From NCBI RefSeq assembly GCF_024323335.1, contig NC_066580.1, forward strand, positions 259,515,332 through 259,579,331: a DNA stretch of 64,000 nt. Direction: 5' to 3'. The notes beneath the pieces are model-generated. The model did no database searches. It had not been told where the DNA came from and saw only the letters and a program-made list of their open reading frames with translations. This stretch comes from Lathyrus oleraceus (lineage: Eukaryota > Streptophyta > Magnoliopsida > Fabales > Fabaceae). Made by a program: the position numbers and the translations under genes. Of this stretch, positions 1 through 64,000 are shown one piece after another; position 1 is the first letter of the stretch; each line of letters begins with the position of its first letter.

Positions 1-681
1 GGTACACAAGGAGGAATCAACTACAACCATGCTTTGGCTCGTCGTCAACTTGGGTTCCCCTTGAGAGACAAACCTAATAACACTCAGTTAGAAGGTCTTT
101 TCTATCAAGAGGGTAAAGATCCCCAACATTTGAAGCTGAAGATGATACAAGCTTGGCATGATGTGCATAGGAAAGGAAGATCCGAGCTTGGTCCGTGCAA
201 CTGTGTAGCTCTGGAAGCTTACACTACTTGGGTGAAGAAGAGAGATTTGGAATTGAAGATGTTGTATGCTTGTGAGAGACCTCTGTATATGGTTGTGGTT
301 GATCCATTAACTCTCCCTAACCAGGATGTAGAGGAGTTGGAAGACGCACTCGCCAAGATGAAGCAAGAGAAGGATATGTGGGAAGAGCAGTTCCATGCTT
401 TGACCCGAAAGCATGAGGAGTTGCAGCTTGAGTCAAAGGACAAAGATGCGCTAATTGAACTTCTTGAAGACTGAGCAATGAAGAGACAGAGAGAATCAAA
501 GGTTCCATCTTCTTCTAGTATGCCCCAGCCTTTCGCTGCTTGGAAGAAGATTGTTGATCAGCTTGTCCTCGAGAAGGCTCATATGAAGGCTTCTTTTGAG
601 TCCGAGATCCGACGCATCCGAAGGAAGTATGCGCTTGCAGCTAGATCATCTAACACTATTGTTAGGGGATCCTTAGGATGA
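1..681 (+). pseudogene. Ogre element P: ORF1, C-terminal part
   Basis: This is the end of the extra ORF that Tat/Ogre retrotransposons carry before gag; its function is unknown (plant-mobile-domain-like). The frame is open from base 1, so the start lies outside the window. It matches the minus-strand copies at 62057-63568 (close) and 39203-40270 (distant): the block beginning GGINYN, then LARRQLGFPL, the basic VHRKGR segment, a LPNQDVEELE acidic stretch and a charged C-terminal coiled-coil-like tail ending RGSLG. One in-frame TGA at 472-474 sits where element C has CGA, a single C-to-T change at a CpG. The stop at 679-681 is probably the native end. The copy is dead but only lightly damaged. 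Confidence 0.85.
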
Positions 682-973
682 TCAATTTCCTTTCTCTTGT
701 ATTTGTATTTTGGTTTCTGAAATTGTACTCAGTGTAATCCTTCCAAATTATATAAATAAAAGAGATTTTATGGTCAATCAAATTGTTACTATTGTTATTA
801 TATATTTGCAAATAAAATAGTATGTTCCTTGAAAATAAAAACAAACAAATCATTTCATTTCATGCATCATTTGCATAACAGGTTTTCTTCCGTCAGATGT
901 CTTATGGTTATTCTTTTGTGCTTCAGCCAAACTGACTCACCGATACAACACTCGCACCAATCAACTGAGAATC
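682..973 (+). other. ORF1-gag spacer of element P, candidate 3' splice site
   Basis: AT-rich spacer between ORF1 and gag. It contains TATATAAATAAAAG at about 747-760, readable as a TATA box or a poly(A) signal, and a second AATAAA near 811-816. The sequence TTTGCATAACAG ending at 881, followed by GTTTTC, looks like a 3' splice site. Elements C (61851) and B (38990) have an equivalent CAG/GTTTT at the same relative place. From that point the gag frame is open up to the ATG at 974, with an encoded peptide (A/D-K-L-T at its core) also readable in B and C. This suggests that gag is reached by splicing; that is inference. Confidence 0.5.
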
Positions 974-2005
974 ATGGAGCACCTAGAGCAAGAGAACCGA
1001 GAATTGAAGGATGAGATTGCTCGTCTAATTGCTATGATGGAGTCTGTTCTAGCTGCTCAAAATCAGTCTTCTCCAACTCCTGCAACTCCTCCTCCTCAGA
1101 AGACTATCATCTTAGAGGTTTCTACCTCAATTGTTCTTGTTGCTGCTACTCAATTTGGTCCAACTATGACTGTTGGATTCCCGTGGGGGATGCCGCCGGA
1201 TTTTACGCTTGAAAGGTTTGCACCTACATTTGCTTCTATCCCGACATCGAGCCCCGTCATATCTATGCCGCCTCCAGTTGTTCATACTTTGCCTCGGGTT
1301 GAGGTCACCATCTACCATTCTGAGCCGTCTGAGGGCCCTGGTGTTTATGAGAAGATGGTTGAAATGAAGGATCAGTTCCTTGAGATGCAAAAGGAACTGA
1401 AGACATTGAGAGGAAAATACTTGTTTGGTAATAGTGCTGCTGAACTCTGCTTGATACCAACCGTTAAGATCCCGATGAAGTTCAAAATCCCTGACTTTGA
1501 AAAGTATAAAGGAAATACCTGTCCGCTTAGTCACCTTTTCATGTATGCCAAAAAATGTCAACTCAAACTGATAATGATCAGTTATTAATTCACTACTTCC
1601 AAGACAGTCTGACTGGTGCCGCTTTGAGATGGTACATGGGGCTAGACAGTGCAAGTATTCGCACGTTCAATGATTTGGGTGAAGCTTTTGTGAAGGAGTA
1701 TAAGTATAATGTGGACATGGCGCCTGATAGAGACCAACTGAGGTCTATGTCTCAGAAGGACAAAGAGACATTTAAAGAGTATTCCCATAGGTGGAGAGAG
1801 CTTGCCGCTCGGATTAATCCTCCGTTGGAAGAGAAGGAGATGACCAAGATTTTCCTTAAGACCCTGAGTTCATTTTATTACGAATGCATGATTGCAAGTG
1901 CCCCCAGTGACTTTACCGAAATGGTAAACATGGGGATGAGATTAGAGGAAGGAGTCCAAGAGGGATGTTTGTCTAAAGAAGATGTGTCATATAGTAAGAA
2001 GTATG
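974..2005 (+). pseudogene. Ogre element P: gag, N-terminal and capsid part
   Basis: Gag of a Ty3/gypsy Tat-Ogre element, forming the particle core. It starts at MEHLEQENRELKDEIARL, a coiled-coil-like segment, then a Pro-rich linker. The capsid region follows, with LFGNSAAELCL, KIPMKFKIPDFEKYKG and, after a frameshift, the retrotransposon-gag signature (YFQDSLTGAALRWY ... FKEYSHRWRELAA). The frameshift is a 1-nt loss in the A-run near 1548-1554. The frame is then open until the solo LTR at 2006 and resumes at 6660. The capsid is well conserved against B (37689-38885) and C (61079-61758), so this is a degraded copy of a once-functional gag. Confidence 0.88.
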
Positions 2006-5000
2006 TGTAGCGGGGTATTCGTTACCATTAGAGATATTGACTAAATCTAAGGTAAACCATACAAGTCGAGTCGCCACCGCACTTCTATTTATCCAAAGGA
2101 ATGTTTAGAAAGCGAACAAAAACCTAAAAGTTTTATCGAATCAAAAACTAGTAAAAATGTCAGGGATCTGGGTAAGGGGGTTGGTTATGCAATAGGAAGG
2201 TTTTAAGCACCCAAAACATCCTAGGTACTCCTAGGGAGCCCTTTTCACACTTGTTGTAAGGTTGGTATTTTGTGAAAGTTTATTTGTGCAAACATGATTG
2301 AAGAGATGAGAAGAGAATATATTTACATTTTGTGTTTGGATGGATAAACCCATTGCCTACGTACCATCTTAAAAAAGATTAGGATCAAAACCTCGTAGTT
2401 CGGGGTAAAAATCTCAAAAAAGTTGGTGAATTGATTGGTCCAAAAGCCTTAAGGTCTTTTGTTATCCAAGGGAGAAAACTCAACCTAAAACCACAAATCC
2501 ACCATGTGAGGATAGCTTCAACATGCTAGTGAGGGGTTAACCCTATAATAAGCATGGAAGACTCATTGTCCATCACTTAGGATATAGGTGAGTATTACAT
2601 CTACCTCAAGGATAACTCAAACCTAATAGCTAAAGGTTATGAAAAGTTTTGATTAAGAAAGTGGCCATTGAAACCACAAAAAGAGTATTTGAATGAGTGG
2701 TATTTACCAATGAAAAGTATTTACAAAATATGGTCAAAGTTGACTTAAAGATTCAATTCAAAATAAGTGTTATGAAAAGAAAGTTTGAAAATCAAAAGCA
2801 TAAGGCTTAGGTTTCTAATTTTTAGAAAGAGGTGTTAGATGTTTGCACAAAAGTTTTGGCTTGGGTTAGAGTGGAAGGAAGAAGAAGAATGGCTAAGGTC
2901 CTAATAATACAAGAGATGAGGGATAAGAAACAAGACCACAAATGGAGTTCCTCTCTTGAGATCATATTGATGATCCAAGTAGCTCTCATCCTTTGGAATA
3001 TGCAAGCAAAATAAGTGTAAGCTCAAGCAATCAACATAATCAAACAAGCTCTTAGAAGATCCCCAATGTCTCTTGTATCTAGCACTTTGGGTGAACATGG
3101 AAATGGTTCTTCAATTTGAACTCTCATAGGATTCCCTAGCACAAAAGCACACACATCAAAGAGTTTTATGAAGCAAATCAAGAATGGACAAGAGTGAGTT
3201 TAGAGGTTTGGTCCTTCTAATCCATCTTCAACAATCAAGGTCCTTTTTACTCCAAATTTGCATAGGGAATGTCCTAGAAACTAAGTCCATTTGCCCATTT
3301 CTTTGCATTTGGTCCACAACAATCAAAACAAAACACAAACACAATAATATATACACAATTATGTGCTCAAGTGAGCAAAAGGAAAATTGCATTAACATAA
3401 ACATGTGCTCAAATGAGCAAAGGGGGAAAAGCAAATGAATAATATGTACAAGAATATTAAATTGCATAAATGTAAAGTGCAAGAATTAAATGTTAATAGT
3501 TAATGGTTAATATTAGTAGCTAGTGTGCCATAAGGCAAATTTAGCGTTATGTTAAGCAATCGTAATTGGACTTATGTAGAAGTCACAACTATCTGAGGCC
3601 GGTCAATAATAATGTAGGCAACAACACAAGTTAGAGGTCTTGATTAGTAAATCAAACTCCAACAACTTGCCATGCCAAAAAGAAGGTGAGAAATGATCTT
3701 GTATTGATTTAGGTCCTTTGCATGATTTAGGAAGCAATCTATCCTTAATGCAAAGCCATTCACTTGATCCATGATCAAGATGAATTAGATTTGAATCAAG
3801 GAAGATTAAACCTCCCTAATCAATGCTAACCACCAATCTTTAACTCATTGATAAAAAAAAAAGAAAAAGAGGAAGAAGAAGAAGAATATGAAGAAATAAA
3901 GTGCATTAAATGAAATGGAATGAGATAATCATCAAGCCATGACCAAAGATAGAGAAGATCAAGGTCAAATAATAGAAAACAGAAGCAAAATGAGAATTAG
4001 AAGTCAAGAAACAAATAAAATATTTTTTTGGCATTTTTTAATATTAAAATAAAACTTGAATTAAAATAATAAAGAAAGGTCAAACTTCAAATTCACTTCA
4101 AATCAACTTTAAAAAGTCCAAGTAAATTATCCCGAGTTCAACAAGGTCAAACAAAGTTTGACAAATAATTTCAGCATTTTTAAAAGTCAGAAACTATTTT
4201 AAATCAATAAAAAATGTATAAAAATAACCTAATTGAACTAAAATCTCAAATAAATCTCAAATCAATTAATAAATTAATGAGAATATTTTTCATAGATCCA
4301 TCATCATTCAAAGAGGTTGGAAAAATATTTTTGTATTTTTTGAATATCAAAAACTATTTAAAATGATCTAAAAATAACCAGAAAAAAGAAAATTACTAAA
4401 AAATATCAAATGATAAAATAAAAAATATTAAAAATCATTTTTAGAAAGTAGAAATTAAAAGGAGAAGAATGAAATTGGTCCCATAATTTTTGGACCAATA
4501 ATGAGAGAGATATGAATTTTAGAAATAAAATGGAATTAAAAGAAATAAAAGAAATTAAAATCAGAAATTAAAATGTTAAAAAAATGTGGAGCGTTGGATG
4601 AAGAGCTCATTAATTGAGCTGACACATCACATGGCTCCTGAGCGCGCGCCCACCAAACACGTGAGTCAATGCATCACACACAGCCTTTAATTGAGTCATA
4701 ACATTGAATGGCCATGATCAAATCTGGAAATTGAAACGCACGGCTGTGATTCAATCTGGAGACCAGACGGTGACCAGCCCCACCGTCTTCTCCGGCCAAC
4801 TTCCGGCCAAACTAGAATTTGCAGAAATTAAAACATCAACCAAAATGCACGATCCAGGTACCATTCGAAAGCTAGGGTGATGTACATCACCCCTGTGCCA
4901 CTCAATTCCACTCTAGATCTCTAGATTGAGAGAAATCAGAGGTGGAAATTCTGTGGTGTTCAAGTGAACTTAATGATTTTCAAAAATTGAAAGCATAACA

Positions 5001-6654
5001 ATGTTACCTCTATGCAAAGGACTTCAGATCACACAAGAACAAAGCAAATAGAGCAATATAGAAGCTGGTTCAAAGCAAATAACAATTGAAGTAAACCTTT
5101 GAATTGCAAGGATTTGAGTCAAGATCTTTGGATTCTTGTGCAAACAGTAAGCACTATGGATTAAGAGGAGAAGGTTTAGGAACTTTGAGATCTGAAGATT
5201 GATCAATGAAATCAAAATTCAGATCTGAAAAATTGAAGAGAAATGAGATAGTTCCTTTAATGAGGTTTGAGTTTTGAGTTCAGCAGCAATTGGGGCGCCT
5301 TAAGGTTGAAGAAATGAGAGGCCAGGGAATTGTATTTATAGTTGAAGGGAGGTGCAAGCATGAGCAAAGTGTGTGCATGGATGGAAAGGGCCTCCATGAA
5401 TGGGCCTGTACAGGCGCATGGAGGGCCCAATTCCACCTGGTTTGGCAAGCTGAGATCACAATTAGATGAAATGGTCGTGCAAAATGGATGTAATCAGCTC
5501 ATGCAATGTGTTTTCAATTGGTTTCCAAAAATGCACCTAATCTTTCCCCTCTTCGAAAATGATACTTCCAAACAGAAAACATAGCCTTATGGGTAATGGT
5601 TGGAAAGCTTATTGCATAAGGAACAAATGTCATGTTGATTAAAACTCCATTTGGGCCTTAGAAATTAATGAAAATTGAACTTGGAGTGTAGGGTGCAAAA
5701 CATGCATATGTGAAATTTTCAAAATTGGCCAATGTTCAAGCCCTTCTGTCTTAATGATGCAAGCTCCAAATGGCAAAATATTCAACATTAAAGTTGTAAA
5801 TCTTTTCAAGTCAATCAACTTGGACTTATATTTTGCATAATTTGGATTTTTTATGAAGAAGTTATGGGAACTTGAAGTTGGACTTTTTCACATTTTAATG
5901 CATTTGGTCCAAAGTGACCTATAATGTTTTGCATTATCACATGTATTTCTTTTGAGATTTTTCAATTTTACTCAACATAACATTTGAAGTACACATCTTA
6001 AGATTTCCAATTCATTTGGTCTCACCTCGAAATCATAAAAAATGAATGAGGTATGTCTTTGGGAAGTTGACCCTAAATTAGGGTTTTAATCAAAATGACC
6101 TATAATGTCTTGGAATGGATGATGACCTTCCTAGCTTCAAATCAATTTTTGATGAACATGAAAGTTGTTCACATGGTCCTTAACAACAGGTTTTATCTTG
6201 GAGTCATCTCTATTTGACCAACACATGAAAAGTTAGGTCTCAGGGTATTTCAAAATAGTCAGATGAATTGACTGATCAACTTCTCAAGTCCAAAACTCAT
6301 ATCTTGATGAATTGATGATTGAGGACACTCAAATAAGTTCAAATATGCATGAAATGATGAATTAAAGAACTTCCATTAATTGTATTTGACCATGGGTTGA
6401 GGTTGCTTCATGAGCAAGGCATAGTTGATGATCAAATGAATTAAGGTTTCCTTGGGAAACAAACCTCAAACCCTTTGATTTGCTTTGATCAAAATGATGA
6501 ATTGAGACACTTGGGAGACATATTTGATGGATGGGAGCTTTGGATCTTATGATTGCTCAAGCTACAAACAAGAGATGCTTATGATCCTTGAGGCAATGCA
6601 AATGCAATGTTATGATGCCATGAGGGATCTTAAGGTCAAAATTAGGGTCTTACA
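2006..6654 (-). mobile_element. Solo Ogre LTR (LTR1), minus strand, inside gag of P
   Basis: A 4649-bp sequence that begins TGTAGCGGGG and ends GGGTCTTACA on the plus strand, so in its own sense it reads TGTAAGACCC to CCCCGCTACA with TG...CA ends. It is flanked by gtatg (2001-2005) and atatg (6655-6659), a 5-bp target duplication with one mismatch, and the host gag frame reads straight across it. No PBS, PPT or internal region is attached, so it is a solo LTR left by LTR-LTR recombination. It is homologous to LTR2 (8450-13114) and LTR3 (13865-15575). Contents are AT-rich (4000-4600 especially) with only random short ORFs; I see no gene. Confidence 0.9.
2220..2405 (-). promoter_or_regulatory. 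Conserved LTR structure modules in LTR1
   Basis: Two modules found in every Tat/Ogre LTR here. Read on the minus strand, 2405-2354 carries GAACTACG, a TTTTGAT bulge, a hairpin (ATCTT/AAGAT) and TACGTAGGCA, so CTACG and CGTAG can pair. Then 2235-2220 is CCTAGG-AGTA-CCTAGG, a 6-bp stem with an AGTA loop, followed by the conserved GGGTGCTTAAAACCTTCC. The AGTA hairpin lies about 215 nt before the LTR end. Function is unknown. Confidence 0.6.
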
Positions 6655-6659
6655 ATATG

Positions 6660-7510
6660 GAAGTGGTTTTTCTAGGAAGAAGGAAGGGGAAACCAATGCA
6701 GTATTAGTAGGGAGGCGGAGGAGGCCTCATGTCAAACGAAATCTACAACCGCGTTAGCATCAACATCAAGTTTCATCAGTTATTCCGGTATTTTCAAACA
6801 ATCAATCCGTACCAGTTCAACAACAACGTCATCAACAACCATAAAAAAGAACAAACAACTACAACAAGAACAATAATTAACAACAAGAAAATTTCGAGAG
6901 GAAGAATGTCTCTTTTGACCCTATTCCTATGTCATACGCTGAACTCTACCCATCTCTGGTTCTCAAGAACCTACTCCAGCCAAGGAATCCACCTCAAATT
7001 CTAGAACCACTTCCATGATGGTATAAGCCTAAACTCCGTTGTGGCCATGATATTGAGAATTGTTACCCATTGAAGTATGAGGTACATAAGCTAGTGAAAA
7101 GTGGGATGATGTCCTTTGAGGACCGTGTGCCGAATGTGAAAGCCAATCTATTGCCTGCTCATGGTAATTCCTCTGTCAATATGGTAGATGGTTGTCTAGA
7201 AAATTTCCGAGTCTTCCATGTACGACGTATTCGTCAATCCTTGGTGGAGTTGTATAGGACCCTGTGTACCATCAGTGATTGTGAGCATGATCATGATGGT
7301 TGTGCAATTTGTAGATTATGTCAAAGGATATAGATTATGATGGTTGTGCAATTTGTAGATTATGTCAAGGGATATGGTTGTCCAATTTGTAGCATGACCA
7401 CGACGTATCCAGAAGTTGATGGATGAGAATGTAATCCAGATTCAACAGTCGAGGGATATAGATTATGTCAATGTAATTGTTCCAGTGTTTAAAACCCCAG
7501 AGCGCGGGTA
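6660..7510 (+). pseudogene. Ogre element P: gag C-terminal part, nucleocapsid and linker
   Basis: Continuation of the P gag after the solo LTR. It starts YGSGFSRKKEGET, which joins in frame to the SKKY before the insertion. Several frames are needed: SFDPIPMSYAELYPSL and then KYEVHKLVKSGMMSFEDRVPNVK, as in B. The zinc knuckle is damaged: only CGHDIENC remains where B has C-x2-HSGAPGHDVENC, so the first Cys/His part is lost. A 44-bp local duplication at 7293-7380 further breaks the frame. In an intact element this region links capsid to protease and binds RNA. Confidence 0.78.
7293..7380 (+). repeat. 44-bp tandem duplication in decayed gag
   Basis: ATGATGGTTGTGCAATTTGT starts at 7293 and again at 7337, giving two adjacent copies of a 44-bp unit. 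A third, shorter match follows (tggttgtccaatttgtag). The repeat lies in already non-coding gag remains and looks like replication slippage. Confidence 0.7.
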
Positions 7511-8449
7511 GTGATTCAATTTGACAACAACAGCAGTAACAGCGTCAACAAATCAGTATCGCCATTAGTGGTACGGTTAGTAGGTCTCATCCCGTATGCA
7601 TCCGATAAAGCTGTTTCGTACCAGTATAGTGCTACAATGGTGGAGAATGGTCAAGAGGTTTTGTTGCCTACGACCAATTCTGTTGTGAATATTGAAGATG
7701 TTGTGAAGGTGACCCGTAGCGGTCGTGTTTTCGGTCCCGTTTTCCCAAAAGAAGTAATAGAAGTTGTTTCAATTGGTAAGAAGGTTGATGTGCCTGCCGT
7801 AAATCTAGTTAGTGCTCCAATATGTCAGTCTGGTGAATCCATAAAATTGAAGACTAATGATGATGATGAGGTATTGAGATTTATAAAGAAAAGTGAATTT
7901 AATATGGTGGAACAGCTGCTCCAAAATCCTTCGAATATTTCAGTGTTGTCTCTGCTAAAGAATTCTGAAGCGCACAAAGAGCATTGCAAATAGTGTTGGA
8001 GCAAGCCTACGTCGAGCATGATGTGATTGTGGATCAATTTGACCACATTGTGGATAACATTACTTCCTGCAACAACTTGAGTTTTTGTGATGAAGAGCTT
8101 CCTAAGGAAGGCAGAAATCATAATCTGGCACTGCATATATCGATGAACTGCAAGGAGGATGCGTTGTTAAATGTGTTGGTTGATATCGGTTCTTCTTTGA
8201 ATTTACTCCCCAAATGAACTATGTCTATATTGTCATATCAAGGTGCCCCTATGAGGTACAATGGCGTGATTGTTAAAGATTTTGATGGTTCTCGCAAGAA
8301 CGTATTGGAGAAGTGGACCTTCTAGTGAAGATAGTTCCGAGTGATTTTCAAATTACTTTTCAAGTAATGGATATCCACCCGACCTATAGTTTCTTGTTGG
8401 GAAGGCCATGGATCCATGAAGATGGAGTTGTAACATCCACTCTATACCA
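7511..8449 (+). pseudogene. Ogre element P: linker and aspartic protease
   Basis: Region between gag and pol of element P, matching B 31423-33054. The first block ends near 7980, where a 1-nt loss shifts the frame (REALQR in B, broken here). The second block (7984-8217) holds the retropepsin: NLSFCDEELPKEG, then VLVDIGSSLNLLPK. The catalytic triad D-T-G reads D-I-G, so the enzyme would be inactive even with the frame restored. Further stops follow. The end of the domain (LLGRPWIHEDG) is cut at 8449 by the LTR of element A. No RT or integrase of P is in the window. Confidence 0.82.
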
Positions 8450-8662
8450 TGTAGCAGGAAATTCATGATCATCAAGTTGTTGACAAGCTAGAGATCAATT
8501 AACAAGATTCGCCACCGCGCTTTTATTGTTTCCAAGGGAAAAAGGAAAAAGTACGAACAAAACTCAATAAGTAAGAAGTTTTCAAATAAAAATTAATAAA
8601 AGTCAGAGATCACAGGTAAGGGGGTTGGTTACACAGAGGGAAGGTGTTAGCACCCAAAGTGT

Positions 8663-8846
8663 CATAGGTACTCCTAGGGAGCCCTTTTTGTGTGCATATG
8701 TATTTTGTACAAAGTGATGTTTACAAACAAATAGAATGGGGGGATGAGAAAATAATTCATTAATTATATTTTTGTGTTTGACAAGACCTTCGGTCTTGTG
8801 CCTACGTACCAACATAAAAATGAGGGATCAAAACCTCGTAGTTCGT
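8663..8846 (-). promoter_or_regulatory. Conserved LTR structure modules in LTR2
   Basis: Same pair of modules as in LTR1. On the minus strand, 8846-8799 carries GAACTACG ... TTTTGAT ... TACGTAGGCA (inner stem weak here, CAT/ATG within CC/GG). At 8678-8663 is CCTAGG-AGTA-CCTATG, the AGTA hairpin with one mismatch. An extra perfect 8-bp hairpin, ACAAGACC-TTC-GGTCTTGT, lies at 8781-8799 and is peculiar to this copy. The distance from the AGTA hairpin to the LTR end is 213 nt. Confidence 0.55.
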
Positions 8847-10880
8847 GGTATAAATTTCAAAATGAGTGTGTTGATTTTAACAAAATTTAAGTTTGAAAGG
8901 CACCAAGGCCTGAAAATGATTTGAATGAATTAGTTCTTTTTGGATTTTTGATAGTTTAAGTCAAGTATAGTTAAGTTTATTTACAAGTTTGATTTAAGAA
9001 AAGAAGTTTAAAAATGCAATGGCATAAGGCCAAAGTTTCTATCTTTTTGAAAGTGGTCAAAATTTAGAACAAAAGTAATTCACACAAAGAAATTTTTGAA
9101 AATGGAGGAGGAGATTTTGAAATTTAAAAAATGGGGAGAAGATGAAGAGACTACCATATGCACAAAATTTAAAAGTTTAGAGTTGAAAAGATCTGACCAA
9201 ATGGGTAGCAATCCAATAGACAAGTATGTCAATAGAAATCCATAATTCCCTTGGACTTTTAGAATCAAACAACACACAAATGCAAAATTATAATATCTTG
9301 AAGATCAAGGCATCAAATAAAGAAGGCCTCATCCAAGCTTATCCACTTCATGATCTTCTTCAAGATGGCCCATGCAACAGATGAATTCCATAAGTCATAG
9401 GTTCAAAATAACAACTACAAAATGGTTAAGTTGTAGATGAATCTTAGAGAGATCTTCAAAGATGTATCAGATGAATTTCAAATTGCAAGCACTTGGTTCT
9501 TCAACAAATTGGCATTGGCCAAGTCCATTAGCAAAGGAATGTTGCCTAAATTCTAAGTCCATTTGGGCAAGATCAAACCAACAGTCCACTTAAAAGTTTT
9601 TTTTTAGGGTTTTTGTTATTTATTATGTACATTAATGGTCAAAGACAAAAACAAACAAGCAAAGTAGACACAAACAAAATAATATCACACAATATGGTCC
9701 AAATGGACAAAGTGAAAATTACATTAACATAAACAATTAGAATGATATGTACAATGGCAAATGATAAAAAGGGCTAAAAGTAAATTGCATTAGAGTAAAG
9801 ACTTGAAGTTAAAAGTTAACAGTTAGTAAGTTAGTAGTTAGTTTTGTTTTGCTTTTGATTTCAAGACATTCTTTGGAGAACACTCAACCCACTTGCCACA
9901 AGCATGGATCCTTGAACCAAAACATCTTCCAAAGGAAGGAAAGAAGGCCAAGTTTCCACACAATACCATGGAAGAGGGGAGACTTACAATCTCACTAACT
10001 AGAATGCTTATGCCTTTTGTGTCACAAATTTAGCGCTATGTTAAGAAATCGTAATTGGACATATGTATAAGTCACAACTATTTGAGGCCGGGCAATAAAC
10101 TTTTGGTGTTAACGCATGTTGGAGACATAGTATTATGAACTATGCTCATGAAACATACCACACACAAAAAATGTGCAAAAGGTGTGGCCTAATCTCATCC
10201 ATACTTATGTTATTCTTTCAATCAACTAGCATTAGGACTTTGAGATGTCATAGGCCAATATGGAAATGAATAGATGAAGAGGGAAGGGGATGAATGAGAT
10301 CACAAATTGGTCAAAGGAGGACTTTTACCAAATTAATATCATTCATTCATTTTGGGAGATGGAATGTACATTCCATCAATCCCCTAAATCCAATGATATT
10401 AACTTGACAAAGTCAAATCAACCTTGACCAAGGCCCCACAACAAACAAGCGAAGTCAAATAAGTTAATACAAATGGTCAACAAAATTTAAATGGCATTTA
10501 TTCAATTAAAAATAATAAAATAATGCATTAAATTTAAATATGTTTTGTCCAATTCCTAAAATCTCATCAAAACACCAAAGAAATGGCCATGAGATTTATC
10601 ATAGGTCAAACAAGGTCAAAGGACCTTGGAGAAAAAATTTCATAATTTTTGGATATTTAAAAATATTTTTAAACAATTAAAAACAAATACAAAATCAATT
10701 AATTCATGAAAAATATTAATAACGATCCAAAAAATAATTTTAATTCAGAATATGAAAGAGAAAAATATTTTATTTTTTTGGTGAAAGTCCCATATTTTTT
10801 GGATCAATATTTAATTTAATATGAATTATTGAAGAAAATGCAATTAAAATAAAATTTCAGAAAATCAAAATTATGCGGAC

Positions 10881-10920
10881 CATCAGATCTCCCTCATTAA
10901 TCGAGGTGGCAGATCTGATG
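10881..10920. repeat. Foldback in LTR2, counterpart in LTR1
   Basis: CATCAGATCT (10881-10890) and AGATCTGATG (10911-10920) are perfect 10-bp inverted arms. CCTC/GAGG inside extends the stem around CATTAAT. LTR1 has a different foldback at the same place (AGCTCA/TGAGCT at about 4604-4620, again around TTAAT). Confidence 0.6.
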
Positions 10921-13114
10921 ATCCAAAACGCGTGTTCCACATATGTCTGAGTCAACCACGTGGCACAAATTGTATTTAAAACAAACGCTCCAGATTAGAA
11001 CGTGAGAGGAGGATCCTATGGTTCAGGTGCAAGACACATCATCGCCGGAGCCAGAGCTCCGATCATCTTAACCGGTGAGCTTCACCGGACTGGTCAAGAT
11101 GAACCATCACCAAAATAAGAAACAGTGACATGATCTTGAAGAAAAAATGGCACTGAGCTCGAATCTGACCTCCATTCATTCCAATTCCAAATATATTGAG
11201 AGATATGTGGAATTGAAAATTGAGGTACCTAATCTGAGTTGCTTCGATTTGACCTCAAAGCAACTCAATCTTCTTGCCTACATTGGTAGGACTTCAGACA
11301 ACCAAAGAATCAATGGAATTGAGCAAGAATTTGAGAGAATGGAAGAGTTTAAAATTTCTGCAAATTACCTTCAATGGAGGTCTAAACACGATGGATCTTG
11401 AGCTTGCTTGCACTTGGACTCACTTTAATTGCTTGCAGGAAGGGAATGGAAAGGTTTAGAAGCAATGAATTCCTGGAGAATTGAATCCCAAACTAGTGGA
11501 GATTCAAGCTCAAATTCAAATGAATTTATCAGGTTTATTCTATGAGAGTGAAGGGTTTTCAATGGGGATTCAAAGTTGGCGCAATGGTGTCTATAATTCT
11601 GAGCATAAGGGCTTCTATTTATAGCCAAATCATGTGATATTTGCACACTCTCTTCCACTTTCCAAAATTGGCAAATGATGATGCAACGCTGCATGGGCGC
11701 GCATAGGCCCATGAAATGATAGCTGAGGGTCCAAAATGAATGATCAGATATGTTGGAGTTAGCTTAAATTGCAAGGCACATGTGCATTGTTGCTTGAAGT
11801 TGAATCCATGCCAAATGATATCAACCTGTTTAAGCCATGCGCAACCTATGCATTTCTCATCCAAAATGAATGAATTTGAGCTCTTCGGAAAGGTGAGATC
11901 AAGAGGAACAAGTTTGATGTTGAACACTTTTTCATTTGGATCTTGGAACTTGGCGTAATTTGAGGTGGAAGTTTGGAAAATTTTGATATATCAAAAACTT
12001 TCTAAGTGTCAAGCCATATGTCTCAATATTCCACCTTGTTTCACTTTTTATGGGAGCTTCAAATGAGAAAAGTGTCTTCATCAAAGTTGTATCTCTCTCA
12101 AAGACCTTCAAAGTTGTCATAAATTTCATGTCATTTGGATTTGAAATGATAGAGTTATGCATTTTTGAAGTTTGGAAAAATCACTTGATGAATGGTATAG
12201 GTCAAAAGTGACCTATAATGTAGCCTCATATCACATGCTCAAAAATGTTGAATTAGCTCCCACTCAAAACATAAAAGTTGAAGTAGACACATTGAATTTG
12301 ATTATGAAACTTGTAAATCTTGCATCTCATAAAAATTGAGCAAGTTATGGCCTTGGGAAGTTGACTTTCAAATTAGGGTTTAGACAAAATGACCTATAAT
12401 GTTTCAACATAGAAAATGATTTTCCAAGAAAAAATAGCTCTAGGTCTCAACAAGAAAGTTGTTTGGAATGTCATTTAGAGTAAGTTTTCTCTTGGAATCA
12501 TTTTCATATGGTGAAAATTGTAGGAGATAGGGTCTAGGGAGACCTAGTTTTGATTAGATGAATTCATTTGGCCAACCACCATCAACCAACTTGCTAAATT
12601 TCCAATTCTCTTGACTTTCTTGGCTCATGGTAGATCATATATGCATAAGATGATGAAATTTGAAGTGTACCTTAAGAAATTTGATCAATTGGTGAGATAG
12701 CTTGTTGGAGAAGTTACTCAAGGCAAATCACCCTCAAACTCTTGAAGCAAACTTGACCAATATAACATGTAGAGAACATTGGGACTCATATATGATATTC
12801 ATAACCATTCTTGAATCTGTTCTTGGTTGTGCTCTTTGTTCATGAGGGTCTCAAACCCTAGATGTGGACTTGATGAATCAATGAGATCATGCCCTACCTA
12901 CAAAAGAGTTAGGCAAATACAAAGACACGTTTTTGATATTTTGGTTAATGAAATGATAAAATACAAGTATGATATAATCAAAAAGTGCTTGGTGATCTCT
13001 CCCAAAACAAACCCAATGAAAGAGGGGTAAGGAGGATGCCAAGGTATGATCCCAATGCTTATGCTTATGATGAAATTGCATGAGGGATCTTAGGGTCAAA
13101 ATTGGGGTCTTACA

Positions 13115-13864
13115 GCTGCGCCTATTTAAGGACATTCTAACTGAGGAGGCGAAGGTTAAAATCTTCATGTCGACTCAGTAGAATGGGATTAAATATCAAC
13201 ATAGAGAAACAAATTTTGGTCCCTAAGAGACCTCATGATGCATATGATATGAATGCAAAAGCTAATGCTCTGTGGGGAAATATTACCACAAAGGAAAAGA
13301 AATCAGAAAGACAGAAAGTCCGCAGGAGTATAATGAATTCCATAAGGAAGACTCACTGGGGAGACAAAGACTCTGGGGGATAAAAAGGAGTTATGCGTAG
13401 GCCAGACTACGACTTAAAACTACAAGGGGACTCGAGGAAATCCATATAACAATGGAAAGACTCAGCCGAGGGGGACAAACATCTGCAGGAGATACGAATA
13501 AGTCAGGATAAAACCGAGGTACTCGAATCATGCAGGGGAACTATAATTTCACTAAGGAAATGCGCACTCAACTCAACTGGGAAGGAATAAACTCCAACAC
13601 AGGAGGAGCAGAAATATATTATCTACTACTTGTTACTGGGTAAGGAGATAACAAAAATATGACAGAGATAACATTCGTCATCGGTTAGGATGAACATATC
13701 AAGGATGACTCGTTGGGAACAGCCAGGAGGGAATATTCATTACCGGCTACTGGGTAAGAATAACCTTGCTGGGGAAAACTGTGGGAAATAGGATTTACAA
13801 CTACCAGTTACTATGCAGAAGACTAAAGGGTGAGAGTATCCATCATCGGTTAGGATGAACATAT
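13115..13864 (-). other. Ogre element A: PPT and start of 3' UTR
   Basis: Directly next to LTR2 is the sense-strand polypurine tract AATAGGCGCAGC (plus 13115-13126), which matches the PPTs of B and D. The rest is 3' UTR, homologous to 23565 onward in B (shared 'ttttggtccctaagagacc' near 13215). It holds several tTGCTGGGGA-like and TACTGGGTA-like short motifs. No gene. The stretch ends where element B inserted at 13865, so the remainder of A is displaced. Confidence 0.75.
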
Positions 13865-15575
13865 TGTAGCGGGGTTTTCGTTACCTTTAGGTTAATTGAC
13901 TAAACCAAAAGTCAACATACAATTCGAGTCGCCACCGCACTTTTGTTTATCCAAAGGAAAGGCTAAAAAGTGAACAAAAACCAAGTAAGAAGTTTTTCAA
14001 ATAAAAAACTAATAAAAAAGTCAGAAATCTAGGTAAGGGGGTTGGTTATGAAATGAGAAGGTTTTACGCACCCAAAACATCCTTAGTATTCTAAGGGAAC
14101 CCTTTTTGCAAATATGTGTTGTAGGTTGGTATTTGTGAAAAGATTTGTGCAAAAGATTGGAGGGATGAGAAGAGAATAGATTATATTTACAAATTTTATT
14201 GTTTGAATGGATGAACCCATTGCCTACGTACCATTACAAAGGAGGATCAAAACCTCGTAGTTCGGGGTAAAAATTTCAAAGATTGGTGAATTGATTTTAA
14301 TCAAAAGCCTTAAGGTCTTTTGTTATCAAAGGGAGAAAACTCAACCTAAACCAACAATCCATCATGCGAGGAAGGCTTCAACATGCTAGTGAGGGGTTGA
14401 CCCTATAATAAGCATGGAAGGCTTATAATCCAACAGTAAGGATGAGGTGAGATTTACATCAACCACTATGATAACTCAAACCTATGACTAATGTTTTTGA
14501 AAAGAGTTTAACAAGTGGCCATTGGAACCACAAAACAACTTGAAATGGGTTATATTTACAAGTTGAATTTATTTACAAAATGAGGTCAAAGTTTGATTAA
14601 AGTTTATTTACAATGAGTATTTATCAAAATGGTTTTGAAAATTCAAAGGCCTAAGGCCTAGGTTTCTAATTTGAAATAAAAGTCAAAGTTTTTGAAAATG
14701 ATTGTTGGCTTGGTTATAGGGGGAGAGGAGAGAAGGGCTATTCCTAAAATATACAAAGATAAGAGGGGAGAGATAACCCTTGAAGTTCCTTTTCTTGAAG
14801 TCATAGAGATGACTCAAGATGCTCCTTTCCTTTGGATTTAGCACACAAAGCAAGCAATCAATAATTTGAATTCAAGCTCCTAGGATTTCCATTTGGCTCT
14901 GCTTTTAACTTGGCTACTCATGGCAATGGTCCTCTTTTCCCAATCTTAAGATGAGATTCCTATCACTTTTCAAAGTCAGATGACTTGACTTGTCAACTGT
15001 TCAAAGTCAAACTTCCAATCTTGATGAATAAATGTTTGAGGGGCCTCAAATAGGCTCATATATGCATAAAATGAGATATGAAAGAACTTCCCTAGATTAA
15101 ATTTGATCAGGGGTTGAGATTGCTTCATGAGCAAGGCACAGTCAAAGCACAGTGAAATTAGGGTTTCCTATGGAAACAATCTTCAATCCCTTTGGGTTAT
15201 CTTGATCAAATTGGAAAATTGAGATACTTGGTAGACATATATGATGGTTAGGAACTTTGTAGACCATTGTCATGCTTTTTCTCATCTTCATCTAGCCATT
15301 GTTGGGCTTAGGAGCCTCCTACGAGCATTGTGGAGCACATGATCACTTGAACTTCAAAACAAAAAGAGTTAGTGACATATTTTTTTGCTTTTGGTTAGTA
15401 ATAAAATAAGAAAAGCAATAACATACAATACAAGCATGCTTGTTGATCTTAAATCACTCAAACAAGTCCCAACCCTTGGGTTAAGGAGCTAAACATGCTA
15501 TGATCCTTGAGGCAATGCACTTGTGCAATAACATGATGCCATGAGGGATCTTAGGGTCAAAATTAAGGTCTTAAA
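13865..15575 (-). mobile_element. Ogre element B: 3' LTR (LTR3), internally deleted
   Basis: It starts TGTAGCGGGG and ends GGTCTTAAA on the plus strand, where the terminal CA of the family has become AA. Both ends align with LTR1 and LTR2, but the length is 1711 bp instead of about 4650, so roughly 2.9 kb is missing from the middle (junction near 14940-14970). The sequence to its right is the B PPT and 3' UTR, so this is the 3' LTR of the minus-strand element B, which landed in the A 3' UTR. The 5 bp before it are catat; the matching copy at the other end of B was not found because the 5' end of B is broken. Confidence 0.82.
14081..14267 (-). promoter_or_regulatory. Conserved LTR structure modules in LTR3
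   Basis: On the minus strand, 14267-14221 reads GAACTACG ... TTTTGAT ... TACGTAGGCA (outer stem perfect, inner hairpin weak). At 14096-14081 is CCTTAG-AATA-CTAAGG, a perfect 6-bp stem whose arms differ from those in LTR1 at both sides, a compensatory change. It sits 216 nt from the LTR end, as in LTR1 and LTR2. Confidence 0.58.
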
Positions 15576-15623
15576 GATGCCCCTATTTAAGGTCATTCTA
15601 GCCGGAGATATGAAGGTTAAAAT
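15576..15623 (-). other. Ogre element B: PPT and first bases of 3' UTR
   Basis: The sense-strand polypurine tract AATAGGGGCATC lies against LTR3 (plus 15576-15587). The UTR text continues to gttaaaat and is then cut by element S. It resumes at 23565, where cttcgtctcgacgag matches the uninterrupted version at 13156-13175 in element A. aaaat (15619-15623) is the target duplication of S. Confidence 0.8.
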
Positions 15624-16701
15624 TGCTGGTTCTAAGTGTTGGCAGCAATTTTGGTAAAACAAAGAGTGTTCACAAAATGTTGCATGTGATCTCTTAACAT
15701 AAGATATCTTGTACCTACTGGAGATTTAAAATGGAATTATGCAGGATTGTTTCAGGATGTCATACCCGATGTCATGATATCTGATATTATGTACCTGATG
15801 GATATTTAAAATGGAATTATGCAGGATTGTTCCAGGATGTCAGACCCGATGTCATGACATCTGTACACAGAACATTCAGGATGAATGTTATGTGTTATGT
15901 GATTGCGCTTTTAATGGCAATCTATGTATGATTGAAGATCTGATTTGCAAACGCATTCAATCATTAATTACAACCTGATTTACTTATTTTCCAAAGAGAT
16001 CTAATCAACTGTCAGGAGAAGATATGAATGGAAAATAGTTTTAGGGTTTTATGATGTCCAAGCCCAGCTGAAAGCTTCTATCGAAAGGACATGGAAAACC
16101 TGATTTGATACACAACCAATATTGAGCGAAATATTGAGAGAAAATAAGGGTTTGTGTCTTGTGTGGTCGTGTGACTTTTAAGTCATTCAATTCATCCATG
16201 GGTGATTGAATTGGTCTGATTTGTGAGTTGTAATTTGTCACTCAAAGCTTTCAAGCATGAGTGTGTGTCTACTTGATTGAAGTTGTTAAGTAAGATCAAG
16301 TGTTTGTCTACTTGATTGAAGCTGCTAAGTAAGATCAAGTGTGTGTCTTTGAAGAGCATCTTCTTTTCATAAGTAATTGTTGTTTAATGTCACAGGTGTG
16401 ATTGAGTGGGAGTGAGTGGGTTCTCATATCTAAGAGTTCTTAGGTAGAAGTCACACAGGTAGAGATTAGGTGAAAAAGACTGTAACTTATGGAGTGTACT
16501 GAGAGTCTTTGAACTAATTCTATTTAGTGGATTTCCTTCCTGGAATGGTAGCCCCCAAACGTAGGTGAGTTGCACCAAACTGGGTTAACAATTGCTTGTG
16601 TCTCTTGCATTACTATTCTTTATCTGTATTGTGTTTGCATTATTCAGATATTAGTGTCGTGACATTACCTTCGACATCTCATATCTGATACCAGAATTTC
16701 A
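15624..16701 (+). repeat. 5' LTR of element S
   Basis: Runs from TGCTGGTTCTAAG to CCAGAATTTCA, the TG...CA ends expected of an LTR. It matches 22488-23559 throughout, with scattered substitutions and a few short indels. It contains two 80-bp tandem repeats in the likely U3 part (15711-15870) and a conserved TGGTAGCCCCCA box near 16550 that element F shares. Confidence 0.93.
15711..15870 (+). repeat. 80-bp tandem repeat with dyad in the S LTR (U3)
   Basis: Two imperfect 80-bp units starting GTACCT(A/G) at 15711 and 15791. Each ends in the dyad GATGTCATGA(C/T)ATC; the one at 15848-15861 is a perfect 14-bp palindrome. The 3' LTR has both as perfect palindromes (22628-22641, 22708-22721). Arrangement and position suggest an enhancer-like promoter repeat, which is inference. 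Confidence 0.7.
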
Positions 16702-16703
16702 AT

Positions 16704-16715
16704 TGGTATCAGAGC
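16704..16715 (+). other. Primer binding site of element S (initiator Met tRNA)
   Basis: TGGTATCAGAGC starts 2 bases after the 5' LTR end. It is the standard copia PBS, complementary to the 3' end of initiator methionine tRNA, where minus-strand DNA synthesis is primed. Confidence 0.92.
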
Positions 16716-16768
16716 AGGCATCCTGCTCTGGTTCTGGGTGAGATCTAGGGACAATACTTTCTGGTACT

Positions 16769-17725
16769 ATGGAAAGAGATGGAGGATCTGTTCACAGGCC
16801 ACCAATTTTGGATGAATCTAACTATGACTATTGGAAACCTCGAATGGTAGCTTTCCTAAAATCTCTGGATAATAAGGCTTGGAAGGTTGTGTTAACAGGC
16901 TGGGTACATCCAGTAATTACTAAGGAAGGAGAAGCCACCATTGACAAGAAGCCTGAAGAACAATGGTCCAAGGAGGAGGATGATCTAACCCTTGGAAATT
17001 CTAAAGCATTGAATGCCATATTCAATGGAGTAGACAAGAATATCTTCAGGTTGGTAAACAAATGTGAGGTGGCTAAAGATGCTTGGGACATTCTCAAAAC
17101 CACTCATGAAGGCACCTCTAGAGTTAAGATGTCTAGACTTCAGCTGCTCACCACCAAGTTTGAAAATTTAAGGATGAAAGAAGATGAAAATATTCATGAA
17201 TTTCATATGAGTATCCTTGAAATTGCTAATGGCTCAGGAGCCCTAGGAGAGAAGATGTCAGATGAGAAATTAGAAAGAAAAATACTCAGGTCACTCCCTA
17301 AGAGATTTGCTAGGAAGGTGATAGCCATAGAAGAGTCTCAAGACATCTCCAACATGAGAGTTGATGAGCTAATTGGTTCCCTCCAAACATTTGAGATGGG
17401 AATGAATGATGGATCTGAAAAGAAAACCAAAAGCATAGCCTTCATGTCAAACACAAAGGAGGAAAATAGTCAGGATGTTGATGAAGATCTGGAAAATGAT
17501 GTAGCAATGCTGGGAAGACAGTTCAACAGACTGTTGAAAAAGATGGATGTAAGATCTAAGGCTAATGTCAAGAACATCTAATCTAACATCAGTAAATCCA
17601 ACAATGTTGGAAGAAGAACAAGGTTAGATGATAAGCCCAAAGAAGGAAAAGAAGTATAGTGTTATGAATGTGATGGGTATGGACACATTAGAACTGAATG
17701 TGGAACCTACCTCAAGAAGCAGAAG
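16769..17725 (+). pseudogene. Element S: gag (copia type) with CCHC knuckle
   Basis: Copia-type Gag starting MERDGGSVHRPP, with the usual N-terminal ILDESNYDYWKPRM box and the UBN2-like core (WDILKTTHEGTSRVKMSRLQLLTTKFENL). A zinc knuckle C-x2-C-x4-H-x4-C follows (CYECDGYGHIRTEC, about 17660-17701). Two nonsense codons interrupt it: TAA at 17579-17581 after 270 codons, and TAG at 17657-17659 just before the knuckle. The frame is otherwise continuous with the next ORF, so gag-pol was one polyprotein frame, as is usual for copia elements. The start was chosen for its position about 50 nt after the PBS and the family N-terminus. Confidence 0.87.
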
Positions 17726-19726
17726 ATGAGTCTTGCTGCCACTTGGTCTGATGAGAGTGAAACAGAAGAGTCTGCAAATCTGGTGACTGCCTTGACTGGA
17801 AGATGGGGTTCTGATGAAGACTCAAGTGATAATGAAGTAACCTTTGAAGAGTTGGCCACTACCTACAGAAATTTGTGTCACAAAAGTGCAGAGGTGTGTA
17901 AACAGGTTGAAAGCCAGAAGAAGGTAATTACTCAACTTGAGAATGAGAAGGTAGAACACTTGGAAACCATCTTCAAATTAAAAACAGAAGCAGTGGTTCT
18001 GAATGCCAAGCTAGATGAAAGTCAACAAGTTGAAAGTCAGAAGAAAGTGATAGTACTGCTGGAGAATGAGAAGGCAGAACATGTGGAAACCATCTCCAAG
18101 TTAGAAACTGAAGTTGTGTTCTTGAATTCTAAACTGGAAGAGATGACCAAGTATGTAAGAATGTTAAACAATGGATCTGACTCCTTAAACAAGATTCTCC
18201 AAACTGGACAAATAACAGGAGACAAATTTGGCATTGGGTTTAATGGATCTAAGCCTGAGTGCAGCTACACTGGTAACAAACCTAAATCCAAACCTAAGTG
18301 CAGCCATATTAAAAGCAAACCTGAGATGTCACATCATATGTCACAACATCAGAAGGGAGTACAGCAGAAAGGGAAACACCAAAGATGGAGATGCCATTAC
18401 TGTGGAAAATATGGCCACCTAAAGCCCTTCTGCTATAAGCTGTATGGTTATCCTAGCCCTGGTCATCATCAGACTCACTATCAACCTAAACCCAAACATC
18501 ACAGGCCTGTCAACAAAAGGCAATGGGTTCCTAAGACTAATGTTACAAGTCTAATAGCTCACACTTCCCTCAAGGTTTCAACCAAAGAAGATTGGTATTT
18601 TGACAGTGGGTGCTCCAGACACATGACTGGAAACAAAAACCTGCTCACTGGCCTTCATCCTCATGCCACGAGCTATGTAACCTTTGGTGATGGATCAAAG
18701 GGTAAAGTCAAGGGGATTGGTAAGCTTGACTGTCTTAGAGTTCCTGATCTTGACAATGTCCTACTTGTTAAGGGTTTGACTGCTAATCTAATAAGCATCA
18801 GTCAACTGTGTGACCAAGTACTAAATGTTAACTTCACTAAATCTGAATGTCTAATTACTAACAAAGAAAGTGAAATGATTATGAAAGGAGTCAGGTCCAA
18901 AGACAACTGTTACATGTGGAGCTCTCAAATTGGTTATTCTTCAAAATGTAACTTAGTCAAAGAAGAAGGAGTGAAGACATGGCATCAAAGGTTGAGCCAT
19001 CTACATCTTAAAGGGATAAAAATGATTATATCTGTTAGAGGAACTCCCAAATTGAAGATGGATGAAAGAAAAGCCTGTGGGAAATGTCAGATAAGGATGT
19101 CACACCAGAAACTCAGACATGACATCACTTCCAAAGGAGAAAAGCTCATGGTGGCTCAAATAGATGTGGAAGATAGGTTTGGTAGGAGGACAGATCAGAT
19201 GGTAGAACATGTTTCTAGTCAAATGCAGTCTGAAGTTGGAAAGAACTTTGTTGGGCTTGGGCTACAAGTCAAGCAGATAGAAGAGTCTATGTGTCTATCT
19301 CAAAGCAAATGTGCCAAGAACAATGTTAAGAAAATTGGGATGGAGAGTGAAAGGACACCTGCTCCTTTGAAAGATGAAAAAGGTGTTTGTGCTATATATC
19401 AAGCTGAATATATAGCAGCTGGAAGTAGCTGTTCTCAACAGGGTTGGTTGAAACTAATGTTGACTGAATACAATGTCACACATAATGTCATGACATTGTA
19501 CTATGACAACCTGAGTGCTACAACTATGTCCAAAAATCCTATTCATCACAGTTGGACTAAGCACATTGATTTTTGTCATCACTTCATTAGAGAATTTGTG
19601 GAAGACAAAATCATAGCACTAAAGCATGAAATGCAATTAGCTGACAAATTTGCAAGGGTTTTGGATGATAATCAATTTGAATGTTTAAGAGGGAAATTGG
19701 GGATTTGTAATCATGAGAAGTTATAG
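17726..19726 (+). pseudogene. Element S: gag tail, protease, then collapsed integrase/RT/RNase H
   Basis: A 666-codon open frame continuing the gag frame. In order: a coiled-coil region with a duplicated 41-residue unit (17903 and 18026); a second knuckle CHYCGKYGHLKPFC (about 18390); the protease with D-S-G at about residue 293 (WYFDSGCSRHMTG); and the GAG-pre-integrase box (TWHQRLSHLHLKGI). Then comes an abrupt jump into the RT C-terminus (GLGLQVKQIEESMCLSQSK), and a second jump into the RNase H end (AEYIAAGSSCSQQGW ... TKHIDFCHHFIREFVEDKI). The integrase catalytic core and most of RT, including any YVDD, are absent. Both deletions keep the frame open. It cannot supply pol functions. Confidence 0.88.
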
Positions 19727-19933
19727 CAATTAAAGTGGAGTGGAAAAGGTAATAAAAATATTGTCTGCCCACTTAAAAGAAAGTGCCACATTTATGATAA
19801 ATCATTACCTAGTATTGGGACTAGTATCTATGCCATTTCCACACGCTACCTCAACACAACCATTTCCATCTTCATCCAACTTCTCAGACAACCTCTGCTA
19901 GGGCAAAAATATTTTTATCAAAAGTTCAACAAA

Positions 19934-21715
19934 ATGTCACAACATTCCTCATCCTCAGGATCAAAACCCACTCACAAAGGAAAGACTCCCTCCATGGAGT
20001 GTCTGGATGAAGATATTCTAGAGGTTATTCCCCTCTCTGTTATTCCAGGCGACGTCCCTGGCCCTTCTTCCACGGATGGAAGTAATCAAGGTAACATTAC
20101 TGATAAACCTCCTCATAAGGATGACATGCACTTCACTGATCGTACCATTAGGAACCTAGTGACTAGGATTCTAAACGAAGGGCATGCAGTCAAGGGTGTT
20201 TCTACCCCTCTGTCTAGAAGGGACCCCTCACCTGAGGTGGAACCCCAAACTGAGAAAGATGATGATTCATCTAGATCAGAGAAAGAAGTGGCTGCTGAGG
20301 GATTATGCTCTCTAGGTAAAACCTTGCCTAATAAGAAACCAACAGATGTTTCTCATGAAACTGCTGAGAATGTTATTAATCTGGAGGAAGAATTATGAGG
20401 AAGAAGATGACACCTTGGTCCATCATGTGAAACCAAGTGTAGCAAAGAAACTGAGGACCAGAAAAGGGAAGGTTGTGGCTGAGATGTTGACAGCAAGAAA
20501 AGGGAAAATGGTTGCTGGTGTAGGACCCTCCAAATCATTGAGTAAAGTAGAGGTTAAGAAGAGGAAGGTCAGAGAGAGTTCTGACTCTGAAAATAATGTC
20601 GAACATGATGTCCCAGACATCTCTCCTGCTAAAACACAGATTGTTAAAAATCTCCAGGCAAAGTTGCAGCTGTGCACTTAGACAACATCTCTTTCCATCT
20701 TGAAGATGGTGCTGCCAAGTGGAAGTTTGTCATTCAAAGGAGAGATGTTGTTGAAAGGGAGTTGGAAAAGGAGGCTGTAGAAGTGAAGGAAGTGATGGAA
20801 TTGATCAAGAATGCTGGTCTGATGAAAACTGTTGTTGCCTTGCCCCAATGTTTTGAAGGGTTAGTGAAAGAGTTTGTTGTGAATATCCCAAAGGATATTT
20901 CTGAAAAGAGTAGCAAGGAATTCTGCAAGGTCTTTATGAGAGGTAGATGTGTGAGGTTCTCCCCAACCATAATCAACAAGTTCCTAGGGAGAGGAACTGA
21001 ATGAGGTGTGGAGTTAGAGGCTACAGACAATGAAGTTTGTAGGACTATTACTGCTGGCCAAGTTAAGGAATGGCCTAGTCAGAAGCATCTATCAGTTGGC
21101 AAATTAACTGTCAAATATGCCATCTTGCATAAGATTGGTTCAGCCAACTGGGTGCCAACTAATCATATCTCAACCATCTCTAATGGTCTTAGAAGAATCA
21201 TTTATGCTATTGGAACCAGACTAAACTTTGATTTTGGAAGGTTTATGTTTGATCAAATTGTTAGACATGCCTCCACTAATGTAGTAAAGCTGCCTATTAC
21301 CTTTCCATCTATCATCTGTGGAATTATCTTAAGCCAGCAACCAGGCATTCTCAACACAAGTGATATTCCCAGCAGAAGGAAGCCTCCATTGTCCATTCAC
21401 TACAAGTTGTTTGAAGGAAGCCATGTCAATGATGTTGTCATGACATCTGCAAGGAAGGAGCCAGCCTCTCAAGGTGGCTTGATTGCTCAATTAAAGGAAA
21501 CTTGTAAGGAACTGGATACTGGTATTAGGGTTGCCAAGGCAAGGAAAGAAGCTTTAGAGGTTCTCATTGGTAGTTTAGAGAAGGAAGAGATGGATAAGGC
21601 TGGTGAACCAAGGATTCAGATGCCAATACCTCAAGTGAGAGGTCCAATGCTAAATCTAGTGGCAGTTCTGATTCTGAAGGTGAAGATGATACTACTTCAT
21701 CAGACTCAGTGGTAA
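19934..21715 (+). pseudogene. Element S: env-like ORF (putative plant transposon protein domain)
   Basis: The ORF between pol and the 3' LTR of SIRE-type elements, often called env-like; its role is not established. It starts MSQHSSSSGSKP, a Ser/Pro-rich acidic head with a basic stretch around 20440-20580. The conserved core runs from FEGLVKEFVVNIP and FCKVFMRGRCVRFSPTIINKFLG to KHLSVGKLTVKYAILHKIGSANWVPTNH and ends in a charged helix. Damage: a frameshift near 20395, a compensating shift near 20665, and an in-frame TGA at 21002-21004. I see no clear signal peptide or membrane segment, so a true envelope function is not supported. Confidence 0.82.
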
Positions 21716-22487
21716 TGGTTCCCCCCTGTTATGAAGACTGGTCCCCCTGGTGGTTTGGCTGTTTTAGATGCTAAATAATTTGTTGTTTTTTCTGTTAAAA
21801 TGTTTGTAATTTGTGGCAGTCCTTACTAATGCCTTGATGTAATATTTGGGCTCTTAATGAGTTCCATGGATTTCTAATTATCTCAGCTATTACAGCTGTG
21901 TATAATTATGGTTTGTATCTCCTAACATTTATGTTTTAACATTTTATATGTTATAATATCTCTTGTGACATTCTCTGCTAGGCTGATTGACATTTATTTT
22001 GTCTAATTGGTCACCTTTGGTCTATTTTGACTAAAAAGGGGGAGAAGTGATTATGTGGAGCAGTTAAATATGTGGAGTTGTATGGAGATATATGTGTTGG
22101 TGTAGCTAAACAGATGAACAACTATTATTGAAGGAGATGTGTTTGATGTAAGACAGAATGTTGTTCTGTTTACAGATGTTGAAGGAGATGTTTGATGTGG
22201 TGCACAGGTGATGTTGAAGCAGATGTCAGAGGGTGACTCTGATTGTTACAGGTGTTGTTATTACAGGTGCTATTATTGCTGAAGGAGATGTCTGTGTTGT
22301 ACAGACTTAGGGGGAGAAGAAGTACCCATGTGCGTTTGTGTGTTTTACTAGTTTCTATTATAACTAGTAATTCTTTTTGCTTCTGCTTCTCCTTAAACAC
22401 TGTTATGATGTTTAACTGCTGATGTTTTTTCTTGTGAACAAAATGGACAGATATATGTTTTAGCCAAAATTTGCCAAAGGGGGAGTT
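21716..22487 (+). other. Element S: 3' untranslated region with several PPT-like tracts
   Basis: Non-coding tail. Purine tracts occur at about 22034-22047 (AAAAAGGGGGAGAA), 22309-22322 (AGGGGGAGAAGAAG) and 22476-22485 (AAAGGGGGAG); the last lies 2 bases before the 3' LTR and is the likely priming PPT. Between them a TGAAGGAGATGT-like phrase recurs about four times (22120-22290). Confidence 0.75.
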
Positions 22488-23559
22488 TGTTGGTTCTAAG
22501 TGTTGGCAGCAATTATGGTAAAACAAAGAGTGTTCACATGTTGCATGTGATGTCTTAACATAAGATATCTTGTACCTGCTGGAGATTTAAAATGGATTAT
22601 GCAGGATTGTTTCAGGATGTCATACCCGATGTCATGACATCTGATATGATGTACCTGTTGGATATTTAAAATCGAATTATGCAGGATTGTTCCAGGATGT
22701 CAGACCCGATGTCATGACATCTGTACACAAAACATTCAGGGTGAATGTTATGTGTTATGTGATTGCGCTTTTAATGGTAATCTATGTATGATTGAAGACC
22801 TAATTTGCAAACGCATTCGATCATTAATTACAACCTGATTTACTTATTTTCCAAAGAGATCTAATCAGCTGTCATGAGAAGATTTGAATGGAAAATAGTT
22901 TTAGGGTTTTATGATGTCCAAGCCCAGCTGAAAGCTTCTATAAAAAGGACATGGAAAACCTGATTTGATACACAACCAATACTGAGAGAAATATTGAGAG
23001 TAAATAAGGGTTTGTGTCTTGTGTGGTCGTGTGACTTGTAAGCCATTCAATTCATCCATAGATGATTGAATTGGTCTGATTTGTGAGTTGTAATGTCACT
23101 CAAAGCTTTTAAGCATGAGTGTGTGTCTACTTGATTGAAGTTGTTAAGTAAGATCAAGTGTGTGTCTACTTGGTTGAAGCTGCTAAGTAAGATCAAGTGT
23201 GTGTCTTTGAAGAGTATCTTCTTTTCATAAGTAATTGTTGTTTAATATCACAGGTGTGATAGAGGGGGAGTGAGTGAGTTCTCATATCTAAGAGTTCTTA
23301 GGTAGAAGTCACACGGGTAGAGATTAGGTGAAAAAGACTGTAACTTGTGGAGTGTACTGAGAGTCTTTGAACTGATTCTATTTAGTGGATTTCCTTCCTG
23401 GCTTGGTAGCCCCCAGACGTAGGTGAGTTGCACGGAACTGGGTAAACAATTGCTTGTGTCTCTTGCATTACTATTCTTTATCTTTATTCTGTTTGCATTA
23501 TTCAGATATTAGTGTCGTGACATTACCTTCGACATCTCATATCTGATACCAGAATTTCA
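22488..23559 (+). repeat. 3' LTR of element S
   Basis: TGTTGGTTCTAAG to CCAGAATTTCA, 1072 bp, the partner of 15624-16701. It follows the PPT directly and is followed by the target duplication aaaat (23560-23564). Confidence 0.93.
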
Positions 23560-23564
23560 AAAAT

Positions 23565-26500
23565 CTTCGTCTCGACGAGATAGAATGAGCTTAAATAATA
23601 GCAAAGAGATGAATTTTGGTCCCTAAGAGACCTCATGATGCAAATGTATGCATGCAAAATGAAATCTTCATGGTGAATAATTGCCACAAAGGAAAAGAAA
23701 TCGGGGGGAACTGAAGATCCATAGGAGTAACACACTCACTAGGGAGACAAAGACTCTGGGGGAAATAAGGTAAAAATACATGAGAAGGTCACGACTTGAA
23801 AACTTGTTGGGAGACACGAAGGGATTCCACGAAAATAAATCGATGGAAAGACTCGAGCTAACGCAAAGATGCATGTATTGGGGAATATGCCAATACAGCA
23901 AAACTATCCACAAAGGATACATCGGATAAAAAATCCAGACTCAGACGGGGATGTCCATAAAGGACTCAGCTGAGGAAGAAACAACGAGATATTACCGGTT
24001 ACTGGGTAATAAACTCAAAGAGCATGTTATTAAAACACCGGTTACTGGGTGAGAGAACAACATGCTCAGGGAGAAAGAATATCTAAGACCAGTATAAGGG
24101 TGAAAGATATCAATCATCTAAAACATCTGAGGAGGACCCAAAAGGCACATCTCAACTCCGGAAAATCTGACTCCATAGGGGACAAAAAGTCATAATAGGG
24201 AGCCGAAGGAAGGAACACCTGTGATACCGATTACTGGGTATATAATAGGTGCCCAACCAAGCGTGAATTGGGAACATATCCAAGACGCTCATCATTCGAA
24301 AGGAGGGCTGAAAAAGCCAACTCGACTTACAGGATGGACATTCGATTCCACAAGGAAATACGAATCTTACTCGACTGGGGAAGAAAAAGACTTCGATTGA
24401 AGAGTGCATGAGATATATTATCTACTACCGTTATATGGGTAAAAACGTAGATAACATACTCGCATGGAAGATTATCTGCAACCGGTCACTAGGTTAATAA
24501 AGGATAAATTGACCGAAAAGAAAGGACATCGGGATACCGGTTACTGGGTGTAAAATAATGACCATTCAGAAGGAGAAACAATTGTCACCAAAAAAGGGTA
24601 AATGAAAGATGACTCGCTAGGGATAAATTTCCTGACAAAAGCAATTATCCAAGAGATATATCACCGATTACTGGGTGGTATACTCAAAAATGAAGGAATA
24701 TCAATACCGATTACTGGGTAAAGATAACCAACGAATAGGGGATTACGTCTACCGGTTACTGGGTAGAAAACCACAGAAATAGGACTTACAACTACCGGTT
24801 ACTGGGTAGAAGGCCATAAAATCCGCTGGGGAAAGGATTAACAATTACTGGTTACTGAGCAATTGAATAACTGAACCACAGGGAACTGCATGGGATAACA
24901 AGAAAGGAATAAATCTAGGAACAAACTAGAGCCACACAATCAAACAAGACTCAACCCGATGAGGATATAACTCGGGGGAGTAATTCCATCCCGATATACA
25001 ACTGGGAGGAAACTGAAACAATAATCATCCACGAGGACATAACTCAGTGGGGAAGAAAGAAGGAAAGAGAAACACTTTCTGCCTATGGGGTTGACTCTGT
25101 ATGGAGAGATCAGACACAAACATCTGCTTGGGGAAGAACATTTCACCAATAGCAGGAGATAACAAGCAAAGATATATGGCAAAGAATGCATCATGAATAT
25201 CTGAATGCTATGATTATGCATGATTTGTGTATAATTAATGCTGACAAACAGACATATCTAACATAAACAAGTCCAAGAATCACAAACAGACACTCGGCAA
25301 ACGTCTCGACAAGAGGGGTGAAGCCTACTGGAGAACTCAGCTTGGGAATAACCCGAGAAGGATGAAAATAAATCATCAGGGATATCAAACCCTATCCCAA
25401 AGCTACACTCGCTGAGGTTACAAAGAAGATGTATTCAAGAGCAGCGAAAGAAGATAATCAAACAGAGAACTCAACTCTGATGGGGATTATCTCTGGAATG
25501 AGAGTAAACAAGGGAAGACTTTAACCATAGCTGGGGATAGGCAAAGTCAAAGCTTTCAACTGTAGGAGATAACACTCTGCACAGGAGAAGTCTTCCAGGA
25601 GCAAACAATCTTGACATCAGGAAGATGCAGAAAATCTGTCGGGGAGTTTCCATCAACTCTCTTGGGGACAGGTGGTTTAATAACAATAAGATCCGCCGGA
25701 GAAGAAACTCTATTGCGGAAGCTTATTAAAGAATGATGTGAAACTCCTTGGGGAACAACCACCAATCAGATGTACATCAATTAAAACACTCCCTTTTATC
25801 TGCCGGAGAGGAAACTCTACAAAGGGGAATAATAGCATTTTGCTCCACTAGGGAAGGAAATAAACATTTTCACCACCAACTCTTAATGCTAGAAGAAATT
25901 TTCAGACTCAAAGGAGATACAAACATCAAACTCTGATCTGGAAACCCTACTGGGGACAAGCTGTAAATGCTTTTGAGGAAACTACCCTTGCTGGAGAAAT
26001 TGGAAATAAATCCTTCATCAACAAGCGACATACCGGGGATACCTCTTTTCAAAATAAATGAAATGGGAAATAAGTCTTTCATCAATTGCACTAGGCAACT
26101 TCCTGCTAGGGAGACAACTATCTGGAAAAGTAGCTCTGCAGGGAACACATTCTTACTCCGTTGGAGATTCTTACTCATGCTGGGGAAAGACAACCTTCCT
26201 CGTGAGTAGATAGTCAGGATAATGACACAAGGAATATTCTCAACTTAAAGCATATCAACTTTTATCAATCTATAAGGGATTTTAGGTCAGTCCATATAAG
26301 GGATGACAACCATGCAAATGATAAAACACAAATGCTAGTGCCTGATATATAGAGGGATACACATCTCTAAAATATAAAGGCAAAAATTTGGAAAAGAAGG
26401 GATCATTCACAGATCAACCATGTACCAATCATGGATTGCTAAAACTCCACAGGAGAAATAAGTATGTATACACAAACAAATTACCGGGAATGTATTGGAT

Positions 26501-27313
26501 GAACATCCAAAAATCCTGCTAGGGGAAAGCAATCCATAAGACAGATCAATCCACTGCCATCAAGGAGAACTTCTCATACCAGACTCTCTAGGAAGCTGAT
26601 GATGTATTATTCTTTCTGCGCTCGGTTGAGGAGACAACTCGAAAGCTGATGAAGAGGATATAAGGAGCAAGAACGCCAGAATATGAACAAATGTCTTACC
26701 CTTTGTTGATCATATTATCCTTGGGAAAGCATTGAGGACATTCCACTTATCCTTTCCGTCATTATGAATGTTCACTTTGTTTAAAACATTTTATTCATGA
26801 AAACTTTATTTGTTTAAAACACTGATATTCATCAATTAAAACATGCAAACATTTGTTAAACAAAAACAAATAAGAGTGCAAAGAATTGGATAAAGGCTCA
26901 AATTTATTTAAGAGAATGGTAGTCCGCAAATGGCGAGACTCCATGGATCTTTACAAATTTGAAATTGGTGATATACATGGAAAAGGGCTACATTGAACAT
27001 AATGACCGTTTCTCCACTAACTCTGAATCCACTGTATTCGAAACTTCAGTTGATGATGACTGAGCGAGAATCTTTGACAGATGGCAGTTGTAGAACAAAG
27101 TCTTGTCAGGATGTAGTTACTTGCCAAATCCCTAATTTTTGCCTAGATTGCCCCAGGGTGAGGTACTCAATCTAGCGGGATATATATTCATTTTTTATGT
27201 CTCTAACTTTTTCCTGGATCGCCCTTTCGGGTTTTCAATCCATCGAGACGCTCATTTTTTCCTAAGCCGCCCTTTCGGGTTTTCAACTTAGAGAGCTATT
27301 CTGTTTTTATTTT
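23565..27313 (-). other. Ogre element B: 3' UTR, rich in short repeated motifs
   Basis: A 3.7-kb non-coding stretch between the B integrase stop and its 3' LTR. On the plus strand two short motifs recur. One is a CCGGTTACTGGGTA-like phrase, at least eight times between about 23990 and 24860. The other is a TGCTGGGGA-like phrase, dozens of degenerate copies to about 26530, often preceded by ACTC. In the sense of the element these read TACCCAGTAACCGG and TCCCCAGCA. About 24310-24520 is homologous, inverted, to the duplicated 209-bp unit of D at 54698-55115. Near 27130-27290 are two CCCTTTCGGGTTTTCAA boxes. No gene. Confidence 0.75.
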
Positions 27314-28702
27314 TTAGGCGAAGTATTTCTTGACTGCATCTGAATTCATAGGACGAGTGAAATCCTCCCCATCCATGGTTGTGAGCAACAAAGCACCGCC
27401 TAAAAAGGCTCTGTTAACAACGTATGAACCGTCATAGTTTGGAGTCCACTTGCCCCTGGAATCGGGCGCGAAAGACAAGACTTTCTTGAGCACGAGGTCA
27501 CCTTCTCGGAACACACGAGGCTTGACCTTCTTATCAAAGGCTTTCTTCATCCTTTGTTGATATAACTGACCATTGCACATGGCAGTTAATCTCTTCTCTT
27601 CAATCAAATTCAATTGGTCATAACGACTCCTAACCCATTCGGCCTCAGTCAACTTGGCTTCCATCAAGACTCTCATTGATGGGATCTCGACCTCTACGGG
27701 GAGCACATCCTCCATGCCATATACAAGGGAGAAAGGGGTTGCCCCTGTTGAAGTGCGGACGGATGTACGATAGCCATGCAAAGCAAATGGCAGCATCTCA
27801 AGCCAATCTTTGTACGTAACAACCATCTTCTGAATAATCTTCATGATTTTCTTGTGAGCAGCTTCAACAACCCCATTCATCTTGGGTGTATAGGGAGAAG
27901 AATTATGATATGCAATCTTAAACTCACTACACAGCTCTTTCATCATCTTATTGTTCAAGTTAGATCCATTATCAGTAATGATCTTGTCGGGCACACCATA
28001 TCGGCATATGAGTTGGTTCTTGATAAACCTCACAATCACCTGCCTGGTCACATTTGCATACGATGCCGCTTCAACTCACTTAGTGAAGTAATCAATGGCT
28101 ACGAGAATAAAACGGTGATCATTTGACACCTTAGGCTCAATCATGCCAATCATGTCAATTCCCCATATGGAGAAAGGCCATGGTGAGGAAATAACATTCA
28201 GAAGTGTCGGGGGAACATGAATCTTGTCCGCATAAATCTGACACTTGTGGCATTTCTTTACGTATTTGCAGCAGTCAGACTCCATTGCCAGCCAATAGTA
28301 GCCTGCTCTCAACATCTCTTTTGCAATGGCATGTCCATTGGAATGAGTACCCAATGAACCCTCATGGACTTCAGTCATCAACAGGTCTGCTTCGTGTCTA
28401 TCCACGCATCTGAGCAGAACCATGTCAACATTTCTCTTGTAAAGCACATCACCATTAAGGTAGAAACTGCCAAATAATCTCCTCAAAGTCTTCTTACCTT
28501 TAACAGATGCCCCAGGCAGGTAAGTTTGACTTTGGTGAAAGCACTTGATATCATAATACCATGGCTTATCATCTTTCACCTCCTCAACTGCAAACTCGTG
28601 AGCTGGTTTATCCAAGCGCATCACGGTAATCTTTGGGACTTCATTCTAATAATTGACAGCAATCATTGAAGCAAGCGTAGCGAGAGCATCCGCCATCCGA
28701 TT
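27314..28702 (-). pseudogene. Ogre element B: integrase
   Basis: Integrase of a Ty3/gypsy element, which inserts the cDNA. The N-terminal zinc-binding HHCC region is readable (HEGSLGTHSNGH ... CCKYVKKCHKCQ). The catalytic core has D (GIDMIG), D (ITDNGSN) and E (GVVEAAHKKI), all present. The C-terminal part contains GATPFSLVYGMEDVLPVEVEIPS and FREGDLVLKK and ends at VKKYFA with a native-looking stop at 27314. The frame is continuous with RT/RNase H but has stops at 28703-28705 (TAG), 28646-28648 (TAG) and 28076-28078 (TGA). The domain content is complete; the gene is silenced by nonsense changes only. Confidence 0.9.
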
Positions 28703-30331
28703 CTAATCTCGAGGAATATGACGGAAGTCAACTTTAGTAAAGAAAGTTGAAATCCTCCTCGCATAATCTCTATATGGGATGAGGCCAGGCTGATTCGTCT
28801 CCCATTCACCCTTAATCTGATTAACAACAAGGGCCGAATCGCCATAAACATCAAGATGTTTGATCCTAAGATCAACACATTCTTCCAAACTCAGAATACA
28901 GGCCTCATACTTTGCCATATTATTCGCGCATTTGAAAGTTAGCCTTGTTGTAAAAGGAAAATGTGTGTCTTGAGGAGTAATAATCACTGCCCCAATACCA
29001 TTTCCATATTGATTGACAGCGCCATCGAACACCATACCCCATCGGGAACCAGGCTCTGGCCCTTCATCGAGTGTAGGCTCATCATGATCTTTCATTTTCA
29101 AATACAGAATCTCCTCATCAGGGAAGTCGTATTGCACATACTGATAATCTTCAATTGGTTGATGCGCCAAATGGTCAGCCAAGATACTACCTTTAATAGC
29201 TTTTTGAGCTCGATACTTAATATCATACTCAGATAACAGCATCTGCCAACGGGAAATTCTCCCAGTTAAAGCAGGCTTCTCAAAGATATACTTGATCGGA
29301 TCCATTTTGGATATCAACCAAGTTGTATGATTCAACATATACTGGCGTAAACGCTTAGCAGCCCAAGCCAAAGCACAACATGTCTTCTCAAGTATTGAGT
29401 ACCGAGACTCACAGTCGGTGAACTTCTTACTCAAGTAGTATATTGCATATTCTTTCTTTCCTGATTCATCTTGCTGACGAAGGATGCAACCCATGGAATC
29501 ATCAAGCACAATCAAGTACATAATCAATGGTCTCCCTTCAACAGGAGGAGACAGAATCAGAGGCTCGGACAGATACTCTTTGATACTGTCAAATGCCTTT
29601 TGGCAATCCTCGGTCCAATCATGACGCTGATCTTTCCGGAGGAGCTTGAATATAGGCACACATGTGGCATTCATGTGGGATATAAATCTTGAAATGTAAT
29701 TCAAGCGGCCAAGAAAACCTCGGACTTGCTTCTTAGTTTTGGGTGCAGGCATCTCTTCTATTGCTTTGACCTTGGCAGGATCAACTTCAATACCTCTCTC
29801 GCTGACAATAAAGCCCAATAACTTGCCGGAACGGACTCCAAATGTACACTTTTTCAGATTTAAGCGGAGTTTGTACTTCCTCAAACGCTGGAAAAGCTTC
29901 AACAAGTGTTCTACATGTTCAACTTCCGCTTTCGACTTTGCAATCATATCGTCGACATACACCTCGATCTCCTTGTGCATCATGTCATGAAACAAGGTAG
30001 TCATAGCACATTGATACGTGGCTCCGGCGTTCTTCAAACCGAAGGGCATCACTCGATAACAGAATGTTCCCCAAGGTGTGATGAATGTTGTCTTCTCCAT
30101 ATCCTCGGGTGCCATTTTAATCTGATTATAACTGGAAAATCTGTCCATAAATGAAAAGACATTGAATTTAGCTGTATTGTCTACCAACATATCAATGTGT
30201 GGTAGAGGAAAATCATCTTTTGGGCTAGCTTTATTCAAGTCACGGTAATCCATGCACATTCGGACTTTTCCGTCTTTTTTAGGTACATGCACAATATTGG
30301 CCACCCATTGAAGATATGTAGAAGTCACCAG
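28703..30331 (-). pseudogene. Ogre element B: reverse transcriptase, RNase H and second RNase H (left copy)
   Basis: One 541-codon frame. The RT core has VPKKDGKVRMCMDYRDLN, FCYRVMPFGLKNAGATYQ and the catalytic YVDD. The Ty3-type RNase H follows (SMGCILRQQDESGKKEYAIYY ... ILEKTCCALAWAAK). A second, archaeal-type RNase H comes after it (MVFDGAVNQYGNGIGAVI, MAKYEACI, VYGDSALVVNQIKGEW), a known hallmark of the Tat lineage. Catalytic acids are visible in all three domains. A 1-nt deletion near 30328 separates it from the upstream frame. The part left of 28919 is single-copy; the rest is duplicated at 33460 onward. Confidence 0.92.
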
Positions 30332-30772
30332 AAACCCGCATCAATTTGCTTCTGAACTTCTTCTTTAATCTTCACTGCCATATCAGGATGAGTTCTTCTG
30401 AGCTTTTGCTTCACAGGCACACACTCAGGCTTCAACGGCAAGAAATGTTGCACGATATCAGTATCTAGACCAGGCATGTCTTTATACGACCAGGCAAAGA
30501 TGTCGACATATTCTCGTAGCAACTCAATAAAGCCCTTCTTAATAGACTATTCAAGGAGTGCCCCAATCCTCACTTCACGAATGCAGTCTTCAGACCCCAA
30601 GTTGATTGTTTCCAGATTCTCAAGATGTGGCTGAATGATCTTCTCCTCGTACTCAAGCAGACGGGTGATCTCATCGGGAAAATCTTCAACATCATCTTCT
30701 TCTGCCTCAAATACAGGGAACTCAAAGTTGGGAGATGGTGTTGGATCATTATGTTCAATGGGTTTGATCAAC
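30332..30772 (-). pseudogene. Ogre element B: start of pol exon after the intron (left copy)
   Basis: N-terminal part of the pol exon. It starts immediately after the predicted acceptor with IKPIEHNDPTP, then an acidic segment (FEAEEDDVEDFPDEITRLLEYEEKIIQPH), then YVDIFAWSYKDMPGLD, which is the usual lead-in to Ty3 RT. One TAG at 30547-30549 and the 1-nt deletion near 30328 break it. The right-hand copy (34873-35313) has the same lesions. Confidence 0.82.
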
Positions 30773-31048
30773 CTGCATAATGATTTTGAGTATAAAAGAG
30801 ATTTTAGAATTCAAACAAGACAAATCATTATGCAAATGAAAAAAAATTGATTTTATTCTCTTTTTTTAGGGTTTTATGGTGATTACCAATTTCATGCGAA
30901 AAGCAAAAATGAAAAATAATTTGGAAAACAAACATTTAATATGCGATTATTGAATGAATATCATTGTATTAGCAAATTATGCCAACAATGTCTTCACTTC
31001 TCCCTTTGGCATGGGAAAAGGGTTTTTAAACAGGAATGAACATATTAC
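30773..31048 (-). other. Predicted Ogre intron between protease and RT (left copy)
   Basis: On the minus strand the donor is AC/GTAATATG (first intron base 31048) and the acceptor CATTATGCAG/GTTGATC (last intron base 30773), giving a 276-nt AT-rich GT-AG intron. Removing it joins the gag-pro frame to the pol frame without a shift, with codon ACG split across the junction, while the unspliced RNA meets TAA at once. An intron at this place is known for legume Ogre elements. The exact sites here are my prediction. Confidence 0.75.
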
Positions 31049-31422
31049 GTTGACTTATGGATAACTGTTGGAACATCAACAGCGACCCAAGTATTGCAGA
31101 TCCCGCTAGGTATGACAAAGTTGCTGAGGTCTTCCTCTTCGTCTTCTTCAATGATGGCAGCAGCTTCGTGATCTTCATCGGTGTGGATGCAACCTCCACT
31201 CTGAAACAACCCAAGATCATTAGAAGCACCGGAAGAATACCCTATACCAACCCGGGATTTATTATCTTCCATCTTTATCATTTTCCCCAAACCACTAGTT
31301 GTGCCACGCTCGATGGCCAACTTCGCATCATTGTAGGAGACAAATGAAGAAAGTCCTTTCCTAGAAGGCTTAGCAATAGATAAGGCTTGGAATGGAGTTC
31401 CAACCTCATCCTCAACATCGAT
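31049..31422 (-). pseudogene. Ogre element B: C-terminal part of the gag-pro frame before the intron (left copy)
   Basis: An open segment after the protease with no recognised domain. It includes IDVEDEVGTPFQALS, a FVSYNDAKLAIERGTTSGLGK block and an acidic run near the end (HTDEDHEAAAIIEEDEEED). It is in frame with the protease (separated by TAG at 31423-31425) and with pol after splicing. It is likely a protease-RT spacer of the polyprotein. Confidence 0.7.
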
Positions 31423-32271
31423 CTAGGAAAAGGAAGATAAATGGCTGACCAAGAGAGCCTTCTCTCCCCCTATCACCACAAACTTCTTGTTCTTGACGAA
31501 CTTCAACTTTTGGTGTAGGGTGGATGTCACGGCGCCTGCCTCGTGAATCCATTGTCTACCAAGTAAACAGCTGTACAACTGATGTATTTCCATGACTTGG
31601 AAAGTGATCTGGAAATCACTAGGTCCAATTTTGATCGGGAGGTCTAATTCACCGATCACGGTCTTGTGCGATCCATCAAAAGCTTTTACTGCCACTCCAC
31701 TCTGCCTCATGGGAGGCACCTGATATGAAAGTTTGGTGAGAGTGGACTTTGGCAATACATTAAGTGATGACCCTGTGTCCACCAACACATTGGACAAGGC
31801 ATCGTCTTTGCAGTTCATAGAGATATATAAGGCCAAATTTTGGTATTTTCCCTCCTCGGGAAGATCATCATCGCAGAAGCTCAAATTGTTGCAGGCAATT
31901 ATATTTGCAACAATGCTATCAAACTGTTCAATTGTGACATCTTGATCCACATATGCCACGTCCAGCACCCTTTGCAATGCTTCACGGTGTGACTCTGAAT
32001 TCATCAACAAAGATAGGACAAATATCTTTGATGCAGTTTGAAGCAACTGTTCCACAATATTGTACTCGCTCCTCTTGATGAGCCTCAACATCTCATCACC
32101 ATCCTCTCTCAATATGCCAGACTAGCCAACTAGGATAGGAGCTTTATCAGTTTTGACAACAACAGGGTCAACACCCTTCACAGCAGAAATGGAATGATTT
32201 GAAGAAGAAGTCCCCACGGGACCGGCAGAACTAACAACATCCCTCTTCACGATGTTTTCATGGGATTTCAG
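31423..32271 (-). pseudogene. Ogre element B: aspartic protease (left copy)
   Basis: Retropepsin that would cut the Gag-Pol polyprotein. The active site is intact as VLVDTGSSLNVLPK. Flap and C-terminal parts are readable (GVAVKAFDGSHKTVIGELDLPIKIGP; CLLGRQWIHEAGAVTSTLHQKL). It is preceded by LRLIKRSEYNIVEQL and NLSFCDDDLPEEG, shared with element P. Stops at 31423-31425 (TAG) and 32113-32115 (TAG) bound it. Both are shared with the right-hand copy, so they predate the duplication. Confidence 0.88.
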
Positions 32272-33147
32272 CTAAGCCGAGAAAACACGACCACTATGGG
32301 TCACTCCACTAACATCGGATATGCTTACAGCGAGGTTAAGGGCAACGGCACCTCCTTCCCATCTTCGAGCATAACAACATTGTAACGGTACGAGAACCGC
32401 TTTATCTGACACATATGGGACAGGGCCCGCTGGCTTTATCACAAGAGTTGGCACCACATTCCTTTTGTTGCCATCATACTTAATGACAACAGGATCAGGA
32501 ATATTGAACACAGGGGTAATAACATCAACTTCATCCTCATCACGATTTTGAAGTATCTCGATCATCCCTTGGTCTAGCAACTCTTGGATGTCCCTTCTTA
32601 TCTTGCGGCATCCTCTTTCATTGACAGTGAACACATGGCACCTATCGTGATCGTGCTCATAGTGACTGTACTCACATAACAGCCTATGTATTTCCACCAA
32701 GGACTGCCTTATATCATTCACATAAAGGACCTTATACTTGCCAAGGTAACCTTGGACCATGTTGACAGCCGCCTTCCCATGCTCGGGCAATGGGTTCTTC
32801 TTAACATTAGGGCCTATATCCTCAAAGGACAGTATCCCACTCCTCACAAGGTCTTGCACCTTCGTCTTCAACGGAAAGCAGTTCTCCACATCATGTCCGG
32901 GCGCGCCAGAATGATACACACAATGAAGTTCAGGCTTGTACCACCATTGAGGATTAGCTGGCACAACAGGAGGATCACGTGAAGTTACCAACTTCCTATC
33001 AATCAAGGAAGGGTACAGTTCAACGTAAGTCATAGGAATCGGGTCAAAAGCCACCCTCTTCCTCTCATAATTGATGGTGTTGTGTTTGTTATTATTGCTA
33101 CGAGGCTGGTAAGCCTGTTGTTGTTGACGAGATTATTGTTGTGGTTG
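32272..33147 (-). pseudogene. Ogre element B: gag C-terminus with zinc knuckle and linker (left copy)
   Basis: Reads FDPIPMTYVELYPSL, then a knuckle-like C-x2-HSGAPGHDVENC (an H-for-C variant of the usual CCHC), then a linker (GYLGKYKVLYVNDIRQSLVEI, HDRCHVFTVNERGCRKIRRDIQELLDQG) up to the protease. Stops lie at 32272-32274 (TAG) and upstream in the Gln-rich segment near 33130-33150 (TAA). It would be the RNA-binding nucleocapsid and the gag-pro joint. Confidence 0.8.
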
Positions 33148-34872
33148 TTAAGCTTCTCTGAAAACAGGTGCTATATGAGCCACCTGGTGTTGGTTGACGA
33201 CTGGTCGAGCTTCCTTCCTCCTCACAGAGGGCCTTCTTTTACTATGGGAAGAAACAACATGAGTCTCCCCTTCTTTCTTTCTGGCAAAGCCTCCATATTT
33301 CTTTGCCGAAGAATTATCATCATGGGACAGACGTCCTTCACGGACTCCCTCTTCTAGCCTCATCCCCATATTTACCATTTCGGTAAAGTCCGAGGGAGCA
33401 CTAACAATCATACGCTCATAATAGAAAGAGCTCAAAGTCTTCAAAAATATCTTTGTCATATTATTCGCGCATTTGAAAGTTAGCCTTGTTGTAAAAGGAA
33501 AATGTGTGCCTTGAGGAGTAATAATCACTGCCCCAATACCATTTCCATATTGATTGACAGCGCCATCGAACACCATACCCCATCGGGAACCAGGCTCTGG
33601 CCCTTCATCGAGTGTAGGCTCATCATGATCTTTCATTTTCAAATACAGAATCTCCTCATCAGGGAAGTCGTATTGCACATACTGATAATCTTCAATTGGT
33701 TGATGCGCCAAATGGTCAGCCAAGATACTACCTTTAATAGCTTTTTGAGCTCGATACTTAATATCATACTCAGATAACAGCATCTGCCAACGGGAAATTC
33801 TCCCAGTTAAAGCAGGCTTCTCAAAGATATACTTGATCGGATCCATTTTGGATATCAACCAAGTTGTATGATTCAACATATACTGGCGTAAACGCTTAGC
33901 AGCCCAAGCCAAAGCACAACATGTCTTCTCAAGTATTGAGTACCGAGACTCACAGTCGGTGAACTTCTTACTCAAGTAGTATATTGCATATTCTTTCTTT
34001 CCTGATTCATCTTGCTGACGAAGGATGCAACCCATGGAATCATCAAGCACAATCAAGTACATAATCAATGGTCTCCCTTCAACAGGAGGAGACAGAATCA
34101 GAGGCTCGGACAGATACTCTTTGATACTGTCAAATGCCTTTTGGCAATCCTCGGTCCAATCATGACGCTGATCTTTCCGGAGGAGCTTGAATATAGGCAC
34201 ACATGTGGCATTCATGTGGGATATAAATCTTGAAATGTAATTCAAGCGGCCAAGAAAACCTCGGACTTGCTTCTTAGTTTTGGGTGCAGGCATCTCTTCT
34301 ATTGCTTTGACCTTGGCAGGATCAACTTCAATACCTCTCTCGCTGACAATAAAGCCCAATAACTTGCCGGAACGGACTCCAAATGTACACTTTTTCAGAT
34401 TTAAGCGGAGTTTGTACTTTCTCAAACGCTGGAAAAGCTTCAACAAGTGTTCTACATGTTCAACTTCCGCTTTCGACTTTGCAATCATATCGTCGACATA
34501 CACCTCGATCTCCTTGTGCATCATGTCATGAAACAAGGTAGTCATAGCACATTGATACGTGGCTCCGGCGTTCTTCAAACCGAAGGGCATCACTCGATAA
34601 CAGAATGTTCCCCAAGGTGTGATGAATGTTGTCTTCTCCATATCCTCGGGTGCCATTTTAATCTGATTATAACTGGAAAATCTGTCCATAAATGAAAAGA
34701 CATTGAATTTAGCTGTATTGTCTACCAACATATCAATGTGTGGTAGAGGAAAATCATCTTTTGGGCTAGCTTTATTCAAGTCACGGTAATCCACGCACAT
34801 TCGGACTTTTCCGTCTTTTTTAGGTACATGCACAATATTGGCCACCCATTGAAGATATGTAAAAGTCACCAG
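33148..34872 (-). pseudogene. Ogre element B: RT-RNase H fused in frame to gag C-terminus (right copy)
   Basis: A 573-codon open frame created by the tandem duplication. It repeats RT (YVDD), RNase H and the start of the second RNase H. At FKCANNM it then crosses into gag (TKIFLKTLSSFYYERM ... VAHIAPVFREA) instead of AKYEACI. The second RNase H therefore loses its Glu and later Asp residues here. The fusion is in frame, because both parents have M-x-K at the crossover. It would not make a useful enzyme, and the upstream 1-nt deletion near 34869 isolates it. Confidence 0.9.
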
Positions 34873-35313
34873 AAACCCGCATCAATTTGCTTCTGAACTT
34901 CTTCTTTAATCTTCACTGCCATATCAGGATGAGTTCTTCTGAGCTTTTGCTTCACAGGCACACACTCAGGCTTCAACGGCAAGAAATGTTGCACGATATC
35001 AGTATCTAGACCAGGCATGTCTTTATACGACCAGGCAAAGATGTCGACATATTCTCGTAGCAACTCAATAAACCCCTTCTTAATAGACTATTCAAGGAGT
35101 GCCCCAATCCTCACTTCACGAATGCAGTCTTCAGACCCCAAGTTGATTGTTTCCAGATTCTCAAGATGTGGCTGAATGATCTTCTCCTCGTACTCAAGCA
35201 GACGGGTGATCTCATCAGGAAAATCTTCAACATCATCTTCTTCTGCCTCAAATACAGGGAACTCAAAGTTGGGAGATGGTGTTGGATCATTATGTTCAAT
35301 GGGTTTGATCAAC
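34873..35313 (-). pseudogene. Ogre element B: start of pol exon (right copy)
   Basis: Duplicate of 30332-30772: IKPIEHNDPTP, the acidic segment, TAG at 35088-35090 and then YVDIFAWSYKDMPGLD. It has only one or two base differences from the left copy. Confidence 0.82.
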
Positions 35314-35589
35314 CTGCATAATGATTTTGAGTATAAAAGAGATTTTAGAATTCAAACAAGACAAATCATTATGCAAATGAAAAAAAATTGATTTTATTCT
35401 CTTTTTTTAGGGTTTTATGGTGATTACCAATTTCATGCGAAAAGCAAAAATGAAAAATAATTTGGAAAACAAACATTTAATATGCGATTATTGAATGAAT
35501 ATCATTGTATTAGCAAATTATGCCAACAATGTCTTCACTTCTCCCTTTGGCATGGGAAAAGGGTTTTTAAACAGGAATGAACATATTAC
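35314..35589 (-). other. Predicted Ogre intron (right copy)
   Basis: Same GTAATATG donor and ATTATGCAG acceptor as 30773-31048, offset by exactly 4541 bp. Element B therefore holds two copies of the intron. Confidence 0.73.
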
Positions 35590-36812
35590 GTTGACTTATG
35601 GATAACTGTTGGAACATCAACAGCGACCCAAGTATTGCAGATCCCGCTAGGTATGACAAAGTTGCTGAGGTCTTCCTCTTCGTCTTCTTCAATGATGGCA
35701 GCAGCTTCGTGATCTTCATCGGTGTGGATGCAACCTCCACTCTGAAACAACCCAAGATCATTAGAAGCACCGGAAGAATACCCTATACCAACCCGGGATT
35801 TATTATCTTCCATCTTTATCATTTTCCCCAAACCACTAGTTGTGCCACGCTCGATGGCCAACTTCGCATCATTGTAGGAGACAAATGAAGAAAGTCCTTT
35901 CCTAGAAGGCTTAGCAATAGATAAGGCTTGGAATGGAGTTCCAACCTCATCCTCAACATCGATCTAGGAAAAGGAAGATAAATGGCTGACCAAGAGAGCC
36001 TTCTCTCCCCCTATCACCACAAACTTCTTGTTCTTGACGAACTTCAACTTTTGGTGTAGGGTGGATGTCACGGCGCCTGCCTCGTGAATCCATTGTCTAC
36101 CAAGTAAACAGCTGTACAACTGATGTATTTCCATGACTTGGAAAGTGATCTGGAAATCACTAGGTCCAATTTTGATCGGGAGGTCTAATTCACCGATCAC
36201 GGTCTTGTGCGATCCATCAAAAGCTTTTACTGCCACTCCACTCTGCCTCATGGGAGGCACCTGATATGAAAGTTTGGTGAGAGTGGACTTTGGCAATACA
36301 TTAAGTGATGACCCTGTGTCCACCAACACATTGGACAAGGCATCGTCTTTGCAGTTCATAGAGATATATAAGGCCAAATTTTGGTATTTTCCCTCCTCGG
36401 GAAGATCATCATCGCAGAAGCTCAAATTGTTGCAGGCAATTATATTTGCAACAATGCTATCAAACTGTTCAATTGTGACATCTTGATCCACATATGCCAC
36501 GTCCAGCACCCTTTGCAATGCTTCACGGTGTGACTCTGAATTCATCAACAAAGATAGGACAAATATCTTTGATGCAGTTTGAAGCAACTGTTCCACAACA
36601 TTGTACTCGCTCCTCTTGATGAGCCTCAACATCTCATCACCATCCTCTCTCAATATGCCAGACTAGCCAACTAGGATAGGAGCTTTATCAGTTTTGACAA
36701 CAACAGGGTCAACACCCTTCACAGCAGAAATGGAATGATTTGAAGAAGAAGTCCCCACGGGACCGGCAGAACTAACAACATCCCTCTTCACGATGTTTTC
36801 ATGGGATTTCAG
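35590..36812 (-). pseudogene. Ogre element B: protease and spacer to the intron (right copy)
   Basis: Duplicate of 31049-32271. It has the protease active site DTGSS, TAG at 35964-35966 between protease and spacer, and TAG at 36654-36656 before the protease block. All nonsense codons are shared with the left copy. Confidence 0.86.
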
Positions 36813-37688
36813 CTAAGCCGAGAAAACACGACCACTATGGGTCACTCCACTAACATCGGATATGCTTACAGCGAGGTTAAGGGCAACGGCACCTCCTTCC
36901 CATCTTCGAGCATAACAACATTGTAACGGTACGAGAACCGCTTTATCTGACACATATGGGACAGGGCCCGCTGGCTTTATCACAAGAGTTGGCACCACAT
37001 TCCTTTTGTTGCCATCATACTTAATGACAACAGGATCAGGAATATTGAACACAGGGGTAATAACATCAACTTCATCCTCATCACGATTTTGAAGTATCTC
37101 GATCATCCCTTGGTCTAGCAACTCTTGGATGTCCCTTCTTATCTTGCGGCATCCTCTTTCATTGACAGTGAACACATGGCACCTATCGTGATCGTGCTCA
37201 TAGTGACTGTACTCACATAACAGCCTATGTATTTCCACCAAGGACTGCCTTATATCATTCACATAAAGGACCTTATACTTGCCAAGGTAACCTTGGACCA
37301 TGTTGACAGCCGCCTTCCCATGCTCGGGCAATGGGTTCTTCTTAACATTAGGGCCTATATCCTCAAAGGACAGTATCCCACTCCTCACAAGGTCTTGCAC
37401 CTTCGTCTTCAACGGAAAGCAGTTCTCCACATCATGTCCGGGCGCGCCAGAATGATACACACAATGAAGTTCAGGCTTGTACCACCATTGAGGATTAGCT
37501 GGCACAACAGGAGGATCACGTGAAGTTACCAACTTCCTATCAATCAAGGAAGGGTACAGTTCAACGTAAGTCATAGGAATCGGGTCAAAAGCCACCCTCT
37601 TCCTCTCATAATTGATGGTGTTGTGTTTGTTATTATTGCTACGAGGCTGGTAAGCCTGTTGTTGTTGACGAGATTATTGTTGTGGTTG
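36813..37688 (-). pseudogene. Ogre element B: gag zinc knuckle and linker (right copy)
   Basis: Duplicate of 32272-33147, with HSGAPGHDVENC and the linker to the protease. The stop at 36813-36815 is shared. In this copy the segment still follows the authentic gag of the element. Confidence 0.8.
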
Positions 37689-38885
37689 TTAAGCTTCTCT
37701 GAAAACAGGTGCTATATGAGCCACCTGGTGTTGGTTGACGACTGGTCGAGCTTCCTTCCTCCTCACAGAGGGCCTTCTTTTACTATGGGAAGAAACAACA
37801 TGAGTCTCCCCTTCTTTCTTTCTGGCAAAGCCTCCATATTTCTTTGCCGAAGAATTATCATCATGGGACAGACGTCCTTCACGGACTCCCTCTTCTAGCC
37901 TCATCCCCATATTTACCATTTCGGTAAAGTCCGAGGGAGCACTAACAATCATACGCTCATAATAGAAAGAGCTCAAAGTCTTCAAAAATATCTTTGTCAT
38001 CTCCTTCTCCTCCAATGGTGGCACTACCTGAGCTGCCAAATCCCTCCATCTCTGGGCATACTCCTTGAAGGTTTCCTTATCTTCTTGGGACATCGCCCTC
38101 AGTTGATCTCTGTCCGGAGCCATATCCATGTTGTACTTGTACTGGCTTACTAAAGCCTCATCGAGGTCATTGAAAGTGCGCACAGAGCCATAGTCAAGAC
38201 CCATATACCATTTTAAGGCTGCGCCAGACAGGCTGTCTTGAAAATAATGGATGAGCAGTTGGTCATTGTCGGTATGCGTATACATTTTTATATCATACAT
38301 GACCAAATGGCTGAGCGGACAGCTATTCCCCTTGTATTTTTCAAAGTCAGGGACCTTAAACTTCATCAGAATCTTTACATTCGGGACCAAACAGAGCTCA
38401 GAGGCGCTCTTCCCAAACAAGTCCTTCCCTCGAAGGACCTTCATTTCCTTCCTCAAGTCAAAGAACTGGTCTCTCATCTCGTCTAATTTGTCATACACAT
38501 CCGGGTTCTCAGAGGCCTCGGAATGGTAGATAGTCTCGTCAACACGGACTTGAGGAATGGGAGATGGAATAGGAACAGAATTAACCACCGGGGGTGGCAC
38601 CACAGGGACCGGGCTAGATACCGGTTGAGCTTGCACTTGCGGATGATATCCTTCGGGCATGAAATTATGGGGCCTTCCCCAAGGGTAAGCGAAAGGCATA
38701 ACATTGACCGATCCCATAGCAGGGGCTGGTATAGAGGTAGGAGCTACTTCAGGTGCTTGATTAGACGCAAATGTTTGCACATTTACAACTTGCTTTTAAG
38801 CTTGGAGCAGAGACTCCACTAGAGCAGATAACCGGATGACTTTTTCTTTGAGTTCTCTGTTCTTATTCTCTAGTTGTTCGGCCAT
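37689..38885 (-). pseudogene. Ogre element B: gag (matrix-like head and capsid)
   Basis: Gag with start codon at 38885-38883 (MAEQLENKNRELKE, a coiled-coil-like head matching MEHLEQENRELKD of P and C). A TAA at 38781-38783 follows, then a Pro-rich linker and the capsid: KVLRGKDLFGKSASELCL, FKVPDFEKYKG, HYFQDSLSGAALKWYMG, TFKEYAQRWRDLAAQV, TKIFLKTLSSFYYERM. The frame ends at TAA 37689-37691 in a Gln-rich stretch. It is in frame with knuckle, protease and spacer, so gag-pro was one ORF. It shares only part of its sequence with P and C, so B is a separate Ogre subfamily. Confidence 0.9.
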
Positions 38886-39202
38886 TGCTTTGACGTTTGC
38901 GCGAGTGCGGTATGGATACGTCAGCTTGTCTTCAAAATAAATGAAGAGCAAAGAGTTAGACCACTGTATCAAGAGCTCGGAACCAAAACCTGATTATGCA
39001 TATGATGCATGCAATGCTCGTGCATATGCTTTTTTTTATGGAATGAACTTTATAAGGATCTATTTGCAAATATTTTAAAAATATTGAACTTTTTGAGACA
39101 TATGTGGAATACTCATAGCAATATAATATTTGGAAACTTTTTACACCAGAGAAGTAGTACAGTATCGGTAACCAAATACAATACAAGAGAAAAGGAGAAT
39201 AA
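38886..39202 (-). other. ORF1-gag spacer of element B, candidate 3' splice site
   Basis: Spacer equivalent to 682-973 in P. On the minus strand TATGCATAATCAG/GTTTTGG puts a possible acceptor at 38990. From there the gag frame stays open to the ATG at 38885 and encodes a peptide containing KLT-x2-Y-x-TRAN, similar to the one in P and C. The rest is AT-rich and non-coding. Confidence 0.45.
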
Positions 39203-40270
39203 ACATCCTATGGAGCCCTCGAAGCAGTCGTCTAAAGCCTTCGAGATCGGAAGATACTTCGCACGAAGCTTCTTCACCTCTCTCTCATAAGCTGCTTCCA
39301 TGTCGGCCTTCTCCTTGGCGAGCTGATCATATCTCTTCTTCTAAAACCTAGACGAGTGAGGCAGGAGAGAAGTAACCACATCATCGGGCTCATCAATAAC
39401 CTAATTCTCTAGAAACTCGATCAATGCATCCTTATCCTTGAGTTGCTGAAGAAGCTCCTCACGCTCACAAACCCAAGCACGCGAACGATCTTTGTCTCTA
39501 AACTCCTCTACTCCTTGATTAGGGAGGGTTGAAGGCCCAACCATAACCATATGGGTAGGTCTAGGATACTCATACGACATGCGGTACTCGAGGGCTCTCT
39601 TCCTTACCCAAGAGGTGTAAGACTCCAAAGCAACACAGTTCCTCGGACCAAGCTCATTCCTCCCTTTTCTATGAACCTTGCGCCAGGCATGGACCATCCT
39701 ATCCTTCAGGTTTTGGGGATCTTTACCCTCTTGAAAGAATAAGCCTTCCAACGAAATGTTGTTAGGTTTATCCTTTAAGGGGAACCCGAGCTGACGGCGA
39801 GCCAAAGCAAGGTTGTAGTTAATTCCACCACATGTACCAAGAAGAGGTACATTGGAGAACTCACCACAAGAATCAATAATCTTAATGCCATCATAAATAT
39901 GATTATACCAAGAGATATCATCATTAGTGAGAGACATAAGTCTCATGGACCACCGTAGACATCCCTTGTTCTCCTTGAAGGCAAGCGTCTGAGGCAAGTG
40001 CGAAATAAACCACTTGTACAACAGAGGCAGACAGCATACAATGGAAGCACCACCCTTTGCATTCCTCATATGCAAAGAGAAATAAGTTTCACCCAATAGA
40101 GTCGAAACGGGATTAAGAGAAGAGAAAATCCTAATAGCATTCACATCCATGAAGTTGTCGATGTTGGGAAATAACAATAGCCCATAGATGAGGAGTACAA
40201 ATATGGCTTCAAAAGCTTCCTTACTCATGGCCTTCCCAAGGACGTATGACCCAGCGCTCATAGTATTCAC
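39203..40270 (-). pseudogene. Ogre element B: ORF1, 5'-truncated
   Basis: The ORF1 protein of Tat/Ogre elements, role unknown. Readable blocks: EAFEAIFVLLIYGLLLFPNIDNFMD, a YFSLHMRNAKGGASIVCCLPLLYKWF stretch, CLRWSMRLMSLTNDDISWY, GINYNLALARRQLGFPL, the VHRKGR block and LPNQGVEE. Compared with C (62057-63568) the first roughly 110 residues are gone; homology stops near 40250, where LTR fragment E begins. Stops: TAG at 39401-39403 and TAG at 39341-39343. The native TGA after GSIG has become TGT at 39203-39205. Confidence 0.85.
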
Positions 40271-40626
40271 CTATATTCATAGACTTTAGTGCAATTCGAA
40301 TCGAGCGATTGGTAAGGTCTTCATCATCACTACAAGAAACAACTACAAAGACTCTTATCTCTCCCCTTGAAGTTTAAGACGAGAGTTATATGCCACGAGC
40401 CTTAAGTGGTAAAGAAGGAATGAGACTAGAGCTTTCCTACACTCATTCTGGATATCTTTGGGTGTGAGACATTTGGCTCGTTTCTTATCGTATCCATCTT
40501 TACCCATAGACTTTAGTGTGATTCTCATCCAGTAACTATCAAGTCTCTCCATTCCATTCAAATCATTCCAATTCAATCATTCCATTTCTTTTGCCTCTAT
40601 CACCTTCTTTTCATCCCTAGTGGGCT

Positions 40627-41973
40627 GAACTACGAAAGCTCTGATTTCCTTATTTCACTATAAGGATACATAGGCAGGAGAACTCAGTTCTTCGTGAGCT
40701 ACCCTATTTATTAAGCAATCATTCTCCATTCATTCAATCAATACCATCTTTTGAGATCAATCATACTTCTCCTTGGACTCCTTGTCTATCCTTTTAGGAC
40801 GTCTTGACGACATTCCACCTCCTCAATCGAGAGTTGTTTGGCCCTTAACCCAAACATTTAATTCATTATTTTTCGTCTAACACGCCACTTTGCTCTTCGA
40901 TTAAGAGTTTATTCCTCCCTTAGATCCAAGACATTATCCTGATTTGATCTCGAATTCTCGTTTCCCCAGCAAGTGATATACTACTCCTTGCACTCCAGTA
41001 CTGCAATCCTTCCCTGAAGATATATTTGTCTTGTGAGTCCCCGTTGCTTAGACAAATATATGTCTCTCTCTATTCTCGTAGTTCCGAACTACGATTGCTC
41101 TGATTTTCTCATTGCACAATGAGAATACGTAGGCACGAGGATGCGAATCCTTGGCGAGCATACTTCTACTTATTCCTCCTTTGCCTTAGGGAATCATCCA
41201 TATCTTTCATTATTCATTGGCGACCTTCGATCACAAATCGTTCACCTAGTGACATACTATCGCTTTGACATTGAAATACACTTTCTTTGGGATTCCATAT
41301 ACACCCTTTTAGGACGCATAACGAATAGTTCACATCTCTACCTAAAGTTGTTTGGCCCTTAACCCAAACATTTAATTCCTTCTTTTTTAACTAACACCCT
41401 ATAGTGGCGGTCTCCTAGTCCACATATCGGTTAACGCTGTTTCCCTCTATGGTAGAAATGTCATTGGTCTTATGGAATCCAATACACTTTCATCTTTCGA
41501 TTTCAAGCAATACTTCTTCAGTTTTTTATCTCCAGATACTCTATTCTGTGACTTTGGTCACTTCACTCCTGCCTTAGGGCATTTCCCCGTTCATCTCACA
41601 ATGCACTCATACTCTACCTTCATTCACTTCATGTGATATACCTATTCTTTGAGCCAAATATATTGTACCTTTGTGCTCCGTCTTGTACCTCCTTGTGACC
41701 CAAGAGTTGTTTGGACCTTAACCCAAACACCTAATTCCTCTCTTATTTCGGTTGTTTCGATACAGTGATACAGCGCTGTAGGCCCTCACTTGTTGGTTCA
41801 TAACTGTTTACTCTTGGGTTCATTGTTTCATACTTGTTGGAGTTCAAATCATATAATTATTTGATTCAGACCAAACCCTTGATCACACTTCTTTCCACCT
41901 CCTGCCTCTAGTTCCTTGAACTACGAAGCTCTGAGTTACTCATTGCACTATGAGGATAAGTAGGCATGAGGGC
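40627..41973 (+). promoter_or_regulatory. Three copies of the GAACTACG module in E
   Basis: Copies at 40627-40677, 41085-41157 and 41918-41973. Each has GAACTACG, GCTCTGA(T/G), an inner hairpin and a TA(C/A)(G/A)TAGGCA-like end. Inner stems differ but pair: TCCTTAT/ATAAGGA, TTCTCAT/ATGAGAA and CTCAT/ATGAG. The outer CTACG/CGTAG stem is perfect in the second copy and has one mismatch in the others. Confidence 0.6.
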
Positions 41974-42076
41974 CCCAATCCTCACCGAGCACTTTATATA
42001 TTTCTTTCCTCTTCACATCCTTTACCGAGTAATCTCTAGTTAACACCTATTCGAGCGAGAACAATCAAAACGGTTC

Positions 42077-42130
42077 CCATGGAGTACCATGGATGTTTGG
42101 GGTGCTAATGCCTTCCCTTTGCATAACCGA
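42077..42130 (+). promoter_or_regulatory. AGTA hairpin module in E
   Basis: CCATGG-AGTA-CCATGG (42077-42092), a perfect 6-bp stem with AGTA loop, followed by ATG-TTTGGGGTGCTAATG and then CCTTCCCTTTGCATAACC. It is the same module as in LTR1-3 and D with a different stem sequence. Confidence 0.62.
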
Positions 42131-44011
42131 TTTCCTTACCCAGTATATCTTTTTCCCCTGGGTTTTATCGATGTTTTCCCTTCCCTTTGGGGATAAATAA
42201 AGTTCGATGGCGACTGTTGAAGCACATCAAATTTGCACCTCCCATTTTGTACATTCATTTTCATATTAGGTCATTAACATTACATTGTCCACTGCATTGC
42301 ATTGCATTGTCCATTTGCCCAAGTGCAAGATCATCAGTCAAGACTGGTCAGGAGATCTAGTCAAGCAAGCAAGCAAGTGCATATCCTATTGAAGCAAAGC
42401 CCTATCGTTGGTTCATCAAGTTCATATGACCTAGGGATCATTTTGAAGTGGTTTGGCCAAAGATTGGATGATCAAAGCTCAACAGTCAAGCTGAATTTCA
42501 TCTGAAACCCTAGAAAGTCAATTGTGGTCAACTGTGCCTGAAATCAAGGATTTGAAGGTGGGAGATGGTTTGAGAGGTCTCATTCATGTCCATACAAGTC
42601 TCATTTGACATGTCAAACATCATCATTGAAGAATTTGAGGTCAAATGAAAAGTTTCCAAAAATAGTAAGTGACCTGTAATTTCAAACTGCCAAAAATGGA
42701 AAGGTCTTCTCCTCATATTTACATCATCATACAAGCTTCAAATGGAATTTTGTCCAACATGAAAGTTGAAGGTATTGCTCTCAACTTTCCAAAAAGTCCA
42801 AGAATATCCATTTCTCATTTGTGGTTGGCAAGTTATGATCAAATCATTGTCAAGAAATTTTGAACTTCAAACTTGGATAACTTTCACACCATTTAGCCAA
42901 ATTGAGTGGGGTTTTTTGCTACAATCTCCATTTGACATGCTCTATCCAAATTATTCATTGCATTTCATCAAAACTCATCACACAAAAATGGCATTTTTCA
43001 TGTGGCTTGAATTTGAAAAAGGGAGGGAAAAAAGTCCATTTCAAAACTATGCATTTGCCACACTTCTCACCACTTGAATTTGATCTAAAAGCACATTTGG
43101 AGTGTTTTTAGTAAGAAATCTGTGCACTGTAGCAGCTCATTCCACACATGAAGGTTATTTTGGCCAATTGCACATAAAAACTCATTTCACTAATCACTTT
43201 GATTTTGGCTAAGCTTGATTAACAAAAGGATTAACAACACCTATACATTCCTAATCCTAACTGAATTCATGATTAACATTCATTCTTGCTCAGATCTAGA
43301 TCAAAAAAGTGAAAAATCTCCAAAACTTCCTCTCCATTTTTCTGCAAAAATCTTCATAGAACTTGCATTGATCTTCGTTGTTCCAACATACACAAGCCTT
43401 TTGGAAGTGAATTGAAGCCAGGGATCACCATTTTCGTGTTGTTTTCTTGGACTGTTACATTTAGCATTTTGATGGCAGTTGGAAATTTCTTCGAATTCAA
43501 GTTGTGTTGAGCTGAAGTCTTGCTTCCATACATTCATCCAAGCAACATAGGACATCTGTTTCACGCTTCCAGGCTTTGAATCCAACAAATCGGCTGCTGC
43601 ATCTTCATAGAGGTAAGAACTCGATTACTCCAATTCTCACAATTATCATGTGGTTCTTGTAGATCTTAGCATGTAGATCATTCTACAATTTAGATCATTA
43701 AATTTCATTAAGTTTGGAGCAAGTTATGTGGATTCGAATCTTGGATGTTGTAACTTATTTGGATCGGTTCTTGTGATGTGGTTAGAGTTAGAACAAATCA
43801 TTGCTAGATTATTGATGTATGATGAAGGCTGATTCGATTGACATAAGTTTCATGAATTTCTGTGGAGTTTTGTTCTTGACCTTGATGAACACGACGAATG
43901 TTGCTTGAATGTCTAGGTTTTCGTTTTCCAACACTGCTTTGATCCATTCGCCCGTGTGTTTGCATGAAATTTTCTGTTTGTGAGCCATGCGTCCAATAGC
44001 ATCATGCCACG

Positions 44012-44044
44012 CACTTAAGTGAAACTCAGCATTTCACTTAAGTG
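44012..44044. repeat. 33-bp palindrome in the D 5' LTR (decayed copy)
   Basis: CACTTAAGTGAAA and TTTCACTTAAGTG form 13-bp perfect arms around a 7-nt centre. The 3' LTR version (57934-57966) is perfect over 16 bp per arm with a single central base. Confidence 0.8.
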
Positions 44045-46220
44045 GCGCCCTATTTGAAAACGCACGCAGCTCGAATCCTGGCTCCAACGTTCTTTCATTT
44101 TGGCTTTGCATTATTCCTCTTGTATTCAACCATGTTCATATACACTTGTTCCATTCATTTTTTATTTTTTCTCACATTAGAAATTAATATCTCAATGAAT
44201 ATTTGTCCAATTAACATGAGGTTTTTCCCATGATGATCCTTGCCACGTCTACTATTTTATGATGATTTTTGCAAAAATGGTGCACGTGTGGATTTCTGTT
44301 TTGGCTAGGGTTTATGTGAACATGTCATTTGTTGCACCTTGTTTACCATTTTGATCATGAAATGATGATGCTTAATCCAAAATTCTTGAAATTTTATGTG
44401 TAAACTAGACACCTTGAGGAGCATTTTGGTATATAGTTTGTGATTTTTGCATTCCTGGTTTGTGAGATATGACCTGATCATTGGAGGTGTGACAATGTGT
44501 GTCGCACCATTTCTTGTCCAATTTGTGGAATTTCATTACCATGCCATATGAACTCAAAATGATCTGAATTTTTGCATGTTGAATCTTCTGGATGTTATGT
44601 TTAAATGTGAAATTTTGTGGATTTTTTTAGTGCATTTCCAATTTGATTGAGGTTTTCTTCCCTGTTTGACCAAATGTGAACTTTTTGTGAATCATGATCT
44701 CATTTGATTTGTGAAATTCTTATTGTTTATTGGATGGACTTAAAATTTTGCATGTGTGTTCTAGACATCTTGAAGTGTGTCATGGCTTTGATTTGGTTCA
44801 TTTATCTTATGCCAATTCTGTTTTGTGCTTGCTTGAAGTTGATGCATGATTTGGTGCCTTGTATGAGCTTGTTTGAACATGCTTTGACTTGATGAATTTA
44901 ATTGACTTGCTTCCCTTGGTCCAAATTACTTGAAATTTGGTGTGTAGGTCATGCTATGAATTCTGTTTGACCATGAATTTTTTGGTGATTTATTAAATTG
45001 TTTGTGAGTTGATTTGAATTGAATCATTCTGTTTGGTCCTATGAGGTTCTAAATTGCATGCTTTGTACTCTTTGCCTTATGAAATGATATTGGTTGATGA
45101 TATGAATGTGAGACCACTTGTATTTGATTCTTATTTTATTGATCTTGATTTTTGATAAGTTTCATGTTCTGTTTTGGTTTATTGCTCCCATTTTGACCCT
45201 AGGCCAAGTCCTAGTGGTTACTGCCTAATGTTTGAGCTTTGTTTCAGGTCAAAGAGCACAATTGCTTATGCTTGATGATGTGCACTCAATTGGAGTTGGT
45301 TTATTGCTTGTTTATGGCTAACCTTGAGTTTACTTTGTAGGCATTGAGACTTATGCTTAGGCCTTGTGGCTTGCACCTTTGTGCATTGATGCTTGTTATC
45401 TGTTTGTGCTGTGGACTTGTAATTGTCTGTTTGCCTTTTGTTTGAGCTGAGTACTGATTATGTTGGATTGATTTCAGGTACCTTAGTTGCTATAGTTCCT
45501 TGAGAACTTGCTTTTGCTTTGCTTGCTAGCTTGAGCATTGAGGTATAATGATCTCTTCTCCATGTAGTCTGGAAGACCTGGCCTGTTACTTGGCCAGGCA
45601 CCTGTCTGAAGTCCTCCTTAAGAGGCAATGCTTGTGCTTGTTTATTTTTGTGCCCAAGCAGGAAAAGACCTTTGATAAGGCAATTGGAAGATACAAGAGA
45701 TGTGCAATCCATCTCCTGCTATTCTGTTGAGTCGTCCCTCTGCTCACACCACTGTGTTGATGCATTGTGGACATTAACCCAAGATCCTTGTACAGTTGTA
45801 CAGTTGAGTCAGTGTCATAAGTGTAGAAGAGTTCCCACTTTCTGAACCCACACTTCTTTTGTCTAAAGCTCTCCCAGGCCAGGGATAAGAGCTGTGAAGT
45901 CTTATCTTCACTTCCCATTTCATCTGCTTCACCCTAACTCTAAAGTTTAGGGTTAAGAGCTAACATCACCTGATTCCAGTTGGCTTGCCTTTGCAGCCTA
46001 ACCCTTGTTTGAGCCCCACTTTGTGTGCATATAGTGTGTGCTATTTGTGATTGTTTGCTTTTGCCTGTGCTGTATAGGATAGCTTGCTCCCTGTGCAAGT
46101 TAGATAGCAACCTTAACTTAGGGATGATTTGCATGATAACATCTAGGCTCGAGTCGTAGTCTCCCTAGTTGTGTCTCCCTCTGTTATCTGGTTAGGCTAG
46201 TCCTTTGTCCCTGCGTAGGG

Positions 46221-46945
46221 GAACTACGTCGCCCTGATCCTCATACCAGATGAGGTACGTAGGCAGGAGATGAGCAGATCTCTCCGGGCGCCCTTTTATT
46301 TTGTTTGTGTGAGTTGTTTCTCCTTTTCTGGTTGGAGTCCGATGTAAGTCCAACGATTGGCATTCGGTTTCCAGATTCTTTGTTGGAGTCTGACGTAAAT
46401 CCAGCGATTGGCATTCGGTTTCCAGTTTCTTTGTTGGAGTCTGACGTAAGTCCAACGATTGGCAGTTGGTTTCCTGTGTGTGTTTGTTGGTTCGGAGTCT
46501 CATGTAAGTCCAGCGATTGGCATTCGGTTTCCATGTTTGCCTGTTTGTGTGGAGTTTGACGTAAGTGCAGCGATTGGCAGTCGATTTCCCGTGTTGTTTT
46601 GTTTGGCGTGCGTGAGCCGAGCTACGGATGCTCTGATTCTTCTCTAGTCCGAGGAGATACATATGCATAGGATGCGATATCCTAGCGAGCATGGTTTTTC
46701 CCCCCGTCCGAACTACGTCGACTCTGATGTCTATGCCTGATAGACTACGTAGGCCCAGGATGCGATATCTGCCGAGTCAATTTCGTTTGTTTTCTTGTGT
46801 CAGTTTCGTTTGTTTTCTTGTGTCTCTTTCAGCCTGTGTAGATGTTTGTTTGAGCAGTGTTTTAGCAACCATATTCCTTCCTTTTGTGCGTGGATCCCGT
46901 CGAGTACGACGGATGCGTAGGGGTGCTAATACCTTCCCTTCGCAT
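46221..46945 (+). promoter_or_regulatory. Conserved LTR structure modules in the D 5' LTR
   Basis: Three GAACTACG-type modules: 46221-46270 (inner stem CCTCAT/ATGAGG, outer CTACGT/ACGTAG), 46617-46690 (TCTTCTC/GAGGAGA, outer stem weak) and 46709-46776 (GTCTAT/ATAGAC, outer CTACGT/ACGTAG). The last two are followed by GGATGCGATAT. The AGTA hairpin CCGTCG-AGTA-CGACGG follows at 46897-46912, then GGGGTGCTAATACCTTCCC and GCATAACC. It lies 183 nt from the LTR end. Confidence 0.62.
46331..46600 (+). repeat. Five-fold 50-62-bp repeat in the D LTR
   Basis: Five imperfect units, each with GGAGTCTGACGTAAGTCC and GCGATTGGCA followed by a GGTTTCC box. They start near 46331, 46382, 46432, 46494 and 46550. 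The same array is in the 3' LTR (about 60255-60515). Open frames on the minus strand over it only reflect the repeat. Confidence 0.8.
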
Positions 46946-47097
46946 AACCGACTCCCGATCCCATTCTCTTTGGTCACGAGACCATGTTCTTTCCAGGTTT
47001 ACTTCGAGCGTTTCCTTTCCCTCTTTTGGGATAAATAACGCACGGTGGCGGCTCTGTTGTTCTGTTTTCCCGCCGGTTTTTCGCGTAATGCGACAGC

Positions 47098-47115
47098 TGG
47101 CGACTCTGCTGGGGA
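47098..47115 (+). other. Primer binding site of element D (tRNA-Arg type)
   Basis: TGGCGACTCTGCTGGGGA, two bases after the 5' LTR end. This PBS is complementary to a tRNA-Arg 3' end and is the one known for legume Ogre/Tat elements. A near copy of its first 14 bases also lies inside the LTR at about 47045-47058. Confidence 0.9.
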
Positions 47116-48304
47116 CATAGAGAAGTTGACCTCTTGCTGGTCCATCTTCCCTGAGCGAGTCTCTCCTAGCGCTCTCTAGGATAGGGTAGGTTGCTTGTAT
47201 TGCTCTATTTATTGCATTTGATTATTATGTTGTATATATGTGCATATCTGTTTGCATGCATCATACTATCATTGTGCTGATCCTGTACAGGTGGTTCCTC
47301 TGTTTGGGGTGGGTGTTCTGAGTGGGGCTAAAACCCAGGCCCGAGTATACACCTAGGATTAGTGTGGTCTCGCGTTTCCTCACTTGCTGTATCAGCATGT
47401 TGTTGCAACGTGTCACCACAGCCGGACGAGGTTCATTTGAGAGAGTCCTTCCGTTTGGAGTTATTCCACTCAGGTTGGGTGATCTCATCTGAGCTGTTGA
47501 CTTCGGTGACCGTTCTTTCCCGGATCTTTGGTTTAGACGATCTTAAGAGAGCTACAACGGCACACCCGAAAGGGCAAACCCGTTGAGTATCTTGGCCTGA
47601 TTGTCGAGACCATTGTCCGCCTTAGGATGACCTTGTTAGAATTCACCTGTGAGGGGAGGGTTTGATTCTTGCAAGTACAGATTTCTGCCAGTGATGCTGT
47701 GTTGGTGACTTTAAGTCGGATTTATGGATCTTTATTTCGAGACGCCGGAGGTTTGACCTTGGTATCTATCAGCGGGTTCCGTTTATTTCGGATCCCCGGG
47801 TTGAATTTGAGAGTACTCGTTCAGAGGATCTGGTTGTCGTCTGTTCAGTGGATGTTCCTGTGATGATAGTGATGTAATCTCTGGTTCCGTTTATTTCGGA
47901 ACTCCCCAAGTTGGATTTATGGTGACTTAGTCCTTCAGATGACTGTGACTGGCTCAGAGACTTGATGGGTCTTCAGATGACTTGGAAGATGGCTCAGTGA
48001 CCTCCATTCAGGCATTTGCATCATTCCCATTTCACATTCATCTGCATTCAACTCATGTCTATTCGTATTCAGGGTCCATTTTTTATTGAGATTCAGGTTG
48101 AGAGACATCCAGATGTCAGAATATTATTGTTGATGAAAATTATCTGTCTCGGTGAAACCAGAATTAAAGGAGAATTCCTCATACGGATAGACATTGCATG
48201 CGTGAGTCATACTAACCTGTTTGCTGTTTTGTAGGTTTCAGTATCCAACCGGTGCGCATAGCTCGTCTGCTCAGATATCCTGCTGGGGCGACAAATCCAA
48301 ACTG
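47116..48304 (+). other. Leader of element D with candidate intron end and hairpins
   Basis: Non-coding leader between PBS and gag ATG. Two similar stem-loops with a TTTATTT loop occur: TTCCG-TTTATTT-CGGAT at about 47776-47792, and a 6-bp stem GTTCCG/CGGAAC at about 47884-47902. At 48211-48217 is TACTAAC, a textbook branch-point sequence, followed by a pyrimidine-rich TTTGCTGTTTTGTAG ending at 48234. The gag frame is open from there. A spliced leader is therefore plausible; I could not settle on a donor. Confidence 0.5.
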
Positions 48305-49522
48305 ATGGATCCACTCAACACCAACATTCTTGAAATGAAAGAGATGATGAGGGAGTTGTTCAGTGTTGTGCAAGGTCTTGCCCTGGGGCAGAAAGCCATG
48401 GCCGAGAGATTGGAAAGGATGGAAGGCTGGATGATCAAGGAGAAAGTTCAGGGAAAGGCTCCGTCATCCGAAGCAAACAACCCCTCTGGCACTGTAGCAA
48501 AGAATCCCTCTGGTAATGGTCCGCTCAAAAGGGAGGTTGAATCAGGAGGTGTGGAGACAAAGAAAGAACGCGGTAAGGATCGTTATCACCCTTATGCTAC
48601 CGCTGTAAGCACTCCTGTTGGTAATCCACCTACTCAACAGCAACAACCACCACCTCAACAGAAAGTATTGAAAGCTAAGAGCCAAGTCAAGAAGGGGAAG
48701 ACGGATCGTCAGTTTGATGAGCCACCCGTGACTTATACTATTTTGTTCGAAAGGTTGAGGGATCTGGGTTTAGTCCGCCCAAGGATATTGATTCCCATAG
48801 CACAACAGCGGAGGCCTCCAAACTATGATGAGAATGCTAAGTGTGATTTCCATTCCGGGGCACCCGGACACAACATTGAGGGTTGTAGAGCTTTCAAACA
48901 TGTAGTCCAGGATATGGTGGACTCCAAGACCATCAGCTTGACCCAAATAATGAATGAGGATATCAACCCCGTACCCAGGAAGGGTCCTACAAAAGTGAAG
49001 ATGGTGAAAAAGGACAAGAAAGGGATGAGGGTGACTGAAGAGGCTCAGTTAGAGGTTCCAACGTCTGTGGTCCCAAAACCTCTAATGCAGGATGGAGCTT
49101 TCCCTGTTGTTGATAATTTTTGTGTGGCCGTTGCCACAGAGGGGTGTGTACTGATGGGGGATACGACCCAGAGGATGAAGGAAGTGGAAATGGACAGTGA
49201 AAAGTTTGAAACACTAAGTCTGGCAGTTGAAACCGTCAAGGTGGAGAATGTCCTTGTTGCTGAGAAAGAAAAGAAGTTGTCCATCTCTTCTTATAAGCAA
49301 GCCCTAGAAGTGGTAAAGAACAAAGAGGCTCGAGGCTGGGGAAGGATCATTGACATCGTGATAAAGGCAGACATGTTTGGGGTCGGCTATCAGCCAGATC
49401 AAGAGTCATCTAGACAAAACAGAGGACGTCAACCACCGTGTACCTTCGTCAGTGCAGGAATGCTGGATCCTGATCATGCTTGTTCAGTGAGTGAAGAGAT
49501 CGACTGTGATTCGCGAGCTTGA
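48305..49522 (+). CDS. Element D: gag-like protein without capsid (intact ORF)
   Basis: A 405-codon intact ORF. The start MDPLNTNILEMKEMMREL was chosen because it begins the coiled-coil-like head found in other gags; the frame extends further upstream to 48221 without a better start. After the head comes a Pro/Gln-rich linker (HPYATAVSTPVGNPPTQ). It then passes straight to the nucleocapsid part (PPVTYTILFERLRDLGLV, CDFHSGAPGHNIEGC) and a protease-lead region (SYKQALEVVKNKEARGWGRI). The capsid core of B (SLSGAALKWY ... KIFLKTLSSFYYE) and the D-T-G protease site are missing. It may bind RNA or co-assemble with Gag from another element. The intact frame amid ruined pol is striking. Confidence 0.8.
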   Translation: MDPLNTNILEMKEMMRELFSVVQGLALGQKAMAERLERMEGWMIKEKVQGKAPSSEANNPSGTVAKNPSGNGPLKREVESGGVETKKERGKDRYHPYATAVSTPVGNPPTQQQQPPPQQKVLKAKSQVKKGKTDRQFDEPPVTYTILFERLRDLGLVRPRILIPIAQQRRPPNYDENAKCDFHSGAPGHNIEGCRAFKHVVQDMVDSKTISLTQIMNEDINPVPRKGPTKVKMVKKDKKGMRVTEEAQLEVPTSVVPKPLMQDGAFPVVDNFCVAVATEGCVLMGDTTQRMKEVEMDSEKFETLSLAVETVKVENVLVAEKEKKLSISSYKQALEVVKNKEARGWGRIIDIVIKADMFGVGYQPDQESSRQNRGRQPPCTFVSAGMLDPDHACSVSEEIDCDSRA

Positions 49523-51930
49523 GTTGTGGATAAAGTCGTGCGTACCAGGCAACTGGAAAGCCTCCAAAAGCATCACTGTCGCTCATCCTGAAGTGTAGAA
49601 TTTCTGTTTTTCAATTTTTGTTTGCATGAAAGCCATACGTTTTTCCCGAAACGTAATGGTCCATTGTAAGGGCCATCTCTTGTGTTTCATTGTGCAACAT
49701 TTTGCATCAGTAATAAATGGATGTTTTTGTGATTAAAAGCGGTGTTCCCTGTTTTTCATTTATTTTTGCAGTTTAAGAAATAAAAATGGAAATGTTTATT
49801 TTCATTTTTTTTTCCTTTTGATTCGTCTTGTTCCGACCTCAAAAGTGATTATCCCCCTGATCTCATTGATAACAATTCGGTTACACCTTTGAATGACTTC
49901 GACAATCCGCTCTATCATGCCGAAGAATAAGGAGAAGAAGATTGTGATCTGCTGGAATTAGCCAGAATGTTAAGACAAGAGGAAAAGGTGATTCAACCGC
50001 ACAAGGAGAGGTTCAAGATTGATACTCCAGACACCGCCGAGGTCAGCAAGTGAAAATTAAGGCCACTTCAGAGGCGAGTCGGGGGCAGAATGGTAGCCCT
50101 GTTGAAAGAGCATGTGGATACCCTCGCCTGGTCGTATCAAGATACACCAGAGTGGAATACCAATGTTGTGGTGCACGAGCTACCATTGAGAGGACTGTCC
50201 TCCCGTGAAACGGAGATCGGTGTTGAAAAAGGATGATAAGATGAGAATGTGTGTGGTCTGCTGAGACGTGAATAGAGCTAGTTCGGAAGATGGATTCCCG
50301 GTACTTCACATTGATGTATTGGTTGATAGTACAGCTCAATTCTCGGTGTTTACCTTCATGGATGGCTTTCTGGCCAAAATCAGGTTGAATTGTTGCCAGA
50401 TGATATGAAGTCAATAATGTCCATCACACCAAGGAGCATCTTCTTGTTATAAGGTGTTGCCATTCAGCCTCGAAAGGCCGGTGCCATGTATCAAAGGTCC
50501 AAGGTGACTTTGTTTCATGATATGACTCATCGTGAAAGCAAATCCCATGTTGAGGACATGATGACAACGTCCCAAACGAGAGAGGGACATCCTGTAAACG
50601 TGATCAAGATGTTTGACAGGTGGAGATAACTCAGACTGTTGAGTCCGAATCGGTGCACTTATGGAGTGTTGTCCGGCAAGCTGTCGAGGTATGCTGTGAA
50701 TGAAAGAGGAATCGAGGTTGGTCCTGTAAAAAAAAAAAAAAAAAAAAAAGTTATAAAGGAAAACGATGCAAGAAATACCTGAACCGAAACAAAAAAAAAA
50801 AGAGAGATCAAACGGTCAGGTAGGATAATGATTGCCAAGGGGCATTTGAAAAACAAAAAGAATAAGTTGCAGGAACTTCTGATTCTGTTAGTCTGGTACT
50901 GGACAGCCCTCGAGGGGTCTATGAGGTGCGTATTGTGTCAGCATGACGAGTCTTGTCGAAAAGAGCATGCAATTTACCTTAGCAAAAAGTTTATCGACTG
51001 TGAAACAATACACTCACTGCTCGAAAAAAACTTGATGTACTTTGGCATAGGCTGCTCGCCAACTGAGACAGTATGCTGGTTCATACCACTTTGTGGATGT
51101 CCAAGATGGATCTGATCGAGTATGTGCTTGAGAAGCTAGCATCGACTGGATGGGTTGCGAGATGGAAAATACTTCTGATCGATTCATGATATACAGCCCA
51201 GTGATGATTATCAACCCAGGAAGTTTGAGCTCCCTGATGAGGACATCTCGAGGTACTCAAATCGAAAGATTGAGAGTGACCGATCCCGGAGGAGGGGCCT
51301 GACCCTGAATCAGAACGGATTCTGATGTCTGATGGGGAGAGTTTAAAGTGAATGAGTTAGTGCTTCCCCGATAACATTTGAATGCACCAACGTTGGTGGC
51401 CGAGTACGAAGTTGGCATCCTGGGTACCGAACCGCGGTGCGTGCATCTACTGGGGCAACGTCTTTCTCATTCAGTATGGGCTGGAAGTGATATTACCTAC
51501 TGATATTATCTACTGAAGTCTAGGTCCCATTGTGAAGAGCCCTGATGGATGAAATTAGAGAAGGCTGAGTAGATGAGGACTCGGTATGACGCGTTGAGCC
51601 TGATTGAGGAAAAAGAGGCTAGCGGTTACTTGTCATGGGGCAGTTGTACCCAGTGAACGAAGCGTGTCGTTGACCGAAAAGTGTGACCTCGTGCGTATCA
51701 CCTGGGAGATGTGGTGTTGAAAAGGATCCTTCCTCCTCAAGACGATCGTGGGGCAAGTGGATAAACAGTTATGAATGTCCATTCGTGGTCAAGAAGGTCT
51801 TCTACGGCAGAGCTTTGTTGTTGACGACCACGGATGATGAGGATTTTCCATCCTCTGCGAAGGCAGACGCAGTTAAAAGATACTTCGTGAAAAAGCTGAC
51901 CCGCTGGACAAAAAGAATAAAATAGTCCAG
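49523..51930 (+). pseudogene. Element D: decayed and deleted pol
   Basis: Fragments of Ogre pol in several frames. About 49930-50040 matches the acidic lead-in (LARMLRQEEKVIQPH). 50090-50230 matches the segment before RT (KEHVDTLAWSYQDTP). 50230-50700 is RT, with HIDVLVDSTAQFSVFTFMDGF; the YVDD position reads H-V-E-D. 50880-51110 is RNase H (MRCVLCQHDESCRKEHAIY). 51460-51900 is the integrase C-terminus. The second RNase H is reduced and the integrase core is absent. A run of about 20 A (50728-50748) and another A-run at 50791-50802 interrupt RT. There are many stops and indels, so no function remains. Confidence 0.82.
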
Positions 51931-54697
51931 GCAAAAAAGGGCATCCCGGCGAACCAAGAAAAAAGAGAAAAGGTTCAGGCAAAAGTTAGGGATAATAAAA
52001 GGAAAAAAACTGTACACCCGGCAAGTCGAAAACCCCACAAGGGCGACTTGGGCAAAAATGGGTATCCCGGTGGATTGAAACCCGAAAGGGCGGTCCAGGC
52101 AAAAGGGGGAATGAAACGAACAACTGCGTTTAGCATGATCGCTTGTGCTTTGGACATGACTCGGCTAATCTTCGACAGAGATCGATCGGAAGTGTCTTGT
52201 TCAGAAAACAGAAAGTGAGGAAAGTCTTGAGGACATATGAGGTGTAACCAGGTTGGAACCCGATGAGATCACGGTTCCACATTGCCATTAGGATAGATTT
52301 TTTTCATTTTGTGTGCAATCACCTCTTTTCAGGGTTTGCTTCCTGTGTGTTGCTCAGTTCTGAGCCACTTTCTGTGTTTTCAGTCAAATAAATGCATGTT
52401 CAGTCAAAGAATATTTGCATTTTGAAACATGGAGATCCCTTCCGATGCATGCTTATAAGATTGAAATCTGGAAATCTTATTCGGAAGTTTGAGTGACCTA
52501 GGTGTTGAAATATGGCGCACGCCCGGGGCACGCTTTTATCTGACGATCTCTTGTGCGGGTGCTGTTAGATATCTTCATTCACTGGTAGGTTGTGGTATGA
52601 AGCCTCTTGAAAAAAGGAGATCCCTGCAGAGCCCGACCGGGGGCAAGGGATAGACGAATAGTGAAAGGACGGTGAAGGATTACGACGACAATCCTGGAAG
52701 GTTAATCAAGAAGACTCTTCAAAGTCTGAGGACTGAAAAGTTTGTATGAATCCCAGGAGTTCGGTCTCTGTGAAGTATGGAGGAGTCGGGAATACAAGGT
52801 GATGAATCAGAAAAGTCCAGACGAGTCTGGAAGTTCTCAAAAGTGGAAAGTCGACACTGTGGTTGGATGATGAATGCCAGTGTTCGACGAATCGAAGGGT
52901 GTTTCGTGTTAAATAGGCCGTATCTCCCAGGTGGGTCTGAATGTATTCGTTCCCTAGCCAATTCGAGATCGGTGTCTCCTTAGCAAGCTTGAAGGTTTCC
53001 ATGTCCCCTAGTGGGAGTATCAGTGGGTAGTTTGTTTCTCAGGGTTGAGGATGATTCCCCAGTAGGCTTAAAAGTGGCCATTTCCTCAAACAAGCATGGA
53101 AGCTATCAGAGCTATGTTCCCCTGCAGACGGCGGATAATGCCTTCTATTCCCCAGTAGATCTAAAGGTTGCTTATCCCCAGCAGGTTTATACTTACCGAT
53201 TTCCCCAGTTGTTGAGGTCCCAGCTGAGTTTGAAAGTTGGCTATCCCCACTGAGTTGAAAGGATTTTGCTTCCCCAGCAAAGGTGCCAGTGGAGTTTATT
53301 CCCCAGCAGTCTGGTTTTGAGGTATTGCCATCCCCAGCGTGGTCGTGAGCACTTACCCCCGGCAGGATTGTGGATGTCTATCTCCAGCATGGTCTGGTAT
53401 GTTACTTTCCCCGCCAGAGTTATGCTCTCCTCAGCAGAGTGGTGGATGCCTGTCCCTGTCGGGATGGTGAAGTTTTTCCCTACCAGATTTCTCAAGCAGA
53501 GTAATCGCCAAGCAGTTCGGGTTCGATGGAGGTCATCTCCAGCAAGGATTGTCTCTCCCCCAGCAGGGTGGAAATGGACGTGGTATTGAAATCCTCAGTA
53601 GAGTTCCTGGAGCTCTCCGGTGTTGTCTCTGAAGGAGACGTGTTTTTATGCATTCATCATTTAGATAAGCATAACATATTGCATCATTAGTGCGTAGCAT
53701 TTCCATGATCATGGGGCATTGCGCTAAAAAAAAAACTCATGCATAAGCATTGCAAACATATCCATTAGCCCAAGGCCGTGGTGACCATCCGAATTGGTTT
53801 GTTGGAAAGAAGTTTAGCATCGCGCCATTGGATCGATTTCAGGATTGGGTTCCCCAGCAGGGTAGAAAGATGTTTTCCCAACAAGTGACTCCGCAAGTGA
53901 GTGGGTATCCCCGACAGTGTTACTCCCCAGATTGGTAGCATTTGGCAAGCTTGGATTGATTCTCCTAGCGGATGTGGGTGTGTCTGATCTCTCCATATAG
54001 AGTCGACCCCTTAAGCAGAAAGTGTCTGTCATTTCCTTTTGCGCTCCCCACTGAGTTTTATCCTCGTGGATGACGGTTGTTTCCGTTCCCTCCCCACACC
54101 TAACCGGATGGGTTTTCCCTATTGAGCTCGTTCCTCATTAGGATGAGTCTTGATTATGTCTGCCTTTTTGGATCGATCCTAAACTGGCTTTCTTTTGGAT
54201 GTCTCTTGTGCTTCCCTGTGGTATAAATGAATAGTTGCTCACTAACCGGCACTCATTCATCTTATCCTCAGCGGAATTTGTTGGCTTCTACCTACGAACC
54301 GGTAGTTGTAAGTCCTATCTTTGTGGTCTTCTACCTACTAACCGGTAGATGTGAATCCTCTTTTCTCCCCTTTGTGGAGTCTACCCTTGTGCTCATCCTA
54401 GTGATGACGGTTACTGTTCCGTGGTTTTCTACCTACTAACCGGTAGATGTAATCCCCTCTTTGTGGTTATCATTATCCAGTCGGTATTGATATTCCTTTC
54501 CCCTTTCGGATATTTGCTTTGATTAAACAATCTTATCCCCCAGCAGGGTTTTCACCTTTCGGATATTTGCTCCAAGTCAGCAACTTTATCCCTAGTGGGT
54601 CCTCTTTCATTCACCGTTTGTTGGTAATGTTTGTGGTTTCCCCTTTTGATTGGTCATCTTTGCATACCTAGTCCTGGTACCCCGATGCCTTTCTTTT
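51931..54697 (+). other. Element D: 3' UTR, proximal part with short motif clusters
   Basis: Non-coding. 51920-52110 has gaaacccgaaagggcg-type boxes like those after the B integrase. From about 53040 to 54000 some twenty degenerate TTCCCCAGCAG(A/G)G motifs occur, roughly every 30-60 bp. From about 54280 to 54450 the phrase CTACCTACTAACCGGTAG occurs twice, with a related third copy. These are plus-strand equivalents of the motifs in the B 3' UTR. No gene. Confidence 0.75.
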
Positions 54698-55115
54698 TCG
54701 GTCGATTTATCCTTTAACAACCTACAACCCGGTTAGGATAATCTTCCATGCGAGGGTATTATCTACGTTTTGACGGCTATAGATAATATACCTCATGCGC
54801 TCCTTGGTCGAAGTCTTGTCCTTCCCAGTCGAGTAAGATTCGTATTCCTTGTGGAATCGAATGTCCATCCTTTAACAAGTTTGCCTTCGCGCTCTTTAGG
54901 ATGATGTCGGTCAATTTATCCATTTAACAACCTACAACCCGGTTATGGATAATCTTCCTTGCGAGTGTATTATCTACGTTTTGACGGCTATAGATAATAT
55001 ATCTCATGCGCTCGTTGGTCGAAGTGTCGTCCCTCCCAACTGAGTAAGATTCGCATTCCTTGTGGAATCGAATGTCCATCCTTTAACAAGATCGCTTTTC
55101 TAGCCCTCTTCAGGA
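54698..55115 (+). repeat. 209-bp tandem duplication in the D 3' UTR
   Basis: Two adjacent 209-bp units starting TCGGTC(G/A)ATTTATCC at 54698 and 54907, with scattered differences. Both include TTATCTACGTTTTGACGG and GAATCGAATGTCCATCC. Element B has a single inverted-orientation homologue at about 24310-24520, so the duplication is specific to D. Confidence 0.85.
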
Positions 55116-55239
55116 TGATGAGTGTTTTGGAACACAAACCAATCCACGTTTTGGTCGGCCACCTTTTTCATGCCTACAACCCGACATCCTTGGTGTTCCT
55201 TCCTGTCTGCTCCCTGTCGTGAGCTTGATCCCCAGTGAG

Positions 55240-56470
55240 CTACTTCTCCGTTGGTTTCGATAAACGTCGAGTTTTTCCTAGTTATACGTTGATATCTAGT
55301 TGTATCTCTGTCACAGGTCATCCGTTGATGCCAGCTCCTCCTCTCCGTTGGTGTCGATAAACGTCGAGTTTTTCCCAATCGTCCGTTGACGTTTGGTTGA
55401 GTCTTGTTCTCTCTCCCCAGTAGAGTACCTCTCCGTTGGTTTTGGTAAACGTTGAGTTTTTCCCGATCATCCGTTGATGATTTGGTTGTGTTCATTATCC
55501 CCAATAGGGGTTACCTCTCCGTTGGTCTCGAAAAACGTTGAGTTTTTCCTATGCGTCCGATGACGTATAGTTGCTTATTCCCCACAGATCATTAGTTAAT
55601 GGCTGTTGATTCCCCCCAGAGTTACCTCTCCGTTGGTCTTGGTAAACGTCGAGTTTTTCCCGATCGTCTGTTGACGGTTGTTGGTGATATATTTCCCCAT
55701 GCAGAGTTACCTCTCCGTTGGTCTCGGTAAACGTTGAGTTTTTCTCATTCGTCCGTTGACGTCTGATTGTGTATCCTATTCCCTAGTCATTCGTTAATGT
55801 CTGGTTGCTTCCCAGCCAGAATCCCTAGTAGAGTCGTCGGTGGACGTCCTATTCAGTTTCCGGTTGTTATACCCCTTCCTTAGTGAAGTGGCTTCTCCTT
55901 CTCCGTTGGTGTCGATAAACGTCGAGCTTCTCCCGTTCGTCCGTTGACGTCTGGTCGAGTTTTCTCCTTCTCCGTTGGTGTCGATAAACGTCGAGCTTCT
56001 CCCGTTCTTCCGTTGACGTCTGGTCGAGTTTTCTCCTTCTCCGTTGGTGTCAATAAACGTCGAGCTTCTCCCGTTCGTCCGTTGGCGTCTGGTCGAGTTT
56101 TCTCCTTCTCCGTTGGTGTCGATAAACGTCGAGCTTCTCCCGTTCGTCCGTTGACGTCTGGTCGAGTTTTCTCCTTCTCCGTTGGTGTCGATAAACGTCG
56201 AGCTTCTCCCTTTCGTCCGTTGACGTTTGGTCGAGTCTTCCCATTCATCCGTTGATATCTTGTTACCTCTCCGTTGGTCTTGGTAAACGTCGAGTTTTTC
56301 CTGATCGTCCTTAGTTGAGTTACCTCTCCGTTGGTTTTGGTAAACGTCGAGTTTTTCCCACTATGTCCGCTGACATGTGGTTGTATCTCTTCCAGTCATT
56401 CATTAATGTCTGGTTACCTCTCCGTTGGTCTCGGTAAACGTTGAGTTTTTCCTAGTCGTCCGTTGAGGTC
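55240..56470 (+). repeat. Satellite-like array in the D 3' UTR (69-bp core)
   Basis: Five nearly identical 69-bp units start CTCCGTTGGTGTC at 55901, 55970, 56039, 56108 and 56177. More degenerate, irregularly spaced units flank them (55246-55860 and 56262-56470). Each has CTCCGTTGG, AAACGTCGAG and CGTCCGTTGACG. Because 69 is a multiple of three, both strands show open 23-residue-repeat frames over the array, which I take as a by-product. Tandem arrays in Tat/Ogre 3' UTRs are known sources of legume satellites. Confidence 0.88.
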
Positions 56471-56699
56471 TAGTTGTGATTCCCATTCCCATTCATCGTG
56501 TTGTGATTTCTGGATGTGACTGTACCTTTGAAAAAAAAAAACCCAAATTCCTCAGTAATAAGGATCAGATCCCAGTGGACGTTTCAGTTGGTGGATCCCC
56601 GCATTGTGCAAATTTCTACGGTTCTTCGGAATTCAATCCCTGTTTACCCTGAAAGTCTGACAGCCGTTGCTCTCATCCATTCGGGTTCCCAGTTGATTG

Positions 56700-56711
56700 A
56701 ATAGGGGCAGC
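56700..56711 (+). other. Polypurine tract of element D
   Basis: AATAGGGGCAGC directly before the 3' LTR, equivalent to the PPTs of A and B. It primes plus-strand DNA synthesis. Confidence 0.85.
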
Positions 56712-57933
56712 TGTAGCACCTAATATTTGCACCTCCCATTTTGTACATTCATTTTCATATTAGGTCATTAACATTACATTGTCCACTGCATAGCATTGCA
56801 TTGTCCATTTGCCCAAGTGCAAGATCATCAGTCAAGACTGGTCAGGAGATCTAGTCAAGCAAGCAAGCAAGTGCATATCCTATTGAAGCAAAGACCTATG
56901 GTTGAATCATCAAGTTCATATGATCTAGGGATCATTTTGAAGTGGTTTGGCCAAAGATTGGATGATCAAAGCTCAACAGTCAAGCTGAATTTCATCTGAA
57001 ACCCTAGAAAGTCAACTGTGGTCAACTGTGCTTGAAATCAAGGATTTGAAGGTGGGAGATGGTTTGAGAGGTCTCATTCATGTCCATACAAGTCTCATTT
57101 GACATGTCAAAGATCATCATTGAAGAATTTGAGGTCAGATGAAAAGTTTCCAAAAATAGTAAGTGACCTGTAATTTCAAACTGTCAAAAATGGAAACGTC
57201 TTCTCCTCAAATTTACATCATCATACAAGCTTCAAATGGAATTTTGTCCAACATTAAAGTTGAAGATATTGCTCTCACCTTTCCAAAAAGTCCAAGAACA
57301 TCCATTTCTCATTTGTGGTTGGTAAGTTATGAGCAAATCATTGTCAAGAAATTTTGAACTTCAAACTTGGATAACTTTCACACCATTTAGCCAAATTGAG
57401 TGGGGTTTTTTGCTACAATCTCCATTTGACATGCTCTATCCAAATTATTCATTGCATTTCATCAAAACTCATCACACAAAAATGGCATTTTTCATGTGGC
57501 TTGAATTTGAAAAAGGGAGGGAAAAAAGTCCATTTCAAAACTATGCATTTGCCACACTTCTCACCACTTGAATTTGATCTAAAACCACATTTGGAGTGTG
57601 TTTAGTAAGAAATTCATGCACTGTAGCAGCTCATTCCACACATGAAGGTTATTTTGGCCAATTGCACATAAAAACTCATTTCACTAATCACTTCGATTTT
57701 GGCTAAGCTTGATTAACAAAAGGATTAACAACACCTATATATTCCTAATCCTAACTGAATTCATGATTAACATTCATTCTTGCTCAGATCTAGATCAAAA
57801 AAGTGAAAAATCTCCAAAACTTTCTCTCCATTTTTCTGCAAAAATCTTCATAGAACTTAACATTCATTCTTGCCCGTGTGTTTGCATGGAATTTTCTGTT
57901 TGTGAGCCATGCGTCCAATAGCATCATGCCACG

Positions 57934-57966
57934 CACTTAAGTGAAACGCAGCGTTTCACTTAAGTG
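57934..57966. repeat. Perfect 33-bp palindrome in the D 3' LTR
   Basis: CACTTAAGTGAAACGC, one central A, then GCGTTTCACTTAAGTG: 16-bp arms, perfect. The inner CACTTAAGTG is itself palindromic. It lies 62 bp after the filler junction of the deletion. Confidence 0.9.
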
Positions 57967-60144
57967 GCGCCCTATTTGAAAACACACGCAGCTCGAATCC
58001 TGGCTCCAGCGTTCTTTCATTTTGGCATTGCATTATTCCTCTTGTATTCAACCATGTTCATATACACTTGTTCCATTCATTTTTTATTTTTTCTCACATT
58101 AGAAAATTAATATCTCAATGAATATTTGTCCAATTAACATGAGGTTTTTTCCATGATGATCCTTGCCACGTCTACTATTTTATGATGATTTTTGCAAAAA
58201 TGGTGCACGTGTGGATTTCTGTTTTGGCTAGGGTTTATGTGAAAATGTCATTTGTTGCACCTTGTTTACCATTTTGATCATGAAATGATGATGCTTAATC
58301 CAAAATTCTTGAAATTTTATATGTGTAAACTAGACACCTTGAGGAGCATTTTGGTATATAGTTTGTGATTTTTGCGTTCCTGGTTTGTGAGATATGACCT
58401 GATCATTGGAGGTGTGACAATGTGTGTCACACCATTTCTTGTCAAATTTGTGGAATTTCATTACCATGCCATATGAACTCAAAATGATCTGAATTTTGCA
58501 TGTTGAATCTTCTGGATGTTAAGTTTGAATGTGAATTTTTGTGTATTTTTTTAGTGCATTTCCAATTTGATTGAGGTTTCCTTCCCTGTTTGACCAAATG
58601 TGAACTTTTTGTGAATCATGATCTCATTTGATTTGTGAAATTCTTGTTGTTTATTGGATGGACTTAAAATTTTGCATGTGTGTTCTAGACATCTTAAAGT
58701 GTGTCATGGCTTTGATTTGGTTCATTTATCTTATGCCAATTCTGTTTTGTGCTTGCTTGAAGTTGATGCATGATTTGGTGCCTTGTATGAGCTTGTTTGA
58801 ACATGCTTTGACTTGATGAATTTAATTGACTTGCTTCCCTTGGTCCAAATGACTTGAAATTTGGTGTGTAGATCATGCTATGAATGCTGTTTGACCATGA
58901 ATTTGTTGGTGATTTATTGAATTGTTTGTGATTTGATTTGAATTGAATCGTTCTGTTTGGTCCTATGAGGTTCTAAATTGCATGCTTTGTACTCTTTGCC
59001 TTATGAAATGATATTGGTTGATGATATGAATGTGAGACCACTTGGATTTGATTCTTATTTGATTGATATTGATTTTTGATAAGTTTCATGTTCTGTTTTG
59101 GTTTATTGCTCCCATTTTGACCCTAGGCCAAGTCCTAGTGGTTAGTGTCTAATGTTTGAGCTTTGTTTCAGGTCAAAGAGCACAATTGCTTATGCTTGAT
59201 GATGTGCACTCAATTGGAGTTGGTTTATTGCTTGTTTATGGCTAACCTTGAGTTTGTTTTGTAGGCATTGAGACTTATGCTTAGGCCTTGTGGCTTGCAC
59301 CTTTGTGCATTGATGCTTGTTATCTGTTTGTGCTGTGGACTTGTAATTGTTTGTTTGCCTTTTGTTTGAGCTGAGTACTGATTATGTTGGATTGATTTCA
59401 GGTACCTTAGTTGCTATAGTTCCTTGAGAACTTGCTTTTTCTTTGCTTGCTAGCTTGAGCATTGAGGTATAATGATCTCTTCTCCATGTAGTCTGGAAGA
59501 CCTGGCCTGTTACTTGGCCAGGCACCTGTCTGAAGTCCTCCTTAAGAGGCAATGCTTGTGCTTGTTTATTTTTGTCCCCAAGCAGGAAAAGACCTTTGAT
59601 AAGGCAATTGGCAGATACAAGAGATGTGCAATCCATCTCCTGCTATTCTGTTGAGTCGTCCCTCTGCTCACACCACTGTGTTGATGCATTGTGGACATTA
59701 ACCCAAGATCCTTCTACAGTTGTACAGTTGAGTCAGTGTCATAAGTGTAGAAGGGTTCCCACTTTCTGAACCCATACTTCTTTTGTCTAAAGCTCTCCCA
59801 GGCCAGGGATAAGAGCTGTGAAGTCTTATCTTCACTTCCCATTTCATCTGCTTCACCCTAACTCTCAATGTTAGGGTTAAGAGCTAACATCACCTGATTC
59901 CAGTTGGCTTGCCTTTGCAGCCTAACCCTTGTTTGAGCCCCACTTTGCGTGTATATAGTGTGTGCTATTTGTGATTGTTTGCTTTTTCCTGTGCTGTATA
60001 GGATAGCTTGCTCCCCGTGCAAGTTAGATAGCAACCTTAACTTAGGGGTGATTTGCATGATAACATCTAGGCTCGAGTCGTAGTCTCCCTAGTTGGGTCT
60101 CCCTCTGTTATCTGGTTAGGCTAGTCCTTTGTCCCTGCGTAGGG

Positions 60145-60870
60145 GAACTACGTCGCCCTGATCCTCATACCAGATGAGGTACGTAGGCAGGAGATGAGCA
60201 GATCTCTCCGGGCGCCCTTTTATTTTGTTTGTGTGAGTTGTTTCTCCTTTTCTGGTTGGAGTCCGATGTAAGTCCAGCGATTGGTATTCGGTTTCCAGTT
60301 TCTTTGTTGGAGTCTGACGTAAGTCCAGCGATTGGCATTCGGTTTCCAGTTTCTTTGTTGGTGTCTGACGTAAGTCCAGCGATTGGCAGTTGGTTTCCTG
60401 TGTGTGTTTGTTGGTTCGGAGTCTGATGTAAGTCCAACGATTGGCATTCGGTTTCCATGTTTGCCTGTTTGTGTGGAGTTTGACATAAGTCCAGCGATTG
60501 ACAGTCGATTTCCCGTGCTGTTTTGTTTGGCGTGCGTGAGCCGAGCTACGGATGCTCTGATTCTTCTCTAGTCTGAGGAGATACGTATGCATAGGATGCA
60601 ATATCCTAGCGAGCATGGTTTTTCCCCCCGTCCGAACTACGTCGACTCTGATGTCTATGCCTGATAGACTACGTAGGCCCAGGATGCGATATCCTGCCGA
60701 GTCAGTTTCGTTTGTTTTCTTGTGTCAGTTTCGTTTGTTTTCTTGTGTCTCTTTCAGCCTGTGTAGATGTTTGTTTGAGCAGTGTTTTAGCAACCATATT
60801 CCTTCCTTTTGTGCGTGGATCCCGTTGAGTACGACGGATGCGTAGGGGTGCTAATACCTTCCCTTCGCAT
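60145..60870 (+). promoter_or_regulatory. Conserved LTR structure modules in the D 3' LTR
   Basis: Second copy of the modules at 46221-46945. The GAACTACG units are at about 60145-60194, 60541-60614 and 60633-60703. The AGTA hairpin is at 60822-60837, here CCGTTG-AGTA-CGACGG: the C-G pair of the 5' LTR has become a T-G (U-G) pair, so pairing is kept. It lies 183 nt before the LTR end. Confidence 0.6.
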
Positions 60871-61025
60871 AACCGACTCCCGATCACATTCTCTTTGGTC
60901 GCGAGACCATGTTCTTTCCGGGTTTACTTCGAGCGTTTCCTTTCCCTCTTTTGGGATAAATAACGCACGGTGGCGGCTCTGTTGTTCTGTTTTCCCGCCG
61001 GTTTTTCGCATAATGCGACAACTGT

Positions 61026-61078
61026 GTTGTATGTTCGAGCGTGCGATACGTTCGGGTATATTTCCACTAGCTTCAGTA
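61026..61078 (+). mobile_element. E: right remnant of the LTR fragment split by D
   Basis: Joining 42212 and the following actgt to 61026 gives TGGCGACTGTGTTG, the same PBS-like box found near the end of the other LTRs. This piece (gttgtatgttcgagcg ...) is therefore the end of E. Element C gag homology starts at 61079, so the fragment is cut there. Confidence 0.6.
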
Positions 61079-61758
61079 TTACTTCACAAAGGCTTCACCC
61101 AAATAATGGAATGTACGAACACTCGCACTATCCAATCTCATGTACCACCTCAGAACGGCACCAATCAGACTATCCTGGAAGTAGTGAATCAATAACTGAT
61201 CATTATCAGTTTGCGTCGACATTTTCCTGGCATACATGACGAGATGGATAAGTGGACAGGTATTTCCCTTATACTTTTCAAAGTCAGGGACTTTGAACTT
61301 CATCAGGATCTTGACATTTGACACTAGGCAGAGCTCAGCAGCACTCTTACGAAACAAATCTTTTCCCCTCAAGGTCTTCAACTACTTTCGAATTTCAAGG
61401 AATTGGTCTTTCATCTCATCCATCTTCTTGTAAAGGTTCGTACCCTCAGACGACTCAGAATGGTAGATGGTGTCCTCAACACGAGGCAAAGTGTGAACAA
61501 CTAGAGGCGGCACAGACATGACCAGGCTAGATGCCGACATGGAAGCAAAAGTAGACGCAAACCCTTCGGGCACAAAGTTCGGCGGCATACCCCACGGGAA
61601 TCCGGAAGGCATAGCAAGCGCAAACTGAGTGGCAGGCATGGTTGAAGTAACAACCTCTAAAATGACAGTCCTTTGAGGAGGAGGAGTTGCAGGCATTGGC
61701 AGTCAAGCGGGCAATCTCATCCTTCAACTCTCGGTTCTCTTGTTCCAAGTGTTCCATG
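61079..61758 (-). pseudogene. Ogre element C: gag, truncated
   Basis: Gag of the P family in minus orientation. It starts at 61758 (MEHLEQENRELKDEIARLTA). A deletion of some tens of bases then shifts the frame before PATPPPQRTVILEV. Capsid blocks follow: KTLRGKDLFRKSAAELCL, FKVPDFEKYKGNTCPL, HYFQDSLIGAVLRWYMRL, ending at GEAFVK (61079), where the homology stops against E. A TAG at 61379-61381 lies in frame. The remainder of gag and all of pol are missing at this junction. Confidence 0.85.
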
Positions 61759-62056
61759 ATTCTCGGATGATTGGCGTGAGTATTGTATCGATGAGTCAGC
61801 TTGGCTGAAGCACAGAAGAATAACCATAAGACATCTGGCGGAAGAAAAACCTGTTGTGCAAATGATGCATGAGATGCAATGCTTTGATTGTTTTTATTTT
61901 TAAGGAACATACTATTTTATTTGCAAATATATAATAATAACAATTGTAACAATTTGATTGACCATAAAAATCTCTTTTATTCATATAAATTTGGAAGTAT
62001 TACACTAATTACAATTTCAGAAAGCAAAATACAAATACAAGAGAAAAGGAGACTAG
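61759..62056 (-). other. ORF1-gag spacer of element C, candidate 3' splice site
   Basis: Equivalent of 682-973. The minus strand has AATAAAAGAG near 61975-61984 and TTTGCACAACAG/GTTTTTC, giving a possible acceptor at 61851. The gag frame is open from there to the ATG at 61758 (VLWLFFCASAKLTHRYNT), very like P. Confidence 0.5.
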
Positions 62057-63568
62057 TCATCCTAAGGATCCCCTAACAACGGTGTCAGATGATCTGGCTG
62101 CAGGCGCATACTTCCTTCGAATGCGTCGGATCTCGGACTCAAAGGATGTCTTCATCTGAGCCTTCTCGAGGACAAGCTGATCAACAATCTTCTTCTAAGC
62201 ACCAAAAGGATGAGGCATACTAGAGGAATACAGACCCTCTGCTTCTCTCTCTCTCTTCACTACTCGGTCTTCAAGAAGTTCGATAAGCGTATCTTTGTCC
62301 TTAGACTCAAGCTGCAACTCCTCATGCTTTCTTCTCAAATCATGGAACCGCTCTTCCCACATATCCTTCTCTTGTTTCATCTTGGCGAGTGCGTTTTCCA
62401 ACTCCTCTACATCTTGGTTAGGGAGAGTTGATGGCTCAACCATAACCATAGACATAGGTCTCTCACAAGCATAAGGCATCTTCAGTTCCAAAGCTCTCTT
62501 CTTCACCCAAAGAGTGTAAGCTTCCAAAGTTACACAGTTACGTGGACCAAGCTCGGATCTTCCTTTCCTATGCACATTATGCCAAGCATGCACAATCTTC
62601 TGCTTCAAAAGTTGGGGATCTTTACCCTCTTGATAGAAAAGACCTTCTAACTGAGTGTTATTAGGTTTGTCTCTCAAGGAGAACCTAAGTTGACAACGAG
62701 CGAAAGCAGAGTTGTAGTTAATACCTCTTTATGTACCAATGAAAGGAACATTAGAGAATTCACCACAACTATCAATAATCTCCAAACTACCCAATGAAGA
62801 ATCGTACCAAACTATATCATCATTAGTGAGAGACATAAGTCTGTGAGACCACCGTAGACATTGTTTGTTCTCCATAAAAGTAGTCATCTGAGGCAAGTGT
62901 GAAATAAACCACTTGCACAGAAGAGGAACACAACAGACAATAGTTCCACCACCTTTAGAATTTCTCAAATGCATAGAGAAGTACATATCACCCAACAAAG
63001 TAGGCACAAGATTCCCAATCAAGAAGATTCTAATGGCGTTAACATCAACAAAGCCGTCAATGTTAGGGAGCAAAGCCAAACCATAGATGAGCAACACAAA
63101 GATAGCTTCAAAAGCATCTACACTACCGGCTTGTGCAAAGGCAGTAGCTTTCCCAATGAGAAACTCAGAAGTCAACCGAAACATTCCTCCTTTCTTCACA
63201 CAATGAGCCTCAATCTCAGACTTCTTTAGATGAAGAGCTTCAGCTATAATATGAGATCTAGGAATCTCTTCCAATCCACTAAACGACACTTTGTTAGAAA
63301 CACTTATTCCCAAGAGATGGGCATACTCCTCTAACGTAGGCACAAGTTGATAATCAGGAAAACTGAAGCAACGGTTGAGAGGATCATAAAGCTGAACCAA
63401 CACACTCAAAAGTCCTTCAACTACATCAGCAGATAACACAGATAAAAGCTTCCCATGACGTTGTTTGAAGTCCAAGGGATCTAATACAGAAGATGATAAC
63501 TTCCTTAACTCTTTCTAATCCGGACATTTGAAACAGTACTTCTTAGTGTTTCTTCGTCCACAATCCAT
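62057..63568 (-). pseudogene. Ogre element C: ORF1, full length
   Basis: The most complete ORF1 in the window, about 500 codons from MDCGRRNTKKYCFKCPD (63568) to RGSLG and TGA at 62057-62059. The N-terminus has a C-x2-C-like pair (YCFKCP). It is followed by DPLDFKQRHGKLLSVLSADVVEGLLSVL, EEYAHLLGISVSNKV, FEAIFVLLIYGLALLPNIDGF, CLRWSHRLMSLTNDDIVWY and the tail seen in P. This belongs to the plant-mobile-domain-like proteins of Tat elements, function unknown. Stops: TAG near 63517-63519, TAA near 62729-62731 and TAG near 62195-62197, each one change from a sense codon. Confidence 0.88.
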
Positions 63569-63708
63569 GGTCTGAAAATATTTCCAAATAAAACCTCAGT
63601 TTCTTGAAGTTATTTTTCATGTGATGAATGTTATGATGCGCATGAATGCATGAATGCAACAATCACAAATAAGGGATCACACACAAGGAAAACAAAGGTC
63701 AAGGGATG
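63569..63708 (-). other. Element C: sequence upstream of ORF1
   Basis: A short non-coding stretch before the ORF1 start, with a TGATGAATGTTATGATGCGC-type AT-rich text. It ends at the insertion point of F. The last 5 bp, ggatg (63704-63708), are the candidate target duplication for F. Confidence 0.5.
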
Positions 63709-64000
63709 TGAAATTCTAGTTAACAGACTTTCGATGTCACACGGGATGTTATGACATCCAACTCTGCGCAGACAAGAATTATGCAGAACTTAACAATTAA
63801 GTGCAGTAAATAACACAAGGAATTGTTTACCCAGTTCGGTCTCACACACACCTACGTCCGGGGGCTACCAAGCCAGGGAGGAAATCCACTATTAGTAGTA
63901 TTAATTCAGACCTTAAACCAACTGTTTAATCCTATCACTTAATACCTACCCAATGCAATTTCAATCTTACACTAAGATCAGAGTTCCTACTCACTCCCCC
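63709..64000 (-). mobile_element. Element F: end of a SIRE-type LTR, running off the window
   Basis: On the minus strand this reads towards a terminal CTAGAATTTCA, close to the CCAGAATTTCA end of element S. It has the same boxes as the S LTR: GTGGATTTCCT, TGGTAGCCCCCGGACGTAG and GAACTGGGTAAACAATT. No PBS lies beyond the end (the neighbour is element C), so this is the outer, 3' end of a minus-strand element or a solo LTR. It also has a GGATGT/ACATCC dyad at about 63745-63760. It is a different subfamily from S. Confidence 0.75.

Follow-up and report, generated by a model that had tools for sequence, protein, structure and literature searches.

Candidate cis-acting RNA structures in the long terminal repeats of putative Tat/Ogre-type retrotransposons

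Tat/Ogre elements make up a large fraction of many plant genomes, and Ogre possesses an extra ORF (DUF7745) upstream of gag. The closest described RNA structures are those of HIV-1, MusD, Ty1 and plant retrozymes. Opening of the TAR hairpin is linked to RNA dimerization and packaging in the cited part of PMC3432602. The MusD transport element (MTE) of mouse is a pseudoknotted folded RNA required for nuclear export, and the 5' pseudoknot of Ty1, close to the primer binding site (PBS), is needed for transposition, both according to passages of PMC5767303. Hammerhead ribozymes are present in the long terminal repeats (LTRs) of plant retrozymes, as stated in the cited part of PMC4918200. In the relevant sections of Benachenhou et al. 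2013 (PMC3601003), the AATAAA and TATA motifs serve to mark positions in LTRs, stem-loops conserved within long R regions are considered, and plant Metaviridae LTRs are described as not modellable, their lengths being too variable.

The locus analysed here is a window of 64,000 nucleotides. Six LTRs in this window, LTR1, LTR2 and LTR3 (read on the minus strand) and E and the 5' and 3' LTRs of element D (D5 and D3, read on the plus strand), carry a hairpin, H1, with a second hairpin, H2, directly 3' of it and a pseudoknotted element, H0, upstream. A literature search found no description of these Tat/Ogre LTR RNA structures or of packaging, export or end-formation signals, and these LTR ends probably carry previously undescribed RNA control signals. 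A covarying RNA landmark would help to align Tat/Ogre LTRs and to locate their U3/R/U5 borders, and would allow testing of RNA handling by giant plant retrotransposons. A pseudoknot with a nested fold, repeated within a plant LTR, would also be of interest to RNA structure research itself.

LTRs and the H1 and H2 hairpins

The positions of the features are listed in Table 1. Of the H1-bearing elements, only D shows an LTR pair together with a target duplication, a PBS-like sequence and a polypurine tract; the PBS-like TGGCGACTCTGCTGGGGA is located at 47098, 2 nt past the D 5' LTR, and AATAGGGGCAGC precedes the D 3' LTR. Target duplications were sought for LTR1 and LTR3 and none was found, and LTR2 has a single candidate, TACCA at 10155. 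A reverse transcriptase with two RNase H domains, as expected for Tat/Ogre, is encoded at 28703-30340 on the minus strand (RVT_1, RT_RNaseH and RVT_3 above cut-off), in an element whose own LTR lies outside the window. The pol domains of D are decayed: 10 plus-strand pieces give only RT_RNaseH at 13.3 bits, under the 24.8 cut-off, whereas the DNA of region 50245-50525 aligns at 69% identity with the RT portion of the element at 28-38 kb. DUF7745 is detected at 62195-62728 and 62729-63514, both on the minus strand, in a neighbouring element that is neither D nor E.

Table 1. Positions of hairpins, pseudoknotted elements, LTRs and PBS-like motifs in the window
Feature	Position	Strand	Remark
H1, LTR1	2220-2235	-	hairpin
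H1, LTR2	8663-8678	-	hairpin, single C.U mismatch
H1, LTR3	14081-14096	-	hairpin, AATA loop
H1, E	42077-42092	+	hairpin
H1, D 5' LTR	46897-46912	+	hairpin
H1, D 3' LTR	60822-60837	+	hairpin
H2, LTR1	2187-2219	-	AUGU/GCAU, then UGGG/CCUA
H2, LTR2	8631-8662	-	ACAC/GUGU
H2, LTR3	14048-14080	-	weak, one U.U
H2, E	42093-42124	+	hairpin
H2, D 5' LTR	46913-46945	+	hairpin
H2, D 3' LTR	60838-60870	+	hairpin
H0, LTR1	2330-2402	-	PK GUUU/AAAC
H0, LTR2	8771-8845	-	PK GUUU/AAAC
H0, LTR3	14197-14264	-	PK GUUU/AAAC; P2 fold not predicted
H0 copy a, E	40626-40704	+	PK GCUC/GAGC
H0 copy b, E	41085-41164	+	PK GCUC/GAGC
H0 copy c, E	41917-41994	+	PK GCUC/GAGC; E copy closest to H1
H0 copy a, D 5' LTR	46220-46293	+	PK GCCC/GGGC
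H0 copy b, D 5' LTR	46618-46695	+	PK GCUC/GAGC
H0 copy c, D 5' LTR	46709-46782	+	PK ACUC/GAGU
H0 copy a, D 3' LTR	60144-60217	+	H0 element
H0 copy b, D 3' LTR	60542-60619	+	H0 element
H0 copy c, D 3' LTR	60633-60707	+	H0 element
D 5' LTR	42218-47095	+	about 578 bp without counterpart in D 3' LTR
D 3' LTR	56712-61020	+	target duplication ACTGT
LTR-internal PBS-like motif GGTGGCGGCTC	47044-47054	+	D 5' LTR, past AATAAA-like signal
Counterpart of GGTGGCGGCTC	2068-2078	-
Counterpart of GGTGGCGGCTC	8506-8516	-
Counterpart of GGTGGCGGCTC	13926-13936	-
Counterpart of GGTGGCGGCTC	42206-42216
Counterpart of GGTGGCGGCTC	60969-60979

All six 16-mer hairpins of a preliminary description of this DNA are present, those of LTR1-3 on the minus strand, and the distance from H1 to the LTR end is fixed within each family as claimed there (214, 213 and 216 nt in LTR1, LTR2 and LTR3, and 183 nt in both D LTRs). 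The six copies, which had been taken as independent, represent five independent families, D5 and D3 being the LTR pair from one insertion; LTR1 and LTR3 are 77% alike. A C/T difference between D3 and D5 makes a G-U pair in H1 of D3, which had been offered as evidence. This change is not evidence of selection, because D5 and D3 are the LTRs of one insertion and the change arose after it. The surrounding LTR had been regarded as otherwise hard to align and H1 as a lone structure. These LTRs also share H2 and the larger pseudoknotted H0 upstream, both of which had been missed, and, on the downstream side, a block like GGATAAATAA...CGGTGGCGACTC.

The constant frame of H1 is CC...GAGTAC...GG. When at most one mismatch is allowed, CCNNNGAGTACNNNGG has seven matches in the window, the six H1 copies and one at 47580, against 1.3 expected from shuffles. 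When at most three mismatches are allowed, GGTGCTAANRCCTTCC has six matches in the window, of which four are exact (LTR2, E, D5 and D3) and two, with three mismatches each, are located elsewhere; LTR1 and LTR3 contain one additional base and are missed by this pattern. In the LTR-end alignment A1, H1 ranks first among 8,428 six-bp helices, with 97% of the cells paired and two-sided changes at three pairs. The runner-up is a long-range helix (columns 58-63/182-187), which is 92% paired and likewise has three two-sided pairs. On the tree, H1 requires five two-sided changes, as read from the printed pairs, and a tree-based null matches its pairing in 1 of 200,000 runs. When the arms are swapped among the five LTRs, 325 of 20,000 permutations are equally good. 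The middle three pairs of H1 vary freely provided that pairing holds. As isolated 24-nt segments, five of the six copies fold as H1, the exception being LTR2. Within 145-150 nt of context, H1 is part of the minimum-energy structure of three of five copies, and the folding z-scores of the five are -0.71, -0.01, 0.41, -1.75 and -2.61.

H1 and H2 occur jointly in all six LTRs, and RNAalifold selects both in A1 unaided. Their combined covariation score, calculated like the other H1-H2 statistics from five families in one window, is 0.519, compared with 0.213 ± 0.046 for shuffles (none of 500 as high) and at most 0.148 for slid controls. Pairing is observed in 96.4% of the cells, and 6 of the 14 pairs show two-sided changes. 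The 84 cells contain eight G-U pairs, one of which is the post-insertion change in D3, no A-C pair and three other mismatches; the presence of G-U without A-C fits a structure of sense-strand RNA. A covariance model of H1 and H2 scores its own six training copies at 76.8-83 bits and the next best site in the window at 10.4 bits. The covariation of H2 is weaker: 4,043 of 20,000 permutations are equally good for its outer stem by itself, and 314 of 20,000 for H2 chimeras.

The pseudoknotted element H0

H0 is 68-80 nt long and is present in 12 copies in the window, 9 of them distinct. It is located upstream of H1 in all six LTRs, with the nearest copy 83-189 nt away, and occurs three times per LTR in D and in E. 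It is built of a constant stem, CUACG/CGUAG (P1, 5 bp), preceded by a conserved GAA, two hairpins with varying arms, and a pseudoknot (PK). The pseudoknot strands are complementary in all 12 copies, at offsets 18-22 past the constant stem, and form four strand pairs (GCUC/GAGC, GCCC/GGGC, ACUC/GAGU and GUUU/AAAC). When 651 offset cells are scanned in the 9 distinct copies, the pseudoknot site, which shows four strand types, is the sole cell that pairs in 9 of 9; the other 11 cells listed overlap this site and reach 7 at most.

When the 3' halves are exchanged among the 9 copies, 2 of 20,000 permutations are equally good for P2, and 1 to 20 of 20,000 for P3. For the pseudoknot with one copy per type, 839 of 20,000 permutations are equally good, in a test with a floor of 1 in 24. 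A dinucleotide-shuffle test of the pseudoknot gives p = 0.24, with little power in its 38-nt windows, and RNAalifold recovers only P1 from a MAFFT alignment of H0. P1 is broken by at least one pair in E copies a and c and in D copy b; a C-A is present in P1 of E copy a and of D5 copy b. The predicted P2 and P3 helices contain 10 G-U pairs across the 12 copies, and the comparison of G-U with A-C is not decisive for H0.

Candidate roles and rival explanations

Pairing is maintained as the letters change in H1, in the H0 hairpins and in the pseudoknot, and the support for H2 is weaker. H1 and H0 are conserved RNA structures, which we state with high confidence, and H2 is quite probably another. 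The preliminary description took H1 for a functional RNA structure, as opposed to a palindrome that is simply inherited, and this is supported by the two-sided changes and by the comparisons with shuffles, slid controls and the tree-based null. Rfam has no match in the whole window at the curated gathering threshold. At E up to 10, four matches are found in 40500-47200, none of them on H0, H1 or H2.

H1-H2 have a TATA-like run on their 5' side and an AATAAA-like signal on their 3' side, and H0 is upstream of the TATA-like run. This run is seen upstream of H1 in LTR1-3 (by eye) and in E (TATATA at -82); no clear TATA box is found upstream of H1 in D. AATAAA is exact downstream of H1 in E and LTR2 only, and variants of it are present in the other LTRs. 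It is fairly likely from this order that H1-H2 are in R, and would thus be present at the 5' as well as the 3' end of the genomic RNA, and that H0 is in U3, and would be contained in the full-length RNA only via the 3' LTR.

The best explanation overall, which we favour tentatively, is that H1 is one hairpin within a set of cis-acting structures in the sense (genomic) RNA of Tat/Ogre-type LTR retrotransposons. By analogy with retroviral R-region hairpins, H1-H2 might be a packaging (Gag-recognition) or strand-transfer signal, a role that we consider possible but doubtful. H0 would, as a guess, be a folded export or stability element at the 3' end of the RNA. In an extended form, which is unlikely, the 3' part of the Tat/Ogre LTR would contain a conserved RNA module that persists longer than the sequence around it. 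This module would have one to three compact nested pseudoknots (H0), with their strands ordered as in HDV-type ribozymes, followed by the R-region H1-H2, and H0 would represent a novel, self-contained RNA of plant LTR retrotransposons that functions in export, in blocking exonucleases or in self-cleavage.

H1-H2 and a possible third hairpin at the AATAAA-like signal may instead direct 3'-end formation and spare the 5' R copy from use. The fixed distance from H1 to the LTR end agrees with this, as do the spacing of 120-150 nt between H1 and the AATAAA-like signal that follows it and single-sequence folds in which this signal is part of a hairpin (for LTR1, LTR2 and D, and, when longer sequence is folded, for E and D). 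However, the third hairpin does not reach significance (1,494 of 20,000 permutations equally good) and is absent from the LTR3 fold, and over 100 nt separate H1-H2 from the signal. We hold this reading to be unlikely. It is just as unlikely that H0 is the functional core, active in RNA export, in blocking decay or even in self-cleavage, and that H1-H2 are helpers of the same 3' region and not packaging signals. H0 is the larger structure, is pseudoknotted and is threefold in D and in E, and MusD, an LTR retrotransposon of mouse, has an export element with a pseudoknot (parts of PMC5767303 and PMC12786077). If H0 is in U3, however, the 5' end of the RNA would lack it, and H1-H2 accompany H0 in all six LTRs, so that the two are not rankable from this window.

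The palindromes could also act as DNA, as sites of a dimeric transcription factor or of a protein linked to integrase, or as promoter-proximal cruciforms. H1 is close to the presumed promoter and its frame is constant, and H0 is likewise at the promoter and is repeated in the manner of an enhancer. But the middle three pairs of H1 vary while pairing, which is unnecessary for a site that a protein reads in DNA; G-U is present and A-C absent in the H1-H2 cells; and the strands of the H0 pseudoknot pair in a crossing manner, for which selection on duplex DNA or on a simple cruciform would not account. Action as DNA is quite improbable. Shared ancestry and chance, namely an old inherited palindrome with apparent covariation that arises from few sequences and from the search itself, is very improbable: the families are only five, some tests are weak (those of H2 alone and of the hairpin at the poly(A) signal, and one of the pseudoknot) and the second-ranked helix in A1 has as many two-sided pairs, but H1 requires five two-sided changes and its pairing is hardly ever matched by the tree-based null, and H0 gives independent signals in its pseudoknot and in the P2 and P3 permutation tests.

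Comparison with known systems

On the preferred reading, a set of cis-acting structures in sense RNA, H1-H2 would resemble the HIV-1 TAR and poly(A) hairpins, which are hairpins between the transcription start and the poly(A) signal, at both RNA ends (the placement here being deduced from sequence order). H1 differs from these in being a 6-bp tetraloop hairpin with an adjoining H2 in plant Ty3/gypsy elements, without a shown sequence relation to TAR or a known trans-activator.

H0, with its putative function, resembles the MusD MTE as a folded pseudoknotted RNA in an LTR retrotransposon, but the MTE has a kissing loop and pseudoknot fold, as far as described, whereas H0 is shorter, repeated and inside the LTR. 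It shares with Ty1 a pseudoknot in retrotransposon RNA, whereas that of Ty1, a copia-type element, is by the PBS and not in U3 and has no shown relation to H0. Like the hammerheads of plant retrozymes, it would be a structured functional RNA within plant LTR-type repeats. In contrast to these, no Rfam match is found at the gathering score in the window, and the search of 40500-47200 at E up to 10 gives no relevant one. H0 contains CUGAU, presumably without the remaining hammerhead core. HDV-type ribozymes have a nested double-pseudoknot strand order, and the strand order of H0 (P1-5', PK-5', hairpin, P1-3', hairpin, PK-3') resembles it, as does the C before PK-3' in 11 of the 12 copies. No constant partner for a P1.1, or second short pseudoknot helix, is seen by eye in H0, its P1 is 5 bp long and preceded by GAA, and it has no Rfam match; the likeness would be one of topology alone. 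The AATAAA and TATA landmarks of the LTR models of Benachenhou et al. correspond to the AATAAA-like signal and the TATA-like run seen in H1-bearing LTRs.

Covariation in the H1 and H2 hairpins

The 16 nt AGTA-loop hairpin (H1) is found at all six LTR positions at which the preliminary description had placed it (see the table), on the minus strand in LTR1-3, and at the claimed distances to the LTR end (213-216 nt in LTR1-3 and 183 nt in both LTRs of insertion D). The six hairpins are not six independent copies but represent five families (LTR1-3, E and D), because D5 and D3 are the 5' and 3' LTRs of one insertion. This insertion is flanked by the target duplication ACTGT and nested within an LTR of E. 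The G-U pair in the D3 hairpin is a post-insertion change. The permutation tests for H1, for the hairpin directly 3' of it (H2) and for a hairpin round the AATAAA-like signal (H3), and also the tree-based null, use five of the six LTRs, with D3 dropped.

When the six LTR ends are aligned (alignment A1), H1 ranks first among the 8,428 possible ungapped 6-bp helices, with 97% of cells paired and two-sided change in three pairs. This rank alone is no proof, because the runner-up, a long-range helix that is 92% paired, likewise has three pairs with two-sided change. In a short alignment of H1 and H2 (A3), 96.4% of cells are paired and two-sided change is detected in 6 of 14 pairs. The covariation score is 0.519, as compared with 0.213 ± 0.046 for shuffles (0 of 500 as high) and at most 0.148 when slid. 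One alternative is that H1 is a palindrome acting at the DNA level; the H1+H2 cells include eight G-U, no A-C and three other mismatches. Another is that the signal arises by chance. When the 3' arm receives random changes, as many as observed (the tree-based null), the observed pairing of H1 is matched in 1 of 200,000 runs, and when arms are swapped among five LTRs, 325 of 20,000 permutations are equally good. In folds of 145-150 nt, H1 lies within the minimum-energy fold of only three of five copies, and the z-scores of the LTR1-3 folds are unremarkable. Coding sequence was rejected, as was simple tandem duplication as an origin of the covariation.

H2 corresponds to the block GGGTGCTAA...CCTTCC...CATAACC, which had been described as constant. 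Its outer stem AUGC/GCAU (ACAC/GUGU in LTR2) and inner stem GGG/CCC are both picked unaided by RNAalifold. Support for H2 is weaker. Equally good results are given by 314 of 20,000 chimeras, and by 4,043 of 20,000 permutations for the outer stem by itself. RNAalifold also proposes a long-range stem that could enclose H1-H2 (A1 columns 58-64/181-187, for example in LTR1, LTR3 and D), with constant G-U at many of its pairs; the helix scan ranks it second.

The pseudoknotted element H0

Upstream of H1 lies H0, an element of 68-80 nt with a stem (P1), two hairpins (P2 and P3) and a pseudoknot (PK/PK'), in the order GAACUACG-nn-PK-UGAU-hairpin-UACGUAGGC-hairpin-PK'. It was first noticed on inspection of the sequence; a covariance model trained on 11 copies then gave 12 matches in the window at 57.5-79.7 bits, the next best being 12.9 bits. 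One copy is present in each of LTR1-3, three in each D LTR and three in the present part of E, and the copy nearest to H1 is located 83-189 nt upstream of it. P1 (CUACG/CGUAG) is constant, except for mismatches in the copies E_a, E_c and D_b. P2 is a different helix in every copy that forms it (eight of nine distinct copies; LTR3 is without P2), as is P3 in each of the nine. Four types of PK strand pair occur, and at offsets 18-22 the two strands are complementary in every one of the 12 copies. Among the 651 offset combinations scanned for the nine distinct copies, the PK site is the sole cell with nine of nine, where about 1e-4 such cells are expected with uniform bases. Of the 54 off-type cells, 5 also match, through sequence outside offsets 18-22, and the GUUU strand also pairs with strands of other types once G-U is allowed.

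Permutations as good, each of 20,000, number 2 for P2, 1 to 20 for P3 (by segment length) and 9 for the pseudoknot. These tests and the scan use 9 of 12 copies, with those of the D 3' LTR dropped as near-duplicates; with one copy per PK type, the permutation test has a floor of 1 in 24. The dinucleotide-shuffle test of the pseudoknot gives p = 0.24. RNAalifold recovers P1 alone from the MAFFT alignment A2 (11 of 12 copies; D3_a, identical in sequence to D5_a, is omitted), since the hairpins do not line up in this alignment.

Host elements and searches beyond the window

D, E and LTR1-3 are likely Tat/Ogre elements. A reverse transcriptase (RT) with two RNase H domains and DUF7745, which we take to be Tat/Ogre features, are present in the window within elements whose LTRs are not H1-bearing. 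The pol region of D is decayed; one segment aligns at 69% to the RT of the window's two-RNase-H element, and pieces of D give RT_RNaseH at most, below threshold.

D is inserted in the LTR of E at a conserved GGTGGCGACT motif. Tandem repeats of ~80-100 bp lie between H0 copies a and b in the D LTRs, and an array of degenerate tandem repeats lies just upstream of the 3' LTR of D. A 4.55-kb segment is present twice, head to tail, with 99.8% identity; either a Tat-like element has recently undergone internal duplication or the repeat is an artefact of assembly. All six LTRs contain an internal match to the first bases of the D primer-binding site (PBS; TGGCGACTCTGCTG), with second-best sites at 7/14 or less. 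The match in E is interrupted by D and reaches 12/14 when read across the empty site (short join). These internal matches might represent a second site for tRNA binding, or else an old PBS that was captured.

Coordinates of features in the window
Feature	Location	Positions	Strand	Match
H1	LTR1	2220-2235	-	
H1	LTR2	8663-8678	-	
H1	LTR3	14081-14096	-	
H1	E	42077-42092		
H1	D5	46897-46912		
H1	D3	60822-60837		
PBS-like match	LTR1	2068-2078	-	11/14
PBS-like match	LTR2	8506-8516	-	10/14
PBS-like match	LTR3	13926-13936	-	10/14
PBS-like match	E	42206-42216	+	9/14
PBS-like match	D5	47044-47054	+	12/14
PBS-like match	D3	60969-60979	+	12/14
LTRs	D	42218-47095, 56712-61020		
Target duplication ACTGT	E	42213-42217, 61021-61025		
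RT-like segment	D	50245-50525		69%
Tandem repeats	D LTRs	46331-46599, 60255-60527		
Degenerate array	D	55228-56490		
Doubled 4.55-kb segment	28910-38000	28910-33459, 33451-38000		99.8%

No Rfam match is obtained at the gathering score for the whole window, and nothing relevant is obtained at E up to 10 for 40500-47200; a hammerhead was rejected on this basis. The literature searched, with few subscription papers among it, contains no description of these RNA structures, and papers containing the LTR motifs as letter strings are unrelated, judging by title. The authors of one paper (PMC3601003) state that modelling of plant Metaviridae LTRs was not possible. H1-H2/H0 is filed as a cis-acting retroelement RNA structure, a member of no named RNA family.

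In viral contigs, GGTGCTAAYRCCTTCCC occurs in 14 stretches, none adjoining H1, and ATAAATARNNNNCGGTGGCGACTC in none. GGTGCT...CCTTCC...CATAACC occurs in 10 stretches of genome contigs, none LTR-like, and in no viral contig. The RT protein gives three pattern matches in viral contigs, with no relative among them. The best score is 20.4 bits for the H1-H2 covariance model on all 24 outside loci (L001-L024) and 19.3 bits for the 20 stretches of viral contigs with the H0 pattern (all L025-L044). The outside loci were set aside as chance, because the window copies score at least 57.5 bits. The D LTR end has no match in plasmids and phages, and the pattern and protein scans outside the window give prokaryotic or phage-like chance matches only.

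Placement in the LTR and possible roles

Between H0 and H1, LTR1-3 have a TATA-like run (identified by eye), as does E, where TATATA stands at -82; no clear run is detected there in D. An AATAAA-like signal lies downstream of H1, with exact matches in E and LTR2, and precedes CGGTGGCGACTC. This arrangement, with the TATA-like run between H0 and H1 and the AATAAA-like signal downstream, suggests that H1-H2 is probably in R, hence at both RNA ends, and that H0 is probably in U3. Some folds suggest that the AATAAA-like signal itself sits in a hairpin (2006-2260 and similar stretches preceding the LTR ends); they are those of LTR1, LTR2 and D and, with longer sequence, E.

H1-H2 might tentatively be regarded as a packaging or strand-transfer signal of the R region, and H0 may be a folded export or stability element. 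Alternatively, the structures may serve 3'-end formation; for the hairpin enclosing the poly(A) signal, 1,494 of 20,000 permutations are as good, which is not significant. It may also be that H0 is the main actor. For H1-H2/H0, the closest tested parallels are retroviral R hairpins (PMC3432602), the MusD transport element (PMC5767303, PMC12786077) and the Ty1 pseudoknot (PMC5767303).
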